This document shows, one piece after another, positions 1 through 64,000 of a stretch of DNA of 64,000 bases. The notes below the pieces were generated by a model. It saw nothing but the letters and a program-made list of their open reading frames with translations. It had not been told where the DNA came from and searched no databases. How positions within the stretch are numbered: position 1 is the stretch's first letter; each line of letters starts with the position of its first letter. This stretch comes from Halogranum gelatinilyticum (GTDB taxonomy: Archaea; Halobacteriota; Halobacteria; Halobacteriales; Haloferacaceae). The stretch covers positions 186,001-250,000 of the forward strand of contig NZ_FNHL01000003.1 in the NCBI RefSeq assembly GCF_900103715.1. Direction: 5' to 3'. Both the position numbers and the translations under genes were made by a program.

Positions 1-503
1 GCGACACGCTCGGCGTCGGCGAGGTGGAACTGACTGCCGTCTCCCTGCCCGGCCACACGACAGAGATGACGGGCTTCCGGGTCGGCGACCTGCTCCTCGC
101 GGGCGACAGCGTCTTCCTCGACAGCGTCGCCCGGCCGGACCTCGAAGTCGGCGACGACGGCGCGAGCGAGATGGCGCGGACGCTCTACGGGACGCTCCAC
201 GAGCGGCTGTTCGCGTTCCCCGCCGAGACGCGCGTCGTTCCGGGACACGTCGGCGACCGGACGAAGCCCGACGACGCGGGACGGTACGTCGCGACGCTGG
301 GCGACCTCCGCGACCGACTCGACGTTCTCACGCTGGACGAAGACGCCTTCGTCGAGCGGATTCTCGAAAATATGCCCCCACAGCCAGCGAACTACGAGAC
401 CATCATCGAGACGAACCTCGGCCGCCGCGAGACCGACGACGCGGAGGCGTTCGAACTCGAACTCGGCCCGAACAACTGCGCGGCGACGGGAACGGCTGAC
501 TGA
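1..503 (+). CDS. MBL-fold metallo-hydrolase, C-terminal part (5' end outside window)
   Basis: The reading frame is open from base 3, so the gene begins upstream and only its last 166 residues are seen. LPGHTTEMTGF followed by LLLAGDSVFLDSVARPDLE is the second half of a metallo-beta-lactamase fold: the His of PGHT and the Asp of GDSVF are metal ligands, and VVPGHVGD carries the last one. SVARPDLE is typical of the glyoxalase-II/persulfide-dioxygenase branch. The tail beyond about residue 110 (FVERILENMPPQPANYETI) also fits that branch. The substrate cannot be told without the N-terminal half, which may carry a rhodanese domain. Confidence 0.8.
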   Translation, partial: DTLGVGEVELTAVSLPGHTTEMTGFRVGDLLLAGDSVFLDSVARPDLEVGDDGASEMARTLYGTLHERLFAFPAETRVVPGHVGDRTKPDDAGRYVATLGDLRDRLDVLTLDEDAFVERILENMPPQPANYETIIETNLGRRETDDAEAFELELGPNNCAATGTAD

Positions 504-507
504 GTCC

Positions 508-960
508 TTATACCACGAACTGTCCTTCGAACCGCTCTTGGGCGAGTTCGTACGCCTCGTCGACGAGCGCGGAGAGGCTGTCGACCGTCGCCTCCGAAGG
601 TCTGAGGACGCAGACCCACGAGGCCCAGGCGTACGTCGGATGCGGGAGCAGGCTGTCGAGGAGATCGTAGTCGTGGCCGGTCTCACAGAGCTCGCCAGCG
701 GCGGGGCGTGGCGGCTGCTCGCCGAACAGCGAGCGGTACGTCTCGGGGCGAATCTCGAAGTTCACACGGTAGATGCCGTCGCGGTCCAGCTCGGAGGCGG
801 AGTCGGTCCCGCTGTCGTAGTCCTTGACGGTCAGAAAGTAGGTGCCACGGGCGAGTTTGTTGTCGGGGTTGTAGAACAGCCCCTGTTCGCCCCACGCCGA
901 GGTCATCACGACGTTGTCGTACTTGTCGAGCGTCGTCGTGAGCAGCCTGTCGGCGTTCAT
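508..960 (-). CDS. DUF6194-like small protein
   Basis: A 150-residue soluble protein of unknown function. TTTLDKYDNVVMTSAWGEQGLFYNP near the start and YFLTVKDYDSGTDSASELDR further on resemble the DUF6194 family as I recall it; HPTYAWASWVCVLRP near the end may form a conserved core. I chose the ATG at 960 because the upstream extension overlaps the ferredoxin gene in another frame. It lies 47 bases downstream of that ferredoxin on the same strand, so the two could be cotranscribed. Convergent with the MBL-fold gene, four bases away. Confidence 0.6.
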   Translation of the reverse strand: MNADRLLTTTLDKYDNVVMTSAWGEQGLFYNPDNKLARGTYFLTVKDYDSGTDSASELDRDGIYRVNFEIRPETYRSLFGEQPPRPAAGELCETGHDYDLLDSLLPHPTYAWASWVCVLRPSEATVDSLSALVDEAYELAQERFEGQFVV

Positions 961-1007
961 AGCATCGTATGGGGGCGGGCGGGCAAAGGGGTTTCTGCGA
1001 TGCGGAT

Positions 1008-1334
1008 TCAGTCGTCGTCGGCCGCGGGAGCCTCGGTCGCGGCGTCGTTCTCGATGCTCGGGGGATACTTCCCGCGGTCGAGTTTCAGGTCCGACTGCGG
1101 TCGGGCCATGCAGGTCAGTGCGTACGCCTCGCGCTCCTCGTCGGTGAAGCCGCGCGCGGCCGGCTGGGTGACCTCGCCTTCGATGATCTCGGCCGAACAC
1201 GCCAGACACATCCCGACGCGACAGGAGTACTCCTGCGCGATTCCCTCCTCTATGCAGGCCTTCAGGATGGTCTGCTTGTCGGACACCTGGATGGTCTCAC
1301 CGGTGCCGACGAACTCGACGGTGTACTCGGTCAT
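1008..1334 (-). CDS. [2Fe-2S] plant-type ferredoxin
   Basis: A 108-residue soluble electron carrier. Cys38, Cys43, Cys46 (CRVGMCLAC, the CX4CX2C pattern) and Cys75 (LTCMARP) are the four ligands of a plant/adrenodoxin-type [2Fe-2S] cluster. It is shorter than the main 128-residue halophilic ferredoxin and lacks its large acidic N-terminal insertion, so it is probably a specialised ferredoxin with an unknown partner. An acidic tail (NDAATEAPAADDD) fits life in high salt. I chose the ATG at 1334, which gives MTEYTVEF; a longer frame to 1361 adds a poor leader. Confidence 0.9.
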   Translation of the reverse strand: MTEYTVEFVGTGETIQVSDKQTILKACIEEGIAQEYSCRVGMCLACSAEIIEGEVTQPAARGFTDEEREAYALTCMARPQSDLKLDRGKYPPSIENDAATEAPAADDD

Positions 1335-1445
1335 ACCCGCGGCTACGGATGACCCCGGCAAAACTCTTTATGCGCAATTCTGTCGGCGGGCCGTGGTCGG
1401 TACGGCAGCAAAACCCTGACATAGCCACTCGCCCAACGCTCCGGT

Positions 1446-1904
1446 ATGTCAAACTGGACCGACAGCATCGTCGGCGACCGCATGACGGTCGACCGCGAGT
1501 TCAACGACCGCATCCAATCCTCGGAGTTCACCGGCCAGGAGTGGGGGCTCATCATGACGGCGACGGAGTTCGAGATCGAGAACGCCGACGACCCCGAGGC
1601 GGCCCGCATCGTCTCCGACACGGAGAAACTGCCGCAGATCATGCCCGAGTTGGAGAACATCCGCTCGCAGATGGGCGCGATGGGTGGCGCGACCGGCGGG
1701 TCGTCCGGTGGAAGCAGCGGCGGTGGCGGGCTCTTCGGCTCCATCAAGAAGGCCTTCGGTCTCGGTGGCGGCGGCTCGGGCGGCGGCGACGACGAACGGC
1801 TCCGCGCGGCCGAACGGCTCACACAGGAGTACGCCGACGAACTGCAACAACATCTCGAAACGAAAGGCAAGTGGGAGCAGGTCCGGATCGCGTACCAGGA
1901 GTAG
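1446..1904 (+). CDS. DUF5799-like haloarchaeal protein
   Basis: 152 residues, unknown function. The N-terminal 75 residues form a conserved acidic helical domain (MTVDREFNDRIQSSEFT, QEWGLIMTATEFEIE). They are joined through a Gly/Ser-rich linker (residues about 77-115, GGSSGGSSGGGGLFGSIKKAF and GGGGSGGG) to a C-terminal helix (ERLTQEYADELQQHL). The order helix bundle, Gly linker, helix recalls the DUF5799 family, known to me only from haloarchaea. The short amphipathic LFGSIKKAFGL inside the linker might touch membrane. It has its own start after a 111-base divergent gap with the ferredoxin gene. Confidence 0.6.
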   Translation: MSNWTDSIVGDRMTVDREFNDRIQSSEFTGQEWGLIMTATEFEIENADDPEAARIVSDTEKLPQIMPELENIRSQMGAMGGATGGSSGGSSGGGGLFGSIKKAFGLGGGGSGGGDDERLRAAERLTQEYADELQQHLETKGKWEQVRIAYQE

Positions 1905-1974
1905 GTCGCGGCCGCGAGGCAGTGGAGTCGGGCCCATCGACTGACGGGCTAGCAGCGGACCGTGAGGTGATCGG

Positions 1975-2124
1975 TCAGATCTCGTCGCCGGTGCGGAACA
2001 GCGTCAGCTCCTCGGCTTCGTAGATGTTGATGAGTTCGGTGACGATCTCGTCGTAGTCCTCGTCCTCTTCTCGGAGGCTATCCAGACGGGCAACTGTCTC
2101 CGCTGTGAGTTCCACCTGTGGCAT
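1975..2124 (-). CDS. 49-residue DUF7557-like protein (putative small regulator)
   Basis: A very short acidic protein: MPQVELTAETVARLDSLREE at the start, then YDEIVTELINIYEAEELTLF. The VELTAETVARLDSL start looks like the beta-strand plus helix A of a ribbon-helix-helix protein, and YDEIVTELI like its second helix, so DNA binding or an antitoxin-like role is possible. Very similar 49-60 residue proteins are widespread in haloarchaea in my memory (DUF7557). There is no toxin gene beside it. Start is the ATG at 2124, stop TGA at 1975-1977. Confidence 0.7.
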   Translation of the reverse strand: MPQVELTAETVARLDSLREEDEDYDEIVTELINIYEAEELTLFRTGDEI

Positions 2125-2207
2125 AGGTCGTAGTTCGTCAGCGAGAACCTTAATCCCACGCCCGTCTCGGGGAGACGGCCGACGGCAGCGACGGGAGTCT
2201 GCGGCCG

Positions 2208-2489
2208 TCAGTCGCTTCGCAGTTCCGCTTCCGGGGTCGTCAAGACGGCTTCGAGCGCGTCGAGTGCTTCCTCAGCGTCCGGACCCTCCGCGACGAGGCG
2301 GACGTCCTCGCCGTTACGGACGTTGAGACTGTTCACGCCGATCATGCTGTCGGCGGCGACGACGTCGTCGGAGTCGGCTCTCGACAGCCGGAGGTCGGCG
2401 TCGAACCGCTTTGCGGTCTCGACGAAGACGTCCGCCGGTCGCGCGTGGAGGCCAGCCTCCGTCGCGACGGTCACGACGCGCTCGGTCAT
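2208..2489 (-). CDS. HPr-family phosphocarrier protein
   Basis: 93 residues. GLHARPAD at 13-20 holds the active-site His15 that accepts phosphate from enzyme I of the PEP phosphotransferase system, and ADSMIGVNSLNV holds Ser48 at the regulatory-serine position. The end (PDAEEALDALEAVL) is the usual HPr C-terminal helix. No enzyme I or EII component lies beside it. A second HPr (42579-42848) sits next to dhaKLM, so this copy may serve another sugar system or a regulatory role. A 25-residue upstream ORF ends in an ATGA overlap with its start (see findings). Confidence 0.9.
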   Translation of the reverse strand: MTERVVTVATEAGLHARPADVFVETAKRFDADLRLSRADSDDVVAADSMIGVNSLNVRNGEDVRLVAEGPDAEEALDALEAVLTTPEAELRSD

Positions 2490-2615
2490 CGCTCCCTCCC
2501 CGTCGAAGGCTCGGTTCGGAGCCGTCGTCTGGGGCCGTAGTGTCGGTCACAGTTGCCTGCCATGTGTGTCGTGACCACACGGGGCGCGGGTACGTAAGTT
2601 GTCGGGTCATCTCGC

Positions 2616-3821
2616 TCAGACCTGCGAGACGTACGCCGATTCGGTCGCGTACTCCTCGGGTATCTCGCCGACGTCCCAGCCACTGCCCGTCGTCTCGACG
2701 TAGTAGTACCGCCTGTCCTCGTACTCGTAGTACGTCCCCGGCAGGTCGTCGCCGTAGACGCCGACCGCCATGTGGCCCGGCAAGAGGAGCAGGACGGTGT
2801 CGTAGTTGAACGAGTCCGACTGCAAGAGCGAGGCGAGCATGACGGCCGTATCCTCGCAGTCGCCGCCGCCCTCCACGAGCGTCTCGACCATGTGTTTCGT
2901 GTAGTCGTCGTAGCCCGTCCCGACGTCGTCGGGGACGTACGGTAGGTTCTGGACGAAGTCGATGAGGAAGTCCACTTTCGATCGGGGGGTCCGAAAGCCG
3001 TTGGCCGCCGCCTCGGCCGCGAGGATGGCACCGAAGGCGTCGGCGGTACCGTCGGCCATCGCGTCGGTGACGTACTGGCTGCGTCGCTTGCGCGCGGCGT
3101 ACTTCTCGCGGACGTACGCCGACTTGTACGCGACGAACGAGACGCGCCAGTCCTCGCGGTCGGTCCATCCGGTGAAGGAGAGCAGGTAGACGCCCTCTGC
3201 CGACTTGCGGACGTAGCCGTCCTGCGCGAACGAGTCGTGGCTGTGCTCGTGGTCGTACCTGACAAGTTCGCCGTCGGCGACAACGAAGGGGTCGGTCTCG
3301 CACAGTTTCTCGCTGTCGCCGGGACCAATCGTCTGAGGAGTGCGGTCGGCGCGGACGACGTAGGCCTGCAGAAACAGCGGCTCCGCGGGAACCGTCTCGA
3401 CGTCGAGCGCGACGGTCACCGGCTGGTCGCGCTCGGCCACGTCGTCGACGGCCGTCCGGCCCTCCGCGAGCGTCACCGGGTCGCGCTCCGGGACGGGATA
3501 CGTCGAGAGGACGACCCAGACCTGTGCACCGTTCGGGTAGTCGTAGTCCTGGAGTGCGGCGTAGGTCTGGACCGTCGCCGACCGGAGGCTGTACCGGACG
3601 AAGTGGTCGGTCGTCCCGACGAGTCCGTCGGTGACGGCAGCGAGTTCGGTCGGGGGCGCGGGGACCCGTCGCTCGCCGCCGGTCCACGATTCGACGGCCG
3701 AGCGCGCTCTGGGGAGCGGCCGACCGTCGCCGCTCACGGGAGGACTACCGAGACAGCCGGACAGCGTTCCGAGTCCGAGACCGGCGAGCGTGCTCAGCAC
3801 CGCTCTCCGTCGGATATCCAT
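2616..3821 (-). CDS. transglutaminase-like domain lipoprotein
   Basis: 401 residues. RRRAVLSTLAGLGLGTLSGC is a twin-arginine-type signal with a lipobox ending in Cys23, so the protein is probably exported folded and lipid-anchored outside the cell. The C-terminal part holds a papain-like transglutaminase core: Cys322 in GGGDCEDTAVMLASLL, His350 in LPGHMAVGV and Glu376 in YYYVETT form a plausible Cys-His-acid triad. In prokaryotes such domains usually act as cysteine peptidases rather than crosslinkers. Residues 60-250 are a beta-rich region that I do not recognise. Monocistronic by context. Confidence 0.8.
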   Translation of the reverse strand: MDIRRRAVLSTLAGLGLGTLSGCLGSPPVSGDGRPLPRARSAVESWTGGERRVPAPPTELAAVTDGLVGTTDHFVRYSLRSATVQTYAALQDYDYPNGAQVWVVLSTYPVPERDPVTLAEGRTAVDDVAERDQPVTVALDVETVPAEPLFLQAYVVRADRTPQTIGPGDSEKLCETDPFVVADGELVRYDHEHSHDSFAQDGYVRKSAEGVYLLSFTGWTDREDWRVSFVAYKSAYVREKYAARKRRSQYVTDAMADGTADAFGAILAAEAAANGFRTPRSKVDFLIDFVQNLPYVPDDVGTGYDDYTKHMVETLVEGGGDCEDTAVMLASLLQSDSFNYDTVLLLLPGHMAVGVYGDDLPGTYYEYEDRRYYYVETTGSGWDVGEIPEEYATESAYVSQV

Positions 3822-3912
3822 CGAAGATAGTACACTGTCGGAGAGGATAAACCACGCTGTCAGCTGTGTCGCGTCCGCACACGTCGAGGGAAAAGACCGT
3901 CCGTTGGCTGAC

Positions 3913-4890
3913 TCAGTCGAGCCGTGCGACGATCGCTTCGGTCACGTCCTCGGTCGAAGCGTCGCCGCCGAGGTCCGGCGTCCGCGGGCCGTCCGCGAGG
4001 ACGGACTCGACCGCGTCGCGGACCGCGTCGGCCTCGGACTCGTAGCCGAGATAGTCCAGCAGCATCGCCGCGGAGAGAACCGTCGCCGACGGGTTGGCGA
4101 CGCCCTCGCCCGCGATGTCCGGCGCGGTGCCGTGGACCGGCTCGAACAGCGCGCGGTCGGGACCGATGTTGGCCGACGGGAGTAGTCCAAGACCGCCCAC
4201 CAGACCGGCCGCGAGGTCCGAGAGCACGTCGCCCGCGAGGTTCGGGCAGACGATGGTGTCGAACTGCGTCGGGTCGAGACAGACCTTCGTCGCGAAGGCG
4301 TCCATCAGGACCTCCTCGGTCTCGACGCCGCGCTCGTCGGCGACGGAGACGACAGCGTCACGGAACCGACCGTCGGTCTCGCGCATCACGTTCGCCTTGT
4401 GAGCCACTTGGAACGAGCCGCCCTCGCCACCGACGTAGTCGCAGGCGAACTCGGCCAGCCGCTCGGAGGCCGAGGTGGTGACGACGCGCGTCAGCGTCGA
4501 GAGGTCGTCGGAGAGACGGTCCTCGTGACCCGAGTAGACGCCTTCGGTGTTCTCCCGGAGGAAGACGAGGTCCGTCTCGGGACGGAGCGCGTCGACGCCG
4601 GGGTAGGCCTTCGCGGGCCGGACGTTGACGAACGAGTCGACGGCCGTCCGGAGCGGCAGGATGACGTCTGCCGCCGTCTCGCCAGCGGCTCCGAACAGCG
4701 TCGCGTCCGCGTTGGCGACGAGGTCGTAGGTCTCCTGCGGGAGTGCCTCGCCCGTCGCTTCCTTCGTGGCGTCGCCCGCGTCGGCTTCGACGTACTCGAA
4801 GTCGCCGACGGCATCCAGTACCTTCTGGGCGGCCGGGATGACCTCTTGGCCGATGCCATCGCCGGGGATGACGACGATCTCCTCAGTCAT
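3913..4890 (-). CDS. leuB: 3-isopropylmalate dehydrogenase
   Basis: 325 residues, the usual length of archaeal LeuB. It oxidises and decarboxylates 3-isopropylmalate to 2-oxoisocaproate with NAD, the last committed leucine step. [18 protein letters not shown] is the N-terminal nucleotide region, [14 protein letters not shown] the substrate and metal region, [19 protein letters not shown] and [19 protein letters not shown] the conserved C-terminal isocitrate/isopropylmalate dehydrogenase signatures. It is the last gene of the block and overlaps leuD by 8 bases. Isocitrate dehydrogenase is excluded by size and by the operon. Confidence 0.95.
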
Positions 4891-5503
4891 CGAGACTCAC
4901 GTAGGGGAGCGATTCGGCCTTGTCGCGGACGGCCTGTGCGTTCGACTTCATCAGTGCGGTGGTGTCCCAGACGCCGTCGACGAGTGCCTTCCGCTGGGCC
5001 TCGTCGACGTTCACGTCGACGGTGGTGTCGCCGTAGGTGACGGTCTCGGCCTCGACGTCGACGTCGATGTCGCCGTCGGGGTTCTCGTCGACCCACGCCT
5101 GAATCGCTTCGACCGTCTCCTGGTCGGCGGTGACGGTCGGGATGCCGAGCGCGAGACAGTTGCCTGCGAAAATCTCGGCGAAGGACTCGCCGATGAACGC
5201 GTCGATACCCCAGCGCATCAGTGCCTGTGGGGCGTGTTCCCGCGAGGAGCCGCAGCCGAAGTTGCTGTTGACGACCATCACGGAGGCGTCCTTGAACCGG
5301 TCTTCGTTCATCGGATGGTCCTTCGGCGTGTCGTCGTCGTCGAAGCGCACGTCGAAGAACGAAAACTGGCCGAGACCGTCGAAGGTGACGACCTTCATGA
5401 ACCGCGCCGGGATGATCTGGTCCGTGTCGATGTCGTTGCCACGGATGGGCACACCCGTGCCGGAGACGTAGTCGACTTCGGGGATCTCCTGTTCGTCGCT
5501 CAT
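4883..5503 (-). CDS. leuD: 3-isopropylmalate dehydratase small subunit
   Basis: 206 residues. Swivelling subunit of isopropylmalate isomerase, which with LeuC converts 2- to 3-isopropylmalate. [18 protein letters not shown] and [18 protein letters not shown] are the LeuD/aconitase domain-4 signatures, the second holding the substrate-binding Ser-Arg. The C-terminal 70 residues ([22 protein letters not shown] onward) are an extension relative to the 160-residue archaeal LeuD and look more like the longer bacterial form. It overlaps leuC by 4 bases and leuB by 8, implying translational coupling. Confidence 0.95.
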
Positions 5504-6921
5504 GCGACGTTCACCTCCTTCAGTTCGCGTACATCAGTCACGTGGCCCTTGATGGCGGCGGCGGCGACCATCCGCGGGTTCATCAGGACGGTGCGGCCGT
5601 CTTTCGACCCCTGCCGCCCGATGAAGTTGCGGTTCGACGAGGAGGCACACGCCTCGTCGCCTTCGAGCTGGTCCTCGTTCATGCCGAGACACATCGAACA
5701 GCCGGCGTTGCGCCACGTGAAGCCAGCTTCCTCGAAGATGTCCTTGAGACCCTCTTCTTCAGCCTGCTTCTGGACGCGCTGGCTGCCGGGGACGACCATC
5801 GCACGGACGCCCTCTGCGACCTGCCGGCCCTTGACGAGCTTCGCGGCACGGCGCAGGTCGGCGAGTCGCGCGTTCGTACAGGAGCCGAGGAAGGCGACGT
5901 CGATCTCGTAGCCCTCCATCGTCTCGCCGGGCGTGACGCGCATGTGTTTCTGCGCGCGCCGGGCGGTGTCCTGCTTATCGGCGGGCAGGTCTTCGGGGGC
6001 CGGGATGGGCTGGGTGATGCCGACGCCCTGTCCGGGCGTGGTCCCCCAGGTGACGACCGGCTCCAGCTCGTTGCCGTCGATGGTGACGACGTCGTCGTAC
6101 TCGGCGTCCTCGTCGGATCGGATGGACTCCCAGTAGGGCTTCAGACGCTCGAACTTCTCGGGGTCGTCTTTGAACTCGTCGGTCTCGGCGAGCCACTCGT
6201 AGGTGGTCTCATCGGGGTTGACGTAGCCCGCACGAGCACCGCCCTCGATGGACATATTGCAGATGCTCATGCGACCTTCCATGTCGAGGCTCTCGATGGC
6301 CTCGCCGGCGTACTCGTAGACGTAGCCGACACCGCCGTCGGTGCCAAGCCGGCGGATGATTTCGAGGATGACATCCTTGGCTTCGACGCCGTCACCGAGT
6401 TCGCCGGTGACCTCGATCTTCCGCACCTTCTGCTTCTCGAAGGCGAGACAGCCGGTCGCGAGTACGTCGCGAATCTGGCTGGTCCCGATCCCGAACGCCA
6501 GCGCGCCGAACGCGCCGTGTGTCGAGGTGTGGCTGTCACCACAGACGATGGTCTTGCCGGGCTGGGTGATGCCCTGCTCTGGACCGATGACGTGGACGAT
6601 ACCCTGGTTTCCGGAGGTGGGGTCCGAGAACTGGATGCCCGCCTCGCGGACGTTCTCTTCCAGTTCGGCCATCATCTCCTCGGCGGCGTCGTCGCCGTAG
6701 GGGCGCGACTGGTCCGCCGTCGGGACGATGTGGTCGACCGTCGCGTGCGTCAGTTCGGGGTAGGCGACCTCCATGTCGCGCTCCCGAAGCATCCCGAACG
6801 CCTGCGGACTCGTGACCTCGTGGATGAGATGCAGCCCGATGAACAGCTGCGTCTGGCCCGTCGGCAGTTCGGTGACGGTGTGTTCGTCCCACACCTTGTC
6901 GTAGAGCGTTCCCTCACTCAT
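5500..6921 (-). CDS. leuC: 3-isopropylmalate dehydratase large subunit
   Basis: 473 residues, bacterial-type length. An aconitase-family protein carrying the [4Fe-4S] cluster. [16 protein letters not shown] holds one cluster Cys and [11 protein letters not shown] the other two; [20 protein letters not shown] is the conserved active-site segment. The ATG at 6921 ([16 protein letters not shown]) matches the family start; an in-frame ATG at 6972 would run deep into the preceding gene. Its start overlaps the upstream 78-residue protein by 8 bases and its stop overlaps leuD by 4. Confidence 0.96.
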
Positions 6922-7150
6922 CGACGTCGTCCTCCGCGTCGGATACGCCGCGCTCCCACACTTCGTTGGCACCGTCGCCGTGCGGCGGCGTGTGGTCGAT
7001 GTCTTTCATCTCTTGCTCCTGCTCGGACTCGGTCGCGCCCCCGTCGGCGACGGCTGGGCCACGAGTGTACACGGTCGTGAACGTCTCGCCCGTGTACGGG
7101 TTCGTGTGGCTGATGTCTTTCATCGCCTGTCGGTCGTCTCGCTCTGTCAT
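6914..7150 (-). CDS. 78-residue protein with two MKDI repeats inside the ilv-leu operon
   Basis: A small, very acidic protein wedged between ilvC and leuC. Its ATG overlaps the ilvC stop (4 bases) and its end overlaps the leuC start (8 bases), so it is translated with them. It contains an imperfect repeat: [15 protein letters not shown] with VYTRG (residues 10-31) and [12 protein letters not shown] with VWERG (48-68), joined by a Gly/Ala/Glu linker. No signal peptide, membrane segment or known fold. I recall similar small ORFs at this place in other haloarchaeal genomes, so it is probably a real accessory of branched-chain synthesis; its function is unknown. Confidence 0.75.
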
Positions 7151-8184
7151 GCTTTCATCTCGGCTTTCTCGTCTTTCTCGTCCTCTTCGGACCACGCGAA
7201 CAGGCTGCGCAGGCGCGCGCCGACCTCCTCGATCTCGTGGTTCTTCTCGGCCTCGTAGAGCTGGTGGTACTGCGGACGACCCGCCTGGTTCTCGACGATC
7301 CACTGGCGGGCGAACGTGCCGTCCTGCACCTCTTCGAGCACCTGCTCCATGTTCTCGCGAGCGTGCTCGTCGACGATGCGCGGGCCACGCGTCATGCCAC
7401 CGTACTCGGCGGTGTCCGAGACGGAGTGGTACATCGCGCCGATGCCGCCCTCGTACATCAGGTCGACGATGAGCTTCATCTCGTTGAGGCACTCGAAGTA
7501 CGCCATCTCCTGACTGTATCCGGCGTCGACGAGCGTCTCGTAGCCCTGCTTGATCAGTTCGGCGATGCCGCCACAGAGGACGGCCTGCTCGCCGAACAGG
7601 TCGGTCTCGGTCTCCTCGCGGAAGGTCGTCTCGACGACGCCCGCGCGGGTGCAGCCGAGTGCCTTCGCGTAGGCGAGAGCCTGCGCTTTCGCATCGCCCG
7701 TCGTGTCCTGATACACGGCCAGGAGTGCAGGCGTCCCGGAGTTCTCGACGTAGTTGCGACGGAGGATGTGCCCCGGCGTCTTCGGGGCGATCATCGTCAC
7801 GTCGACGTCTTCCGGCGGCTCGATCTGGTTGTAGTGGATGTTGAAGCCGTGGGCGAACTGGAGCGTGTCACCGGGTTCCAGTTCGTCCTCGATGGCCTCG
7901 AAGACGGCCGGCTGGACCGTGTCGGGCACGAGGATGCTCACGATGTCACCCTCGGCTGCCGCGTCGTCCGGGGTGGCGACACGGAGGCCCGCCTCTTCGG
8001 CGTCGTCCCACGACGAGGAGTCCTCACGCAGGCCGACGACGACGTCGACGCCGCTCTCGTGGAGGTTCAGCGCGTGGGCGTGGCCCTGGCTCCCGTAGCC
8101 GAGTACCGCGACCGTCTTGTCCGTGATGTGCGTTGCGTCAGCGTCGTCGTCGTAGTAGACTTCAGTGGTAAATTCGTCAGTCAT
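7147..8184 (-). CDS. ilvC: ketol-acid reductoisomerase (NADP-dependent, class I)
   Basis: 345 residues, class I length. It isomerises and reduces acetolactate or acetohydroxybutyrate to the dihydroxy acid. [19 protein letters not shown] is the Rossmann loop, [20 protein letters not shown] the substrate and NADPH region, and the C-terminal knotted domain has the metal residues in [17 protein letters not shown] and the conserved [13 protein letters not shown]. The ATG at 8184 ([20 protein letters not shown]) fits family starts. It overlaps ilvN by 8 bases upstream and the small repeat protein by 4 downstream. Confidence 0.96.
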
Positions 8185-8872
8185 CGTAGTTTGGTGTCTG
8201 CGTGGAATCGTCTGCGTGTTGGTCGTGGTCGTCGCTGTGGCGGTATTCGCTCGACGCGCCGGGCGACTCGCCCGGCGTCGTCGGCGTGTCGCCACGCGCG
8301 AGTGCCGTCTGGCCCGTCCGGGCGATCTCGATGATGCCGAACTGCCGGAAGGCGTCGATGGCGTCGTCGATCTTCTGCTGGTCGCCGGTGATCTGGACCG
8401 TGATGGTCCGCGGCCCGGCGTCCAGCGTCTGGCCCTCGTACATCTGCGTGATGGCGTGGACCTTGTCCGGTTCGTCGCCCTCGACTTTCAGCAAGACGAG
8501 TTCGGCGCGAACCGCGTCGTTACCCAGTTCGCCGACCGCGATGGCCGGCGTGAGCTTCAGGAGCTGCTTTTTGATCTGGTCGATGCCCGCTTCGGTCTCC
8601 TCGACGACGAGCGTGATGCGGGCGTGGCCCTCGACCGTCGTCGGGCCGACGGTCAGGCTCTCGATGTTGAACTGTCGGCGGCTGAACAGCCCCGAGACCC
8701 GCGCGAGGACGCCCGGCTCGTGTTCGACGAGTGCCGAGACGACCGCGCTTCGAGGCTCCTGTTCTGCCTCCGCTTCGGGGTCGATACGTTCGCCGTGGGA
8801 ATTGCGGCGTCCCTCCGGATGGGGTCGTTCCTCCGGAGTCGGACCCGCCAGTCCCTTTTGATTCTGTGTCAT
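8177..8872 (-). CDS. ilvN: acetolactate synthase small (regulatory) subunit
   Basis: 231 residues, longer than the usual 160-170. The ACT domain starts near residue 45 ([23 protein letters not shown] then [11 protein letters not shown]) and is followed by the small-subunit C-terminal domain ([20 protein letters not shown]). ACT domains of IlvN bind valine and give feedback inhibition of IlvB. The extra length is a 40-residue polar N-terminus and a His/Asp-rich tail ([14 protein letters not shown]), the latter possibly a metal or salt adaptation. It overlaps ilvB by 4 bases and ilvC by 8. Confidence 0.93.
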
Positions 8873-10632
8873 AGCTGGTCCTCCGAGAGAGCGAACTTAC
8901 CGTTCGCACCGCCCGAGGAGACCATCGGATAGACGTTCTCCGCGGGGTCGATGTGGAAGTCGATGACCGAGGGACCGTCGTAGGCGAGTGCCTCCTCGAT
9001 GGTGTCTGCGACCTCGTCGTAGTTGTCGACCGACCAGCCGCGGGCACCGAACGCCTCGGCCAGCTTGTCGAACTCGGGACACCAGTCGTAACCGGCGGCC
9101 ATCCGCCGACCTTCGAAGAAGGCGTCCTGCCACTGTCGAACCATCCCGATATACTCGTTGTTCAGGACGGCGACGGTGATGTCGAGGTTCTCACGGACGG
9201 CGACTGAGAGCTCCTGAATCGTCATCAGGAACGAGCCGTCGCCGTCGACACAGACGACTTCCTGGTCGTCGTCGGCCGCGAGCCGCGCACCGATTGCGGC
9301 GGGCAGGCCGTAGCCCATCGTCCCCAGCCCGTGGGAGGAGACCCACGTGCGCGGGTGCGAGAACTTCCAGTACTGGGCGGCCCACATCTGGTGTTGGCCG
9401 ACGCCGGTCGTGACGATGGCGCGGTCCGAGGTGGCTGCGTCCAACGCCTCGACGACGAACTGCGGCTTCAGCGGCTCGTCGTCCGGCGCGGCGTAGTCCA
9501 TCGGATACTCGTCTTTCCACGTGTGACACTGCTGCCGCCACTCGCGGGCGTCGGGCGAGCGGTTCAGCTCCGCGGTCAGCTGGTCGAGGACGGTCTCCGC
9601 GTCGCCGACGAGCGGATAGTCCGCGTAGACGTTCTTCGAAATCTCCGCCGGGTCGATGTCGACGTGGATAACCTCCGCCTCCGGGGCGAAGGTGTCGACA
9701 CCACCGGTCAGGCGGTCGTCGAACCGACAGCCGACAGCGATCAAGAGGTCCGTGTGGGTGATGGCCATGTTGGCGTAGCCGGTGCCGTGCATCCCGGCCC
9801 ACTCCAGACACAGCTCGTGGTCGTCGGGCATCGTGCCGATTGCGGGCATCGTCTCGACGACAGGGATGCCGTTGTCGATGGCGAACGCCCGCGCCGTCTC
9901 GGTCGCGTTGCCCTTGATGATGCCGCCGCCGAAGAGCAAGAGCGGTTTCTCCGCGCGCTCGATGGCGCGGGCCGCCGTCTCGACGTCCTCGCCGTCGGCT
10001 TCGGTCTGGACGGTGTGGTTCCGCGGCGTCGTCGCCTCGCCAGGCTCACGGTCGGTCTCGCCGAGCGTGATGTCCTTCGGCAGGTCGACGAGCGTCGGAC
10101 CGGGGCGGCCCGTCCCGGCGAGACTGAACGCCTCGCCGACGGTGTCGCCGACGGTGTCCGAGTCGCTCGCGAAGTAGTTGTGTTTCGTGATGGGCATCGT
10201 GACGCCGGTCGTGTCCGTCTCCTGGAAGGCGTCCGAGCCGACCATATGCGACGGGACCTGTCCCGTCAGTGCCAGCATGGCGTCCGAGTCCATGTTGGCG
10301 TCGGCGAGACCGGTCACGAGGTTGGTCGCGCCGGGACCGGACGTCGCGAAGCAGACGCCGGGGTCGCCCTTGACGACGCCGTAGGCGTCGGCCGCGTGGG
10401 CCGCGCCCTGCTCGTGGGCCATCGTGACGTGGCGGATCGACGAGTCGTAGAGCGCGTCGTAGACGGGCATGATCGCCCCGCCCTGGACGCCGAAGACCGT
10501 GTCGACGCCCACGTTCTCGAGGGCGCGAACGGTCGACTGCGCGCCGGTCGTGACGGGCGTGGCTGTTGTCGATTCCTCGTCTCGTGTGTCTGTGTCTGTG
10601 TCTGTCTTGGTTGCGGGTTCGGGTTCGCTCAT
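8869..10632 (-). CDS. ilvB: acetolactate synthase large (catalytic) subunit
   Basis: 587 residues. Thiamine-diphosphate enzyme joining two pyruvates, or pyruvate with 2-oxobutyrate. MAHEQGAAHAADAYG carries the catalytic Glu that activates the cofactor, and VDGDGSFLMTIQELS with VLNNEYIGMVRQW is the TPP/Mg motif (GDG to NN). The first 25 residues are an Asp/Thr-rich low-complexity tail (TKTDTDTDTRDEESTT), so the conserved protein begins near residue 27. It is the first structural gene of the seven-gene block and is preceded by a 103-base untranslated stretch behind a candidate leader peptide. Confidence 0.95.
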   Translation of the reverse strand: MSEPEPATKTDTDTDTRDEESTTATPVTTGAQSTVRALENVGVDTVFGVQGGAIMPVYDALYDSSIRHVTMAHEQGAAHAADAYGVVKGDPGVCFATSGPGATNLVTGLADANMDSDAMLALTGQVPSHMVGSDAFQETDTTGVTMPITKHNYFASDSDTVGDTVGEAFSLAGTGRPGPTLVDLPKDITLGETDREPGEATTPRNHTVQTEADGEDVETAARAIERAEKPLLLFGGGIIKGNATETARAFAIDNGIPVVETMPAIGTMPDDHELCLEWAGMHGTGYANMAITHTDLLIAVGCRFDDRLTGGVDTFAPEAEVIHVDIDPAEISKNVYADYPLVGDAETVLDQLTAELNRSPDAREWRQQCHTWKDEYPMDYAAPDDEPLKPQFVVEALDAATSDRAIVTTGVGQHQMWAAQYWKFSHPRTWVSSHGLGTMGYGLPAAIGARLAADDDQEVVCVDGDGSFLMTIQELSVAVRENLDITVAVLNNEYIGMVRQWQDAFFEGRRMAAGYDWCPEFDKLAEAFGARGWSVDNYDEVADTIEEALAYDGPSVIDFHIDPAENVYPMVSSGGANGKFALSEDQL

Positions 10633-10730
10633 TGGATACCCCCGTGTCGATGGGTCTGTGGTTGGTTAGTCGTGTGCGTGGCTTGGTGCACTGAAAACGG
10701 TGCAAGCGCCGGGTCAGAAGGGGTGGTGGA

Positions 10731-10748
10731 AGGGGCTAGGCGGCCCCT
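10731..10748 (-). promoter_or_regulatory. hairpin at the end of the ilv leader ORF
   Basis: On the minus strand AGGGGC, loop CGCCTA and GCCCCT form a 6-bp G:C-rich stem that includes the leader stop codon. A second weaker hairpin follows at about 10686-10708 (TGCAC, loop CGTTTTCA, GTGCA). A ribosome stalled on the preceding Val-Leu-Ile codons or sitting at the stop would change folding here, so these are candidate attenuator elements. There is no U-run typical of an intrinsic terminator. Confidence 0.35.
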
Positions 10749-10822
10749 ACAATAATGAGCGTCCGCACGACAGCGTCGCTGGCGGTGAGAGCGGACCCAC
10801 GTGCCGCGACTGACTGCGTCAT
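10736..10822 (-). CDS. putative ilvB leader peptide (28 residues, Val/Leu/Ile-rich end)
   Basis: An ORF of 28 codons, starting at the ATG at 10822 and stopping at TAG (10736-10738), between leuA and ilvB. Its last 13 residues are DAVVRTLIIVGAA, giving the regulatory amino acids V, V, L, I, I, V in a cluster just before the stop. This is the layout of enteric ilv leader peptides. A TATA-like box lies about 30 bases upstream of the ATG, which makes it the natural leaderless start of the operon mRNA. The stop codon sits inside a 6-bp hairpin (10731-10748). Inference only: no archaeal precedent is known to me. Confidence 0.55.
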   Translation of the reverse strand: MTQSVAARGSALTASDAVVRTLIIVGAA

Positions 10823-10848
10823 CGTGTTGGATTGGTTTGCCCGGACGT

Positions 10849-10860
10849 GCATAATCTTTT
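10849..10860 (-). promoter_or_regulatory. TATA-like box of the ilvBNC-leuCDB operon
   Basis: AAAAGATTATGC on the minus strand, centred about 32 bases before the leader-peptide ATG at 10822. That is the normal spacing for a leaderless haloarchaeal transcript starting at or next to this ATG, and it places ilvB itself behind a roughly 190-base leader. Confidence 0.5.
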
Positions 10861-10944
10861 CGCGGCGTGCAAGGGTTGCGCGAAGCCACCGGCTCGTTCA
10901 CTCGCCACTGGCTGGGTAGTGAAACGGACGACGGCCCGGACATC

Positions 10945-12169
10945 TTACGCCCGAACCTCCTCCTCGCGGTAGACGCCCTCTTCGCGGGCGAACCGTTTGA
11001 GTTCGGTCATCGTCACCCGCTGTTTCTCCGCGCCGTAGTCCTTGACGCGGCGGGTGATGGTGCGGACCTCGGAGTCGGTCGGCTCGAAGCCAGCCTCCTC
11101 CAGTCGCTTGCGGACCGAGTGGGTCCCCGTGTGCTTGCCCAGGACGAACTCGCGTGTCGCCCCGACCATCTCGGGCGTCATGACACCCGGTTCGAAGGTG
11201 TCGCTGTTCTCCAGCACGCCAGCGGCGTGGATGCCGCTCTCGTGGGAGAAGGCGTTGCGCCCGACGACCGGCTTGTTCGCCGGGATGGGGATGTCCGAGG
11301 CCGACTCGACCAGTCGAGCCAGCTCGGTGATGCGCGTGGTGTCGATACCGGTCTCGACGCCGTAGAGCGCCTCTGCCGACATGACGACCTCCTCGTAGGC
11401 GGCGTTACCGGCGCGCTCGCCGATGCCGTTGACCGAGACCTGTGCCTGGTGCGCACCGGCCTCGAAGCCGGCCATCGCGTTGGCGCTGGCCAGCCCGAAG
11501 TCGTCGTGGGCGTGGACGTCGATTTGGGCGTCCGTGTGCTCGCGGACCGTCGAGACCAGCTTGGCCATTCGGGTCGGCGTACAGACGCCGCAGGTGTCCG
11601 GGATGTTGATCCAGTCGACGTCGACTTCGCTGACCGCCTCGATGATCTCGATCAGGAACGCCTCCTCGGTCCGGGTGGCGTCCATCGGCGAGAACATCAC
11701 GTCGACGCCCGCCTCCTTCACTCGCTCGACGGAGGCGACGGCGCGTTCGACTGCCTCTTCGCGGCTCGCGTGCATCGAGTCCTGCAACTGGACGTCGCTG
11801 GTGCTGACGAAGACGTGGACGAGGTCGACACCCGAGTCGAGTGCAGCCTCCACGTCCTTGTCGACAACTCTGGCCAGTCCGCAGGTGGTCACGTCAGTCG
11901 ACGAAGCGATGTCACTGACGGCTTCGAACTCCGCGTCGGAGTTGACGGGGAACCCGGCCTCGATGACGTGGGTGCCCATCTCGTCCAGTACGGCGGCGAT
12001 GTCGCGCTTCTCCTCGTAGCTGAACGAGGTGCGTGGCGACTGCTCACCGTCACGGAGCGTCGTGTCGAAAATCCGTACGTTCTCTATCTCAGAAGAGTGT
12101 TCCAGTGTGCCCTGGAAGAACTCGACCCGCCGAGCTGGTACTCGACGTGTCCATGTTGTGGTTGGACAT
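10945..12169 (-). CDS. leuA: 2-isopropylmalate/citramalate synthase family protein, start region frameshifted
   Basis: DTTLRDGEQSPRTSFSYEEK and HAHDDFGLASANAMAGFEAG are the two DRE-TIM signatures of isopropylmalate, citramalate and homocitrate synthases. The in-frame part from VEFFQGTL (12126) gives 393 residues and lacks the C-terminal allosteric LeuA domain. No ATG, GTG or TTG exists in frame between 11979, which is inside the barrel and too late, and a stop at about 12181. An ATG at 12169, about 30 bases after a TATA box, reads MSNHNMDTSSTSSA and would join VEFFQGTL exactly if one G of the GGG run (C-run 12126-12128 on +) were absent. So the gene has a natural 1-base insertion, a sequence error or a recoding site. 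LeuA is favoured by context, but citramalate synthase remains possible. Confidence 0.8.
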
Positions 12170-12192
12170 TGTACTCGATGTCACGGTCGTTC

Positions 12193-12205
12193 CGATATAT
12201 AAAAG
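12193..12205 (-). promoter_or_regulatory. TATA-like box of leuA
   Basis: CTTTTATATATCG on the minus strand, about 31 bases before the ATG at 12169. It supports that ATG as the true translation start of leuA on a leaderless mRNA, although that ATG is one base out of frame with the rest of the gene. Confidence 0.55.
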
Positions 12206-12498
12206 TGTCTCTTAGACAGTCGGTGTCACGTTTCGTATGTGGCTCGGCAACACGGGTGATTCGAGAAACCGCACGACATCGACGCCCTTCAATTCCCTGA
12301 TTGTCCTTATATAGCATAATATCACACCGATGTGTTGGCCAGCCAAAAGAACCGTGAAATAGTATATTTTCAACCAAAAAGAGAAAGATTAACTCCCGAG
12401 CGGCTCACGCGCACCCCCGACTGGACGAGTGTGGACTCGGCGGCCGAACCCGTCGGAACGACCGAACGCTTTTCTCGGCCCCCTGCAAGAACCTCGGT
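12206..12498. other. A+T-rich divergent intergenic region, leuA to DUF5779-like gene
   Basis: No gene is supported here. The stretch 12300-12395 is unusually A+T-rich for this genome (CCTTATATAGCATAATATC, AGTATATTTTCAACC) and offers TATA-like sequences on both strands. A GAACGCTTTTCTC element at 12465-12477 lies about 28 bases before the rightward gene at 12499 and is its likeliest promoter. The upper part probably also carries the upstream control sequences of leuA. Confidence 0.4.
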
Positions 12499-12789
12499 AT
12501 GAGCGATTTCGAACTCGACCTCAGAGGGGCCGAAGACCAGCTCGACGACGTGGAGATCGAGGGCAACGTCGTCCTGGGCGTCCTCGACGGGAGCACCGAA
12601 CCGGACGTCTGGATCCGGAAGGTACAGGAGGGCAACGTGCTGTTTCTCGCCATCGAGGGCGACCTGAACGCGCTCGCGGCGGGCTTCGCACGCGAGGTCA
12701 AGGATATGGGCGGCGAGCTGATGCACTTCCGGAAGTTCCTCATCGTCGCGCCCGAGAACGTCGACATCGACACCAGCCGCCTCGACTGA
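12499..12789 (+). CDS. DUF5779-like haloarchaeal protein
   Basis: 96 residues, soluble and acidic, function unknown. The sequence alternates beta strands and a helix (EGNVVLGVLDGSTEPDVWI, EGNVLFLAIEGDLNALAAG, GELMHFRKFLIVAPENVDID). The pattern matches the DUF5779 family I recall from haloarchaea. The compact fold with VLFLAIEGDLN followed by an amphipathic helix suggests a small alpha/beta domain without catalytic residues. A single gene by context; the next gene is convergent. Confidence 0.6.
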   Translation: MSDFELDLRGAEDQLDDVEIEGNVVLGVLDGSTEPDVWIRKVQEGNVLFLAIEGDLNALAAGFAREVKDMGGELMHFRKFLIVAPENVDIDTSRLD

Positions 12790-12839
12790 ATCGGCGTGTT
12801 CGGCCGACCCAAGTCGGCTCACTCGGCCCGGCGTCAGAC

Positions 12840-13322
12840 TCAGTCGAACCGGCTCGTCTCGGCACCGCAGGCGTCACAGGAGAGAACGTATTCGACCGTG
12901 TCGTCGCCTTCTCGCTTCTCGTAGTCCCGGCCAGTGACCTCGCCGCAGGCCGGACATTCCTCCTCGATGACGGCCGCGTCGCTGTCTTTCGGCGCGCCGA
13001 CGGCGACGACCTCCGCCACCGAGTCGCCGACGGCACGGGCTCGGTTCCAGTGTTCCGGCGGGACGAAGAACGCCTCGCCCGCAGCGACGTGATACTCCTC
13101 GTCGGGCGTCTCGACGACGAGCTCGCCAGCGAGGACGTAGAACAGCTCCTCGTGGTCGGGATGTTTGTGGTAGCCCCACGGGATCTGTTCGCCGGGGTCG
13201 GCCCGGAAGACGTTGAAGCTGAACGCCGTCGCGCCGACTGCTTCGTCGACTTCCTTCTTCTCGCGCGTCGGGTTCGGTGTGTTCGGGAGGTCGTCGATAG
13301 CGACCTTACGGTAGCCGGTCAT
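12840..13322 (-). CDS. cupin protein with C-terminal zinc ribbon
   Basis: 160 residues. The cupin motifs are complete: HKHPDHEELFYVLAGELVVE (two His and Glu) and GEAFFVPPEHWNRARAVG (the third His), giving a 3-His/1-Glu metal site in a single beta-barrel. From about residue 123 the protein adds a zinc ribbon: CPACG and, some 25 residues later, CDACG. Small cupins of this type are sugar or auxin-binding-like proteins or isomerases; the ligand cannot be told. Possibly cotranscribed with the VOC protein upstream (47-base gap). Confidence 0.8.
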   Translation of the reverse strand: MTGYRKVAIDDLPNTPNPTREKKEVDEAVGATAFSFNVFRADPGEQIPWGYHKHPDHEELFYVLAGELVVETPDEEYHVAAGEAFFVPPEHWNRARAVGDSVAEVVAVGAPKDSDAAVIEEECPACGEVTGRDYEKREGDDTVEYVLSCDACGAETSRFD

Positions 13323-13369
13323 ACGCGGGTTACAGCGTCGGCCCTGATAACCTCGTGGACGGAACCGAA

Positions 13370-14077
13370 TCAGGTCTCGACGAACGTCACGAGGTGGCCG
13401 TCGGGGTCGCGGACGCGGAGGCCGCGTTTCCCGCTCTCGCTGACCGCGATGGGTTCGTCACACCAGCCGACGACTGCGGCGACCGCCTCGGCCGGGTCGT
13501 CGACGGCGAGCGTGAGGTCAACGTGCACGCCCCCACGCGCGTCCGCGAGACCTAACTGCGGCTCCCAGAGTTCGAGGTCGAACGGGCCGCGCAGTCTGAC
13601 GCGGTGGCGTTCGTCGCCGCGGTCGACGACCTCGAAGCCGAGGGCGGTGTAGAAGGCCTCCGCCCGGGCGAGATGACCGACTTCGAGGACGACTTCGAAG
13701 ATGCCGGTCAGGCCAGTTTCACTGGATTCGCCACCGTCCCCGTCGATACCGCCGATCTCGACACAGTGGTCGTCCGGGTCGTCGACGTAGAGCGACCGGT
13801 AACTCCCGAAGGTATACTCCGCAGGGTCGAGGTCGGCGAGCGAGTCGAGCCAGTCGTCGTACTCGTCGGCCGGTGTCGTGAACGCGTAGTGGACGTGGAG
13901 TCCACCACGGGGAGCCTCGGTCGGCCGTCTGAGGACGAGGTCGGTGTCGCCGACGCGGTAGCCGACGGCCGTCTCGGTGACGCTCGTCGGGTCGAGTCCG
14001 AGCCGTCCTTCGTAGAAGTCGCGCGCTCGGTCGAGATACTTGACTTCCAGACCGAGGCGGTCGAGACCAGTGAGCAT
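13370..14077 (-). CDS. VOC-superfamily protein with two glyoxalase-like domains
   Basis: 235 residues in two paralogous vicinal-oxygen-chelate halves. Domain 1 spans about 1-115 (GLEVKYLDRARDFYEGRLGLD, GLHVHYAFTTPADEYDDW, DDHCVEIGG). Domain 2 spans about 125-235 (VLEVGHLARAEAFYTALGFEV, GGVHVDLTLAVDDP, VRDPDGHLVTFVE). His and Glu metal ligands are present in the first half (HVHY, CVEI) and plausible in the second. The family includes extradiol dioxygenases, glyoxalases and resistance proteins; no substrate can be assigned. The ATG at 14077 (MLTGLDRLGLEVKYLD) was chosen over an upstream in-frame start. Confidence 0.8.
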   Translation of the reverse strand: MLTGLDRLGLEVKYLDRARDFYEGRLGLDPTSVTETAVGYRVGDTDLVLRRPTEAPRGGLHVHYAFTTPADEYDDWLDSLADLDPAEYTFGSYRSLYVDDPDDHCVEIGGIDGDGGESSETGLTGIFEVVLEVGHLARAEAFYTALGFEVVDRGDERHRVRLRGPFDLELWEPQLGLADARGGVHVDLTLAVDDPAEAVAAVVGWCDEPIAVSESGKRGLRVRDPDGHLVTFVET

Positions 14078-14187
14078 ACCGGGGCTACGGCTCGGGAATG
14101 CAAAAGGGCACGTCCGCGTCGGCACCGGCGCGTCGGTCGACGCGAACGATTCGGCGGCCGAAAGCGGAGGGGAGCACCGGGAGAGCG

Positions 14188-14197
14188 TCTTTTAAGC
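14188..14197 (+). promoter_or_regulatory. TATA-like box before the degenerate MBL-like gene
   Basis: TCTTTTAAGC, centred about 29 bases before the ATG at 14222, fits a leaderless promoter. Confidence 0.45.
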
Positions 14198-14221
14198 GAA
14201 TTCGGTCCCAACTCGGGGCAT

Positions 14222-14911
14222 ATGCCGATGAAAGGCTCCGGAACGAGCGAACTGCGCGAGATCGACCGCTGGGAGGATGGCGTCGGCTGGATCGCGTACC
14301 CCGACGAAGAGATGCAACGCGCCAGCCACGCGTTCGTCGGCGACGACGGCGGCGTCTGGGTCGTCGACCCCGTGGACGCCGACGGACTCGACGAGTTGCT
14401 CGCGGAGTTCGGCGACGTCGCGGGCGTCGTCGTCATGCTCGACCGCCACAAGCGTGACTCCGCAGCCATCGCCAACCGTCACGACGTCTCGGTCTACGTG
14501 CCGGACTGGATGACCGGCGTCGCCTCGGAGCTCAACGCGCCCGTCGAGCGGTTCGGCCGCCAGCTGGCCGACACGGGCTACCGCGCCATCACGGTCCGCG
14601 ACTCGTCGGTTCCGCCGTGGCAGGAAGTCGGACTCTACCACGAGGCGTCGGGGACGCTCGTCGTGGCGGAGTCCGTCGGTGCGGCCGAGTACTTCCTCGC
14701 GCCGGGCGAGTCTCTGGGCGTCCATCCGATGCTCCGGCTCTTCCCGCCGGAGCGCGCACTGGGCGACCTCGAACCCGAGCGTCTCTTCGTCGGCCACGGC
14801 GAAGGCGTCACGAGCGATGCCACGTCGGCACTCCGTGACGCGCTCGACGGTTCACGGAGCCGCAGCGTGTCTCTCTACGGGAAGACGCTGAAAATGTTCG
14901 TCGCAGGATAA
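14222..14911 (+). CDS. metallo-beta-lactamase-like protein with degenerate metal site
   Basis: 229 residues with the outline of an MBL fold: GGVWVVDPVDADGLDEL (first sandwich strand), VVVMLDRHKRDSAAIANRHDV at the place of HxHxDH, SGTLVVAESVGAAEYFLAPGE and ERLFVGHGEGV at the place of the late His. The canonical HxHxDH is replaced by DRHKRDSA, so a di-zinc hydrolase site is doubtful. It may bind one metal or serve a non-catalytic role. Proteins of this shape are common in haloarchaea as far as I recall. Monocistronic. Confidence 0.65.
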   Translation: MPMKGSGTSELREIDRWEDGVGWIAYPDEEMQRASHAFVGDDGGVWVVDPVDADGLDELLAEFGDVAGVVVMLDRHKRDSAAIANRHDVSVYVPDWMTGVASELNAPVERFGRQLADTGYRAITVRDSSVPPWQEVGLYHEASGTLVVAESVGAAEYFLAPGESLGVHPMLRLFPPERALGDLEPERLFVGHGEGVTSDATSALRDALDGSRSRSVSLYGKTLKMFVAG

Positions 14912-14926
14912 CTTCACTTGCCGGTA

Positions 14927-14937
14927 CATTTTTAGTA
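14927..14937 (+). promoter_or_regulatory. TATA-like box upstream of the CHAT gene
   Basis: CATTTTTAGTA lies about 29 bases before an ATG at 14961. That ATG opens a 16-codon ORF rather than the CHAT frame. Confidence 0.4.
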
Positions 14938-14960
14938 GCACAGTTTAAACCAGATTGCAT

Positions 14961-15011
14961 ATGATGACCGTGCTGGGCCGTAACAACCGCCGACGAGGTG
15001 TCTCACGTTGA
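14961..15011 (+). CDS. 16-codon upstream ORF overlapping the CHAT start
   Basis: Reads MMTVLGRNNRRRGVSR and stops with TGA at 15009-15011, overlapping the TTG start of the CHAT gene at 15008. The spacing to the TATA-like box suggests that it is the first ORF on a leaderless mRNA. It could couple translation to the CHAT frame, or reflect a frameshifted true N-terminus. Confidence 0.3.
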   Translation: MMTVLGRNNRRRGVSR

Positions 15012-17080
15012 CGATCTCGTTCGCCGAGCGGGACGCGTCGACCGGCCTGACGGTTTCGGACGTCGCCGAACGCCGCCAGTACGCTCTCGAGACGCCAGCG
15101 TCGGTGACGCCGACCCCGGCCGACCCCGACCGATTTTGGTTCCCGGTCGACGAGGCAGTCTCCATTCGGACTGCCACTCTCACCCTCCCAAGCGTCGTCG
15201 CCACCTACGTCCGGACGGCCGACGGCGAGATGCTGCGCGAGATCGAACATTTCGACAGCCAGACATTTCAACCGGCGCGCTACAGCGTCGAACTCTGCGC
15301 ACCAATCAAACTCTACGTGCAGGTCGACGGTGGACTCTCAGTCGAGACCCACGCCGACCACATGACGCTCTCGTTCGACGCAGACGCCGACGTCGTCGTC
15401 GGGGCGCGCTCGCACCACAAACATCCCGAGGCGACCATCACGACGACCGCCGACCCACGCGACCAGATGCAGGCTCTCTCGGCACTCTCGTCGTCGCTGA
15501 AGACGACGACCTGCGAACGGTCGTATCCGACGCTCCGGGGCCATCCCCCGACGGTCGAACTCGGCGACGAACTCGAAATCCCGGACGAACTGTCGACCCC
15601 CGAGACGGGCGTCCGCATCGAGATTCCACCGACACGCCGGTATCTCTATCCGGTCGTCCCACTGGCGTACTATCTCGGTGCGGCAATCGAACCGGGACCG
15701 ACACCCCGAATCGTCACCGAGACGGGCTTCGAGCATTCGTTGGACACGCCACGCGGCTTCGAACACGAGGTCGAACGCGTCCTGAAACAGACGTTCTTTT
15801 TCGACTGTCTCACCCGGACGGAAGGCTACTACAAGGTGGCTCTGCACGAGCGTGAGGCGGTCGAGGATCTCGTCGACCTCGACTTCACCAGTCTCTACGA
15901 CCGCTCGCTCGCCGAGCAGTTGGAGGCGTATCTCGACATCCCCTATGCTGTCGTCGAGGACCACGTCCCCGAGTGGAAGCTGACGACCCACGTCGCTCCG
16001 GACCCCGAGAACGTCGAACTGCTCCCCTTCTTGGTCAACGACCTTGCGGTCGTCCGACTGCCGCAGGGGCAGCAGGTCTCGGCCTCCGAAGCGCAGATGG
16101 CCGCACTGAGCGACTTCACGCGCGACGAGTTCGTCCGGAGTGCCGCCGAGAGTCCGAGCGAGAGCGACGCACCGTCGCTCGTCCAACCCGAGGCCGCCGA
16201 CTCCCTGGAGCAGGCGTGGGCGGGCGAGGACGCCCCTATCGGCGCGAGCAAAGCGTCGGTCCAGGCCTTCCGCAACCGCCTCGACCGGACGGCCTCCGAC
16301 GGCGACATCGACATCACCGTCGTCTGCAACGACGACGCGATGGACGAGGAGGGTGACCTCGCCGAGGAGATTTACGGCTCACGGTCGGACCTCCCGTTCG
16401 ACGTCACCATCTACCGGGATCTGTCGACGGTCGCGCTGCAGGCGGTCATCGAGACCGACAGCGACTTCCTGCACTACATCGGCCACATCGACGACGAGGG
16501 CTTCGACTGCGCTGACGGCAAACTCGACGTCGCTGACCTCGATACCGTCGGCGTCGACGCGTTCTTCCTGAACGCCTGTCGCTCCTACGACCAGGGGATG
16601 GCACTCATCGAACGCGGTGCCATCGGCGGCGTCGTCACCCTCTCGGACGTCATCAACAGCGGTGCCGTGCGAGTCGGCAAGACGATGGTTCGGCTGTTGA
16701 ATCAGGGCTTCCCGCTACGGGCGGCACTGAACATTGCGAAGGATGAATCTATCGTCGGTGGGCAGTACATCGTCGTTGGCGACGGGAACGTCGACGTGGT
16801 TCAGTCAGACAGTCGGACGCCGGGATTGCTCAAAATTGAGTCGAATGGTGACGTATACGAAGTTTCCTCCAAATTATTCCCGACGAACTCTCATGGCATG
16901 GGAACAATGGCTATTACACCATTCGGCGACGAGAAGAAGCAACACCTCGCAGCGGGAGAAATCGATGTGCGGGTGGCCACTGCAGAAGAAATCTCAGACG
17001 TAGTCGCGATGGAGAACATCCCAATACTGTTTGATGGCAGACTCCGCTGGTCACAGAACTTCTCGATTATCGACGAATGA
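15008..17080 (+). CDS. CHAT-domain (caspase-like) protease
   Basis: 690 residues. The N-terminal 370 residues are beta-rich and unrecognised. The CHAT peptidase domain lies at about 420-585: the His is in DFLHYIGHIDDEGFD and the Cys in AFFLNACRSYDQG, followed by the typical ERGAIGGVVTLSDVINSGAV segment. This is the His-Cys dyad of clan CD (separase/caspase relatives), so a processing protease is likely. The last 110 residues are encoded by clearly more A+T-rich DNA (about 16740-17080). The only in-frame start is TTG at 15008. A 44-residue hydrophobic protein lies convergently 17 bases beyond the stop and could be its target. Confidence 0.75.
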   Translation: MTISFAERDASTGLTVSDVAERRQYALETPASVTPTPADPDRFWFPVDEAVSIRTATLTLPSVVATYVRTADGEMLREIEHFDSQTFQPARYSVELCAPIKLYVQVDGGLSVETHADHMTLSFDADADVVVGARSHHKHPEATITTTADPRDQMQALSALSSSLKTTTCERSYPTLRGHPPTVELGDELEIPDELSTPETGVRIEIPPTRRYLYPVVPLAYYLGAAIEPGPTPRIVTETGFEHSLDTPRGFEHEVERVLKQTFFFDCLTRTEGYYKVALHEREAVEDLVDLDFTSLYDRSLAEQLEAYLDIPYAVVEDHVPEWKLTTHVAPDPENVELLPFLVNDLAVVRLPQGQQVSASEAQMAALSDFTRDEFVRSAAESPSESDAPSLVQPEAADSLEQAWAGEDAPIGASKASVQAFRNRLDRTASDGDIDITVVCNDDAMDEEGDLAEEIYGSRSDLPFDVTIYRDLSTVALQAVIETDSDFLHYIGHIDDEGFDCADGKLDVADLDTVGVDAFFLNACRSYDQGMALIERGAIGGVVTLSDVINSGAVRVGKTMVRLLNQGFPLRAALNIAKDESIVGGQYIVVGDGNVDVVQSDSRTPGLLKIESNGDVYEVSSKLFPTNSHGMGTMAITPFGDEKKQHLAAGEIDVRVATAEEISDVVAMENIPILFDGRLRWSQNFSIIDE

Positions 17081-17097
17081 ACTGAGAGCTCCCTGGT

Positions 17098-17232
17098 TCA
17101 CGGGCCACCAGTACCTGCCCAGATTCCTGCCGAAGCGTTCCCAGCCTGCGTGAGCAGCAGCATCATCGTGAACAGCACGCCGATCATCCGCGGGTTCTCT
17201 GCGAGGTACGTCGTGAGGGTATCGTCGGACAT
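17098..17232 (-). CDS. 44-residue hydrophobic protein (DUF7503-like)
   Basis: Starts MSDDTLTTYLAENPRMIGVL, continues with FTMMLLLTQAGNASA and ends GIWAGTGGP. One hydrophobic stretch (about 17-35) would span or enter the membrane; ASA followed by G could be a signal-peptidase-like site. I recall this pattern in haloarchaea as DUF7503, always tiny and of unknown function. Start ATG at 17232, with TTTTATATG about 30 bases upstream, so a leaderless mRNA is likely. It faces the CHAT protease gene tail to tail with 17 bases between them. Confidence 0.7.
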   Translation of the reverse strand: MSDDTLTTYLAENPRMIGVLFTMMLLLTQAGNASAGIWAGTGGP

Positions 17233-17256
17233 TACAATTACACCGACACGCCGCAA

Positions 17257-17268
17257 ACATATAAAACT
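17257..17268 (-). promoter_or_regulatory. TATA-like box of the 44-residue protein gene
   Basis: AGTTTTATATGT on the minus strand, centred 30 bases before the ATG at 17232. Confidence 0.55.
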
Positions 17269-17426
17269 TCCGACAAGTTTCTGACAGACTAAAACATTAT
17301 GAGAACAACTGCCACTGTCGCTAGATATCCGGCTAGCTACCTAAGTAACCACTCGTTTGGCGGAGGAAACGGCCGAATCGTTCAGATCGCCGACGGGGTT
17401 ATGCGTTCGACTCGCGTAGGGTCGCT

Positions 17427-17840
17427 GTGATATACGTCACACGCGGACTGGTTGACGTCCTTCTCGACCTCGCCGAGGATGCCGAGCCGAACGCGCTCGA
17501 CATCACGCTGGCGTCGACGCCAGCGCGCAACTTCGAGTCCGACCTCGATCTCGACCCGGAGACACCCGTGTTGACGCATTTCTACCTCCCCGACGCGGGC
17601 CGGTCGGTCGGCGCGGTCTTCGGGATGGACCTCGGGACGCCCGCTGGGAGCGGCAAGGCCCGGTTCATCACGCATCCGCAGGGGAAACTGGTCGTCACCA
17701 AGCGCGACCATCTCGCGGCGGTGATGCTCCTCGCGGTCCCGCCGTGGGACGAACGCTCCTACGCGGCGTTCGACCGCTCGGGCCGCCAGCTGGACCTGTC
17801 GGTACTCGATGCCGAGCCGCCGCAAGAATCGCTCGCCTAA
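17427..17840 (+). CDS. JAB/MPN-like protein with incomplete JAMM motif
   Basis: 137 residues beginning at a GTG. The order of strands and the piece GTPAGSGKARFITHPQG then TKRDHLAAVML resembles the JAB/MPN fold, in which HxHP-x(n)-S-x2-D binds zinc. Here only THP and a later D/H are seen, so isopeptidase activity is doubtful. The N-terminus VTRGLVDVLLDLAEDAEP is the usual helix 1 of such proteins. I recall relatives in most haloarchaea, function unknown. It runs convergently into the ribbon-helix-helix gene. Confidence 0.5.
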   Translation: MIYVTRGLVDVLLDLAEDAEPNALDITLASTPARNFESDLDLDPETPVLTHFYLPDAGRSVGAVFGMDLGTPAGSGKARFITHPQGKLVVTKRDHLAAVMLLAVPPWDERSYAAFDRSGRQLDLSVLDAEPPQESLA

Positions 17841-17849
17841 CTGCTCCAG

Positions 17850-18059
17850 CTATTCCAGATAGCCGAGGTCGGTCAGCTGGTCGGTGATCTCCTCGAACTC
17901 CGCCTCCGTGAGCTGCCCCGACCGCTGGTGCTGGATGACGATACTCCGCAGGAGGAAGCGCACGAGGTCGCTCGTACTGGAGAAACTCGTTCCTTCGATG
18001 GTGTCCTCGACGCGCTCTGCCAGTTCCTTCGGGATGGAGACTGTCGTGTACTCGGTCAT
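17850..18059 (-). CDS. ribbon-helix-helix DNA-binding protein
   Basis: 69 residues. MTEYTTVSIPKELAERVEDT gives the RHH beta strand and helix A, and STSDLVRFLLRSIVIQH helix B, as in CopG/Arc repressors. A C-terminal helical piece (TEAEFEEITDQLTDLGYLE) may mediate oligomerisation. The ATG at 18059 was chosen because the strand TTVSIPK must lie near the start; the longer frame to 18101 adds unrelated residues. The target is unknown; autoregulation or control of neighbouring genes is the usual role. Confidence 0.8.
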   Translation of the reverse strand: MTEYTTVSIPKELAERVEDTIEGTSFSSTSDLVRFLLRSIVIQHQRSGQLTEAEFEEITDQLTDLGYLE

Positions 18060-18164
18060 ACTCGGCGGGAAGTGGTCGCGCGGGATAAAGTCTGTCGCCA
18101 CGGCCCGACAATTCTGTCGTCGTCACTCGGGGATTTTTACGGACTCAGCACATAGCGGCCGCTA

Positions 18165-18491
18165 ATGGCAGCTAGGCCACCGCAGGGAGACGACTCATCA
18201 CCCGAGGTCATCGAGTTCGGTATCGCGACAGTCGCCGCACGACTCGACGATGCGAACGTGTCGTTCCCGGCGACATCGGAAGACGTGGTCCGCGCCGTCG
18301 ACGACACGGCCATCCCGTACGACGCTTCGGGCAACACGTTCGAACTGGCGGACGCACTCGAACAGGTCCCGTACGACCAGTTCGAGAAACGTGCCGACCT
18401 GCTCAACGCACTCCATCCCATCTTCGAGGAGCGACGAGCGGAAGGCTCGGGAAGCGTCGTCGGCCGACTCCGCAAACTGCTGCCCTTCTAA
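18165..18491 (+). CDS. DUF5789-like haloarchaeal protein
   Basis: 108 residues. The core VIEFGIATVAARLDDANVSFP with EDVVRAVDDTAIPYDASGNT and LADALEQVPYDQFEKRADLL matches the small DUF5789/DUF2795-like helical proteins of haloarchaea that I recall. No catalytic or membrane signature; the last residues are basic (RLRKLLPF). Its stop overlaps that of aglJ by four bases, so transcription from the two sides meets here. Confidence 0.6.
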   Translation: MAARPPQGDDSSPEVIEFGIATVAARLDDANVSFPATSEDVVRAVDDTAIPYDASGNTFELADALEQVPYDQFEKRADLLNALHPIFEERRAEGSGSVVGRLRKLLPF

Positions 18492-19459
18492 TCCGACCGG
18501 CCGTCGCCTTCGAGTTTCTCCAGGCGGTCGATCTGTTCTCGGTGGAAGCTGAGAATCATGTCCGCCAGCACACCGAACATCAGGAGCTGGACCCCGAAGA
18601 GGACGGCCGCCGCGGCGACGATGGCGAGCACCTCGTGGGACACGCGCGGCACCCGGATGAACCACTCGTAGCCGACGTAACTGGCGACGGCGAACCCGAC
18701 GAACGTCGAGACGGTGCCGACGCTCCCGAAGTAGAACAGCGGGTTGTTGGTCTTCGCCCGCCGGTAGAGTTCGAGGAAGATGATTCCGCCGTCGCGGAGC
18801 GGATGGAGGTTCGTGTTCGAGCCGTCGGGTCGCGGCCGGTAGGTGATGGGAACGACCGCCGTCGACACCTCGTGTTTGACGCACTCGATGGCCATCTGCG
18901 TCTCGATACCGAAGCCGTCGGCGGTGAGCGTCAGTCTGTCGAACGATTCGCGGGTGAACGCCCGGTAGCCGCTCAGGATGTCCTGGTAGTCCTGGCCGTG
19001 GATGAACGCGAACGTGCGGTTGATGATCCGATTGCCGATGCGGTTGAGTCCGGTCATCGCCCCCTCCTGCATATCGGCGAACCGGTCGCCGATGACGTGC
19101 TCGTAGCCCTCGGCGAGCGGGTCGAGCATCTGGACGGCGTCCTCGGGTCGGTAGGTTCCGTCGCCGTCGGCCATGAGGACGTAGTCGACCTCGATGGCGT
19201 CGACGGCCTCGCGGATGGCCTGGCCCTTGCCCGAGCCGGACTGGATGAGGACGCGAGCACCGTGCTCGGAGGCGATCTTGCGGGTCCCGTCTTCGGAGCC
19301 ACCGTCGATGACGAGGACGTTCTCGAAGCCCTCGCGACGGTAGCCAGCGATGACCTCGCCGATAGTCTCCGCCTCGTTGTACGTCGGGAGGAGGACGCAC
19401 ACGTCGTCCGGGGAGACGCTGGTCGCTTCGGCTGCGGTCGCGGCGGCGGCGTGCTCCAT
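18488..19459 (-). CDS. aglJ: dolichol-phosphate glycosyltransferase AglJ
   Basis: 323 residues. Family-2 glycosyltransferase of the DPM1/DPG-synthase type: CVLLPTYNEAETIGEVIAGY, VIDGGSEDGT, MADGDGTYRPED (the DXD metal site) and DILSGYRAFTRESF. Two membrane segments near the end (about 238-258 and 270-297) anchor it with the active site in the cytosol. In Haloferax AglJ adds the first hexose to dolichol phosphate for S-layer N-glycosylation. Here it is the first member of a glycosylation locus that ends with AglB. A TATA-like box lies 28 bases upstream of its ATG. Confidence 0.85.
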   Translation of the reverse strand: MEHAAAATAAEATSVSPDDVCVLLPTYNEAETIGEVIAGYRREGFENVLVIDGGSEDGTRKIASEHGARVLIQSGSGKGQAIREAVDAIEVDYVLMADGDGTYRPEDAVQMLDPLAEGYEHVIGDRFADMQEGAMTGLNRIGNRIINRTFAFIHGQDYQDILSGYRAFTRESFDRLTLTADGFGIETQMAIECVKHEVSTAVVPITYRPRPDGSNTNLHPLRDGGIIFLELYRRAKTNNPLFYFGSVGTVSTFVGFAVASYVGYEWFIRVPRVSHEVLAIVAAAAVLFGVQLLMFGVLADMILSFHREQIDRLEKLEGDGRSD

Positions 19460-19480
19460 TGGCCGACACTGGACGCGGCG

Positions 19481-19490
19481 GTACTAAAAG
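19481..19490 (-). promoter_or_regulatory. TATA-like box of aglJ
   Basis: CTTTTAGTAC on the minus strand, about 27 bases before the ATG at 19459. Confidence 0.5.
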
Positions 19491-19520
19491 CCCTTCTGTA
19501 GGCTGCACCAGGTTCCACGG

Positions 19521-19529
19521 AGTTTATCC
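19521..19529 (+). promoter_or_regulatory. TATA-like box of the divergent glycosyltransferase pair
   Basis: AGTTTATCC, about 27 bases before the ATG at 19552. With the aglJ promoter it makes a compact 92-base divergent promoter region. Confidence 0.45.
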
Positions 19530-19551
19530 CTCGCGGTGCATAGCCGGGCAC

Positions 19552-20694
19552 ATGAACCTGCTCGCCGTCGTCGCGGCCCTCGCCGTCGCCGTGACCGCAC
19601 TGCCCTACGTGGGGTACGTCGCCCTCTACGCCCTCCTGCGTCCCGCTGGGTCGCCCGCGCGGAAGCGTGACTGCGAGCCGAACGTGAGCGTCGTCATCCC
19701 GACGTACAACGAAGCGACGATCATCGAACGCAAACTCGACGACATCTGCTCGCTTGACTATCCCGCCTCGAAGCTGGAGATCGTCCTCGCGGACGCCAGC
19801 GACGACGGCACCGCCGACGTCGCCCGCGACTATCTGGCCGGCCGCGACGGTCCCAGCCTCACCGTCCTCCACGACGACGAACGCCGCGGTGTCGCACCCG
19901 CGCTCAACGAGGCCTTCCAGGAAGCAACCGGCGAGATCATCTTCCGCACCGACGCGGACTCCGCGCTCGCTCCCGACGTGCTTCGGGAGGCGGTCGCCAA
20001 CCTCGGCGACGCCGACATCGGTGCCGTCACCGGCCAACAGACCGAGGTGCTCGGCGACAGCGAGGTCGAAGCTGATTACCGAAGCATCATCGCCAAGCTC
20101 CAGAGCCTCGAATCGCGGCTCGATTCGACGTTCATCTTCCACGGCCCCTGTTTCGCCTTCCGCCGCGAGGACTTCGTCCCCATCGACCCGAACTCGCTGG
20201 CCGACGACACCGAGGTCGCCCTCCGCATCCGCCGGACGGGCAAACGCGTCGTCATGGACCCCGCGCTCCAGTTCACCGAGTCCGGCGTCTCGGACTTCCG
20301 GAAGCGTCGCCAGCGCAAGGACCGCCGCGCGATGGGTCTTCTCAAGCTACTGTTCCAGCAACGCGACCTCCTCGGCCGCTACGGCTACTACGGCCGGGTC
20401 GTCATCCCGTTCAACTGGTGGTTCATGGTGCTCTCGCCGTGGCTGTTCCTGCTCGATATCCTGCTCGTCACGGCCGCGGCTGTCTCGCTCGTCGGTCTCG
20501 CTGGGCTCGCCTTCCCGCTCGCAGTCCTCGGGTTCGGCTACCTCGGCCAGCGAGACAACCTCGGCCCGCTCCAGCCGCTCTACGCGGTCGTCGACTCGCA
20601 GGTCTCGCTGCTCGTCGCGTCCGTCCGTCTGCTCCGCGGTGAGGGCAGCGGCGTCTGGGAGATCGACCGCGAGTCGCGGGAGGCCTTCGAGTGA
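19552..20694 (+). CDS. membrane glycosyltransferase, family 2 (processive-type)
   Basis: 380 residues. N-terminal membrane helix (about 1-28), then a GT2 catalytic domain: VSVVIPTYNEATIIERKLDD, VLADASDDGT, FRTDADSAL (the DxD) and a late QRKDRRAMG. Three hydrophobic segments (about 295-350) end the protein. This architecture is shared by cellulose-synthase-like and EPS transferases that extend lipid-linked sugars at the cytosolic face. Its stop overlaps the GTG start of the next glycosyltransferase by three bases, so the two act together. Donor and acceptor sugars are unknown. Confidence 0.8.
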   Translation: MNLLAVVAALAVAVTALPYVGYVALYALLRPAGSPARKRDCEPNVSVVIPTYNEATIIERKLDDICSLDYPASKLEIVLADASDDGTADVARDYLAGRDGPSLTVLHDDERRGVAPALNEAFQEATGEIIFRTDADSALAPDVLREAVANLGDADIGAVTGQQTEVLGDSEVEADYRSIIAKLQSLESRLDSTFIFHGPCFAFRREDFVPIDPNSLADDTEVALRIRRTGKRVVMDPALQFTESGVSDFRKRRQRKDRRAMGLLKLLFQQRDLLGRYGYYGRVVIPFNWWFMVLSPWLFLLDILLVTAAAVSLVGLAGLAFPLAVLGFGYLGQRDNLGPLQPLYAVVDSQVSLLVASVRLLRGEGSGVWEIDRESREAFE

Positions 20695-21749
20695 GAGTCC
20701 TCCAGGTTACGACTCGCTACCCGCCGCACACGGGCGGCGTCGAGGCGCACGTCGCCGAACTCGCCGAGGGACTCGTCGACCGCGGCCACGAGGTGACGGT
20801 CCTCACCGCCGACGCCCGCACGGCCGACGCACCGCGTCGCCAACGACGCGAGGGCGTCCGGGTGGTCCGCCACCGCGGCGTCGCCCCCGGCGGCGCGTTC
20901 CACGTCGCGCCCGGCATCGTCCAGTCCGTCCGCGCCAGCGACGCCGACGTCGTCCACGCGCACAACTACCACTCGCTGCCGCTCTTCTTCGCCGCCGTCG
21001 GCGACGAGTCCGGGCCGAACGCCCCCTTCGTCGCCACGCCGCACTACCACGGCGGCAGCGCGTCCGGGTTCCGCGACCGACTGCTCTCGCTCTACCGGCC
21101 GCTCGGCGGCTGGGCGCTCCGGGAGGCAGATTCGGTCATCGCGGTCAGCGACTGGGAACGCGGCGAACTGGAGCGGGACTTCGGCGTCGACGCCCGCGTG
21201 ATTCCGAACGGACTCGACGTCGCGCGGTTTTCCGAGGCAGCGGCGGCCGAGCGCGACCGGCCCTACCTCCTCTCTGTCGGTCGGCTGGAGGAGTACAAGG
21301 GCGTCCAGCACGCGATTCGCGCCCTCGCCGACCTCCCCGACTACGACCTCGTCGTCGCCGGGAGCGGCGACTACGGCGAGGAACTGCGGCGCGTCGCCCG
21401 CGAGGCCGGCGTGGAAGAGCGCGTCGACTTCCTCGGCTACGTCGCCGACGAGGAGCTGCCGGGGCTGTACGCCGGTGCGGCGGCCTTCGTGACGCTCTCG
21501 GGGTTCGAGGCCTACGGGATGACCGTCGCGGAAGCACTCGCAGCGGGGACGCCCTGCGTCGTCCGCGAGGCTGGCGCGCTCGTCGACTGGACGCGGCGCG
21601 AGGACGTCGTCGGCGTCGCCGAGACCGATGGAGGACACGTCGCCGACGCGGTCAGACGAGCCGTCGCGCTCGACGCGCCGAGCGAGCCGCTGCCGACGTG
21701 GGACGGCGTCGTCAGCGAGGTCGAATCGGTGTACGAATCGCTTGTCTGA
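20691..21749 (+). CDS. glycosyltransferase, family 4 (GT-B)
   Basis: 352 residues from a GTG that overlaps the previous stop. The N-terminal Rossmann domain has YPPHTGGVEAHVAELAEGL, and the C-terminal nucleotide-sugar domain has LSVGRLEEYKGVQHAI and GFEAYGMTVAEALAAGTPCV (the EX7E region). It is a retaining cytosolic transferase with no membrane segment. Coupled translation with the GT2 upstream and convergence with the flippase gene place it in assembly of the same lipid-linked glycan. Confidence 0.85.
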   Translation: MRVLQVTTRYPPHTGGVEAHVAELAEGLVDRGHEVTVLTADARTADAPRRQRREGVRVVRHRGVAPGGAFHVAPGIVQSVRASDADVVHAHNYHSLPLFFAAVGDESGPNAPFVATPHYHGGSASGFRDRLLSLYRPLGGWALREADSVIAVSDWERGELERDFGVDARVIPNGLDVARFSEAAAAERDRPYLLSVGRLEEYKGVQHAIRALADLPDYDLVVAGSGDYGEELRRVAREAGVEERVDFLGYVADEELPGLYAGAAAFVTLSGFEAYGMTVAEALAAGTPCVVREAGALVDWTRREDVVGVAETDGGHVADAVRRAVALDAPSEPLPTWDGVVSEVESVYESLV

Positions 21750-21752
21750 GGG

Positions 21753-23198
21753 TTACGTCTCCCGCGGTTCCAGCATCGGCAGCGTGTGCCGCAGCGTCTC
21801 GCGGAAATGTCGGCTGAGACCGAGCAGTGCGAGGAAGTAGACGGCCGCGCCGATGCCGACGACGACGACCAGCCACACCCAGTTCGTGATGCTCACGACG
21901 TAGCGGGTGAGTGCCTCGACGACGACGAACATCAGTGCCCCGGCGAGCACCTGCTCGGCCATCGGCCGCGTGAGGACGACCCCGCCGTACTCGCGGTGGG
22001 CGACGTACTGGTAGACGACGACCCGGGTCCCCTCGGCGAGGACGGTGCTCAGGATGACGCCGAGTAGCCCGACCGTGTAGCCGAGACCGACCGCCAGCGG
22101 TAGATGGACCAGGAGGATGCCGACGTTGACGCGGAAGATGATGCCCGGCCGGTCGGTCCCCTCGATGACGGCCTCGAACGGCAGTCGGTAGACGTTGAAC
22201 ACCTGAAAGAGCGCGAGTCCGGCGACGGCGAGGACGGGCGCGCCGGTGAACGTCTCGCCGAAGATGGCGAGCAGCGCGCCCGGAATCGCCAGCGCGCCGA
22301 AGAACAGCGGGATAGCGATGAGACCGGTGTAGGACAGCGTGTTCTCCAAGTCGGCACGGACCTCGCCGCCCTGCGAGTCGACGCCGCTGGACTTCACGGA
22401 GAGCGCGTCGCGGATACTCCCAGCGAACATCGCGGCCGGCATCGCGAGCTGTTGGGCGACGGTGTAGACACCCACTGCGCCCGCGCCGACGAACGCCCGG
22501 ATGATGAGCACGTCCGCGCTGGCGTAGAGATTGGTGAGAAGGGAGTTCGGGACGCTCCAGCGGGCGAAGTCGTAGACGTGCCGCGCCGTTTCGACCGTCG
22601 GGATGGCGGGGCGGACCCGCGCGGCAACTGCGGAGATGACGCCGGTGATGGCGGTCGCGACGGCGAGACCGGCGACGAGACCGAACGACTCCAGCCCCCA
22701 CCAGATGCCGACGAGCTGGAGGACGAACGTGAGCACGCTCCTGATGGAGTCCATCCACGACGAGAGCGCGGGGTAGCCGATGCCCGAGTAGAGCCGGTTG
22801 GTCACGTTGAAGAAGCCGAGCGTGACGACGATGGCGACGACGCCGTAGGCCAACTGGACGGAGCCGAAGTAGCCGACCAGCCACGGCTGGAAGGCGACGA
22901 ACGCGAGCAGGACGAGCAGCGAGAACGCGCCGTGGACGAGGAGCCCGGCACCGAGGAACCCCGGCGGGTCGATGTCGACCTCACTGACGCGTTTCTTGAC
23001 GGCGGTCGCGACGCCCGCCGGAATCTGCGTGAGGACGAACGCCGCGGCCATGACGGTCTTGTACTCGCCGAGTCCGGTGTCGCCGAGCAGGTTCGCGAAG
23101 ATGAGGATGCCGCCGAAGCCGATCCCGGCCATGAGTGCCTTCGAGCCGACGGCGAGGAGGGCCTCCCGGCCGATGGACAGCGACGGAGTCTCTTTCAT
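21753..23198 (-). CDS. polysaccharide/lipid-linked oligosaccharide flippase (MATE/Wzx-like)
   Basis: 481 residues, almost entirely hydrophobic, with about 12-14 predicted membrane helices. The N-terminus GREALLAVGSKALMAGIGFG followed by NLLGDTGLGEYKTVMAAAF is the family signature of polysaccharide-biosynthesis flippases (RfbX/Wzx). In the Haloferax AglB locus a related protein, AglR, is thought to move dolichol-phosphate-bound sugar outward. It overlaps the following phosphatase-like gene by 4 bases, so the pair forms a minus-strand operon. Confidence 0.8.
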   Translation of the reverse strand: MKETPSLSIGREALLAVGSKALMAGIGFGGILIFANLLGDTGLGEYKTVMAAAFVLTQIPAGVATAVKKRVSEVDIDPPGFLGAGLLVHGAFSLLVLLAFVAFQPWLVGYFGSVQLAYGVVAIVVTLGFFNVTNRLYSGIGYPALSSWMDSIRSVLTFVLQLVGIWWGLESFGLVAGLAVATAITGVISAVAARVRPAIPTVETARHVYDFARWSVPNSLLTNLYASADVLIIRAFVGAGAVGVYTVAQQLAMPAAMFAGSIRDALSVKSSGVDSQGGEVRADLENTLSYTGLIAIPLFFGALAIPGALLAIFGETFTGAPVLAVAGLALFQVFNVYRLPFEAVIEGTDRPGIIFRVNVGILLVHLPLAVGLGYTVGLLGVILSTVLAEGTRVVVYQYVAHREYGGVVLTRPMAEQVLAGALMFVVVEALTRYVVSITNWVWLVVVVGIGAAVYFLALLGLSRHFRETLRHTLPMLEPRET

Positions 23199-24733
23199 TC
23201 GAGATAGCCGAGGTCCGCCAGTCGCTCTTGGACTGCCTCGTCGCGGTTCTCGCTTCCGAGGTCGTCTTCGCGGGTCAGTGCCGCGGGGACGTCGTCGGCA
23301 TCGAGATACGAGAGCTCACCCGGCGAGGCAAGCGTCTCCTCGCGGACGGCACCGTCGAACTCCGGCGACAGCGGGTCGCCGAGGGCGGCCATCACCGTCG
23401 GCAACACGTCGACGATGTTCATCCCCTCAACGGTCGCGCCGCCCGACTCGAACAGCGGGCCGCGGGCGGCGAACAGGCCGCGGTAGCGGTGCTCGTAGTT
23501 GCTCGTCGGACTCGTCACGCCGCCCGTCGGCGACCAGAGCGTCGTCGGAAACAGATGCTGGGCGGGGCGGGCGATGACGTCCGGCGCGTTCGGGCCGGGG
23601 TCCGCGTAGGCCTCTTCGGGCAGGACGACGTCGCGGAAGACCGGCTCGCCGTCATCGGTCGTCAGCGACCGGAGACCGTCGCGAACCTCCCGGCGGAGCG
23701 CGTCGGGGTCGTCGACCTGCGGATGGTCGAACCGGGCGTCGTTGACGTAGATACAGCCGTACCGGACCTGCCACGCCTGCGAGTTCGGATAGTCGATCTG
23801 CGGGCTGGCGGCCGACTCCAGTTTCGAGCCGACCTCGGTGCCCATGATGAGGTTGTGGACCTTGCGGATGACCGAGTAGAGCCGGTCGGAGCGTTTGGCG
23901 ACGGCCTTCGCGGCGTCGACGGCGACGTCGGCCGCGCCGGTGGCGGACGCTTCCTCGACGAAGTAGCCCTCGTCGGCCAGCCACTCGGCGAGATGGATGT
24001 TGGTGTGTTTGTACTCGAAACCGTGGTCACTCATCAGGACGACGTTGTCGGCCTGCTCGGCCAACTGGGCGGTTTTCTCGTCGACGAGTTCGACGAGCTG
24101 CGTGTAGAACTGCTCGCGTTTCGCGTCCGAGGAGAGATTCGAGAGGATGTGACCCGCCCAGTCGGGCGTCGAGAAGAGGACGAAGCCGACGCGGGGGTCG
24201 TAGGTCTCGAACGCCTCCTTCGCGAACCGGTAGCGGTTCGTCGAGATTTCGAGGACGTGGTCGAGATACTTCTCGGGGCGCATCTTCAGGCTGCGGTCGT
24301 GGTCGAGGATGTAGTCGTCGTAGGCGTCGAGGTCCTTCAGATGGTCGGGGACGGCGTCGGCTTTGTCCTTCGCGAGCATCGCCGCGACGAGGTGGGCGTT
24401 GTCGGCGGCGGGGACGCGGCCGACGGAGGCGGGGAGGTTGACGAAGACGGAGTCGTCGAAGAGGTCGTAAGCGGCGGCGTCGGTCGTGTTCGGCTCGCTC
24501 GGGCCGACTTCGTAGTCGGGACCCTGTCGGAGCATATTCGAGACGCCGTGGCTGCCGGGGTCCTTGCCGGTGGCGAAGGAGGTCCACGCCGGAATCGTCG
24601 TCGGCGTGTCGACGCTCATGAGGTGGCCGGAGACACCCTCCTCACGGGTCTCGTTGAGGTACGGGAGGTCGATGTCGAACCGCTCGAGCATGTTGTACGA
24701 GAGGCCATCGAGCCCGACGATGAGCAGTTCCAT
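23195..24733 (-). CDS. alkaline-phosphatase-superfamily phosphodiesterase/phosphatase
   Basis: 512 residues, type I phosphodiesterase/nucleotide-pyrophosphatase type. Metal-binding Asp in LIVGLDGLSYNML, nucleophile Thr46 in DTPTTIPAWTSFATG with GSHGV, and SDHGFEYKHTNIH holding the late Asp and His ligands. It has no signal peptide, so a cytosolic or peripheral location is expected. It ends in LADLGYLE, a tail shared by the other four superfamily members in this locus. The likely role is hydrolysis or transfer of a phospho-group on a lipid-linked or nucleotide sugar; the substrate is unknown. Confidence 0.8.
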   Translation of the reverse strand: MELLIVGLDGLSYNMLERFDIDLPYLNETREEGVSGHLMSVDTPTTIPAWTSFATGKDPGSHGVSNMLRQGPDYEVGPSEPNTTDAAAYDLFDDSVFVNLPASVGRVPAADNAHLVAAMLAKDKADAVPDHLKDLDAYDDYILDHDRSLKMRPEKYLDHVLEISTNRYRFAKEAFETYDPRVGFVLFSTPDWAGHILSNLSSDAKREQFYTQLVELVDEKTAQLAEQADNVVLMSDHGFEYKHTNIHLAEWLADEGYFVEEASATGAADVAVDAAKAVAKRSDRLYSVIRKVHNLIMGTEVGSKLESAASPQIDYPNSQAWQVRYGCIYVNDARFDHPQVDDPDALRREVRDGLRSLTTDDGEPVFRDVVLPEEAYADPGPNAPDVIARPAQHLFPTTLWSPTGGVTSPTSNYEHRYRGLFAARGPLFESGGATVEGMNIVDVLPTVMAALGDPLSPEFDGAVREETLASPGELSYLDADDVPAALTREDDLGSENRDEAVQERLADLGYLE

Positions 24734-24792
24734 TACTGCGGGATACTGGAGCGGCCGTTATGTGGTTTGTGGGTCGGCTTCAGCAGTCGAAC

Positions 24793-26214
24793 TCAGAGAT
24801 ACCCGAGGTCCTGCAGCCGGTCCTGCGTCGCCTCGTCGACGTCCGGCCCGTCGCCAGCGGCCTCGCCCGCTTCGGCGCGCTCTTTGTACGCGGAGATCTC
24901 CTCCTCGAAGAACTCGCTGTCGAAGGCGGCGTAGGGGATGCCCTCCTCGACGCGCTGTTGCCAACACGGTCGGTCGTGGTCGAGTTCGTAGAGCGAACTC
25001 CCACCGAGCGAGTCCCACTCGGCCTTCTCCTCGTCCTCGTAGACGCAGCGGAGCATCCGGTTCCAGTACTCCGGGTCCTCTGGAGGATTCGCGATACTGC
25101 TGCCGATCAACTCGGCGGGAATCCGCTCGTCGAAGACGTCCGGCGTCTCCTCGTGGGCGAGACCGACGAGCAGTTCGCCGAGTCGGAGATGCGAGAAGTA
25201 CTCGTCCTCCTCGGCGTCGTAGTCACAGTCTTCGGGCGGGTTGACGACGTAGAGCGGGACGTGCTGGAGTCCTTCTGACAGGCTGGAGTCGTGGCCGAAC
25301 AGGTAGTCCTCGGCCTCGTAGCCGAGATTCTCGCCGTGGTCCGCCGTAATCACGAACGTCGTCTCTTCGTCGGCGGCGGCCTGCACGTCGTCGATGAACT
25401 CGACAACCTTGCGGTCGAGGTAGTCGATGGCCGCGCTGTACAGCCCGCGGTGGGTCTGTACGTCGGCCATGTTGCGCTCCAGGCCTTCCTCGCCGTCGAA
25501 GTTCAGCTCCCACTTGTCGAAGTCACCGGAGGACCAGGTGTACGAGGCGCTGTGCAGCGAGCGGTCGTAGCCCCAGACGTGCCGCAGCGGCGCGTGGGCG
25601 TCCATGAAGTTCGTGAACAGGAACAGGGGTTCGGGGCTGGCGGAGACGGTCTTGACCCCCTCGCGGGCGATGATGCTCGCCCCCTCGTCGAGGAGTTTCG
25701 GGACGGGGAGCTTGGCGAGCAGTTTGTCGAGTTCGACGGCCGCACCGTTGGCGAGACTCTTCAGCGGGTGGTCGTGCTCCAAGCAGGCCTTCGCGAACGA
25801 GACGAACTTCTTCGGCCCTTCGCCCTTATGTTCGTAGCCGAAGCGGCCGACGTGGATGCCCTCGGGGAACCGGCTGTCGGGCGAGACGTCGCAGAAGTCG
25901 TCGAACATCCGGTCGAAGCCGAATCCAGAAGAGGCGTAGACGTTCGCGGAGACGCCCGTCGTGTAGTGGTCAGGGAGGTCCGCGAGGAAGGTGTCCTCCT
26001 TGGCGATGCCGGAGAAGTCGCGGTTGTGGTCGTGGACGCCGTGGACGGACGGCAGTTCGCCGGTCATCATGCTCGCGTGGCTCGGGATGGACCACGAGCT
26101 GGCGGCGCGACACTGTTCGAAGGAGACCTCGGCACGCTCCTGGATGCGGGGGGCGTACTCGTCGAAGAAGTCCTTGCGGACCGTGTCGAGGCAGATGAGG
26201 ACGACGTTTCGCAT
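24793..26214 (-). CDS. sulfatase-superfamily protein (no CxPxR formylglycine motif)
   Basis: 473 residues. LICLDTVRKDFFDEY is the N-terminal metal region, WSIPSHASMMTGELPSVHGV the nucleophile region and ITADHGENLGYEAEDYLFGH the late ligand region. At the sulfatase CxPxR position it reads S42-I-P-S-H46, so neither the Cys for formylglycine nor the Arg is present, and Ser is the probable nucleophile. This is closer to phosphoglycerol or phosphoethanolamine transferases than to true sulfatases, though sulfate esters cannot be excluded. No signal peptide. It ends in QDLGYL. Confidence 0.75.
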   Translation of the reverse strand: MRNVVLICLDTVRKDFFDEYAPRIQERAEVSFEQCRAASSWSIPSHASMMTGELPSVHGVHDHNRDFSGIAKEDTFLADLPDHYTTGVSANVYASSGFGFDRMFDDFCDVSPDSRFPEGIHVGRFGYEHKGEGPKKFVSFAKACLEHDHPLKSLANGAAVELDKLLAKLPVPKLLDEGASIIAREGVKTVSASPEPLFLFTNFMDAHAPLRHVWGYDRSLHSASYTWSSGDFDKWELNFDGEEGLERNMADVQTHRGLYSAAIDYLDRKVVEFIDDVQAAADEETTFVITADHGENLGYEAEDYLFGHDSSLSEGLQHVPLYVVNPPEDCDYDAEEDEYFSHLRLGELLVGLAHEETPDVFDERIPAELIGSSIANPPEDPEYWNRMLRCVYEDEEKAEWDSLGGSSLYELDHDRPCWQQRVEEGIPYAAFDSEFFEEEISAYKERAEAGEAAGDGPDVDEATQDRLQDLGYL

Positions 26215-26238
26215 TAGTCTGAGCGTCGGCTAGTGGAT

Positions 26239-26247
26239 GTATAAATC
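26239..26247 (-). promoter_or_regulatory. TATA-like box of the sulfatase-like gene at 24793
   Basis: TTTATACAT on the minus strand, centred 29 bases before the ATG at 26214. Confidence 0.5.
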
Positions 26248-26577
26248 ACGTGGACCCTGTTCTGTGAAAGAGAGATTGTTGGGCTTCGGATCGTTGCTGA
26301 CGGCATCTCGAAAGCCCACGTGCTCTCGACTCCCGCGCCTCGCAGTGCTCCTCGTTCCTTCCAGTCACTGCGGTGCTTACTTCGGCGGAGCTCGTCGAGA
26401 GTACGTCCTCTTTCTGTCCCACCCGACAGCAGCCACAGCCTCCCCAACCGATTCGCTCACTCGCGGTGCTCGTTCGCTCATCCCTCGCGTGAGAGTACGC
26501 GCCGACGAGACGGCGCGAAGCCACGCGCCACGTGGTGTGTGTCGTCGTCGCGCTCGAACCACCTCCCCGAAACCCAC
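26248..26577. other. 330-base stretch without a supported gene
   Basis: Between two divergent promoters. No reading frame looks coding. Three short related pieces occur: CTCGCAGTGCTCCTCGTTCC near 26339, CACTGCGGTGCTTAC near 26366 and CTCGCGGTGCTCGTTCGC near 26460. Similar GTGCTCGTTCGCTCA strings are frequent in haloarchaeal intergenic DNA, so this may be a decayed spacer or a non-coding RNA; I cannot tell which. Confidence 0.3.
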
Positions 26578-26588
26578 GATACTTAAAC
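26578..26588 (+). promoter_or_regulatory. TATA-like box of the SDR gene
   Basis: GATACTTAAAC, about 30 bases before the GTG start at 26613. Confidence 0.45.
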
Positions 26589-26612
26589 GAGACGAGCGAC
26601 CACAGGGAGCAC

Positions 26613-27446
26613 GTGAACAAGGTCGTCCTCGTCACCGGCTGTGACTCCGGCATCGGCTACGCGACAGCCGAGCGGTTCGCCCGCGCCGGGTGGACCGTCT
26701 ACGCCACCGGTCTCGACGAGGACGCGCTCGCGCCCCTGACCGACCTCGGCTGCAAGACCCGCGAACTCGACGTGCGCTGGCCCGGACAGGCCGAACGCGT
26801 CGTCGCCGAGATTCTGACCGAGGCGGGCCACATCGACGTGCTGGTCAACAACGCCGGAATCGGCGTGACAGGCGCGCTGGAGGACGTCCCGCCGTCGAGC
26901 GTCGGCGCGGGCTTCGCCGTCAACGCCACCGGCGTCCACCGCGTGACTCGGGCCGTGTTGCCCGCGATGCGCGAACGCGGCCGGGGGCGAATCGTCACCG
27001 TCTCCAGCGTGACCGCGCGGTGGCCGCTGCCGGGCATGGGCGGCTACACCGCCTCGAAACACGCGGTCGACGGGCTGATGGACGTGCTCCGCGTCGAGAC
27101 GCGGCCGCACGACGTCGACGTCGTCCTCGTCGAACCCGGCGTGACCCGGACGGGGTTCATGGAAACGGCGATGACAACCGTCGCAGGTCGCCGAGAGACG
27201 ACGCAGGGCTACGACGACCTCTACCGGATGCTCGCCTTCTGGCTGCCGCTGCTCGCGCGGACGGGCAGCGGCCCCGACGACGTCGCCGACGCGGTGCTGA
27301 CGGCGGCGACGGCCGAGAACCCCAAGCGACGCTATCCGGTGGGATGGCAGGGACGCGTGTTCTCGGCGGCGAGCCATCTTCCCGCGAGCGTCCGCGACCG
27401 GCTCTGGTCGGTCGCGGGATTCGTCGCGCGGCTCGCTGACAGATAA
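26613..27446 (+). CDS. short-chain dehydrogenase/reductase
   Basis: 277 residues, classical SDR. VLVTGCDSGIGYATAERFA is the cofactor loop (TGxxxGIG), VLVNNAGIGV the NNAG motif, TVSSVTAR the catalytic Ser and YTASKHAV the YxxxK pair. A YATGLDEDAL stretch after strand 2 hints at the NAD(P) choice but does not settle it. The GTG at 26613 was preferred because a TATA-like box lies 30 bases upstream and the cofactor loop must be close to the start. Its position inside the glycosylation locus allows a role in sugar or lipid reduction, but that is not shown. Confidence 0.85.
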   Translation: MNKVVLVTGCDSGIGYATAERFARAGWTVYATGLDEDALAPLTDLGCKTRELDVRWPGQAERVVAEILTEAGHIDVLVNNAGIGVTGALEDVPPSSVGAGFAVNATGVHRVTRAVLPAMRERGRGRIVTVSSVTARWPLPGMGGYTASKHAVDGLMDVLRVETRPHDVDVVLVEPGVTRTGFMETAMTTVAGRRETTQGYDDLYRMLAFWLPLLARTGSGPDDVADAVLTAATAENPKRRYPVGWQGRVFSAASHLPASVRDRLWSVAGFVARLADR

Positions 27447-27472
27447 GGAGCGAGAAAGCGGGGTCTGGCCGA

Positions 27473-28372
27473 CTACTCCATGTAGCCGAGATCCTTCAGA
27501 TGCTGGACCGGCGTGTCCGAACTGGCTGCCCGCTCGTCGGCCGCGACCGCCTCGTCAAGCTGGCCCGCCAGCCACTCGCGGACGTCGTACACCGAGTCGG
27601 GGAGCGGGCCGTCGACCCCCTCCGCCGAGACGAACGCCTCGAAGCTGTGGGTGCCCGGCTCCTCGTCGTCGAGCCAGCCGACCTGCATCCCGTGGTCCGA
27701 GAGGACGACGAGCCGGTCGACCCGCTCGCGGAGATAGCCCACCTGCTCGTCGATCCACTCGTAGGTCTCGCGGTACCGCGCCTCGCGCTCGGCGTAGGTG
27801 TGGCCCATGATGTCGACGACGTGCGAGTGGACGCCCGCGATGGGAACGTCCCACTCGCTGGCGACGGCGAGCCAGCCCAACTCCTCGCCCGCGAAGCCGG
27901 TGAGTTCGCGTTCGAGCCGCTCTTCGGTGATGTCGCCGCTGCTCGCGAGTGCCATCAGTCGCCACGCCTCGCGGACGTGGTCGGCGGGCGTGATTCCCGG
28001 CCAGTAGCGGACGACGCCGTCCTCGAAGACGTGGCTGGCGTCCGTCTGGGCCATCGACCGCTCTTCGCCGGCGCGTTGGAAGGGCTTGCCGAGCGTCGAG
28101 CGCACCTCGCGCGGGAGATACTGCGTCACCTTGCTCGCGGCGCGGAGGGCGGGGTTCTCCCACTCGTTTGCGTCGCCGACGACGCCGTGTTCGTCGGGCG
28201 CGAGACCGGTGGCGACGGTCGGCCACACCTCCATCGTCCGCGGGAACTCGAGGCTGTGGGCGTAGGTCTCCAGTTTCGCGTGGTCGTCGAGCAGCAGGTT
28301 CTCACAGTCCCACTCGCGAGCCAACCGCACGTCGACGGCGTCGAGCGCGAGGACTGCGACGGTGTCGGTCAT
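27473..28372 (-). CDS. alkaline-phosphatase-superfamily protein
   Basis: 299 residues. VAVLALDAVDVRLAREWD is the first metal strand, FPRTMEVWPTVATGLAPDEHG the nucleophile region (Thr46 expected), VHSHVVDIMGHTYAER and VVLSDHGMQVGWL the other metal ligands. It is compact, close to a minimal type-I phosphodiesterase core without the usual cap domain, and ends in LKDLGYME. Cytosolic by lack of a signal. It is divergent from the arylsulfotransferase-like gene, so the two may share control. Confidence 0.75.
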   Translation of the reverse strand: MTDTVAVLALDAVDVRLAREWDCENLLLDDHAKLETYAHSLEFPRTMEVWPTVATGLAPDEHGVVGDANEWENPALRAASKVTQYLPREVRSTLGKPFQRAGEERSMAQTDASHVFEDGVVRYWPGITPADHVREAWRLMALASSGDITEERLERELTGFAGEELGWLAVASEWDVPIAGVHSHVVDIMGHTYAEREARYRETYEWIDEQVGYLRERVDRLVVLSDHGMQVGWLDDEEPGTHSFEAFVSAEGVDGPLPDSVYDVREWLAGQLDEAVAADERAASSDTPVQHLKDLGYME

Positions 28373-28396
28373 TGCCTCCGAGTCGCCGCGCCGGGG

Positions 28397-28406
28397 AGTT
28401 ATATCG
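28397..28406 (-). promoter_or_regulatory. TATA-like box of the phosphatase-like gene at 27473
   Basis: CGATATAACT on the minus strand, 30 bases before the ATG at 28372. Confidence 0.5.
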
Positions 28407-28516
28407 TTCGCTCGGCGGGCTGGGGGCCCCACAGCCGAGACAGCCCCGTCGGCACGACGGTCGGAACTGTGTCACAATCACAATCTACAACTGTCTGCCA
28501 TCGATTCTCATTCGTA

Positions 28517-29893
28517 ATGCCCTCTAAACGGACCTATCGCATCGTCTTCCTCGCCCTCCTCGTCGTCTCCTCGGGGTTCCTCCTGAACGGATATCTGACC
28601 TCGACCGCGCGCGGCGGCGAGGCGGAACTCGCCCAGCAGGCATCGTTGCCCGCAGGCGAGCGCGACGCCGTCGCCGCCGAGCGCGACGGGATGACCGTCA
28701 TCACCACGTCGTCGCGGCCGGGTAGTCAGGCCGAACTCGTCGCGTTCAACCCCAACGGGACGGTCGCGTACTACAACAGTTCGTTCCGCAAGTTCTTCGA
28801 CGTCGACCCCGTTGTCGGCACCGACCGGACCGTCGAGTACGTCGCCACGAAGAACCTCCCGAAGGCGAAATGTCCCGTCGAAGCCGCCCGCGAGGAGTGT
28901 ATCCTGAACAGCGTCGTCCGGGTCAACGTCTCGACGGGGACCGAGGAGGTCGTCTACAGCCACGTGACTCACAAGGACTGGCACGACGTCGACCGTCTCG
29001 GCCCGCACCGCCTGCTCGTCGCCGACATTGCCGAGGACCAGGTCTTCGTCGTCAACACCACGAGCGGGATGCAGGAACTCGCCTGGGACGCCCAAGAGGA
29101 CTTCCCGATCAAAGGTGGCGGCTTCTATCCGAGCGACTGGACGCACATGAACGACGTCGAGCACCTCGACGACGGCCGCATCATGGTCGGGCTGCGGAAC
29201 CAAGACCAGGTCGTCTTCCTCCACCCCGAACAGGGGATGCAGGAGGAATGGACGCTCGGGAGCGAGAACAACCACGACGTGCTCTACGAGCAGCACAACC
29301 CAGACTTCATCCCGGCCGACCAGGGCGGTCCCGCAGTCCTCGTCGCCGACTCGGAGAACGGCCGCGTCATCGAATACCAGCGGACCGACGAGGGGACGTG
29401 GGAGGCCTCGTGGGCCTGGGCCGACAGCGAACTCCAGTGGCCGCGTGACGCCGACCGGATGCCCAACGGCCACACGCTCATCACCGACTCCAACGGCAAC
29501 CGCGTCCTCGAAATTAATCAGGCGGGCGACGTGGTCTGGAGCGTCTCCGTCGACACGCCGTACGAGGCCGAACGGCTGAACACGCCGGACGAGAGCGGGG
29601 GTGGCGAGACCGCCCAGGAGCTTGGTCTCGAACCGCGCGGTGACACGGGAGCCGTCGAGTCGACCGGCGAGGAGGAGCAACGCCACACCAACCCCTCCCG
29701 ACAGCTGTGGAACCTCATCCAGGGGCTCGTCCCGAGTCTCATCGTCAACGGCGTCGTCTTCATCATGCCCGCGTGGGTCGGCTTCCGCGACGTGCTGACT
29801 GTCGTCGGCATGGGCGGCATCGCCTTCGTCTGGGCCGTCGCCGAGTTCCGGTGGTCGGCGTGGGAAGTGCAGTCGCCGCTCCGCCGTCGGTAA
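28517..29893 (+). CDS. arylsulfotransferase-like membrane protein (beta-propeller)
   Basis: 458 residues. An N-terminal membrane helix (about 7-27) leads to an extracytoplasmic beta-propeller with recurrent blades (MNDVEHLDDGRIMVGLRNQD, WPRDADRMPNGHTLITDSNG), the pattern of ASST/PQQ-like proteins; two more membrane helices close the protein (about 405-450). Bacterial ASSTs move sulfate from an aryl sulfate donor to an acceptor through a His; NNHDVLYEQHNPDF offers candidates. Lying among glycosylation enzymes it may transfer sulfate to an exported glycan. That is inference; a structural propeller role is also possible. Confidence 0.7.
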   Translation: MPSKRTYRIVFLALLVVSSGFLLNGYLTSTARGGEAELAQQASLPAGERDAVAAERDGMTVITTSSRPGSQAELVAFNPNGTVAYYNSSFRKFFDVDPVVGTDRTVEYVATKNLPKAKCPVEAAREECILNSVVRVNVSTGTEEVVYSHVTHKDWHDVDRLGPHRLLVADIAEDQVFVVNTTSGMQELAWDAQEDFPIKGGGFYPSDWTHMNDVEHLDDGRIMVGLRNQDQVVFLHPEQGMQEEWTLGSENNHDVLYEQHNPDFIPADQGGPAVLVADSENGRVIEYQRTDEGTWEASWAWADSELQWPRDADRMPNGHTLITDSNGNRVLEINQAGDVVWSVSVDTPYEAERLNTPDESGGGETAQELGLEPRGDTGAVESTGEEEQRHTNPSRQLWNLIQGLVPSLIVNGVVFIMPAWVGFRDVLTVVGMGGIAFVWAVAEFRWSAWEVQSPLRRR

Positions 29894-29976
29894 GAGCGGC
29901 AAGAGAGCGAAGAGAAAGAAGAGAGAGCAGACTTTTGTCCTCGGGTCGTGCGTCCTACACTAATGAGAGGGTCCCG

Positions 29977-30972
29977 ATGAGTCTGACAGAGACGGTCTCC
30001 TACGTCGTCGACGGCCTTCGCGAGAGCTACGACGACCCCTACTGGTGGCGCGAGCGGGTCTTCGAGTTCCTGGTCGGTCCCTTCCACACGAACGTCTATC
30101 CCGGCCGCGGCGGGTCGGTTCGCGTGATGGACGAGGACTGGGACACGCTCGTCGTCCTCGACGCCTGTCGCGAGGACCTGTTCACCGAGCGCGCGAGCGT
30201 CACCGACTACGACGACTACCGAACCGTCACGAGCAGGGGGAGCACGACCCGCGAGTGGGTCCGCCAGAACTTCGCGGGCGGCGACTTCGGCGACACGGTC
30301 TACGTCACCTCGAACCCCTACGTCTCACGGGAGGCGGGCGACGCCTTCCACGAGCTGATCGAGTGCTGGATGACCGACTTCGACGACGAGCGCAAGACTG
30401 TTCCGCCGGAGGCCGTCGTCGACGCCGCCAAGCGCGCCCACGAGGAGTATCCCGACAAGCGCGTCATCGTCCACTTCATGCAGCCGCACCATCCCTTCAT
30501 CGGCGAGCGCGAGCTGACGTTCGCGGGGTGGCAGATCGAGGGCGAGAGTCACGGTAGTGAGAGCGAGGAGAGTAGCGACAGCGACGACAGCGAACCGACA
30601 GAACGCCAGCGTCCCTACACCCCGTGGGACGCCCTCTGGATGGGTCGCGTCTCGAAAGACGACCTCTGGGACGCCTACGGCGACAATCTGACGCTCGCGC
30701 TCGACGCCGTCGACGACCTCCTCGACGACATCGAGGGCCGCGTCGCCATCACGTCGGACCACGGCAATATGCTCGGCGAGCGTACCTTCCCGCTCCCGCT
30801 GCGGGTCTATGGCCATCCGAAAGGAATCAGAAACGAGGAACTGGTCGAGGTGCCGTGGGCCGTCAGAGACGTCGGCCCGCGCCGGACGATCCGTACCGGC
30901 GAGACGCGCTCCGTGACGGACTCGAACGAGGACGACCTCGAAGACCGACTGGCCGACCTCGGATACGTCTGA
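29977..30972 (+). CDS. alkaline-phosphatase-superfamily protein (sulfatase-like, haloarchaeal type)
   Basis: 331 residues. DTLVVLDACREDLF is the N-terminal metal region, TSRGSTTREWVRQNF replaces the usual nucleophile motif (Ser or Thr in RGSTT), HFMQPHHPFIG and AITSDHGNMLGE supply later ligands. A Ser/Asp/Glu-rich insert (about 191-206) looks like a halophilic surface loop. It ends in LADLGYV. It is followed two bases after its stop by a second sulfatase-like gene, so the two are an operon. Substrate unknown; its company suggests an ester on a glycan or glycolipid. Confidence 0.7.
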   Translation: MSLTETVSYVVDGLRESYDDPYWWRERVFEFLVGPFHTNVYPGRGGSVRVMDEDWDTLVVLDACREDLFTERASVTDYDDYRTVTSRGSTTREWVRQNFAGGDFGDTVYVTSNPYVSREAGDAFHELIECWMTDFDDERKTVPPEAVVDAAKRAHEEYPDKRVIVHFMQPHHPFIGERELTFAGWQIEGESHGSESEESSDSDDSEPTERQRPYTPWDALWMGRVSKDDLWDAYGDNLTLALDAVDDLLDDIEGRVAITSDHGNMLGERTFPLPLRVYGHPKGIRNEELVEVPWAVRDVGPRRTIRTGETRSVTDSNEDDLEDRLADLGYV

Positions 30973-30974
30973 CC

Positions 30975-32453
30975 ATGAGCACGAACGACCCAAACGTCCT
31001 GCTCGTCGTCCTCGACAGCGTCCGCGCGAAGAACACCTCGCTGCACGGCCACGAGAACGAGACGACACCCTTCCTCGACAGTCTCAGTGAGTCGGCGACG
31101 CGGTACGACCAGGCCCGCTCGCCGGGGTCGTGGAGTCTGCCGAGTCACACGAGTATCTTCACCGGGCTGCACGTCGCCGAGCACCGCGTAACCGAACCGA
31201 AACACAAGCTCGCGGCCGGAAACACGGTCTTCGAGGAGTTGCAGACGACGGGCTACGAGACCGCCGTCTTCTCGGAGAACCCGTGGCTGACCATCATGGA
31301 CGTCGGTCTCGACGCGGGCTTCGACGAGGTCTCCGGCGCGCAGAACGTCCTCTTCCCCGAAGCGGCGAACCCGACGGAGTTCACTGCCGCCGAGGGACAG
31401 GGCCAGTACGTCGAATACGTCAAGCGGTGTCTCGACGACGACCATCCGGTCAAGTCGCTGTTGAACGGCGTCGGCACGAAACTCGCGTGGGACTACCCCG
31501 ACCTCGTCCCGGACTGGCTGATGGCGTCGGCTCCCGCCGAGGCCTACGTCGACCGGTTCGTCGACTGGCAGTCGAAGCGCGAGGGACCGTGGGCGGCCTG
31601 CATCAACCTCATGGACGGCCACGCGCCCTACGAGCCGAATCCCGAACACGACCTGTGGGGTGGGAAACGCCTCAAGAAGCTTCAGGCGGACCTGGAGAAG
31701 CACGTCTGGTCGTTCCACGGGGGCGACGTGCCGTGGTGGCAGTGCCGGGCGTTCGAGGCACTCTACGACGGCGCGATCCACCAGATGGACGCCCAACTGC
31801 GACGCATCGTCGACGTGCTCGACGAGCGCGGCGAGTTGGACGACACGCTCCTCGTCGTCACCTCGGACCACGGCGAGGGCTTCGGCGAGGTCTCGCGGCT
31901 GAAGGGCACGCGTCTCGTCGGCCACGTCGAAGGTATCGACGAGTCGCAGCTGCACGTCCCGCTCGTCGTCAAGCGGCCGGGGCAGGAGGAGGGTGAAGTC
32001 GTTACCGACCCGGCGTCGTTGACCAACTTCCCCGACGTCGTCCGCGCGGTGCGAGACGGCGACGACGAGCGAGCGCGGGAGGGCTTCACTGACGGACCGG
32101 TCGTCGCCTCGTCTCAGGGGCTGACCGAGCCGAACATGGAGCTGGCCGAACAGTTCTGCGAGCCGTCGGCACTGTGGCAGTTCCGCGGCGAGATGCGGGC
32201 GGTGTACGAAGCCGAGAGCGACAGCGACGTCGACGGCGCGGTGCTGAAACGCGCCGACTGGGACGAGGAGTCGGTCGACGTCCGCGTGGTCGACGCCCAC
32301 GCGTCGTATCTGCGTGGGGAGGACGCGGACGGCCGGGTTGGCGACGTGTTCGGGGAGTTCTCGGACGCAGGCGTGCGCGAGGCGGGGACCGACGTCGACG
32401 ACGTCGACGACGCGACGCGACAGCGGCTCAGGGACCTCGGGTACGCCGAATGA
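30975..32453 (+). CDS. sulfatase-superfamily protein (Ser at the nucleophile position)
   Basis: 492 residues. VLLVVLDSVRAKNTSLHGHE holds the metal Asp, GSWSLPSHTSIFTG the nucleophile region (Ser54-L-P-S-His58 in place of CxPxR), VVTSDHGEGFGE the late ligands. Most similar within this window to the protein at 24793, so the two are probably paralogues. No signal peptide. It ends in RDLGYAE. As with its relative, a Ser-dependent phospho- or sulfo-hydrolase or transferase is possible, while a formylglycine sulfatase is unlikely. Confidence 0.75.
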   Translation: MSTNDPNVLLVVLDSVRAKNTSLHGHENETTPFLDSLSESATRYDQARSPGSWSLPSHTSIFTGLHVAEHRVTEPKHKLAAGNTVFEELQTTGYETAVFSENPWLTIMDVGLDAGFDEVSGAQNVLFPEAANPTEFTAAEGQGQYVEYVKRCLDDDHPVKSLLNGVGTKLAWDYPDLVPDWLMASAPAEAYVDRFVDWQSKREGPWAACINLMDGHAPYEPNPEHDLWGGKRLKKLQADLEKHVWSFHGGDVPWWQCRAFEALYDGAIHQMDAQLRRIVDVLDERGELDDTLLVVTSDHGEGFGEVSRLKGTRLVGHVEGIDESQLHVPLVVKRPGQEEGEVVTDPASLTNFPDVVRAVRDGDDERAREGFTDGPVVASSQGLTEPNMELAEQFCEPSALWQFRGEMRAVYEAESDSDVDGAVLKRADWDEESVDVRVVDAHASYLRGEDADGRVGDVFGEFSDAGVREAGTDVDDVDDATRQRLRDLGYAE

Positions 32454-32504
32454 GAACCCGAGGAAGCGACCCGTTTATCACCCCGCCACAACACCCCACG
32501 AGTA

Positions 32505-33407
32505 ATGCCGCGGTACAGCATCGCCGTCTGTAGCTACAACATGGCCGAGACGGTCACGCCCTCCCTGCGGAGTATGCTCGACCAGGTCGGCGACGACTTC
32601 GAGATGGTCGTCGTCGACGGCGGCTCTACCGATGGAACCGTCGAGAAGCTCCGCGACCTCGAAGCCGATGACGACCGCGTCCGGGTCGTCGCGCTCGACC
32701 CCGACCCCGACCGCCGACTCGGCGCGGACCGCCAACGCTCCATCGAGGAGTGCGAGGGCGAGTACGTCCTGACACAGCTCGACGTCGACGACGTCTACGA
32801 GCCGATCATCGAGGACTTCGTCGCCATCTACCACGACCTCGAAGCCGGCGTCGACGGCGACTTCCTGCTCTCGGGGACCGGCATCAACATGGCCCCGAAG
32901 TCGCTCTATCTGGAGATTCCGTACCGCAACCTCGCCAGTTCCGAGGACCGCGACCTCTGGCGACGACTCTTCGCGGCCGACGCGTCGCTCTGGCTCGACC
33001 ACGCGCAGGTCCGCGAGCAGATCGGCTACGAGAAAACGCTGGAGGACCATCTCCGCCGGGACTGGACCGGCAAGGTCGCCGACGCTCAGGTCGGCATCGA
33101 CTTCTGGTCGTGTCTGCGCTGGAGTGTCAGCCACCCGCGGTACTACATCCTGGAGGAGGAGCGCGGCCCGCTCGGCACGGCCGCGAAGAGCCTCTACGAC
33201 CTCGTGACCTATCCGTTGGCGTACTACGCGGCGCGCGACCTGCCGCGGTTCGAGACGCCGCCGGGGCTGGACCGCCGTGGGACGGTCGAACGGCTCATCG
33301 CCGACCACCGAAAGCCGTTGGCCGAGTTAGAGACCGAATACGGCGTCGAGGTCGACCGCGACGCACTTTCCGAGCGCGGCCGTGAGCTGCTCTGTCGCGA
33401 CGGATGA
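32505..33407 (+). CDS. glycosyltransferase family 2
   Basis: 300 residues, GT-A fold. YSIAVCSYNMAETVTPSLRS, VVVDGGSTDGTVEKLRD and LTQLDVDDVYEPIIED (the acidic DVDD metal motif) define the family. The C-terminal half (from about 120) is unlike common GT2 tails and has no clear membrane helix, though LYDLVTYPLAYYAARD is moderately hydrophobic. The position just before aglB suggests it adds a sugar to the same lipid-linked glycan. It starts 51 bases after the sulfatase-like gene on the same strand. Confidence 0.75.
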   Translation: MPRYSIAVCSYNMAETVTPSLRSMLDQVGDDFEMVVVDGGSTDGTVEKLRDLEADDDRVRVVALDPDPDRRLGADRQRSIEECEGEYVLTQLDVDDVYEPIIEDFVAIYHDLEAGVDGDFLLSGTGINMAPKSLYLEIPYRNLASSEDRDLWRRLFAADASLWLDHAQVREQIGYEKTLEDHLRRDWTGKVADAQVGIDFWSCLRWSVSHPRYYILEEERGPLGTAAKSLYDLVTYPLAYYAARDLPRFETPPGLDRRGTVERLIADHRKPLAELETEYGVEVDRDALSERGRELLCRDG

Positions 33408-33524
33408 GCCGTCTCACGACGGGAGACACGGATGGTTTCGCCGAGGCGGCCATCAGGTGTAAATAGCCCAGAGACCAGTTGCGTACGGCAGTCTGGGCGG
33501 TGCGGGCGGCAGTGCCGTTTCACA

Positions 33525-33535
33525 AGGCTTATGCG
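33525..33535 (+). promoter_or_regulatory. TATA-like box of aglB
   Basis: AGGCTTATGCG, about 29 bases before the aglB ATG at 33559, fits a leaderless start. Confidence 0.5.
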
Positions 33536-33558
33536 CGTTTTTCGAGTCTTGCCGACCA

Positions 33559-36500
33559 ATGAGTGAGCGTAGCGAGAGTGCCGACGACAGTGCCGTCCTC
33601 AGTACGGACGGCTCGCTCGTCGAGGTACTCAAACAGAAGTATCACGTCCCCGCGCTCGTCGCCGTGGTGGCGGCGATGCTGTACGTACGGCTCGTCCCGT
33701 ACGACAGCTTCACCCGGAACGGCGAAGTGCTCTTCTCGGGGAACGACGCATGGTATCATCTCCGTGAAGTGAGTTACACGGTCCGCAACTGGCCGTCGAC
33801 GATGCCGTTCGACCCCTGGACGTACTTCCCGTTCGGCACGTCGCAGGGCCAGTTCGGGACGCTGTACGACCAGCTCGTCGCGACGGTCGCCCTCCTCGTC
33901 GGTCTCGGCAGTCCGAGCCAGGACCTCGTCGCGCAGACGCTGCTCGTCGCCCCGGCCGTCTTCGGGGCACTGACCGCGATTCCCGTCTACTACATCGGCA
34001 AGCGTCTCGGCGGCCGCCTCGCCGGTCTCTTCGGCGCGGTCGTCCTGATGCTGCTGCCGGGGACGTTCCTCCAGCGCACGCTGGTCGGCGTCGCCGACCA
34101 CAACGGCGTCGAGCCGCTGTTCCAGGCACTCGCGGTCCTCGCACTGCTCGTCGCGTTCGCGGTCGCCGAGCGCGAGAAACCCATCTGGGAACTCGTCGTC
34201 GACCGCGACACCGACGCCCTCCGAACCCCGCTCCTCTGGGCGGGCCTCGCAGGCGTCGCCACCGCCCTCTACATGTGGGTGTGGCCGCCGGGCGTCCTCC
34301 TCGTCGGTGTCGTCGGCGCGTTCGTCGTCCTGAAGCTGGTCTCCGACACCGTCAACGGCGGCAGTCCCGAACCCATCGCGTTCGCGGCCGCCGTCTCGAT
34401 GACCGTCACGACGCTCTTGATGGCCGTCCAGATCGAGGTCTTCCGCTTCACCGCGACGCGCTTCTCGCTCCTCCAGCCGGGTGTCGCGTTCGCGATTGCC
34501 GTCGGCAGCGTCTTCCTCGCGTGGCTCGCCCGCCAGTGGGAGGCTCGCGACGTCGACCTCTCGCTGTATCCGGTCGCAGTCTTCGGTCTCATCGTCGTCG
34601 GTCTCGGTGCCGTCGCACTCGTCCTCCCCGACGTGTTCGGGACGGTTCGGGCGAACCTGCTGCGGACGGTGGGCTTCAACGCGGGTGCAGAGACCCGGAC
34701 CATCGCCGAAGCGCGCCCCTTCCTCGACCCCACGCTCCTCCAGCAGCGTGGCGTCAGTCAGACCGGCCAGATCCTCTCCGAGTACGGGCTCGCGATGTTC
34801 ACGGGCGTCGTCGCCGCGGGCTGGCTCGTCGTCGGGCCGCTGCTCGAAGACGGTGAGACGCGCGACTACGGCTACGTCGGCGGCGCGGTCGCCGTCATCG
34901 GTCTCATGTTCCTCGCGCCGAGCATCCTGAACGCCGTCGCCGCCCCGCTCGACAGCGCGCTCGGCATCCCGGTCACGGGACAGCTGCTCGGACTCGTCAT
35001 CGTCACGGCACTCATCGTGGGTGCGACGCTCCTGACGCGCTACGACGCCGAACAGCTCTTCGTCATCGTCTGGGCGGCGTTCATCACGTCGGCCGCGTTC
35101 ACGCAGATCCGTTTCAACTACTATCTCGCCGTCGTCGTCGCGGTGCTGAACGCCTACCTGTTCTACCGCGTCATGAGCCTCCCGTTCGTCGGGCTGCTCT
35201 CGGCGGACTCGGTCAGCGAGGCCGTCGACGACGTCCAGTTCTATCAGGTCGCGGCCGTCGCGGTCGTCCTGCTCGTCGTCCTCGGCCCGGCACTGACCTT
35301 CTCTGTCGGCGTCGGCGCGCAGGGCAGCCAGCAGTCCAGCGCGAACGCGCTGCAGATCGCGGATAACCACGGTCCCGGCTCGGTCACCCAGTGGAGTGGC
35401 TCGTTCGCCTGGATGCAGAACAACACGCCCACCGAGGGCGACTACGGCGGTGCAGGCAACGCAGGTGAGTTGGACTACTACGGCACCTACAGCGAGGGTG
35501 ACGGTAACTACGACTACCCCGAGGGTGCCTACGGCGTGATGTCGTGGTGGGACTACGGCCACTGGATCACCGTCCAGGGCGAGCGTATCCCGACCGCCAA
35601 CCCGTTCCAGCAGGGTGCGACCACCGCCGCAAACTACCTGCTCGCACCGAGTGAGGCGGAGGCGAACCAGGTGCTCGCGAACATGGACAGCCAGCAGGCT
35701 GGCGAGGGTAACCAGACCCGGTACGTCATGGTCGACTACCAGATGGCGACGCCCGGCCAGAAGTTCGGCGCGCCCATCGTCTTCTACGACGAGGGCAACA
35801 TCTCCAGCGACGACTTCTACTACCCAATCTACCAGCAGGTCGGCGAGGGACAGTACCAGCCGATTACGCAGGTGAACAAGCAGCGCTACTACGACAGCAT
35901 GATGGTTCGCCTGTACGAGACGCACGGCAGCGCGCTGGAGGCCCAGCCGGTCGTCGTCGACTACGAGGTCGAGACGCTGACCAACCCGAACACGGGCGAG
36001 GAAGTCACCTTCCGGACGGTCCCCTCGGGTAACCAGAGCGCGGTCCGGCAGTTCCAGAACATGAGTGCCGCTCGCGCCTTCGTCGAAGAGGAAGGCACCG
36101 CACAGGTCGGTGGTCTCCCCGGTCTGCCGTCCGAGCGCGTCCCGGCACTCGAACACTACCGCCTCGTGAAGGCCAGCGAGTCCGACGCGCCGCTGCAGGG
36201 CGGTCCCGCCTGGGTGAAGACGTTCGAGCGCGTCGACGGTGCGACGGTCGAAGGGACCGGTCCCGCCGACTCGACGGTCACCGCTCGCGTCCAGATGCGC
36301 ATCCCGTCGCAGGAGCGCAACTTCACCTACACGCAGCAGGTCGAGACGGATGCAAACGGTGAGTTCACGATGACGGTGCCGTACTCCACGACGGGCTACG
36401 ACCAGTTCGGCCCGGAGAACGGCCACACCAACGTCAGCGTGCGTGCGACCGGCCAGTACCAGTTCGTCTCCGGTCCGACGGCGAACGACAACGGAACGCC

Positions 36501-36702
36501 CGTCGTCTACACCGCCTCCGCGGACGTGACCGAGGGACAGGTCGTCGGTGAGGACGGCTCGGCCACGCAGGTCGAACTGCAGTCCGAACCGCTGTTCCAG
36601 CAGCCGGACGACTCGTCGAGCGGAGACGAGGCGAATAACGAAACGAGCCAGTCGCTGACCGCACCGACGCTCGTCACCGCAGACACGGCAACAGCCAACT
36701 GA
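33559..36702 (+). CDS. aglB: oligosaccharyltransferase AglB (STT3 family)
   Basis: 1047 residues. It moves the finished glycan from dolichol (pyro)phosphate to Asn of secreted proteins such as the S-layer glycoprotein, at the outer membrane face. SGNDAWYHLREV (Asp63) is the first metal motif in an external loop, WWDYG at 663-667 is the STT3 signature, and about 13 membrane helices fill residues 28-600. The soluble C-terminal region (about 620-1047) ends in an acidic, Ser/Thr-rich tail. The stop overlaps the ATG of the DUF368 gene by one base. AglB is the hallmark of the locus and supports N-glycosylation as its role. Confidence 0.95.
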   Translation: MSERSESADDSAVLSTDGSLVEVLKQKYHVPALVAVVAAMLYVRLVPYDSFTRNGEVLFSGNDAWYHLREVSYTVRNWPSTMPFDPWTYFPFGTSQGQFGTLYDQLVATVALLVGLGSPSQDLVAQTLLVAPAVFGALTAIPVYYIGKRLGGRLAGLFGAVVLMLLPGTFLQRTLVGVADHNGVEPLFQALAVLALLVAFAVAEREKPIWELVVDRDTDALRTPLLWAGLAGVATALYMWVWPPGVLLVGVVGAFVVLKLVSDTVNGGSPEPIAFAAAVSMTVTTLLMAVQIEVFRFTATRFSLLQPGVAFAIAVGSVFLAWLARQWEARDVDLSLYPVAVFGLIVVGLGAVALVLPDVFGTVRANLLRTVGFNAGAETRTIAEARPFLDPTLLQQRGVSQTGQILSEYGLAMFTGVVAAGWLVVGPLLEDGETRDYGYVGGAVAVIGLMFLAPSILNAVAAPLDSALGIPVTGQLLGLVIVTALIVGATLLTRYDAEQLFVIVWAAFITSAAFTQIRFNYYLAVVVAVLNAYLFYRVMSLPFVGLLSADSVSEAVDDVQFYQVAAVAVVLLVVLGPALTFSVGVGAQGSQQSSANALQIADNHGPGSVTQWSGSFAWMQNNTPTEGDYGGAGNAGELDYYGTYSEGDGNYDYPEGAYGVMSWWDYGHWITVQGERIPTANPFQQGATTAANYLLAPSEAEANQVLANMDSQQAGEGNQTRYVMVDYQMATPGQKFGAPIVFYDEGNISSDDFYYPIYQQVGEGQYQPITQVNKQRYYDSMMVRLYETHGSALEAQPVVVDYEVETLTNPNTGEEVTFRTVPSGNQSAVRQFQNMSAARAFVEEEGTAQVGGLPGLPSERVPALEHYRLVKASESDAPLQGGPAWVKTFERVDGATVEGTGPADSTVTARVQMRIPSQERNFTYTQQVETDANGEFTMTVPYSTTGYDQFGPENGHTNVSVRATGQYQFVSGPTANDNGTPVVYTASADVTEGQVVGEDGSATQVELQSEPLFQQPDDSSSGDEANNETSQSLTAPTLVTADTATAN

Positions 36703-37667
36703 TGGCCACCGACCTCCGCTCGTGGCTGGTCGTCTACCTCAAGGGCCTCTGTATGGGCTCCGCGGACGCCGTCCCCGGCGTCTCGGGTGGGACCATCGCC
36801 CTCATCACGGGCATCTACGAGCGGCTCATCGGTGCCATCACCGCGGTCGACGTCGACCGGATTCTGACGATTCTCGGCGGCGTCCGTCCCGGCCGCCAGC
36901 GGGACGCCTACGACGCGTTCATGGAGATGGATGGGGTGTTCCTCCTCGTCCTCGGCGGCGGCATCGCGACGGCCATCATCACTGTCACGCGGCTGCTCGA
37001 CTGGGCTATCGAGTCCATTCCCGTCCTCACGTTCGGGTTCTTCTTCGGGCTCATCCTCGCGTCGGCGGTCGTCCTCTACTCGGAGGTCAGCCTCGACACG
37101 CCCCGGCGGGCCGCCGCGGCCGTCCTCGGCTTCACCGTCGCCTTCCTCGTCTCGGGACCGGCGTCGGCGGCCATCGACAACGGTCTCGGCTTCGTCGTCG
37201 TCGCCGGCGCGATCGCCGTGAGCGCGATGATTCTCCCCGGTATCTCGGGGTCGCTGTTGCTCATCATCCTCGGACAGTACCAGTTCATGATCGGGACGCT
37301 CCGGGAGTTCACCGACGGATTACTCGCCGTCGCGCTCGGCCGCGCGCCGGTCTCATCGCTCGTCGGCGACGGCACCGTCGTCGTTGCGTTCTGTTCCGGC
37401 GCGCTCGTCGGGCTGTTCACCATCGCCCACGCGGTCAAGTTGGCGTTAGTCCACTACCGGGAGGCGACGCTGGCGTTTCTCGTCAGCCTCATCCTCGGCG
37501 CGCTCCGCGCACCGGTCGTGAACGCGACGCAGGAACTCAACGGCGGCGCGGGGACGGACCTCTCCGTGTGGACGGTGGAACTCCTGGCCGTCTTCCTCGC
37601 GACTGCCGTCGTCGGTGCGGCCGTCGTCCTCCTGGTGGACCACTACGGCGACATCGACCTCGACTGA
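36702..37667 (+). CDS. DUF368 membrane protein, candidate polyprenyl-phosphate translocase
   Basis: 321 residues, about 8-10 membrane helices. Two related motifs, GSADAVPGVSGGTIALITGI (about 18-37) and SAMILPGISGSLLLIIL (about 169-185), give an internal repeat like those of inverted-topology transporters. DUF368 proteins (PopT) were shown in bacteria to carry undecaprenyl phosphate back across the membrane. Here the gene overlaps the aglB stop (TGATG), so its product is made with AglB. The natural inference is recycling of dolichol phosphate after glycan transfer. The fold assignment is firm; the archaeal substrate is inferred. Confidence 0.85.
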   Translation: MATDLRSWLVVYLKGLCMGSADAVPGVSGGTIALITGIYERLIGAITAVDVDRILTILGGVRPGRQRDAYDAFMEMDGVFLLVLGGGIATAIITVTRLLDWAIESIPVLTFGFFFGLILASAVVLYSEVSLDTPRRAAAAVLGFTVAFLVSGPASAAIDNGLGFVVVAGAIAVSAMILPGISGSLLLIILGQYQFMIGTLREFTDGLLAVALGRAPVSSLVGDGTVVVAFCSGALVGLFTIAHAVKLALVHYREATLAFLVSLILGALRAPVVNATQELNGGAGTDLSVWTVELLAVFLATAVVGAAVVLLVDHYGDIDLD

Positions 37668-37681
37668 AAAAACTCGGCTCG

Positions 37682-37837
37682 TTACTCGCGGGCGACGGCG
37701 ATGTTGCGGACTGTCCCGCCACACTCGGGGCAGGAACCGACGTGCGTCTCGCTCGTCGTGCGATTGCCGCAGGCGTGACACTCGTAGTAGCCCCGCTCTG
37801 CCGTGTACGGGTCGAGGTCTGTGTTGTTCAGTACCAT
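37682..37837 (-). CDS. 51-residue zinc-ribbon (rubrerythrin-like domain) protein
   Basis: A tiny protein with one zinc ribbon: YYECHACGNR and SCPECGG supply four Cys (20, 23, 36, 39). It begins MVLNNTDLDPYTAERGY and resembles the rubrerythrin-like short proteins of haloarchaea that I recall. Too small for an enzyme; a metal-binding or regulatory role is likely. Start ATG at 37837, stop TAA at 37682-37684, tail to tail with the DUF368 gene. Confidence 0.75.
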   Translation of the reverse strand: MVLNNTDLDPYTAERGYYECHACGNRTTSETHVGSCPECGGTVRNIAVARE

Positions 37838-37975
37838 GTTAGTCGGTCGCAGGTTTTCGGGAATAAGCGTTCTCCTGAATCCTCTTGGGAGAATACTAGT
37901 ACCTAATATCGACGTCTGCCTGTCTTTCGGCCAAAATCTAAACGTTCGTCCACCGAGCCACTACCGCGGGTCGGC

Positions 37976-38536
37976 TCAGCCGTCCAGCCGGGCGACGCAG
38001 ACGAAGGTTTCGCGGCGCGTCTCGGCGCGAGTCACCCGGAAGCCGGCCTCGCCGAGCTGGGCGGTCACGTCGCCGAGATCGAAGCGTTCGGCGCGCGGTG
38101 GGCCGTCGGACCCCTCGCCGTCGGCCGACCAGTCGACCGTCACGAGACGGCCACCCGGCCGCAGGACGCGGGCGAGTTCGGCGAGTGCGTCGGGGCTCTG
38201 GTACTCGTGGTACGTCATCGTCGAGTAGGCGACGTCGAGGCTGTCGTCGGCGAAGGGGAGGTCTTCGACGTTCGCGGTGACCGTCTCGACCGTCTCCGGC
38301 AGTCCCTTCTCGCGGTAGAGGTCGTGCATCTCCGACTGGACGTCGACCGCGTAGCAGATGTCGACGTAGGGGGCGACGTCGTCGGTGTAGAAGCCCGTGC
38401 CGCTGCCGAGGTCGGCGACGGTGGCCGTCGCGTCGACGTCGAGCAGGGAGAGCAGTTCCTCGCGCGAACAGAAGCGATACCGGCTCTCGTCTTCGAGGTT
38501 GGCGGCGCGGTCGACGTCGAACGTGTGAAAGCCCAT
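37976..38536 (-). CDS. class I SAM-dependent methyltransferase
   Basis: 186 residues. VADLGSGTGFYTDDV at 40-54 is SAM motif I, TANVEDLPFADDSLDVAYS is motif II/III, and ARVLRPGGRLVTVDW motif IV. The closest general type is the UbiE/small-molecule methyltransferase group. The N-terminus FHTFDVDRAANLEDESRYRF is the usual lid before motif I. The ATG at 38536 is the only start that puts motif I near residue 40. The substrate cannot be given; no biosynthetic neighbours help. Confidence 0.85.
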   Translation of the reverse strand: MGFHTFDVDRAANLEDESRYRFCSREELLSLLDVDATATVADLGSGTGFYTDDVAPYVDICYAVDVQSEMHDLYREKGLPETVETVTANVEDLPFADDSLDVAYSTMTYHEYQSPDALAELARVLRPGGRLVTVDWSADGEGSDGPPRAERFDLGDVTAQLGEAGFRVTRAETRRETFVCVARLDG

Positions 38537-38635
38537 AGCTGACCTTCGGGAGCCGACGACAAAAGCGTCGATATTGTGACTGCGGTACACCAACGCCAAC
38601 GAAACCGCCTTCAGCGTCGCGTGGCAAGCTCGGCC

Positions 38636-39145
38636 ATGCAGCTCCGCCCCGCCCGCCCCGACGACGCCGAGACCATCGCCGAGGTCGCCCGCGACTCGTG
38701 GCACGCGGCCTACGGCGACTTCCTCTCGACGGTCACCATCGACGAGACAGTCGCCGAGTGGTACGCTCCCGACGCCCTCCGAGAACAGGTCGACCACGGG
38801 GCCTTCTGGGTCGCAGTCGACGAGGGCCGAATCGTCGGCTTCGCCCACGCCTTCGTCGGCGGCGACGGGACGCGGCCGACGCTCGGCAGGCTCTACGTCC
38901 GCGAGACCGAGTGGGGCAACGGCGTCGGGACGGCACTGTTGAACCGCGTCGTCGCGGCTCTCGACACCGACGACTCACACGAGTCCCTCTCGGTCATCGT
39001 CTTCGCGACGAATCCCGTCGGCCGGGCGTTCTACGAGTCTCACGGCTTCGACGTGGTCGGTCGACGGACGGAGACGTTCGACGGCAACGACCACGAGGAG
39101 TTGATCCTGCGCGCCCCGCTGGAGTCGTTTCCGGTGGGCCGCTGA
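38636..39145 (+). CDS. GNAT-family N-acetyltransferase
   Basis: 169 residues. MQLRPARPDDAETIAEVARD is the N-terminal strand and helix, LYVRETEWGNGVGTALLNRV holds the acetyl-CoA pyrophosphate loop (Q/RxxGxG/A, here EWGNGVG), and NPVGRAFYESHGFDVVGRR the motif-B end. The acceptor is unknown; such proteins act on amino groups of metabolites or protein N-termini. It is divergent from the methyltransferase gene with a 99-base gap. Confidence 0.85.
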   Translation: MQLRPARPDDAETIAEVARDSWHAAYGDFLSTVTIDETVAEWYAPDALREQVDHGAFWVAVDEGRIVGFAHAFVGGDGTRPTLGRLYVRETEWGNGVGTALLNRVVAALDTDDSHESLSVIVFATNPVGRAFYESHGFDVVGRRTETFDGNDHEELILRAPLESFPVGR

Positions 39146-39226
39146 CCACACCCCCTCCGTCGCGGAATTGCACGGATATCCGCCGAGGAAGTCACGCTTA
39201 ACTGCTTCGCGCACCCTCACCCGTCT

Positions 39227-39430
39227 ATGAGTGATGTACGACTTCGCAAGCCGACCGAGCGGACCTGTGAGCGTTGTGGCAGACAAGAGCAGTGGTCGGC
39301 GGACAGTTGGCGGGTCGTCGAAGAGGACGGCGAACGCCTCGTCGGCAGCCTCTACTGTATCCACGAGTGGGATATCGACGGCTCGTTCCTCCCGTTCGAG
39401 GAGTCGGATGTACTGTCAGCTGACGCCTGA
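39227..39430 (+). CDS. HEWD-family small zinc-finger-like protein
   Basis: 67 residues. ERTCERCGRQEQW gives one CxxC and YCIHEWDIDGSFLPF contains the HEWD string after which I remember the family being named; Cys and His there could complete a metal site. Haloarchaea-restricted as far as I know, function unknown. It probably has its own promoter; the gene ahead ends 81 bases upstream. Downstream lies the repeat and palindrome region. Confidence 0.65.
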   Translation: MSDVRLRKPTERTCERCGRQEQWSADSWRVVEEDGERLVGSLYCIHEWDIDGSFLPFEESDVLSADA

Positions 39431-39499
39431 GTAGCGGTCTTCTCCCTGCCAGACGACGACGCGCGATGCCACGAGTGGTGGCACCGAGAGTGACGCTGC

Positions 39500-39560
39500 G
39501 GTGAGTAACGATACGACGAGTAACGATACGACGAGTAACGACACGACAAGTAACGACGCC
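39500..39560 (+). repeat. 15-bp tandem repeat (about four copies)
   Basis: GAGTAACGATACGAC repeats head to tail with small changes (GATACG, GACACG, then AGTAACGACGCC). In one frame it would encode SNDTT units, starting from a GTG at 39501 (76 codons). It could be a coding repeat of a doubtful small gene or a plain minisatellite. Confidence 0.6.
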
Positions 39561-39579
39561 GACCAGCCGTCATTGAAAA

Positions 39580-39613
39580 ATCTGGATAGATATCTGGATA
39601 GCTATCCAGATAT
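39580..39613. repeat. perfect 24-bp palindrome with an extra direct half-site
   Basis: ATATCTGGATAG (39590-39601) is followed at once by its exact reverse complement (39602-39613). A further ATCTGGATAG lies at 39580-39589, so the half-site occurs twice direct and once inverted at 12 and 10 base steps. It stands between two convergent genes, so it may be a two-way terminator hairpin or an operator. Confidence 0.7.
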
Positions 39614-39682
39614 ACAAGGCGGCCAGCCCACTCAGATCGAGTGGCAGCCACGGTCAGAGTGGAGGAAGAAGAGTCGCCGGGG

Positions 39683-40354
39683 TCAGCGGTCGGCGACCGC
39701 TTCGAGTACGGAGAGGGTTCCGTCCATGTAGCCCTCGTCGAGAACGGTGTCGGCCGCGGCACGGGCCTTCTCGTCGGCGTTGGCGACGGCGTAGGACTCG
39801 CCGGCGACCCCGAACGTCGAGACGTCGTTCTCGCTGTCGCCGACGGCGACGAAGTCCGCTGTGTCGAGTCCGAGGATGTCGGCGACCTCGACGAGGCCGA
39901 CGCCCTTCTCGACGCCCGGCGACTTCACGTGGTAGGCGTAGCCGGTGTCGACGACCTCCATCTCGTACTCGTCGGCCACGGTTCGCAGGAGGTCCTCGTC
40001 CTGCGCCATGTCGACGGCGATTTCGGTCTCGCGCCAGCGGTTGACCGTGTCGGCCGCCCCCCAGCCGAGGCTGCCGCCGCGAGCGCGGAAGTCGTCGGCG
40101 ACGGCCTGGGCGCGCTCGCGGTCGCCGGTGAACGAGACCCGCTCGTCGGCGAGGACGACGCCGCCGTTCTCGGCGATGACGGTCTGCGGAATGCCCATGA
40201 AGTGACAGAGTGCAACCGGATACGGAAACGCCTTGCCGGTGGCGAGGACGACGGGTGCGTCCCACGCGGGCAGGACGTCGAAGACCCGCGGGTCGATGGT
40301 TCCTCGTGGGGTCGTCAGCGTCCCGTCGATGTCGAGCGCGAGCGGCGGTGTCAT
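39683..40354 (-). CDS. phosphoglycolate phosphatase (HAD-IIB family)
   Basis: 223 residues. LALDIDGTLTTPRG supplies the nucleophile Asp8 and Asp10, APVVLATGKAF the second HAD motif, KGVGLVEVADILGL the Lys and VAVGDSENDVSTFG the last Asp motif. The length and the IAENGGVVLADE segment fit the TA0175-like archaeal phosphoglycolate phosphatases with a C2B cap (about 75-150). It removes phosphate from 2-phosphoglycolate made in DNA repair or oxygenase side reactions; other sugar phosphates are possible. Monocistronic, leftward. Confidence 0.8.
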   Translation of the reverse strand: MTPPLALDIDGTLTTPRGTIDPRVFDVLPAWDAPVVLATGKAFPYPVALCHFMGIPQTVIAENGGVVLADERVSFTGDRERAQAVADDFRARGGSLGWGAADTVNRWRETEIAVDMAQDEDLLRTVADEYEMEVVDTGYAYHVKSPGVEKGVGLVEVADILGLDTADFVAVGDSENDVSTFGVAGESYAVANADEKARAAADTVLDEGYMDGTLSVLEAVADR

Positions 40355-40417
40355 ACTCGCCAGTGGTGGCCGCGGAGGTAAGAAGGTAGCCGACCCGGCC
40401 CCGACGGAGACTGTCTC

Positions 40418-40449
40418 GGTGCAACAATGGGTGCTACATCGGTGCTACA
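40418..40449 (+). promoter_or_regulatory. three direct repeats before dhaK (candidate operator)
   Basis: GGTGCAACA (40418), GGTGCTACA (40430) and GGTGCTACA (40441) at 12- and 11-base steps put the repeats on one helix face. They sit just ahead of a weak TATA-like ACGCTTTTTGCC (40450-40461), which is about 33 bases from the dhaK start. This is the layout of an activator or repressor site for the operon. Confidence 0.45.
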
Positions 40450-40488
40450 AACGCTTTTTGCCCGTCAAGTCGAGTGTTACCACGCACC

Positions 40489-41487
40489 ATGAAGAAACTC
40501 ATCAACGAACCGGCGGACGTCGTCGACGAGATGCTCGACGGGATGGTCGCGGCGTATCCCGACCGACTGCGCCGACTCGACGGCTACGAGGTACTGGTCC
40601 GGGCGGACGCCCCGGTCGACGGCAAGGTCGGCATCGTCTCCGGCGGCGGCAGCGGCCACGAGCCAACACACGCGGGCTACATCGGCGACGGGATGCTCGA
40701 CGGCGCGGCCGCGGGCGAGGTCTTCACCTCGCCGACGGCTGACCAACTGAACGAGATGGTCAAAGCCTGCGACGCGGGCGAGGGTGTCCTCTGCGTCGTC
40801 AAGAACTACGAGGGCGACGTGATGAACTTCGAGACGGCGGCCGAGATGGCCGAGATGGAGGACGTCGAGGTCGCACAGGTCGTCGTCGACGACGACGTCG
40901 CCGTCGAGGATTCCTTGTATACCTCGGGTCGCCGCGGCGTCTGTGGGACCATCCTCGTCCACAAGGCCGCGGGCGCGAAAGCCGCCGAGGGCGCAGACCT
41001 CACAGAGGTACAACGCGTCGCCGAGAAGGTCGTCGACAACGTCGGGACGATGGGCATGGCACTCACCTCCTGTGTCACCCCCGAGAAGGGTGAGCCGACC
41101 TTCGACCTCGGCGAGGACGAACTGGAACTCGGCATCGGTATCCACGGCGAGCCGGGGACCGAACGCGCCGACATGATGAGTGCCGACGAAATCACAGAGC
41201 ACCTCACAGAGAAGGTCCTCGCCGACCTCGACCTCGATTCGGGCCAGGAGGTCGTGACCATCGTCAACGGGATGGGTGGGACGCCGATGATGGAGCTGTT
41301 CGTCGTCAACAAGCGGCTCCAAGAACTCATGGACGACCACGACCTCGTCGTCCACGACGCCTGGGTCGGCGACTACATGACCTCGCTGGACATGATGGGC
41401 TGTTCCATCACGGTCTGCGCGGTCGACGACGAGCTGAAGGAACTGCTCGACGCACCGGCCGACACGCCCGCCCTGAAGGTCCAGTAG
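40489..41487 (+). CDS. dhaK: dihydroxyacetone kinase subunit DhaK
   Basis: 332 residues. It binds dihydroxyacetone covalently through His219 in GIGIHGEPGTE and presents it for phosphorylation by DhaL. SGGGSGHEPTHAGYIGDGML is the substrate loop and IVNGMGGTPMMELFVV a family signature. The ATG at 40489 gives MKKLINEPADVVDEM, the usual start; an in-frame start five codons earlier is less likely. First gene of dhaKLM; the dhaL ATG follows its stop directly. Together with the HPr gene this makes DHAP from dihydroxyacetone using PEP. Confidence 0.95.
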   Translation: MKKLINEPADVVDEMLDGMVAAYPDRLRRLDGYEVLVRADAPVDGKVGIVSGGGSGHEPTHAGYIGDGMLDGAAAGEVFTSPTADQLNEMVKACDAGEGVLCVVKNYEGDVMNFETAAEMAEMEDVEVAQVVVDDDVAVEDSLYTSGRRGVCGTILVHKAAGAKAAEGADLTEVQRVAEKVVDNVGTMGMALTSCVTPEKGEPTFDLGEDELELGIGIHGEPGTERADMMSADEITEHLTEKVLADLDLDSGQEVVTIVNGMGGTPMMELFVVNKRLQELMDDHDLVVHDAWVGDYMTSLDMMGCSITVCAVDDELKELLDAPADTPALKVQ

Positions 41488-42186
41488 ATGGTCGACGACG
41501 ACATCCAACGCGAGGCCGTCCACGCCGCCATCGAGGCCGTCGCCGACCGGCTGGTCGCCGAAAAGGCGTATCTGACAGACCTCGACTCGGCCATCGGCGA
41601 CGCCGACCACGGGGCGAACATGAGTCGCGGCTTCACGAAAGTCGCCGACAAGGTAGAGGAACTCGACGGCGACGTCGGCGAGATTGTCAAGACCGTCGGT
41701 GTGACGCTCGTCTCGGAAGTCGGCGGCGCGTCGGGACCGCTCTACGGCGGCTCCATCATGCACGCCAGCCAGGAACTCGGCGACGGACTCACGAGCGAAA
41801 CGAGCGTCGCCTTCGCCGAGGCCTATCTCGACAAGGTACAGGACCGTGGCAACGCCGAGGTCGGGGCGAAGACGATGGTCGACGCGCTCACCCCGGCCGT
41901 CCACAGCTACAAGAAGGCCATCGAGGTCGACGACCTCCCGCCGCTGACCGCCCTCGCGAAGGCCGTCGACGCCGCCGAGCGCGGCGTCCAGTTCACCGTT
42001 CCGCTGCGTGCGCGGAAGGGTCGGGCCTCCTACCTCGACTGGCGGTCGGTCGGCCACCAGGACCCCGGCGCGACGAGCACGCTGTTCATTCTCGAAGAGT
42101 TGCTGGCCGTCGCCGAGGAGTATCTGGAGGGCGACGTCGACGTGGACGCGAGAGCCGCGGACGCGGTCGAACGAGGCGACGACTGA
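41488..42186 (+). CDS. dhaL: dihydroxyacetone kinase subunit DhaL (ADP-binding)
   Basis: 232 residues, all-helical. TDLDSAIGDADHGANMSRG holds the three Asp (33, 38, 40) that bind the Mg-ADP held as a permanent cofactor; GGASGPLYGGSIMHAS and RKGRASYLDWRSVGHQDPGA close the nucleotide site. The bound ADP is rephosphorylated by DhaM and passes phosphate to dihydroxyacetone on DhaK. It starts directly after dhaK and overlaps dhaM by one base, so translation is coupled. Confidence 0.95.
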   Translation: MVDDDIQREAVHAAIEAVADRLVAEKAYLTDLDSAIGDADHGANMSRGFTKVADKVEELDGDVGEIVKTVGVTLVSEVGGASGPLYGGSIMHASQELGDGLTSETSVAFAEAYLDKVQDRGNAEVGAKTMVDALTPAVHSYKKAIEVDDLPPLTALAKAVDAAERGVQFTVPLRARKGRASYLDWRSVGHQDPGATSTLFILEELLAVAEEYLEGDVDVDARAADAVERGDD

Positions 42187-42578
42187 TGGTCGGACTCGTT
42201 GTCGTCTCCCACAGCGCGAAGGCCGCGGAGGGAATCTGTGAGGTGGCCGCCCAGATGGGGAGTGCGAAGGCCGAACTCGTCGCCGCGGGCGGCGAGGAGG
42301 ACGGCGAAATCGGGACGAGCGCGCCGAAGATCAGCGAAGCCATCGAAGCCGCCGCGGACGACGACGGCGTGGTCGTCCTCGTCGACCTCGGCAGCGCGGT
42401 GATGAACGCCGAGTTGGCAATCGAGATGCTCGACGCGGACTACGAGGTCCGCATCGCCGACGCGCCGATTCTGGAGGGGACGCTGAACGCCGCCGTCACG
42501 GCCGCCGGGTCGAGGGCGACACTGGAGTCGGTGCTCGAATCGGCGGAAGACGCCCGCGAGTACCGGAAGTTGGGCTGA
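42186..42578 (+). CDS. dhaM: PTS-dependent phosphotransferase subunit DhaM (EIIA-Man domain)
   Basis: 130 residues, one EIIA(Man) domain only. VGLVVVSHSAKAAEGI carries His9, which takes phosphate from HPr and hands it to ADP on DhaL. DDGVVVLVDLGSAVMNAELAIE and LEGTLNAAVTAAG are family signatures. Unlike the Escherichia coli protein it lacks fused HPr and enzyme-I-like domains, so it depends on separate HPr. That HPr gene stops one base away on the other strand. No enzyme I gene is in this window. Confidence 0.92.
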   Translation: MVGLVVVSHSAKAAEGICEVAAQMGSAKAELVAAGGEEDGEIGTSAPKISEAIEAAADDDGVVVLVDLGSAVMNAELAIEMLDADYEVRIADAPILEGTLNAAVTAAGSRATLESVLESAEDAREYRKLG

Positions 42579-42848
42579 CTACTCCTTTTCGGGCGTCGTG
42601 AGAATCTCCTCGAGTGCGTCGAGCGCGGCTTCGGCGTCCGGTCCTTCGGCGACGAGCGTGACGTCGGTGCCCGAGGGGACGTTGAGACCGGTCACGGCGA
42701 GCATACTGTTTGCGGCGACGGGGCCGCGGTCGCCGCCGACGACTTGGATGGTGACGGTCGCGTCGTACTCGCCTGCGGCTTCGACGAACTGTGCGGCAGG
42801 GCGGGCGTGAAGCCCTGCTTCGGGGACGACGGTGACGGTGCGTTCCAT
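42579..42848 (-). CDS. ptsH: HPr phosphocarrier protein (dha-linked)
   Basis: 89 residues. PEAGLHARPAAQFVEAAG contains His14, the phosphate carrier; Ser48 sits in VAANSMLAVTGLNVP. It lies tail to tail with dhaM with no gap, so it is the natural phosphate donor for DhaM His9. It resembles the HPr at 2208-2489 in layout and tail (DALEEILTTPE against DALEAVLTTPE), so the two are paralogues. Confidence 0.93.
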   Translation of the reverse strand: MERTVTVVPEAGLHARPAAQFVEAAGEYDATVTIQVVGGDRGPVAANSMLAVTGLNVPSGTDVTLVAEGPDAEAALDALEEILTTPEKE

Positions 42849-42931
42849 GCGGAGAGATGGGCGGAGAGTGACTTGATTCGTCCGCTTGCGGCGACCGCCT
42901 GCGGCCGTGTCTCGTCAGAGTCGGCGTCTGC

Positions 42932-44110
42932 TCACTCGCGGCCGCCGTTCAGTTCGAACAGCCGTTCGAAGACGGCCGTGGGGAACCGCGGTTCGAGCCG
43001 GCTCGGCGGCCGCCCCTTGCCGTCGACGCGTTCGGACGTGACTCGGCGCGTGATGCCGCTCTCGGCGAGTTCGTAGAGGACGCGCTTGACCGTCGCCGCC
43101 GAGAGGTCGACGGCGCGGGAGATATGCTGGCTGGCCGACTGCACGGAGCCGCGCTCTTCGGCGTCGAGTTCGAGGAGTTCTCGGAGAACGCGCTGGCGGT
43201 TAACGGGCAGCGCGAGGACGCGGCCCAACGAGACGCAGGGTCGTGGGACGGTGTCGAGACCGCTGTCGACGTCGGCCGTCGAGAGCGTTCCGCGACCGTC
43301 GGCCATCGCCTCGTCGGCCGCGCCGAAGAGTGCGGCGAGCGCGTCGTGGGCGTCGCCGTCGGCCCACTCCGCGATCCGGCGGGCCGCTCGGTGGTCGAGT
43401 GCCTGCTGAGCGAGCCCGATGGAGGCCCGCGTCATCAACACGTCGACGAGCATCTGTCGCTGGTACGGTTCGACCTGGATCGACTCGGCGGTGTACTGGG
43501 TCAAGACGGTCTCCGAAGGTGACGCGCGGCCGATGGCAAGCCAGCTGACGTTGCTCGGAAGCCCCGCAAAGAGGTCGACGAACTCGTCCTCCTCGATGTT
43601 GCCGGGTTCGCCGAGATGGTCGACGGCGACGACGACGCCAGTGTGGGAACCGCCCAGAACCGTGTGGAGCCGGGAGCGGAGCGTCTCCGTGCCGATACCG
43701 TGTTCCGGCACCGATTCGTCGACGAGCGCGTCCAACACGGCGTGGTAGAAGGCGAACTCGCTCGTCGTCTGTCTGGCGTCGACGTAGACGAACGCGGGCG
43801 ACATCGGCGACTGCGCACGAGTCGTCGTGTAGATGACCGCCTGCGGTTCGGTCGGCAGCGTGTCGAGATGGCTGAACAGGGCGGTCACGACGGCCGACTT
43901 CCCCGCGCCCTTCGGGCCATAGACGTACGCGTTCGGCGGGAGCTTCCCGTCGAACACGGGGTCGAGATGATCGAGCAGCCGTTCGAGGAGCGGGCCACAG
44001 TCGACCGGCTCTTCGATGTGCGCGACCGGCGAGAGCGACTCGTAGTCGAGAATCAGCCGTGGCTCGCCGTCACGGCGCTGTCGACGTTTGATTCTCGCAT
44101 CTATGTCCAT
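42932..44110 (-). CDS. Orc1/Cdc6-like AAA+ ATPase
   Basis: 392 residues. GPKGAGKSAVVTALFSHLD at 65-83 is Walker A; the Walker B place reads VVVAVDHLGEP (Asp164-His165 instead of DE), so hydrolysis may be weak. The last 85 residues form a winged helix (SVQSASQHISRAVDLSAATVKRVLYELAESGI), as in replication-initiator-like proteins. No haloarchaeal origin-repeat (ORB-like) sequence was seen nearby, so it is more likely a regulatory or non-origin member. Monocistronic. It may control the neighbouring glycerol genes, but nothing in the sequence shows it. Confidence 0.65.
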   Translation of the reverse strand: MDIDARIKRRQRRDGEPRLILDYESLSPVAHIEEPVDCGPLLERLLDHLDPVFDGKLPPNAYVYGPKGAGKSAVVTALFSHLDTLPTEPQAVIYTTTRAQSPMSPAFVYVDARQTTSEFAFYHAVLDALVDESVPEHGIGTETLRSRLHTVLGGSHTGVVVAVDHLGEPGNIEEDEFVDLFAGLPSNVSWLAIGRASPSETVLTQYTAESIQVEPYQRQMLVDVLMTRASIGLAQQALDHRAARRIAEWADGDAHDALAALFGAADEAMADGRGTLSTADVDSGLDTVPRPCVSLGRVLALPVNRQRVLRELLELDAEERGSVQSASQHISRAVDLSAATVKRVLYELAESGITRRVTSERVDGKGRPPSRLEPRFPTAVFERLFELNGGRE

Positions 44111-44330
44111 GACTCCGGTGTCCTGGTTGCTATGTGTCGGTTTGCCATCCGATTCGGTGGGATAAATCGTCTACGGTTACGGTGAGTTCGCCCGACGGTA
44201 GCCGTCGGAAGACCGAGAAGACGCCGGACGTGTCGTGTCGAATCCATCTGATAGGTCGCATCTGTGTGGTGAGTCGGTAGTCGGTCCAAGCAGCACCGTT
44301 CGGGAAAACGGAGATGAACGGCGCGTGGCC

Positions 44331-45410
44331 TCAGAGGTAGCCCGCGTTGGGGAAGACCCCAACGAGCGCGAGGATGGCGACGATGAGCATCGACAGCGCG
44401 ATGGCCATCGCCGGCGGGTCGACGTGGGTCCCCGAGTGGGCGTACATGATCCGCTGGGTCACTTCACCGAAGAGACCGCTGACCATGCCGAAGACGCCGG
44501 CGAGGAGCAGCGCGACGACGCTCCCCGCGATGGGGTCGACGACGACCGCGCCGACCGACCCCAGAAGGGTGATGTGGTGGGTCACCGGAATCTTCTCGAC
44601 ACCCAACTGCAGGAACAGCAGGCTCATCGCCGAGATGGCGTAGCCGAGGAAGATGCTGCCCGTCTGGATCCAGATGTAGCCGCCGAGGATACCCCCGACG
44701 AGACCGATGGTCGCGACGCCCGCCCACTTGTACTGGTGGGGGAGCCACGGCTCGGTGGCGAGACGGTCGGGGTAGAGTCCGTCCGTCGTCCCACCGTCGG
44801 CAGACGCGGCGGTCTCACCGCGCTCGAACGGCGACATGTCGAGCAGGCTCTTACCTGCTGCCTTGCCGACGAGCGGGTAACCGAAGACGACCCGCGCGAT
44901 GACGGCCGTCGCAACGACGGACACTGCGATGGTGTCGGTCGGGGTTCCGACGCCCGCGAGGACGCGGTTGATGAGCATCCCGAGCACGCCGAAGACCGCG
45001 CCGACGGCGAGGATGTCCGGCTTCGTGCCGAAGGCGTAGGTGATGTCCTTGCCGAAGTGGTAGGTCACACCCTCACCGGCCATCTCGGGATACTTCTTCC
45101 CCGCGTACGCCGAGGCGGCGACGCCGCCCGCGAACGCGATGTGCGGCCCGGTGATGGCACCGAAGCCGATGACGCCGGTGATGCCCGCGGCGAGTTCGGC
45201 GGCGTCGATGCCGGGGAGGTTACCGATCTGACGCTGGAGGATGGCGACGCCCTCACCGAGGAAGACGACGAACCCCGTGAAGATGAACGCCGGCAGCGCG
45301 CCGATGGCCGCACCGAACGCACCGCCAGCGAGTGCCGTGATGAAGAGGAGGACGAACGCCTCGACCTCCATCCCGATGATCGGAACCTGTAGCAGCTGGG
45401 TGGGTATCAT
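44331..45410 (-). CDS. polytopic membrane protein, candidate glycerol facilitator
   Basis: 359 residues with about 9 membrane helices and Gly-rich segments (LAGGAFGAAIGALPAFIFTG, GITGVIGFGAITGPHIAFAG). It has no NPA boxes, so it is not an aquaporin-type GlpF. It starts three bases after the glpK stop on the same strand and is therefore cotranscribed with glycerol kinase. In Haloferax a protein at this place has been proposed as glycerol facilitator; I rely on memory for that. Alternative: an unrelated transporter of glycerol-derived metabolites. Confidence 0.65.
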   Translation of the reverse strand: MIPTQLLQVPIIGMEVEAFVLLFITALAGGAFGAAIGALPAFIFTGFVVFLGEGVAILQRQIGNLPGIDAAELAAGITGVIGFGAITGPHIAFAGGVAASAYAGKKYPEMAGEGVTYHFGKDITYAFGTKPDILAVGAVFGVLGMLINRVLAGVGTPTDTIAVSVVATAVIARVVFGYPLVGKAAGKSLLDMSPFERGETAASADGGTTDGLYPDRLATEPWLPHQYKWAGVATIGLVGGILGGYIWIQTGSIFLGYAISAMSLLFLQLGVEKIPVTHHITLLGSVGAVVVDPIAGSVVALLLAGVFGMVSGLFGEVTQRIMYAHSGTHVDPPAMAIALSMLIVAILALVGVFPNAGYL

Positions 45411-45413
45411 CGG

Positions 45414-46946
45414 CTACTCCTCCTGGGCCCAGTCGAGGGAGCGGTCGACCGCGTCGTGCCAGCGGTCGTAGAGCTTGTCGACGTCGTCGGCACTCTTCTC
45501 GGGCGTGAACTCGCGGTCGATCTGCCAGTTGTCGCGGAGTTCGTCGACCGTGTCCCAGTAGCCGACAGCGAGACCGGCCGCGTAGGCACTGCCGAGCGCG
45601 GTCGTCTCGTCGACCTCCGGCCGGGCGATGTCCGTCTGGATGATGTCCGACTGGAGCTGACAGAGGAAGTTGTTCTTGACCGCGCCGCCGTCGACGCGGA
45701 GCGACGTCAGCTCGACGCCCGAGTCGGCCTCCATGGCCTCGGCGACGTCGCGCGTCTGGTAGGCGATGGCTTCGAGCGTCGCCCGGACGATGTGCTCCTT
45801 CCGCGTGCCGCGGGTCATCCCGACGATGGTCCCGCGGGCGCGGCCGTCCCAGTGCGGGGCACCGAGACCGGTGAACGCCGGCACCATGTAGACGCCGTCG
45901 GTCGAGTCGACCGACCGCGCGAGTTCGGCCGTCTGGGCGGCGTTGTTGATGAGGTCGACGTCTTCGAGCCACTCGATTGCGGCACCGGTGATGAAGATGG
46001 AGCCCTCCAGTGCGTACTGGACGGGTTCGCCGGACATCTGGAAGCCGATGGTCGTCAAGAGACCGTGGTCGGAGGCGACGGCCTCGTTGCCGGTGTTCAT
46101 CAGGTAGAACGACCCGGTCCCGTAGGTGTTCTTCGCGTCACCCTTGTCGAAGCAGGTCTGGCCGAACAGGGCGGCCTGCTGGTCACCGAGCGCGCCCGCG
46201 ACGGGGATTTCCTCGCCGAGGAAGCCGTCGGGGTCGGTGTGGCCGTAGTGGTTCTCGTCGGACGAGGGACGGACCTCCGGCACCATCTCCTTCGGTACGC
46301 CGAACTCGTCGAGAAGTTCGTCGTCCCACTCGAGGTCGCGGATGTTGTAGAGCATCGTCCGCGACGCGTTGGTGACGTCCGTGATGTGGTTGCCCGTCAG
46401 GTTGTAGATGAGCCACGCGTCGATGGTCCCCATCAGGAGTTCGCCCTCCTCGGCACGCTTTCGGAGGTTACCCTCGCGGGAACTCTGGAGCTTGAGCGGC
46501 TCGGCGTTGTCGAGAATCCACTCGGTCTTCGTCGCCGAGAAGTACGCGTCGGCTTCGAGTCCCGTCTTCTCGCGGATGTCCTCGACTTTGCCTTCGTCCT
46601 GCAGTTCTTCGACGCGGTCGGTCGTCCGGCGGTCCTGCCAGACGAGCGCGTTGTGGACCGGGCGGCCCGACTCCTTGTCCCAGACGATGGTCGTCTCACG
46701 CTGGTTCGTGATGCCGAGTGCTTCGAGCTGACTCGCGTCGAGTCCGGCGTTCTCGAGCCCCTCGACGACGACCTCCTTGGTGTTCTCCCAGATCTCCGTC
46801 GGGTCGTGCTCGACCCAGCCCGGATTCGGGTAGATCTGTTCGTGCTTCTTGTATGCGTTTGCGACGACCTGACCGCTGTGGTCGAAGACCATGAAGCGTG
46901 TCCCGGTCGTTCCCTGATCGATCGAACCGACGTATGTGTCTACCAT
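45414..46946 (-). CDS. glpK: glycerol kinase
   Basis: 510 residues, FGGY family. SIDQGTTGTRFMVFDHSGQV is the N-terminal phosphate loop, NPGWVEHDPTEIWENT the glycerol-binding family motif and TGLGAPHWDGRARGTIVGM the C-terminal signature. It makes sn-glycerol 3-phosphate with ATP, the entry step of glycerol catabolism in haloarchaea. It is divergent from glpABC, which oxidises the product, and heads an operon with the membrane protein. A GYWDT-type tail (VGYWDTVDELRDNWQIDR) is normal for the family. Confidence 0.97.
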   Translation of the reverse strand: MVDTYVGSIDQGTTGTRFMVFDHSGQVVANAYKKHEQIYPNPGWVEHDPTEIWENTKEVVVEGLENAGLDASQLEALGITNQRETTIVWDKESGRPVHNALVWQDRRTTDRVEELQDEGKVEDIREKTGLEADAYFSATKTEWILDNAEPLKLQSSREGNLRKRAEEGELLMGTIDAWLIYNLTGNHITDVTNASRTMLYNIRDLEWDDELLDEFGVPKEMVPEVRPSSDENHYGHTDPDGFLGEEIPVAGALGDQQAALFGQTCFDKGDAKNTYGTGSFYLMNTGNEAVASDHGLLTTIGFQMSGEPVQYALEGSIFITGAAIEWLEDVDLINNAAQTAELARSVDSTDGVYMVPAFTGLGAPHWDGRARGTIVGMTRGTRKEHIVRATLEAIAYQTRDVAEAMEADSGVELTSLRVDGGAVKNNFLCQLQSDIIQTDIARPEVDETTALGSAYAAGLAVGYWDTVDELRDNWQIDREFTPEKSADDVDKLYDRWHDAVDRSLDWAQEE

Positions 46947-47608
46947 CTGTGTGTTCTCCGTTGGCGAGGGATGTTTATCCGAGGCCCCGCTCTATGGATA
47001 AACAATATATTGAATCATTATAAAGATTACTCCCGGTGCCGAGACGGGGGATAAAGAATCGCCGACGCGAGGGCAGACCCGCGACTGTCGGGAGATCGTC
47101 GGCCGGACAGTGAGTGACCGCAGACGGGACGAGAAGCGTCGAAACCGCGGAATCCGGGCCGTTTCGCGCCGTCGGCTGGTCTCGACGGTCCGCTGGGCTT
47201 CGTGTCTCGAAGCGGCAGCCGCCTATCGGAGTCCGCCGTCGCTGTCGTGGCTCTCGCCGTCGCGCTCCCCCTGTCGGCCGGAGCACCGAATCGAAAAAGC
47301 GGCAAGAACGACTCGGAACACGGCTCGCTGGCGGCTGTAGTTACGGCTACTCTCCTATATGCGAGTAAGTAAGTAGCGTCGTCACGTCTCCGTGCCAGCA
47401 TCCGGCCGTATCGCGTGTATAAGGGCATTCTGACCGACTCTTGCACGCGTTGAACCTCCCATCGGCCATTCGTCTGTGTCTCAATACCATGCGTGAAATC
47501 ATCAGCCATGGTTCCGTGACACACTCATGATTACCAATTAAATTTACTGGCAAAGTGGGGTTCAGCGGTAAAATGAAGTGTGTGCGCTCCTATTCGCCGA
47601 CATAGCCG
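46947..47608. other. 662-base divergent control region between glpK and glpA
   Basis: No coding frame is convincing. Near glpK it holds an A+T-rich stretch (46996-47032: ATAAACAATATATTGAATC, ATTATAAAGATTAC) with TATA-like boxes about 60 bases before the glpK ATG. Near glpA, CAATTAAATTTACTGG (47535-47550) is a TATA candidate about 65 bases before its ATG. Both mRNAs would thus have short leaders, unlike most genes here. The middle 400 bases are ordinary G+C-rich DNA and may hold regulator sites or a small RNA. Confidence 0.45.
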
Positions 47609-49372
47609 ATGGTATCGACACCACATATCGCCGTAATCGGGGGTGGGTCCACGGGGTGTGGAATCGCCCGAGACCTCGCGATGCGAGGACTCGACGTGAC
47701 GCTCGTCGAGAAAGGCAACCTGACACACGGGACGACCGGGCGGATGCACGGCCTCCTCCACAGCGGTGGACGCTACGCCGTCTCCGACCAGGCCAGCGCG
47801 AAAGAGTGCATCGAGGAGAACCGGGTCCTGCGGGAGATCGCGAGCCACTGCGTCGAGATGACCGGCGGGCTGTTCGTCCAGCGGCCGGAGGACGACGACG
47901 AGTACTTCCAGCAGAAGCTGGACGGCTGCCGCGAATGCGGCATCCCCGCCGAGGTCCTCACGGCCGAGGAGGCCCGCGAGATGGAACCCTATCTCGCCAA
48001 GGACATCAAGCGCGCCATCCGCGTACCTGACGGCGCGGTCGACCCCTTCCGCCTCTGCGTCGCCAACGCGGCCAGTGCCGAACAGCACGGCGCGCGCATC
48101 GAGACCCACGCCGAAGTCATCGACGTGCTCGTCGAGGACGGCGAGGTCGTCGGCGTCGAGGTCGAACACGACTCCGGGCCGGGCACGCGCAACCACAAGA
48201 CCCCCGGGACGACGGAGAAGATTCGCGCCGACTACGTCGTCAACGCGACGGGCGCGTGGGCCGGCCAGCTCGGCGACATGGCCGGCGTCGACGTCGAAGT
48301 CCGACCCTCCAAGGGCGTCATGACCATCATGAACACCCGACAGGTCGACACCGTCATCAACCGCTGTCGGCCCAAGGGCGACGCCGACATCGTCGTCCCC
48401 CACGAGACGACCTGCATCCTCGGAACCACGGACGAAGAGGTCGAGGACCCCGAGGACTACCCCGAGGAGGGCTGGGAGGTCGACCTGATGATCGACACCC
48501 TCTCGGAACTCGTGCCGATGCTCAAAGACGCCCGGACGATTCGCTCCTTCTGGGGCGTCCGTCCGCTCTACGAGCCACCGGGTACGGGGACCGAAGACCC
48601 GACGGACATTACGCGGGAGTTCTTCCTGCTCGACCACTCCGAGCGTGACGACCTGCCCGGCATGACCTCCATCGTCGGCGGGAAGCTCACCACCTACCGC
48701 ATGATGGCCGAGCAGATCTCCGACCACGTCTGCGAGAAGTTCGAGATCGACGCCGAGTGCCGTACGGCCGACGTGCCGCTGCCCGGCAGCGAGGACTTCA
48801 CCGTCCTCCGCGACTACATGGAGGAGTTCGGGCTGCGCTCGCCCATCGGCCGTCGGAGTGCCCAGCGGCTCGGCTCGCGCGCGGACGAAGTGCTGAAGAC
48901 GGACGGCCCGAACCCCGTCGTCTGTAACTGCGAGGCCGTCACCCGGGCGGAGATTCAAGACGCCATCGAGGGCTCCGGCTCGGACCTCAACGCGGTCCGC
49001 ATCCGGACGCGCGCCTCGATGGGCAACTGTCAGGGCGCGTTCTGTTGCAAGCAGATGGCGAACGAACTCGGCCCCGCGTACGACGAAGAAGTCGCCCGCG
49101 AGGCGTACCACGAACTCTACCAGGAACGGTGGAAGGGCGAGCGACACGCCCTGTGGGGCACGCAGCTCTCGCAGGCGATGTTGAAGTACGCGCTGCACGC
49201 GACGACGATGAACCAGGACGGCGACCCCGCCGAACTCGATTCGAAAGTCGACTTCGGCGCGTTCGACGCCGGTCCCGGCTCCGTCGGTGGCGACGAGAGT
49301 AGCGGCACCGCGGTCGCAGATGGCGGCTCGGCCACGGACAGCCGAGACGAGGGAGGCAACCGTGCCGATTAG
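47609..49372 (+). CDS. glpA: anaerobic glycerol-3-phosphate dehydrogenase subunit A
   Basis: 587 residues. FAD-dependent oxidation of glycerol 3-phosphate to [23 protein letters not shown] is the FAD loop; [19 protein letters not shown] the substrate region. From about 435 a BFD-like [2Fe-2S] domain follows: Cys439 and 441 (VVCNCEAV), Cys474 (GNCQGAF) and Cys479 (FCCKQM). The last 70 residues are a Gly/Asp/Ser-rich acidic tail. It overlaps glpB by 11 bases; with glpB and glpC it forms the three-subunit enzyme that feeds electrons to the quinone pool. Confidence 0.95.
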
Positions 49373-50627
49373 CGAGGACGTCGTCGTCGTCGGCGGCGGT
49401 ATCGCCGGCGCGTCGGCCGCGCTCTCGGCGGCCGAGACGGGCGCGTCGGTCCGGCTCGTGACCTACAAGAAGTCGACCATGCGGTTCGCGAGCGGACTGA
49501 TCGACATCCTCGGCTACACGCCCGACGGCGACGGGCCAGTCGCAGACCCCTACGACGCGCTCGGCGAACTCCCCGACAACCATCCGTACAGCATCGTCGG
49601 CGAGGACGCCGTCCGCGAGGCGTTCGCCATGTTCGACGAGGTCGCGGGCGACCTCTACCTCGGCGGTCACACCGACACCAACGCCCTCCTGCCGACCCAC
49701 GGCGGGACGGTCAAGCCCACTGCTCGCTATCCGAAGACGGCGCGACACGGCCTCGCGAGCGACGACCGCGACATGTTGCTCGTCGGCTTCGAGTCGCTGC
49801 CCGACTTCGACGCGCCGCTCGCCGCAGACCACATGGGGGCGGCGGGCGTCCCGTTCGACGTCGACGGCGTCACCGTCGAGTTTCCGGAGCGGTTCCGGGC
49901 GGACGCCAAGGTGACACGCTTCGCGAAGGCACTCGACAACGACGAGAAGAGCGTCCGCCGACGGCTGGCGAAGACGGTCGAATCGCATCTCGACGGGGCC
50001 GAGCGCGTCGGCTTCCCGGCACTCCTCGGCGACGTGAAGAACGAGGAAGTGCGGGAGTCCCTCTCGGAGATGCTCGGCGTCGACGTCTTCGAGGTCCCGA
50101 TGGGACCGCCGAGTCTGGCCGGTCTCCGCCTCGAAGACGCGCTGTTCGACGCGCTCGACGAGGCGGGCGTCCGCATCTCGGCGGGCAACCCTGCCGTCGG
50201 CTACGAGACCGACGAGTCGGGCGAGCGGATTACGACAGTGCTCGTCGACCAGAAGGGTCGCGAGACGCCGTATCACGCCGAACAGGTCGTGCTCGCGACG
50301 GGCGGTCTCGTCGGCAAGGGCATCGAGTCCTCGCGTGAGGCCGTCGAAGAACCCATCTTCGGCTGTCACATCCCGCACTCCGAAGACCGGTACGACTGGT
50401 TTGACCTCGACGCCTTCGGCGACCATCCCTTCGCGAAGTTCGGGGTCGTCCCGGACGACGAGTTGCGGCCGACGGACGCAGAAGGCAACGTGGAGTTCGC
50501 GAACCTGCGGGCGGCGGGCGGTATCGTCGGCGGCGCGGACTTCGCCGCCGAGAAGAGCGGCAGCGGCATCTCACTCGCCACGGGACTCGTGGCGGGCCGA
50601 AACGCAGGAACGGAGGCTACTCAATGA
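49362..50627 (+). CDS. glpB: anaerobic glycerol-3-phosphate dehydrogenase subunit B
   Basis: 421 residues from a GTG inside the end of glp[21 protein letters not shown] is a Rossmann FAD/FMN loop; [15 protein letters not shown] and [22 protein letters not shown] are GlpB signatures. The subunit passes electrons from GlpA to GlpC. The GTG at 49362 ([13 protein letters not shown]) puts the loop at residue 5, as in the family, whereas earlier starts would run through the glpA tail. It overlaps glpC by 4 bases. Confidence 0.93.
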
Positions 50628-51901
50628 GTGACGCAGCAGACCCAGGCAGTTTCGAACCGGTACAGGTGTTCCCCGAGTCGGGGGATATGGACCTCCGCCC
50701 GGGAGCGGACAACTGTTACAAATGCACCACGTGCGACACGGCGTGTCCGGTCGCCGAGGTCGACGACGAGTTCCCCGGGCCGAAGTTCCAAGGCCCGGAG
50801 CAGTGGCGGCTGAAACGCAAGGAGGACGAGGCCGTCGACGACTCCATCATGTCGTGTTCGAACTGCATGCGGTGTGACGACGCCTGCCCGTCGTCGGTGC
50901 CGCTCTCGCAGATGCACAACACCGCGCGAGCGGAGTACGTCGACGAGGAGATGGACAAGCTCTCGCGGGAGTACGTTCGGAACCGCATCCTCGCGAACTA
51001 CAACACACTCGCCCGGCTGGGTAGCAAGGTCCCCCGCCTCACCAACGCGGTCATGGGCAACTCGGTCGTCCAGCAGATCAACGAGAAGGTGCTCGGGATT
51101 ACGGCCGAACGCGACTTCCCCGAATTCGCCGAGCAGACCTTCCGCGAGTGGTGGGACGAGCGTGGCGGGCCGCAGGTTCGCTCGGAAGAGAAGCGCGTCG
51201 CCTACTTCCACGGCTGTTACTCCAACTTCAACACGCCGGAGGTCGGCAAGGCGATGGTTCGCGTCTTCGAGGAGTTCGGCTACGAGGTCGTCGTCCCCAA
51301 ACAGCGCTGTTCGGGGACGCCGATGTTCGCGAACGGGATGCTCGACGACGCCAAACGGGCCGCCGGCATCAACGCCGAGAACTTCAAGGGCCTCATCCCG
51401 GAGGGCTACGACGTCATCGCCTCCTGTACCTCCTGTTCGATGTCGCTCCGCCAGGAGTATCCCGAACTGTTCGACATCGACGGTATCGAGGATATCTCGA
51501 ACCACACCTACGAGGCACTGGAGTATCTCCGCATCCACGAGGACATCCAGGGTGCCATCGACGAGGCCTCGGTCTCCGAGCAGTCGCTCGCCTACCACGC
51601 GCCGTGTCACGCCCGGAATCAGGGACTCGACCGGCAGGCCGTCGAACTCTTCCGGGAGCTGGACGGGATCACCATCGAGGACGTCGGTGACTCCTGTTCG
51701 GGCATCTCGGGGACCTACGGCTGGAAGGAGGAGAAGTACGACAAGTCGATGGCTATCGGCGAGGACATGTTCGACCACATGAACCACGCCGAGGGCAACG
51801 TCGGCATGACGGAGTGTCCGACCTGCTCGATGCAGATGGAACACGGGACCGGCTACGAGATTCGCCACCCGCTCCAGCTGCTCGAAGAAGCGCTGGTCTG
51901 A
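50624..51901 (+). CDS. glpC: anaerobic glycerol-3-phosphate dehydrogenase subunit C
   Basis: 425 residues, the iron-sulfur membrane-associated subunit. Two [4Fe-4S] sets: Cys31, 34, 37, 41 (CYKCTTCDTACP) and Cys78, 81, 84, 88 (CSNCMRCDDACP). Two CCG domains follow: AYFHGCYSNF with CTSCSMSLR, and YHAPCHARNQ with ECPTCSMQ. The protein hands electrons to menaquinone. It ends the glpABC operon. No membrane helix is obvious, so binding is probably peripheral. Confidence 0.94.
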   Translation: MSDAADPGSFEPVQVFPESGDMDLRPGADNCYKCTTCDTACPVAEVDDEFPGPKFQGPEQWRLKRKEDEAVDDSIMSCSNCMRCDDACPSSVPLSQMHNTARAEYVDEEMDKLSREYVRNRILANYNTLARLGSKVPRLTNAVMGNSVVQQINEKVLGITAERDFPEFAEQTFREWWDERGGPQVRSEEKRVAYFHGCYSNFNTPEVGKAMVRVFEEFGYEVVVPKQRCSGTPMFANGMLDDAKRAAGINAENFKGLIPEGYDVIASCTSCSMSLRQEYPELFDIDGIEDISNHTYEALEYLRIHEDIQGAIDEASVSEQSLAYHAPCHARNQGLDRQAVELFRELDGITIEDVGDSCSGISGTYGWKEEKYDKSMAIGEDMFDHMNHAEGNVGMTECPTCSMQMEHGTGYEIRHPLQLLEEALV

Positions 51902-52065
51902 CGGCCATATATTTTTCACCGAGGACAGGACCACGCCTGCCCAGCGTGCTGTAACCACCACCACGGGGCGTCCTGCGACAGTCCGACACAACCTCCCGTG
52001 AGCCGCATCACCCGCGAGACCGTGTCGGCTGTTCGAAAAAAATCGAAGTCGTCCGACTGCCCCTG

Positions 52066-55000
52066 CTACTCGTTCGTCCGCGCGACGCCGATGGTCACGT
52101 CGACGCCCTCGACGTCCCAGTCCTCGACGAGGTCGAACTCGCCGTCGTCGCCGTCGACGAACTCGGCCGTCCGCGTCTCCTCGGCGATGAACTCGCGGTG
52201 CTGGTCGACGAAGCCGGCGATGCGGTCGTCGGCGACATCGAGTCGCGTCCGGATGGTCTCCTCGACGTCGAGGTCGAGCTGCTTGCGCATCTCCTGGACA
52301 CGCCGGACGATGTCGCGGGCGTAGCCCTCAGCTTCGATGTCCTCGGTCAGCGTCGTGTCGACGTAGACGCTGCCACCCTCGAAGTCCGAGCCGGAGATGC
52401 CCTCCGGCGGCTCGGCGTGGTACTCGACCATCTCGTCGTCGAGTGCGACCGTCTCGCCGTCGACGTCGATACCGGCCTCGACCTCGGCGCGAGGCTTGCC
52501 CTCGACGGCCTGCATGACCTTCTGGGCCTGCCCGCCGAACTCCGGCCCGATGACGCTCATCTTCGGATCGGCGTGCTCGACGAGCTCGTCGAACTGCTCG
52601 ACGACGTCGAGCGACCGCGAGTTGACGCGCTCGAGGAAGAGGTCTTCCAGCGAGCGCATCGCGTCGGTGACCTCCTCATCCTGGCTCTCGACGATGACCC
52701 GCGTGACGGGCCAGCGGAGCTTACGGCCGCCCTGCTGACGAGCGGTCGCGGCGGCCTCCTCCACCCTCCGGAGGACGGCCATGTTCGTCTCCAGGTCGGG
52801 GTCGTGGTAGTCGGCGTCGACCGTCGGATAGTCGAGCATATGGACCGTCGTCTCGCTCCCGTCGAGATGCTGGTACATCTCCTCGGCGAGATACGGCGTG
52901 AACGGCGCGATGAGCTTGACGGATTCGAGAAGGACCGTCGAGAGCGTGGCGTACGCGCCGCGCTTCGAGTCGGAGTCCTCCTCCTCCCACATTCGCTCGC
53001 GGATGGCCTTCACGTAGAAGCGCGAGACGTCCTTGGTCATGAAGTCCAAGAGCGTGTTGAGCGCTTCGTGGATCTCGTAGTCGTCCCACGCGTCGGCCAT
53101 CTCCTGCTTGACGCTCTGGAGCCGCGAGAGGATCCACTGGTCGACAACGGTCAGTTCGCCGTCGTCGAGGTCTGCGTCCGCCGGATCGTAGCCGTCGAGT
53201 CGCATATACGGCAGCGGGAAGCGGAACACGTTCCAGAAGATGTTCAGTCCCGACTGCATGTCGGCGAGACCGTCCCACTCGAACGAGAGGTCGACGCCCT
53301 GCTGGTCGTGGCTCAGGAGGTAAGCGCGGAGCGGGTCGCGGCCCGCACGCTCGATGGCCTCCTCGGGCGTGACGATGTTACCGACAGACTTGGACATCTT
53401 CCGGCCGTCCTTGTCGTTGGCGAAGCCGTGCATGAGGACTTCCTTGTAGGGAGATTCACCGACTGCGGCGGTACCCATCCCGAGTTGCGACCAGAACCAG
53501 CCGCGGGTCTGGTCGTGGGCCTCGATGATGAGGTCCGCGGGCCACAGCTCCTCGAAGTCCTCGGTGTTGCCGGGGTAGTCGAGCGTGCCCCACGAGGCGA
53601 CGGAGGAGTCGATCCAGACGTCGAACACGTCGGGGACGCGCTCGTAGGTGACGCCGTCCTCGGTGATGGTCAGGGGGTCGACGGCAGGTCGGTGAAGGTC
53701 CATCGTCTCGGGGTCGACGTCCTGGTCGACGCGCTCGGCGAGCTCCTCGCGCGTGCCGACGACGATGAGGTCTTCGGGGTCCGGCGTCGACTCGCCTTGC
53801 GGCTTCCAGATGGGAAGCGGGATGCCCCAGTAACGCTGGCGGGAGACGTTCCAGTCCGGCGCGTCGGCGACGAAGTTCTGGAAGCGGTTGTCACGGGCCC
53901 ACTGCGGATGCCACTCGCTCTCGTCGATGTTGTCCAGCAGGTCCTCCTTGATGTCGGTGATGGTGATGAACCACTGGTCGGTCGCGAGGAAGATGATGTC
54001 CGTGTCACAGCGCCAACACTGGCCGTAGCGGTGGTTGTGCGTCCCGCTGTGCAGGAGCAGTCCCTTCGCGTCGAGGTCGGCGATGATGTCGTCGTTGGCG
54101 TCGCGGACGAACGTCCCCTCGTACTTGCCCGCCTCGGCGGTGAAGTCGCCGTTGCCAGCGACGGGCGAGAAGACGTCGAGACCGAGTTCCTGTCCGCGCT
54201 CGAAGTCTTCCTGACCGTGGCCGGGTGCGGAGTGGACCAGACCCGTGCGGTCGGCTTCGACGTAGTCGCCGGTGTAGACCTGTCCGGCACCCTCGAAGTC
54301 GGCGTAGTCCGGGACTTCCTCGGCGAGCGGGTGGTCGTACTCCCAGCCGACCATCTCGCTGCCGGGGAGTTCATCGAGGACTTCGTAGTCGTCGTAGCGG
54401 CCCTTCTTCAGGGCCTCCTCGACACACGGCTCTGCGAGGTAGAGGACCTCGCGCTCACCGTTCTTGGTCGCCGCAACCTTCTGGTAGGTCATCTCCTCGC
54501 TAACGGCGACGAAGGTGTTGGCCGGGATGGTCCACGGCGTCGTCGTCCAGATGACGAGGTTTCCCTCCTGCGCTTTCAGGGGGAACTTCACGTAGATGCT
54601 GGGCGACTCGATCTCGTGGTACTCGACCTCGTTGTCGGCGATGGCCGTCTCACACCGCGGACACTGGTTGATGGCGCGCTTGCCCTGCTTGACGAGGCCG
54701 TTCTCGTGGACGTTCTGGAACGCCCACCACGTCGCCTCCATATAGTCGGGCGACATCGTCTCGTAGGGGTTGTCCCAGTCCATCCAGGCACCGATGGACT
54801 GGAAGTCGCCGTCCATGTTCTCGCGGTTGCGCTCGGCGAACTGCTTACACTCCTCGATGAACGCCTCGACGCCGAACTCCTCGATGTCCTTCTTCGAGTC
54901 GAAGCCGAGTTCCTCCTCGACTTTGACCTCGATTGGGAGTCCGTGCATGTCGTAGCCGGGGCGGTCGGTCACGCGGTGGCCGGTCATCCGCTTGTACCGG

Positions 55001-55203
55001 ATGACCGCGTCCTTCAGCGTCTTGTTCCACGCCGTCCCCAGATGCATCTGCCCCGAGGTGTACGGCGGCCCGTCGACGAAGAAGAAGGCGGGGTCCTCGG
55101 CGTGTGCCTCCTTCGTCGCCTCGTAGGCGTCGTGCTCGTCCCAGTACGCCTCGGCCGAGGTCTCGACGTCCTCGGGGGTGTACTGGTCGCTGATATCCTC
55201 CAT
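52066..55203 (-). CDS. ileS: isoleucyl-tRNA synthetase
   Basis: 1045 residues. PPYTSGQMHLGTAWNKTLKD has the HIGH-type motif HLGT at 54-57, and KMSKS lies at 602-606 (GRKMSKSVGN). The CP1 editing domain (about 190-400) is present, and the C-terminal half carries the anticodon-binding domain and the archaeal/eukaryal-type tail. The ATG at 55203 (MEDISDQYTPEDVETSAEAY) was chosen because a TATA-like box lies about 27 bases upstream. It charges tRNA-Ile. Single gene by context. Confidence 0.97.
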   Translation of the reverse strand: MEDISDQYTPEDVETSAEAYWDEHDAYEATKEAHAEDPAFFFVDGPPYTSGQMHLGTAWNKTLKDAVIRYKRMTGHRVTDRPGYDMHGLPIEVKVEEELGFDSKKDIEEFGVEAFIEECKQFAERNRENMDGDFQSIGAWMDWDNPYETMSPDYMEATWWAFQNVHENGLVKQGKRAINQCPRCETAIADNEVEYHEIESPSIYVKFPLKAQEGNLVIWTTTPWTIPANTFVAVSEEMTYQKVAATKNGEREVLYLAEPCVEEALKKGRYDDYEVLDELPGSEMVGWEYDHPLAEEVPDYADFEGAGQVYTGDYVEADRTGLVHSAPGHGQEDFERGQELGLDVFSPVAGNGDFTAEAGKYEGTFVRDANDDIIADLDAKGLLLHSGTHNHRYGQCWRCDTDIIFLATDQWFITITDIKEDLLDNIDESEWHPQWARDNRFQNFVADAPDWNVSRQRYWGIPLPIWKPQGESTPDPEDLIVVGTREELAERVDQDVDPETMDLHRPAVDPLTITEDGVTYERVPDVFDVWIDSSVASWGTLDYPGNTEDFEELWPADLIIEAHDQTRGWFWSQLGMGTAAVGESPYKEVLMHGFANDKDGRKMSKSVGNIVTPEEAIERAGRDPLRAYLLSHDQQGVDLSFEWDGLADMQSGLNIFWNVFRFPLPYMRLDGYDPADADLDDGELTVVDQWILSRLQSVKQEMADAWDDYEIHEALNTLLDFMTKDVSRFYVKAIRERMWEEEDSDSKRGAYATLSTVLLESVKLIAPFTPYLAEEMYQHLDGSETTVHMLDYPTVDADYHDPDLETNMAVLRRVEEAAATARQQGGRKLRWPVTRVIVESQDEEVTDAMRSLEDLFLERVNSRSLDVVEQFDELVEHADPKMSVIGPEFGGQAQKVMQAVEGKPRAEVEAGIDVDGETVALDDEMVEYHAEPPEGISGSDFEGGSVYVDTTLTEDIEAEGYARDIVRRVQEMRKQLDLDVEETIRTRLDVADDRIAGFVDQHREFIAEETRTAEFVDGDDGEFDLVEDWDVEGVDVTIGVARTNE

Positions 55204-55222
55204 ACTGGGTGGAACTGGCCGT

Positions 55223-55235
55223 GCATATATCAAAA
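55223..55235 (-). promoter_or_regulatory. TATA-like box of ileS
   Basis: TTTTGATATATGC on the minus strand, about 27 bases before the ATG at 55203. Confidence 0.5.
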
Positions 55236-55275
55236 CGGTGGTGTTGCACGCGCGGGTGTCGAAGTCGTCGGCCGG

Positions 55276-55851
55276 TCAGTCGGTCCGCAAGGGCCCCGCC
55301 CTGATCCGACCGTCCTCGTCGTAGAGCGTCACCTCGGCGGCACCTGGCGACGACGCCGACTCGTAACGGTAGAGTGCCGTACAGACCAGTTCGTCAGCGT
55401 CGGGATAGTACTCGTCTGCGACGTCCGTCGCCGAGTCAGTTTCGAGCGGGATACCGAGCGTCGACCAGCCGGTCCAGTTCGGTTCCGGCGAGAGCCGAGT
55501 GTGGACGTGATACGCCGCATCGTGGGACATCCGAGCCTCGAACAGGAGGAAGAACTGACTGTCGAAGTCGGCGTCAGCGACTCGGTTCTGCAAGTGTCCC
55601 GGGCTCTCGGCGTCCGAGGACTGGAGAAACGTCGGTGCAGTCTCCGGCGAGACGACGAGTCGAGTGTGAAACTGCGCGTCGTTGTCGTCGCCGAGTCCCC
55701 CCTCGACGAGTGGGTCGTCGTGTAGGTGGAGGTGTGAACTGCCGAAGTCCGAACGAACGTCACCACCGACTGGACGGTACGCGGTACCGAGACACCCGGA
55801 GAGCGACGTGGTGGCGACGGCGACGCTGGCGAGGAGGGCACGTCTGCGCAT
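55276..55851 (-). CDS. uncharacterised lipoprotein
   Basis: 191 residues. The start MRRRALLASVAVATTSLSGC holds an RRR pair and a lipobox ending at Cys20, the pattern of haloarchaeal Tat-exported lipoproteins. The mature part is a beta-rich, His-containing domain (SSHLHLHDDPLVEGG, RLVVSPETAPTFLQSSD, AELVCTALYRYESAS-like segments) that I do not recognise. The ATG at 55851 was taken rather than a TTG two codons earlier. It is followed by ileS on the same strand but has its own spacing. Confidence 0.75.
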   Translation of the reverse strand: MRRRALLASVAVATTSLSGCLGTAYRPVGGDVRSDFGSSHLHLHDDPLVEGGLGDDNDAQFHTRLVVSPETAPTFLQSSDAESPGHLQNRVADADFDSQFFLLFEARMSHDAAYHVHTRLSPEPNWTGWSTLGIPLETDSATDVADEYYPDADELVCTALYRYESASSPGAAEVTLYDEDGRIRAGPLRTD

Positions 55852-55888
55852 GAGCAATCAGCACTCCGACACGACAAGAGTCTACCGC

Positions 55889-56347
55889 TCAGCCGAAATC
55901 CGGCAGGTCGTCGGGTGCTTCGTACTCGGCCTCCCAGTCGATGTAGTCGTCCTTGAGCGTCTCCGAGACGACCTGCCCGAGTTCGGTCAACCCCGCGTTG
56001 ATCGAGGAGACCTGCCCCCAACTCGTGAGGTCGGGATGCAGTTTGCGCTCCTTCCAGTCCTGTGGGAGACCGGGGGCGTGGTAGCCGACTCTGTCTGCAA
56101 AATCATCCCAGAAAAAGTCGAACTGCGTGAGCAGGTCGAGGTCGAGGACGATGGCCCACTCTTCGGCCGTCACGTCGGTGTGGGCGGCCCACTCGTCGAA
56201 CGCTTGGTCCCACGCGCCGTCGGCGAGGAAGCTCTCGAGTTCGGTGCGGCGGTAGTCGGTGTCGCCGACGACCTCGGCGTCCTCGTACTCGTTGGGGTCG
56301 ATCTCCTCCAGTTGCGGCGGCTCGGGTGTCTCGACGTCGAGGGGCAT
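55889..56347 (-). CDS. uncharacterised acidic protein
   Basis: 152 residues, soluble, very acidic, no known domain seen. MPLDVETPEPPQLEEIDPNE is a low-complexity start, followed by a helical region with many Trp (AWDQAFDEWAAHTDVTAEEW, FFWDDFADRVGYHAPGLPQD, WEAEYEAPDDLPDFG). I do not recognise the family. The ATG at 56347 was chosen because upstream codons are unlike the rest. Confidence 0.6.
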   Translation of the reverse strand: MPLDVETPEPPQLEEIDPNEYEDAEVVGDTDYRRTELESFLADGAWDQAFDEWAAHTDVTAEEWAIVLDLDLLTQFDFFWDDFADRVGYHAPGLPQDWKERKLHPDLTSWGQVSSINAGLTELGQVVSETLKDDYIDWEAEYEAPDDLPDFG

Positions 56348-56402
56348 ATCCTGTCCTGACGGTAGGGAGGGGTAAAGGCTCGTCGGGGTGGCCGGAGTCA
56401 CT

Positions 56403-56675
56403 ATGTTCGTTCAGCCGAATATAGGGACGATGATAACGAACCGGAACATCGAGACCGTCGCACTCTTCGAGGATGCACTGGACGAAGTCATCGAGAGCGC
56501 TCGGGAGTCCGGTGTCGACGACGACGAACTCGCAGCCGCCATACGAGCGCGCGCTGCGAGACTCGACAGTGTCGACGAGGGCGACGAAGCCGACGAGGGT
56601 GACGAGACCGACACGGTCGACGGGACCGACGCTGTCGACGAGACCGACGCTGTCGACGGGACCGACGAGTCGTAG
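56403..56675 (+). CDS. small acidic protein with repeat tail
   Basis: 90 residues if the ATG at 56403 is used, 81 from a second ATG at 56430 (MITNRNIETVALFEDALDEV). A helical half (ALDEVIESARESGVDDDELA, AIRARAARLD) is followed by an Asp/Thr/Glu-rich tail encoded by an imperfect 18-base repeat (DNA 56571-56671, units like DAVDET and DAVDGT). Function unknown. The repeat tail may vary in copy number between strains. Confidence 0.5.
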   Translation: MFVQPNIGTMITNRNIETVALFEDALDEVIESARESGVDDDELAAAIRARAARLDSVDEGDEADEGDETDTVDGTDAVDETDAVDGTDES

Positions 56676-56754
56676 CGTCCAAGCAGCCACGCCGTCGTCG
56701 TGACCGTGGACGAGCGCGCGGGAAGCTTATCCGTCTGACAGCCAACTCCGACGT

Positions 56755-57834
56755 ATGAACACGAGCAGACGCCGGTTTCTCGCGGGACTCGGGAGTGCCG
56801 CCGCCGTCGCCGCGGCTGGCTGTGCTGCACCGACACAGGACGGCTCCGCGGCGTCGACGGCGACGACAGAACCCGCGGTCGGCAACGACGCCGCGGCGAG
56901 TCCCTACACACGCGTCTACCGCGAGACCATCCCCTCCGTCGTCCTCGTCCGGGTCTACACCGAAGACGGGCCGGGCGGGCAAGGGTCCGGTTTCGTGTTC
57001 GACGGCCGCCATCTCGTCACGAACGAGCACGTCGTCGACGGCGGCTCCGAGGTCCGCATCCGGTTCCGCGAGGGCGAGTGGCGCGTCGCCGACGTCGTCG
57101 GCACCGACGTCTACAGCGACCTCGCTGTCCTCCGTGTCTCGGACGTCCCCGACTACGCCGAGCCGCTGCCGTTCGTCGCGAGCGAGCCACCGGTCGGTAC
57201 CCGCGTCGTCGCGCTCGGCGCGCCCTTCGACCTCGGTGGGTCGGTCTCGGCGGGCATCGTCAGCGGGCAAGACAGAGGCCTCCCGAGTGCCAACGGGTTC
57301 ACCATCGCCGACGCAGTCCAGACCGACGCCGCCGTCAACCCCGGCAACAGCGGCGGCCCGCTCGTCACCCTCGACGGCGACGTCGTCGGCGTCATCAACT
57401 CCGGCGGGGGCGACAACATCGGCTTCGCCATCTCGGCGGCACTCACCGAGCGCGTGGTTCCGACGCTGATTCAGCGTGGACGCTATCGGCACTCGTATCT
57501 CGGCGTCCAGTTGCAGGAAGTCTCGCCGCTCGTGGCCGAGGCCAACGAACTTGACCGCGCTCGGGGCATCATCATCGTCCGAGCGGTCGACGGCGGTCCC
57601 GCCGACGGAACTCTTCGTGGAAGCGACGAACAGACCGTCATCAACGGGGTTGCGGTCCCCGTCGGCGGCGACGTCGTCGTCGGCATCGGCGGGACGGCGG
57701 TCCGGACGCAAGCCGATCTCGGCTCGTATCTCGCCTTGGAGACCAGCCCCGGCGACACCGTCTCCGTGACCGTCCTCAGAGACGGAACCGAGGAGACGGT
57801 CGAGGTGACACTCGACGCGCGGCCGACTCCCTGA
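56755..57834 (+). CDS. HtrA/DegP-like serine protease, lipid-anchored
   Basis: 359 residues. RRRFLAGLGSAAAVAAAGC is a Tat signal with lipobox Cys23, so the enzyme works outside the cell attached to the membrane. The trypsin-like domain shows His92 (TNEHVVDGG), Asp122 (YSDLAVLRVSD) and Ser199 (PGNSGGPLVTL). A single PDZ domain covers about 245-355 (GVQLQEVSPLVAEANELDRA, TVINGVAVPVGGD). A protein quality-control role is usual for the family. Single gene. Confidence 0.9.
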   Translation: MNTSRRRFLAGLGSAAAVAAAGCAAPTQDGSAASTATTEPAVGNDAAASPYTRVYRETIPSVVLVRVYTEDGPGGQGSGFVFDGRHLVTNEHVVDGGSEVRIRFREGEWRVADVVGTDVYSDLAVLRVSDVPDYAEPLPFVASEPPVGTRVVALGAPFDLGGSVSAGIVSGQDRGLPSANGFTIADAVQTDAAVNPGNSGGPLVTLDGDVVGVINSGGGDNIGFAISAALTERVVPTLIQRGRYRHSYLGVQLQEVSPLVAEANELDRARGIIIVRAVDGGPADGTLRGSDEQTVINGVAVPVGGDVVVGIGGTAVRTQADLGSYLALETSPGDTVSVTVLRDGTEETVEVTLDARPTP

Positions 57835-57913
57835 CTCGGCGGAGAGAGCGGGCGACACGGACGGCCATGCCCCATCCAGTAGGCTCATCTGCCCGCCCCG
57901 GAAAGCCCCCGGC

Positions 57914-58372
57914 ATGACCGACCTGATGGACACCTACATCGAGAACCGCCATCTCGTCCAGCCCAACCATACGAACAACTACGACGTCGCCCACGGGGGG
58001 AACGTCCTGAAGTGGATGGACGTCGTCGGCGCGCTCTCGGCGATGCGGTGTGCGGAGATGACCTGCGTGACCGCCCGGATGGAGGAGGTCAATTTCGTCC
58101 AGCCCATCCCGCGGGGCGAATCAGCACTCATCCAGGCGTACGCCTACGAGACTGGTCGAACGAGCATCCGCGTCCGCATCAAAGCTTACCGCGAGAACCC
58201 CCAGACCGGCGAGCGCGAACTCACGACCGAGTCGCACTTCGTCTACGTCGCTATCGACGACAACTTGGAACCGACGCCCGTCCCTGATCTCACCCTCGAC
58301 ACCGACGAGGGCGCGGAACTCCAGCGGCGCGCACAGGAGGATGCGAAGAACATGAGAAACGGCGACTCCTGA
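57914..58372 (+). CDS. acyl-CoA thioesterase (hotdog fold)
   Basis: 152 residues. YDVAHGGNVLKWMDVVGALSA is the active-site Asp segment and EEVNFVQPIPRGESALIQAY with TSIRVRIKAYRENP the central hotdog strands, as in the YciA/BFIT acyl-CoA thioesterases. A charged C-terminus (LQRRAQEDAKNMRNG) is not part of the fold. It hydrolyses acyl-CoA, length preference unknown. Start ATG at 57914. Confidence 0.85.
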   Translation: MTDLMDTYIENRHLVQPNHTNNYDVAHGGNVLKWMDVVGALSAMRCAEMTCVTARMEEVNFVQPIPRGESALIQAYAYETGRTSIRVRIKAYRENPQTGERELTTESHFVYVAIDDNLEPTPVPDLTLDTDEGAELQRRAQEDAKNMRNGDS

Positions 58373-58552
58373 CTCGCTGTCGACTCCGACGCTCTCCGAC
58401 CACTACGTTCAGACCGACTCGCTCGGACCGACTCGCCAGTATCGCACGCTGTCTCTTGCGGCTGAAACTCGACGCGCGACAGCGTCGACAGTACGCTGGT
58501 CTCGACTTCGGACGCCAGAAGAGTACCACGCCACCGGGTTCGAGTTCGAGGA

Positions 58553-59023
58553 CTAATCCCAGTCGTTGCGTTCGTCCTGTCCGCCGCTGCCACTCAGGTC
58601 CACCGCCGATGGCGGCCGCCCCGCGCTGTCGAGTATCTCGTCGGAGACGGTGATGGGGCAGTCGACCCGGACCGCGAGCGCGACGGCGTCGCTCGGCCGG
58701 GCGTCGAAGACGAACTGCCGTGGCTCGCCGTTCTCGTACCGCTCGGCGTCGATCTTCGCGTAGAACGTCCCGTCGGCGAGGTCGTCGATACGGATGCCGT
58801 CGATAGCTCCCCCGAACTCCGTCACCATCTCGACGAGCAGTTCGTGTGTGAGCGGTCGCTCGAAGCTCTCACCCGAGAGACCGAGCTGAATCGCCTGCGC
58901 CTGATCGCCGGTGACGAAGATGGGGAGGTACTCGCCGCGTGCCGACAGCACCACCGCCGGGACGTTCGCCCCGTCGGGGCCGATGCCGACGGCGATGCCC
59001 TCTACCTCGGCAGTGTGGTCCAT
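58553..59023 (-). CDS. bifunctional nuclease family protein (DUF151)
   Basis: 156 residues. LPIFVTGDQAQAIQLGLSG, RPLTHELLVEMVTEFGGAID and FDARPSDAVALAVRVDCPI are the DUF151 core; the last is its most conserved part. Plant and bacterial members have RNase/DNase activity; the archaeal role is not known. The ATG at 59023 gives MDHTAEVEGIAVGIG. A tail after the core (DSAGRPPSAVDLSGSGGQDE) is a disordered extension. Confidence 0.85.
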   Translation of the reverse strand: MDHTAEVEGIAVGIGPDGANVPAVVLSARGEYLPIFVTGDQAQAIQLGLSGESFERPLTHELLVEMVTEFGGAIDGIRIDDLADGTFYAKIDAERYENGEPRQFVFDARPSDAVALAVRVDCPITVSDEILDSAGRPPSAVDLSGSGGQDERNDWD

Positions 59024-59116
59024 GCTACCGAGTTCGTTTCGCGGGTATGAATACCTACTCCCGACCGTGGTCGTTAGCGCGTCCAAAACCGCTCGGGAAC
59101 CAGTCAGTGAGACCGT

Positions 59117-59749
59117 TCAGCGCCGTGCGTACCACACGGCGAACGCGAGAGTGAGGACTAACGCCCCGCCGAGGAAGAACAGCAAGCCGGGCGGCAGTCC
59201 GGCAGCCGTCGCCGTCGCGGTCGTGTCGGCGGCCATCTGGACGCTTTCGGCCGTCGCCGCACTCCCGGCGTCGCCGCCGCCCGCGGGCGCGCCGAAGCTG
59301 AACCACGCGCCGTCGCTCAGGAGATACTGGACGAACAGGCTCGTAAAGCCCAGAATCCCGAAGCCGCCGAGCAGCCGTTTGAGCGCGGTCTGGAGACCAG
59401 TGGAGTCCTGCTCGCGCCCCGCGAAGACGACGAGCGGCCGGTTCGAGGGGGCGTAGACCTTCATCTCGCGACCCTTCTCGGAGTAGACGGTGTCGACGAC
59501 CTCGACGAGCGAGGCGGCTTCGAGTTTACCGAGATGGTACTGGACGTTCTGCAGGGAGGTGTCGAGGCGGTCGGCGAGCGACGACGGGGAGTCCGGCTCG
59601 TCGTGGAGTTCTGTGAGGAGTTTCCGCGCCGTCGTCGACGAGAGCGCCGAGAGCATGTCGTCGGCGTCGTCGCTGTCGACGCCGATGACGCGTGGTTCGG
59701 TCTCCTCGACGGCGGAGACGTCCGGGCTGGAGGGCAAGAGCTTCGCCAT
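59117..59749 (-). CDS. membrane-anchored winged-helix (ArsR-like) regulator
   Basis: 210 residues. The HTH is at about 30-100: LSSTTARKLLTELHDEPDSP, SLADRLDTSLQNVQYHLGKL and the wing LVEVVDTVYSEKGREMKVYA. Two hydrophobic segments near the end (about 136-154 and 186-206) make it a membrane-anchored one-component regulator. Similar proteins are common in haloarchaea. It may sense envelope or stress signals; the target is unknown. Start ATG at 59749. Confidence 0.8.
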   Translation of the reverse strand: MAKLLPSSPDVSAVEETEPRVIGVDSDDADDMLSALSSTTARKLLTELHDEPDSPSSLADRLDTSLQNVQYHLGKLEAASLVEVVDTVYSEKGREMKVYAPSNRPLVVFAGREQDSTGLQTALKRLLGGFGILGFTSLFVQYLLSDGAWFSFGAPAGGGDAGSAATAESVQMAADTTATATAAGLPPGLLFFLGGALVLTLAFAVWYARR

Positions 59750-59814
59750 GGCTCCCGATACACCGTCAGAGTAGACAAACCTGTTGCTCGCGAGAAGTCC
59801 CAATTCGCTGCCAG

Positions 59815-61182
59815 CTACTCGGTCGACTCGCCCGATTCGCCCGATTCGCCCGATTCGACCACGAGCACTCGCAGGTCGTTGACGTTCGTCCCCGTCGGGC
59901 CGGTGCGGACGATGGCGTCCCGCGCCTCGAGTGCCGGAAAGGCGTCGTTGTCGGCGAGTGCCGCCCGTGCTGCCCCGAGATCCGTGACGGTCTCGCCGTC
60001 GACCAACCCTCCGGCCACGTCGACCGCGCCGTCGCGGCCGTCGGTGTCGACCGCACCGAGAGCGATCTCCGATCCGGTCCCCGCGAGTTCGATGGCCGAC
60101 GCGAGCGCGAACTCCTGGTTCGGGCCGCCCCGACCGCCGCCGCGGATGGTGACCGTCGTCTCGCCGCCCGCGAGCACCACCGCAGGGGCCGAGACGGGGT
60201 TGCCGGTCGCGACGACCTCCTCGCCGACCGCGACGTGGCTCTTTGCGGCCTCTCGGGCCTCCCCTCGCACGCGGGACGAGAGGATACAGGGTTCGTACCC
60301 CCGCTCCGCTGCGACCGACCGCGCGGCGTCGAGGGCGGTGAACCCGTCGGCGAGCACGTGGTTCGTCACGCGCTCAAAGACCGGGTCGTCGGCGCGAGGA
60401 GTTTCAGGAACGTCACCCGCAGCACCCGCTTCGAGTCGGTCGCGGACCGACTGGGGCGCGTCGATGTCGTAGCGGTCGAGCACGTCGAGCGCGTCGGCGA
60501 ACGTCGAGTTGTCGGGCGCGGTCGGCCCGCTGGCGATGACGCTCAAGTCGTTGCCGACGACGTCGCTCAAGACGAGTCCGGCGACGGTGGCGGGTGCGGC
60601 GACACGCGCGAGTTGGCCGCCCTTGACCGCCGAGAGATGTTTGCGGACGGCGTTGATCTCGTCGATTTCGGCCCCGGATTCCAGCAGTTCGGTCGTCGTC
60701 TGTTGGAGGTCAGCGAGTGAGATTCCCTCGACCGGCGCGGCGAGGAGCGCGCTCGCCCCGCCCGTGATGACGCCGAGGACCAGCGTCCGCTCGTCGGCAC
60801 CGTCGAGCAGGTCGAGGATGCGGCGGGCGCCCTCGACGCCCGCCTCGTCCGGGACGGGGTGGGAGCCGACGACGATCTGAGTGAACTCGGTCTCCTCGGG
60901 GTCGCGCGTGACGACGACGCCGTCGGTGACGCGGTCGCCGAGGACGGCTTCGAGTGCCGTCGTGACGCCGCCGCCCGCCTTGCCGCCGCCGACGACGAGC
61001 ACGCGGTCGTAGTCCGCGAGGTCGTATGTTGTGCTCTGGATGGTTAGCGTGTCGCCGTCGAGCGCGACGCTGTCGTGGACGACCTGTTCGGGGTGGGCTG
61101 CCTCGATGCCCGCCTCGATGCAGGCGAGTGCGGTGTCTCGGGCGGGTGTGCCGCCGAGGTCGGCGGCGTTCTCGATGGTCAT
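59815..61182 (-). CDS. glycerate kinase (DUF4147/MOFRL type)
   Basis: 455 residues. DRVLVVGGGKAGGGVTTALE, GVITGGASALLAAPVEGISL, EINAVRKHLSAVKGGQLARV and VVLAGGETTVTIRGGGRGGPNQEF are the DUF4147 and MOFRL signatures of the glycerate 2-kinase family. It phosphorylates glycerate with ATP, probably to 2-phosphoglycerate. The end carries a GES repeat (GESGESGESTE) encoded by four copies of a 9-base unit around 59823-59860. The ATG at 61182 (MTIENAADLGGTPARD) was preferred over 61209. Substrate D-glycerate is inferred from the family. Confidence 0.9.
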   Translation of the reverse strand: MTIENAADLGGTPARDTALACIEAGIEAAHPEQVVHDSVALDGDTLTIQSTTYDLADYDRVLVVGGGKAGGGVTTALEAVLGDRVTDGVVVTRDPEETEFTQIVVGSHPVPDEAGVEGARRILDLLDGADERTLVLGVITGGASALLAAPVEGISLADLQQTTTELLESGAEIDEINAVRKHLSAVKGGQLARVAAPATVAGLVLSDVVGNDLSVIASGPTAPDNSTFADALDVLDRYDIDAPQSVRDRLEAGAAGDVPETPRADDPVFERVTNHVLADGFTALDAARSVAAERGYEPCILSSRVRGEAREAAKSHVAVGEEVVATGNPVSAPAVVLAGGETTVTIRGGGRGGPNQEFALASAIELAGTGSEIALGAVDTDGRDGAVDVAGGLVDGETVTDLGAARAALADNDAFPALEARDAIVRTGPTGTNVNDLRVLVVESGESGESGESTE

Positions 61183-61376
61183 ATCCGCCGGGACACGGTG
61201 GAAGGACAAAAGCGCGTCCGCTCCGGTGGGGTTTGCGTCTCACTGCCGATGCCGGGTCGAACCTCAGTTCCCGTCTCTGTTCTCCAGAACCCCACCGCGT
61301 CGGCCGGATGTGGCAAGCAGGTTCTGTTTTTGCAGTCCGACAACGGTAAACCCCGGGGGCAAGTAGCGTGGGAACA

Positions 61377-63038
61377 ATGAGTAATCGTGCGGAGTCAGCC
61401 CCATCCGAGGGCAGTGTGCGCGTCGTCGGGACGGCGCACGTCTCGGCGGACAGCGTCCGCGAGGTCGAAGAGACCATCGAGGCGGAGCGTCCCGACGTCG
61501 TCGCCGTCGAACTCGACGAGGGGCGGTACCGCCAGCTACAGGGCGAGACGCCCGACGACCTCGACGCGGGCGACCTGCTTCGGGGCAACACCGTCTTCCA
61601 GTTTATCGCCTACTGGATGCTCTCCTACGTCCAGACGCGGATGGGCGAACAGTTCGACATCCAGCCCGGCGCGGACATGATGGCTGCCGTCGAGACGGCC
61701 GAAGAGTTGGGTCACGACGTGGCTCTCGTCGACCGCGACATCCAGACCACCATCCAGCGCTTCTGGCGTCGGATGGGCTTCGTCGAGAAACTGCGGATGG
61801 TCGGCGGACTCGCCTTCGGCGTCACCGACAGCCGAATCGTCGGGCTGATGTTCGGCCTGATGGTCGGCGTCGTGCTCGGACCGATCATCGGTCTCTTCGG
61901 CGGCTCGTTCGGAATCACGGCACCGCTTCTCGCTCGCGTCAGCGGCGGTGTGGTTCTCGGACTCGGTGCTGGAATCGCGCTGAGCTTCGTCGGCGACGCC
62001 TTCCTCGACGGTGAAGACAGCCTCATCCTCGCGGTCGGCGGCGGGATTACCGTCGCGCTCGCGACGGCCGTCCTCGGTATCGGCAGTGGCCTCGTCGGCG
62101 GCTTCCTGGCACAGGCCGTCGGCAGCATGGCACTCGGCCTCTTGGCTGGCGCGCTCGTCGGTCTCGCCGCGGGTGCGGTCTTCGGCGTCGTCGGTCTCGA
62201 CGTCGAGGAGGACTACGAGGAACTCGACATGAGCCAGCTCACGGACAAGGACGTCGTCACCGTGATGATGGAGGAGTTCCGCGAGTTCAGCCCCGGCGGC
62301 GCGGAGGCACTCATCGACGAGCGCGACGCCTACATCGCCCACCAGCTCGTCGCGCTCCGCGCCCAAGGCAAGCGGGTCGTCGCCGTCGTCGGCGCGGGCC
62401 ACCGCGAGGGCATCGAACGCTATCTCGCGAACCCCGAGACGCTGCCGCCGATGGAGTCGCTCGTCGGCGAGGCGAAGTCGGGCGGCATCCCGTGGTTCAA
62501 GATTCTCGGCGTCGCCATGTCCGTCGGCTTCGTCGCCTTCTTCGTCCTGCTCGCGATGGCTGGCGTCCGCAACGAGTTCCTGCTGCGGCTCTTCGCGGCG
62601 TGGTTCGTTGTCAACGGCGTCTTCGCGGCTGGTCTCGCCAAACTGGCGGGCGCGCGGTGGTCGTCGGCGGCCGTCGGCGGCGGCGTCGCGTGGATGACCT
62701 CCGTCAATCCACTCTTGGCACCCGGCTGGTTCACGGGCTACATGGAGCTGCGACACGTCTCGGTCAACGTCTCGGACATCGGCACGCTGAACAAACTGCT
62801 CGCCGACGAGGAGCGGCCCATCCGCGACATCGTCGCCGACATGTTCGACGTCCCGCTGTTCAAGCTCATCATGGTCGTCGCGATGACCAACATCGGGAGT
62901 CTCATCGCCAGCCTCCTCTTCGCAGCTTACATCCTGCCGCTGTTCGGGGCAGAACTCGGCGGCGTCGACGCCGTGACCCGGCTGATGCTGGAGGGTGCCG
63001 GTCGCAGTATCGACCTCATCGTGGGGGCGTTCCGATGA
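61377..63038 (+). CDS. TraB/PrgY-family membrane protein
   Basis: 553 residues. VRVVGTAHVSADSVREVEE at 14-32 contains the GTAHVS motif; DVVAVELDEGRYRQL and HQLVALRAQGKRVVAVVGAGH are the other TraB-domain signatures. About 7-8 membrane helices follow (for example MFGLMVGVVLGPIIGLFGGS and ILGVAMSVGFVAFFVLLAM). TraB/PrgY proteins act as metal-dependent proteases or pheromone inhibitors in bacteria; the archaeal job is unknown. The gene overlaps the site-2-protease gene by 4 bases. Confidence 0.85.
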   Translation: MSNRAESAPSEGSVRVVGTAHVSADSVREVEETIEAERPDVVAVELDEGRYRQLQGETPDDLDAGDLLRGNTVFQFIAYWMLSYVQTRMGEQFDIQPGADMMAAVETAEELGHDVALVDRDIQTTIQRFWRRMGFVEKLRMVGGLAFGVTDSRIVGLMFGLMVGVVLGPIIGLFGGSFGITAPLLARVSGGVVLGLGAGIALSFVGDAFLDGEDSLILAVGGGITVALATAVLGIGSGLVGGFLAQAVGSMALGLLAGALVGLAAGAVFGVVGLDVEEDYEELDMSQLTDKDVVTVMMEEFREFSPGGAEALIDERDAYIAHQLVALRAQGKRVVAVVGAGHREGIERYLANPETLPPMESLVGEAKSGGIPWFKILGVAMSVGFVAFFVLLAMAGVRNEFLLRLFAAWFVVNGVFAAGLAKLAGARWSSAAVGGGVAWMTSVNPLLAPGWFTGYMELRHVSVNVSDIGTLNKLLADEERPIRDIVADMFDVPLFKLIMVVAMTNIGSLIASLLFAAYILPLFGAELGGVDAVTRLMLEGAGRSIDLIVGAFR

Positions 63039-63652
63039 ACATCGACTTCAGCCAGACGGAGCTTCGTGACCTCGGCGTCGCCTGGCTCGCCCTCGGGCTC
63101 GCGTTCGCCATCTTCTTCGAGCGCGGCGCGACGGGCTTTCTCCAGGCGGGCATCGTCGTCCCGCTCGTCGTGAGCCTGTTGACCGCCGGTGTCGGCTTCA
63201 TCCTCCATGAACTCGCCCACAAGGTCGTCGCCGTCCGCTACGACCAGATCGCCGAGTTCCGCGCCGACTACAACATGCTGTTCGTCGCCATCATGAGCGC
63301 GATCGTCGGCTTCCTCTTCGCCGCCCCCGGCGCGGTCCACCACCGCGGCTATCTGACCGACCGTCAACACGGTCTCATCGCGTTCGCCGGTCCCGTGATG
63401 AACCTCGTGCTCGTGGTCGTCTTCGCGCCGCTACTGGTCGCTGGCATCGTCCTCGGCTCGCCGCTCTTGGAACTCATCGGCGGCCGCGGACTCGCCATCA
63501 ACTTCTTCCTCGCGGCGTTCAACCTCGTCCCCATCGGCTCGCTCGACGGTAAGACCGTCATGGGCTGGAACAAGCTCGTCTGGGCCGGGACGTTCGTGCC
63601 GAGCGCGGTGTTGGCGTTTGTAATCGTGTTCGTGTACAACATCGGGTTCTAA
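63035..63652 (+). CDS. site-2-protease-like metalloprotease (M50)
   Basis: 205 residues, about 5-6 membrane helices. FILHELAHKVVAVRYD has the zinc-binding HExxH (His58, Glu59, His62), and NLVPIGSLDGKTVMGWNKL the LDG Asp ligand near residue 176. It is a minimal M50 protease without a PDZ domain. Such enzymes cut transmembrane segments, often to release regulators. Its start overlaps the TraB gene, so the two are made together. Confidence 0.88.
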   Translation: MNIDFSQTELRDLGVAWLALGLAFAIFFERGATGFLQAGIVVPLVVSLLTAGVGFILHELAHKVVAVRYDQIAEFRADYNMLFVAIMSAIVGFLFAAPGAVHHRGYLTDRQHGLIAFAGPVMNLVLVVVFAPLLVAGIVLGSPLLELIGGRGLAINFFLAAFNLVPIGSLDGKTVMGWNKLVWAGTFVPSAVLAFVIVFVYNIGF

Positions 63653-63721
63653 GCGAGAGAATATCCTCACGCTCGTGCGGCAAGCGGTGAACTTTTCACG
63701 CCGCCTCGCGCGGGTTCGCAC

Positions 63722-64000
63722 ATGAGCGAGGACGACACGGACGCGGAGGAACTCACGTACGCGGAGTCTGGAGTCGACATCGACGCGAGCGAGGCGGCCA
63801 CGGCCGCGCTCGTCGGTGCCGTCGGCGAAAGCGAGGGCGACTACGCCGGGCTGCTCGACATCGGCGACCGGTATCTCGCGCTCGCGACCGACGGCGTCGG
63901 GACGAAACTGCTCGTCGCGGAGGCACTCTCCGACTACTCGACGGTCGGTATCGACTGCATCGCGATGAACGTCAACGACCTCGTCGCGGCGGGCGTCCGA
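63722..64000 (+). CDS. purM: phosphoribosylformylglycinamidine cyclo-ligase, N-terminal part
   Basis: Only the first 93 residues are in the window. After an acidic leader ([11 protein letters not shown]), [13 protein letters not shown] and [18 protein letters not shown] with [18 protein letters not shown] are the AIR-synthetase signature: the DGVGTK loop and the ATP/Mg Asp region. It closes the imidazole ring in purine synthesis using ATP. The gene continues past base 64000. Confidence 0.92.

Follow-up and report, generated by a model that had tools for sequence, protein, structure and literature searches.

Gene content of the AglB locus

The window, a 64,000-nucleotide stretch of the Halogranum gelatinilyticum genome, possessed an N-glycosylation locus at positions 18488-37667, in which profile searches placed AglB and AglJ above curated cut-offs, clustered with glycosyltransferases and a flippase (Table 1). 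Profile matches bore out the gene set of the original prediction (AglJ, three further glycosyltransferases, flippase, propeller, AglB and DUF368), as well as its five genes of the alkaline-phosphatase superfamily (APsf), four of which (AP1, AP2, AP3 and AP5) were recognized through Pfam and the fifth (AP4) through a profile-profile match. AP4 scored below the Pfam cut-off (17.3 versus 25 bits); as its family profile matched that of the AP2/AP5 family with 99.9% probability (E = 3e-35), the count of five is right. The locus also encoded an SDR oxidoreductase, absent from the earlier gene list, which occurs in the AglB locus of both same-genus genomes.

Table 1. Genes of the N-glycosylation locus, with window coordinates and the profile evidence for each assignment.
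Feature	Coordinates	Strand	Evidence
AglJ, dolichyl-phosphate hexosyltransferase (glycan-initiating)	18488..19459	-	TIGR04182, 455 bits (cut-off 325)
GT2 membrane glycosyltransferase	19552..20694	+	PF00535; start by codon usage, alternative 19459
GT4 glycosyltransferase	20691..21749	+	PF13439/PF00534
MOP-superfamily flippase	21753..23198	-	PF13440/PF01943 (Polysacc_synt); 10 predicted membrane segments (hydropathy scan)
AP1, APsf, type I phosphodiesterase-like, 512 aa	23195..24733	-	PF01663, 90.5 bits (cut-off 23)
AP2, APsf, sulfatase-fold, 473 aa	24793..26214	-	PF00884, 57.1 bits (cut-off 25)
SDR oxidoreductase	26613..27446	+	PF00106, 164 bits
AP3, short APsf, phosphodiesterase-like, 299 aa	27473..28372	-	PF01663, 46.9 bits (cut-off 23)
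ASST-like propeller	28517..29893	+	PF14269, 35.4 bits (cut-off 27); PF05935, 26.8 bits (cut-off 24.2)
AP4, divergent APsf, 331 aa, VNG1063H-like	29977..30972	+	Profile-profile match to AP2/AP5 family
AP5, APsf, sulfatase-fold, 492 aa	30975..32453	+	PF00884, 116.5 bits (cut-off 25)
GT2 glycosyltransferase	32505..33407	+	PF00535, 63.5 bits
AglB oligosaccharyltransferase	33559..36702	+	TIGR04154, 943 bits (cut-off 450)
DUF368/PopT polyprenyl-phosphate translocase	36702..37667	+	PF04018, 215 bits (cut-off 26); overlaps aglB end

In 38 of 41 neighbourhoods, the DUF368 gene adjoins that of AglB. Its product shares PF04018 with the PopT/DUF368 translocases but scored under the NCBIfam equivalog cut-off for bacterial PopT (190.8 versus 400 bits), and the return of dolichol phosphate is a role proposed for it. 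A Haloferax homologue partially complemented V. cholerae (PMC9876793).

Linkage of APsf genes to AglB in haloarchaea

Five of the 14 APsf genes detected in the genome (3.77 Mb) lie within the 19-kb locus, where about 0.07 would be expected. Comparison of AglB neighbourhoods, the check proposed with the original prediction, was carried out as a six-frame ORF count in 52 haloarchaeal genomes, and yielded 112 APsf ORFs in the 787 kb upstream of AglB versus 2 in the 750 kb downstream; together, these figures show that the clustering is not due to chance. At least one APsf ORF was present in 36 of the 48 AglB loci with full coverage, and individual loci contained between 0 and 7 APsf genes among the surveyed haloarchaea. 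Absence of the hydrolase genes from AglB loci of close relatives, named as refuting in the original prediction, was not observed: four of the five were found in both same-genus AglB loci, and all five types are present in a neighbouring genus. The APsf module is thus not peculiar to the H. gelatinilyticum genome.

All five proteins ended in a C-terminal LGYx tail (AP1, RLADLGYLE; AP2, RLQDLGYL; AP3, LKDLGYME; AP4, RLADLGYV; AP5, RLRDLGYAE). A locus-specific docking tag was considered and ruled out, since 12 of the 14 APsf genes genome-wide possessed the tail, which is therefore a family trait. The 69-aa ribbon-helix-helix protein encoded next to AglJ ends in the same last residues, possibly through convergence with a SHOCT-like helix.

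Comparison with Halobacterium salinarum Agl30 and Agl31

Haloferax volcanii, which served as a heterologous host for the proteins compared here, carries an unsulfated pentasaccharide glycan. A 2025 study established, by deletion and by heterologous expression in Haloferax volcanii, that two APsf proteins encoded in the AglB cluster of H. salinarum, Agl30 (VNG1056C; UniProt Q9HQQ3) and Agl31 (VNG1057C; Q9HQQ2), act as N-glycan sulfotransferases; together they sulfate two sugars of the H. salinarum glycan, while a third APsf gene, VNG1063H (Q9HQP7), had no effect on sulfation (PMC11980604). Agl30 and Agl31 were compared here solely through peptides decoded from the cloning primers of that study, with the reading frame set by the StrepII tag. 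Their C-termini (HLEDLGYL and LEELGYT) carry the LxxLGYx tail, which, being family-wide, backs kinship with the Halogranum proteins rather than orthology. Judged by its primer-decoded peptides, VNG1063H appears AP4-like.

In the H. salinarum type strain, one contig (L231) possessed glycosyltransferases and three APsf genes. The first encoded a type-strain protein that shared 39% identity with AP2 over 479 aa (E = 1e-110) and fell in a common clade with it (support 100/100), the second was AP4-like (29%, E = 9e-23), and the third resembled AP5 (27%, E = 2e-27). Three primer sequences from PMC11980604 had no match in the type-strain loci examined, and the decoded peptides singled out no gene as Agl30 or Agl31 in this strain, which appears to carry a cluster other than the Agl30/Agl31 one.

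Both the H. salinarum cluster and the Halogranum locus are anchored by AglB, encode more than one APsf protein with an LxxLGYx C-terminus, and act, in Halogranum by prediction, on a dolichol-phosphate-linked glycan. The former has three APsf genes, whereas the latter has five, plus an ASST-like propeller; two of the five (AP1 and AP3) are of the phosphodiesterase type and have no tested counterpart. The locus is a richer example of an already known AglB/APsf arrangement.

Active-site motifs and predicted location of the APsf proteins

The putative nucleophile motifs of AP2 (SWSIPSH) and AP5 (SWSLPSH) do not conform to the C/S-x-P-x-R signature of formylglycine sulfatases, as the Arg at +4 is missing. 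AP4 possessed the motifs HFMQPH and SDHG...YGHP; its predicted structure, built from the five window paralogues, was too poor for fold searches (pLDDT 39). A hydropathy scan detected neither a membrane segment nor a signal in the APsf proteins of the locus, and their site of action would be cytosolic.

These features bear on the reading of the original prediction that hydrolases trim the glycan, in which the APsf proteins would be true sulfatases or phosphatases trimming or recycling glycans. The family names (PF00884 and PF01663) favour it, and so do the best solved relatives of AP5, all of them either phosphonate monoester hydrolases or sulfatases; AP5 aligns with 4uph and 4upi. AP2 and AP5 share the fold and the metal-binding SDHG motif with the PF00884 hydrolases, but their Ser lies in S-x-P-S-H, the proteins are predicted to be cytosolic, and their genes are linked to assembly genes. 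As the tested counterparts Agl30 and Agl31 moreover transfer sulfate, hydrolysis is improbable. That the locus builds a dolichol-linked glycan and decorates it with sulfate or phosphate, as the original prediction had it, is well supported by gene content, strong linkage to AglB and the precedent in PMC11980604, but trimming by hydrolases finds no support, because the precedent is one of transfer and AP2 and AP5 lack the formylglycine motif.

The ASST-like propeller

The propeller is predicted to have three membrane segments, one at its N-terminus and two at its C-terminus. An ORF at 27500-29893, encoding a single 797-aa protein, was rejected as its first 300 codons are antisense to AP3; codon usage and the Pfam matches placed the gene as in Table 1. 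The single-sequence structure prediction was too poor for fold searches (pLDDT 46).

Alternatively, extracellular glycan sulfation could be supplied or performed by the propeller, the APsf genes having other roles. The propeller matched the families of bacterial arylsulfate sulfotransferase (ASST; PF05935 and PF14269) above cut-off, its gene adjoins AP4, AP5 and AglB in each of the three Halogranum genomes, and it lies near AglB in one further genome (G034). H156, H210, N212, R227 and H260 were invariant among 13 homologues, and of these, H210, N212 and R227 (the H-x-N and R-N motifs) aligned with a solved sulfotransferase, although in a weak match (E = 0.014). Unlike bacterial ASST, the propeller has membrane segments at both ends and many paralogues: the haloarchaeal family is multicopy (103 of 170 genomes), and a member was found at most 16 kb upstream of AglB in just 4 of 52 loci. 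Such a division of labour is highly improbable.

Probable transferred group and sulfate donor

None of 11 haloarchaeal genomes searched for APS kinase, among them that of H. salinarum, gave a convincing match; a match to PF01583 was rejected as it corresponded to the P-loop of the SRP receptor FtsY. Profile searches of the Halogranum genome detected neither ATP sulfurylase (PF01747) nor Sulfotransfer_3 (PF13469), the family to which the sulfotransferase search was limited, PF00685 and divergent forms lying outside it. The pairing of an APS kinase with a Sulfotransfer_3-type enzyme, the mark of PAPS-dependent sulfation, was thus not found, and in view of the APS kinase result PAPS is no obvious donor.

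The APS kinase result also fits a reading in which the APsf proteins are phospho-transferases or phosphodiesterases, some of them placing phospho-glycerol- or phospho-ethanolamine-like groups on the glycan, as EptA and LtaS do from lipid donors, with AP1 and AP3 acting on phosphodiester bonds. EptA and LtaS are APsf enzymes that move groups onto glycans through a Thr nucleophile. AP2, AP4 and AP5 retain SDHG/ADHG...GH motifs that resemble those of EptA, AP5 weakly matched the EptA/LtaS family, including lipid A phosphoethanolamine transferases, and AP1 and AP3 matched PF01663. However, scores against the EptA/LtaS family fell far under cut-off, the AP proteins lack the membrane domain of these enzymes, and both tested enzymes of like position and kind, Agl30 and Agl31, are sulfotransferases. 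This reading is rather unlikely.

Proposed role of the APsf enzymes

In an AglB-anchored N-glycosylation locus, the APsf enzymes probably transfer sulfate (or phosphate) and do not remove it, most confidently AP2 and AP5, less so AP1, AP3 and AP4. AglJ would start the glycan on dolichol phosphate, and the GT2 and GT4 enzymes would lengthen it. Before flipping, the soluble APsf enzymes would put sulfate, or less likely phosphate-linked groups, on particular sugars, each perhaps modifying one position, by means of a Ser/Thr nucleophile together with a metal site carried over from phosphatases and sulfatases, with Agl30 and Agl31 as the model for this step. The MOP flippase would then turn the glycan outward, AglB would attach it to asparagine residues, after which spent dolichol phosphate would be brought back by the DUF368 protein, the propeller being an optional accessory predicted to face outward.

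More tentatively, the APsf proteins of haloarchaeal AglB loci may represent a carbohydrate sulfotransferase class of their own that dispenses with PAPS. Sulfate would then come from APS or some other donor and pass through an enzyme intermediate sulfated on Ser/Thr, the reverse of what sulfatases do, and the APsf gene count of a locus would fix how many positions of the surface glycan carry sulfate. Since the PAPS genes are apparently missing even in H. salinarum, where sulfation is proven, the identity of the sulfate donor is a concrete, testable question. APsf genes are a common and highly variable component of haloarchaeal AglB loci, and those annotated there as sulfatases or phosphodiesterases probably act opposite to their name.

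Gene content of the AglB locus

Profile searches of the window (C3:186001-250000 of the 3.77 Mb haloarchaeal genome) recovered all the gene classes named in the original prediction, including its five alkaline-phosphatase-superfamily (APsf) genes, AP1-AP5, and the observation of the locus was confirmed. AglJ, which starts the glycan, and the oligosaccharyltransferase AglB scored above the curated NCBIfam cut-offs. A profile-profile comparison (99.9%, E 3e-35) linked AP4, which fell below the Pfam cut-off, to the AP2/AP5 family. The AglB and DUF368 (PopT) genes overlapped by one base, and DUF368 adjoined AglB in 38 of 41 haloarchaeal neighbourhoods, which fits dolichol-phosphate recycling.

Features in and beside the AglB locus, with positions in the window
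Feature	Position	Strand	Remark
658-aa protein	15104-17080	+	No Pfam match
Ribbon-helix-helix-like protein, 69 aa	17850-18059	-	Adjoins AglJ
AP1	23195-24733		Phosphodiesterase type
AP2	24793-26214		Sulfatase type
SDR oxidoreductase	26613-27446		Missed in the original prediction
AP3	27473-28372		Phosphodiesterase type
ASST (arylsulfotransferase-like propeller)	28517-29893		
AP4	29977-30972		
AP5	30975-32453		Sulfatase type
AglB/DUF368 pair	33559-37667		

The propeller (458 aa) matched both ASST Pfam families above cut-off, and its predicted membrane segments (one N-terminal and two C-terminal in the hydropathy scan) suggest that it faces outward. H156, H210, N212, R227 and H260 were invariant in 13 homologues, and H210/N212/R227 matched positions of the solved sulfotransferase 9kf4 in a weak profile alignment (E 0.014). 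The propeller family is multicopy, with 103 of the 170 genomes of the taxonomic family giving matches, often several per genome. It was found within 16 kb upstream of AglB at only 4 of 52 loci, so the propeller is an optional neighbour of AglB.

Upstream of AglJ, the C-terminal half of the 658-aa protein possessed HYIGH and NACRSY motifs resembling, by eye, a CHAT/caspase-type protease, and several relatives had ORFs of comparable size and position. At least 11 further haloarchaea had a near-identical orthologue of the 69-aa protein, possibly a regulator of the locus, next to their AglJ gene.

Linkage of APsf genes to AglB

Searches of the whole genome with PF00884 and PF01663 gave 13 distinct APsf genes, or 14 with AP4, of which five lay inside 19 kb against ~0.07 expected; this clustering is not due to chance. 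AglB surroundings (up to 40 kb each) were further collected from 40 genomes found by AglB and 11 via named species, at least two genomes possibly being in both sets. Searching the 52 loci with profiles in all six frames detected 112 APsf ORFs upstream of AglB (787 kb in total) and 2 downstream (750 kb), with p ~4e-30 if density were equal on both sides, though related genomes are not independent. In this comparison of neighbourhoods across haloarchaea, proposed with the original prediction, 48 loci had 15 kb or more of upstream sequence, and 36 of these had 1-7 APsf ORFs.

Both same-genus genomes shared the order AP2, SDR, AP3, ASST, AP4, AP5, GT2n (a GT2 glycosyltransferase gene), AglB and PopT, with a few extra ORFs interspersed, and lacked AP1 at the AglB locus. 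G020, from a neighbouring genus, possessed APsf genes of all five types, but its second sulfatase-type gene was AP2-like. Elsewhere in the Halogranum genome, contig C4 (G000:C4:25944-182117) carried another STT3-like gene together with four APsf genes (at 38223, 81631, 179856 and 181197), perhaps a second glycan locus.

Relation to the Halobacterium salinarum sulfotransferases

Zaretsky et al. (2025) tested three APsf genes in the AglB cluster of H. salinarum: deletion and expression in Hfx. volcanii identified VNG1056C (Agl30) and VNG1057C (Agl31) as sulfotransferases, and VNG1063H had no visible role (PMC11980604). The window locus is a larger example of this kind of cluster, for which activity has been demonstrated since 2025. 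The prediction of glycan decoration was right, and, given that precedent, the reading of the APsf genes as trimming hydrolases is probably wrong; the added group could be either sulfate or phosphate.

Contig L231 of the type strain H. salinarum DSM 3754 encoded glycosyltransferases and three APsf proteins, and presumably belongs to the AglB cluster of this strain, although AglB lies near the end of another contig. One APsf protein showed 39% identity to AP2 over 479 aa and fell in the same clade (support 100/100), the second was AP4-like (29%), and the third resembled AP5 (27%). AP5 itself fell in another clade (100/100), together with proteins from AglB loci of other haloarchaeal families. 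Three primer sequences from PMC11980604 matched none of the loci searched, those of DSM 3754 included. The type-strain cluster, unmatched by these lab-strain primers, is a natural comparison for within-species glycan diversity.

The C-termini of Agl30 (HLEDLGYL) and Agl31 (LEELGYT) were decoded from the cloning primers, with the frame set by the in-frame StrepII tag fusion (PMC11980604). All five window APsf proteins ended in (R/H)LxDLGYx. The tail is the mark of a family and not of the window locus, because a terminal L-x-x-LGY occurred in 81 of the 90 APsf proteins encoded in the neighbourhoods surveyed and the LGY tail in 12 of the 14 of this genome. The 69-aa protein ended in a similar LTDLGYLE, which may be SHOCT-like convergence. 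VNG1063H is probably AP4-type, since its primer-decoded peptides, in a reading frame chosen by fit, include VHYFQPH, and AP4 is one of the 55 LGY-tailed APsf ORFs (of 159) with an HYxQPH-type motif.

Active site, location and sulfate donor

The sulfatase formylglycine signature is C/S-x-P-x-R. When AP5 was aligned with sulfatases and phosphonate monoester hydrolases of solved structure, Ser occupied the formylglycine position (S-L-P-S-H; S-I-P-S-H in AP2), and the +4 Arg was absent from the motifs of both AP2 and AP5. Because the hydropathy scan revealed no membrane segment or signal sequence in AP1-AP5, these are expected to be cytosolic and to act on the glycan while it is linked to dolichol phosphate, the mode proposed for the soluble Agl31. 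Judging by their families, the flippase would then carry out export, AglB transfer and DUF368 recycling; a Haloferax DUF368 homologue partially complemented a bacterial undecaprenyl-phosphate translocase mutant (PMC9876793).

The sole APS kinase match in this genome (PF01583, above cut-off; G000:C1) corresponded to the P-loop of FtsY, the SRP receptor, as did the best matches in 10 other haloarchaeal genomes, including H. salinarum and Haloarcula vallismortis. Two further and weaker matches, at residues 2-117 in G064 (23 bits) and residues 6-85 in G061, fall short of what would count as an APS kinase. H. salinarum, with proven glycan sulfation, is thus among the genomes lacking APS kinase by best matches. 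PF01747 ATP sulfurylase and Sulfotransfer_3 were absent from this genome in profile searches, though it may encode a CysND-type sulfurylase, a PF00685 protein or a divergent kinase. The text of the mBio paper makes no mention of PAPS (PMC11980604).

The analysis adds a quantified APsf-AglB linkage, a revised assignment of the APsf enzymes as probable transferases instead of hydrolases, and the question of the missing PAPS: if the absence of APS kinase is true, the APsf sulfotransferases may not use PAPS.
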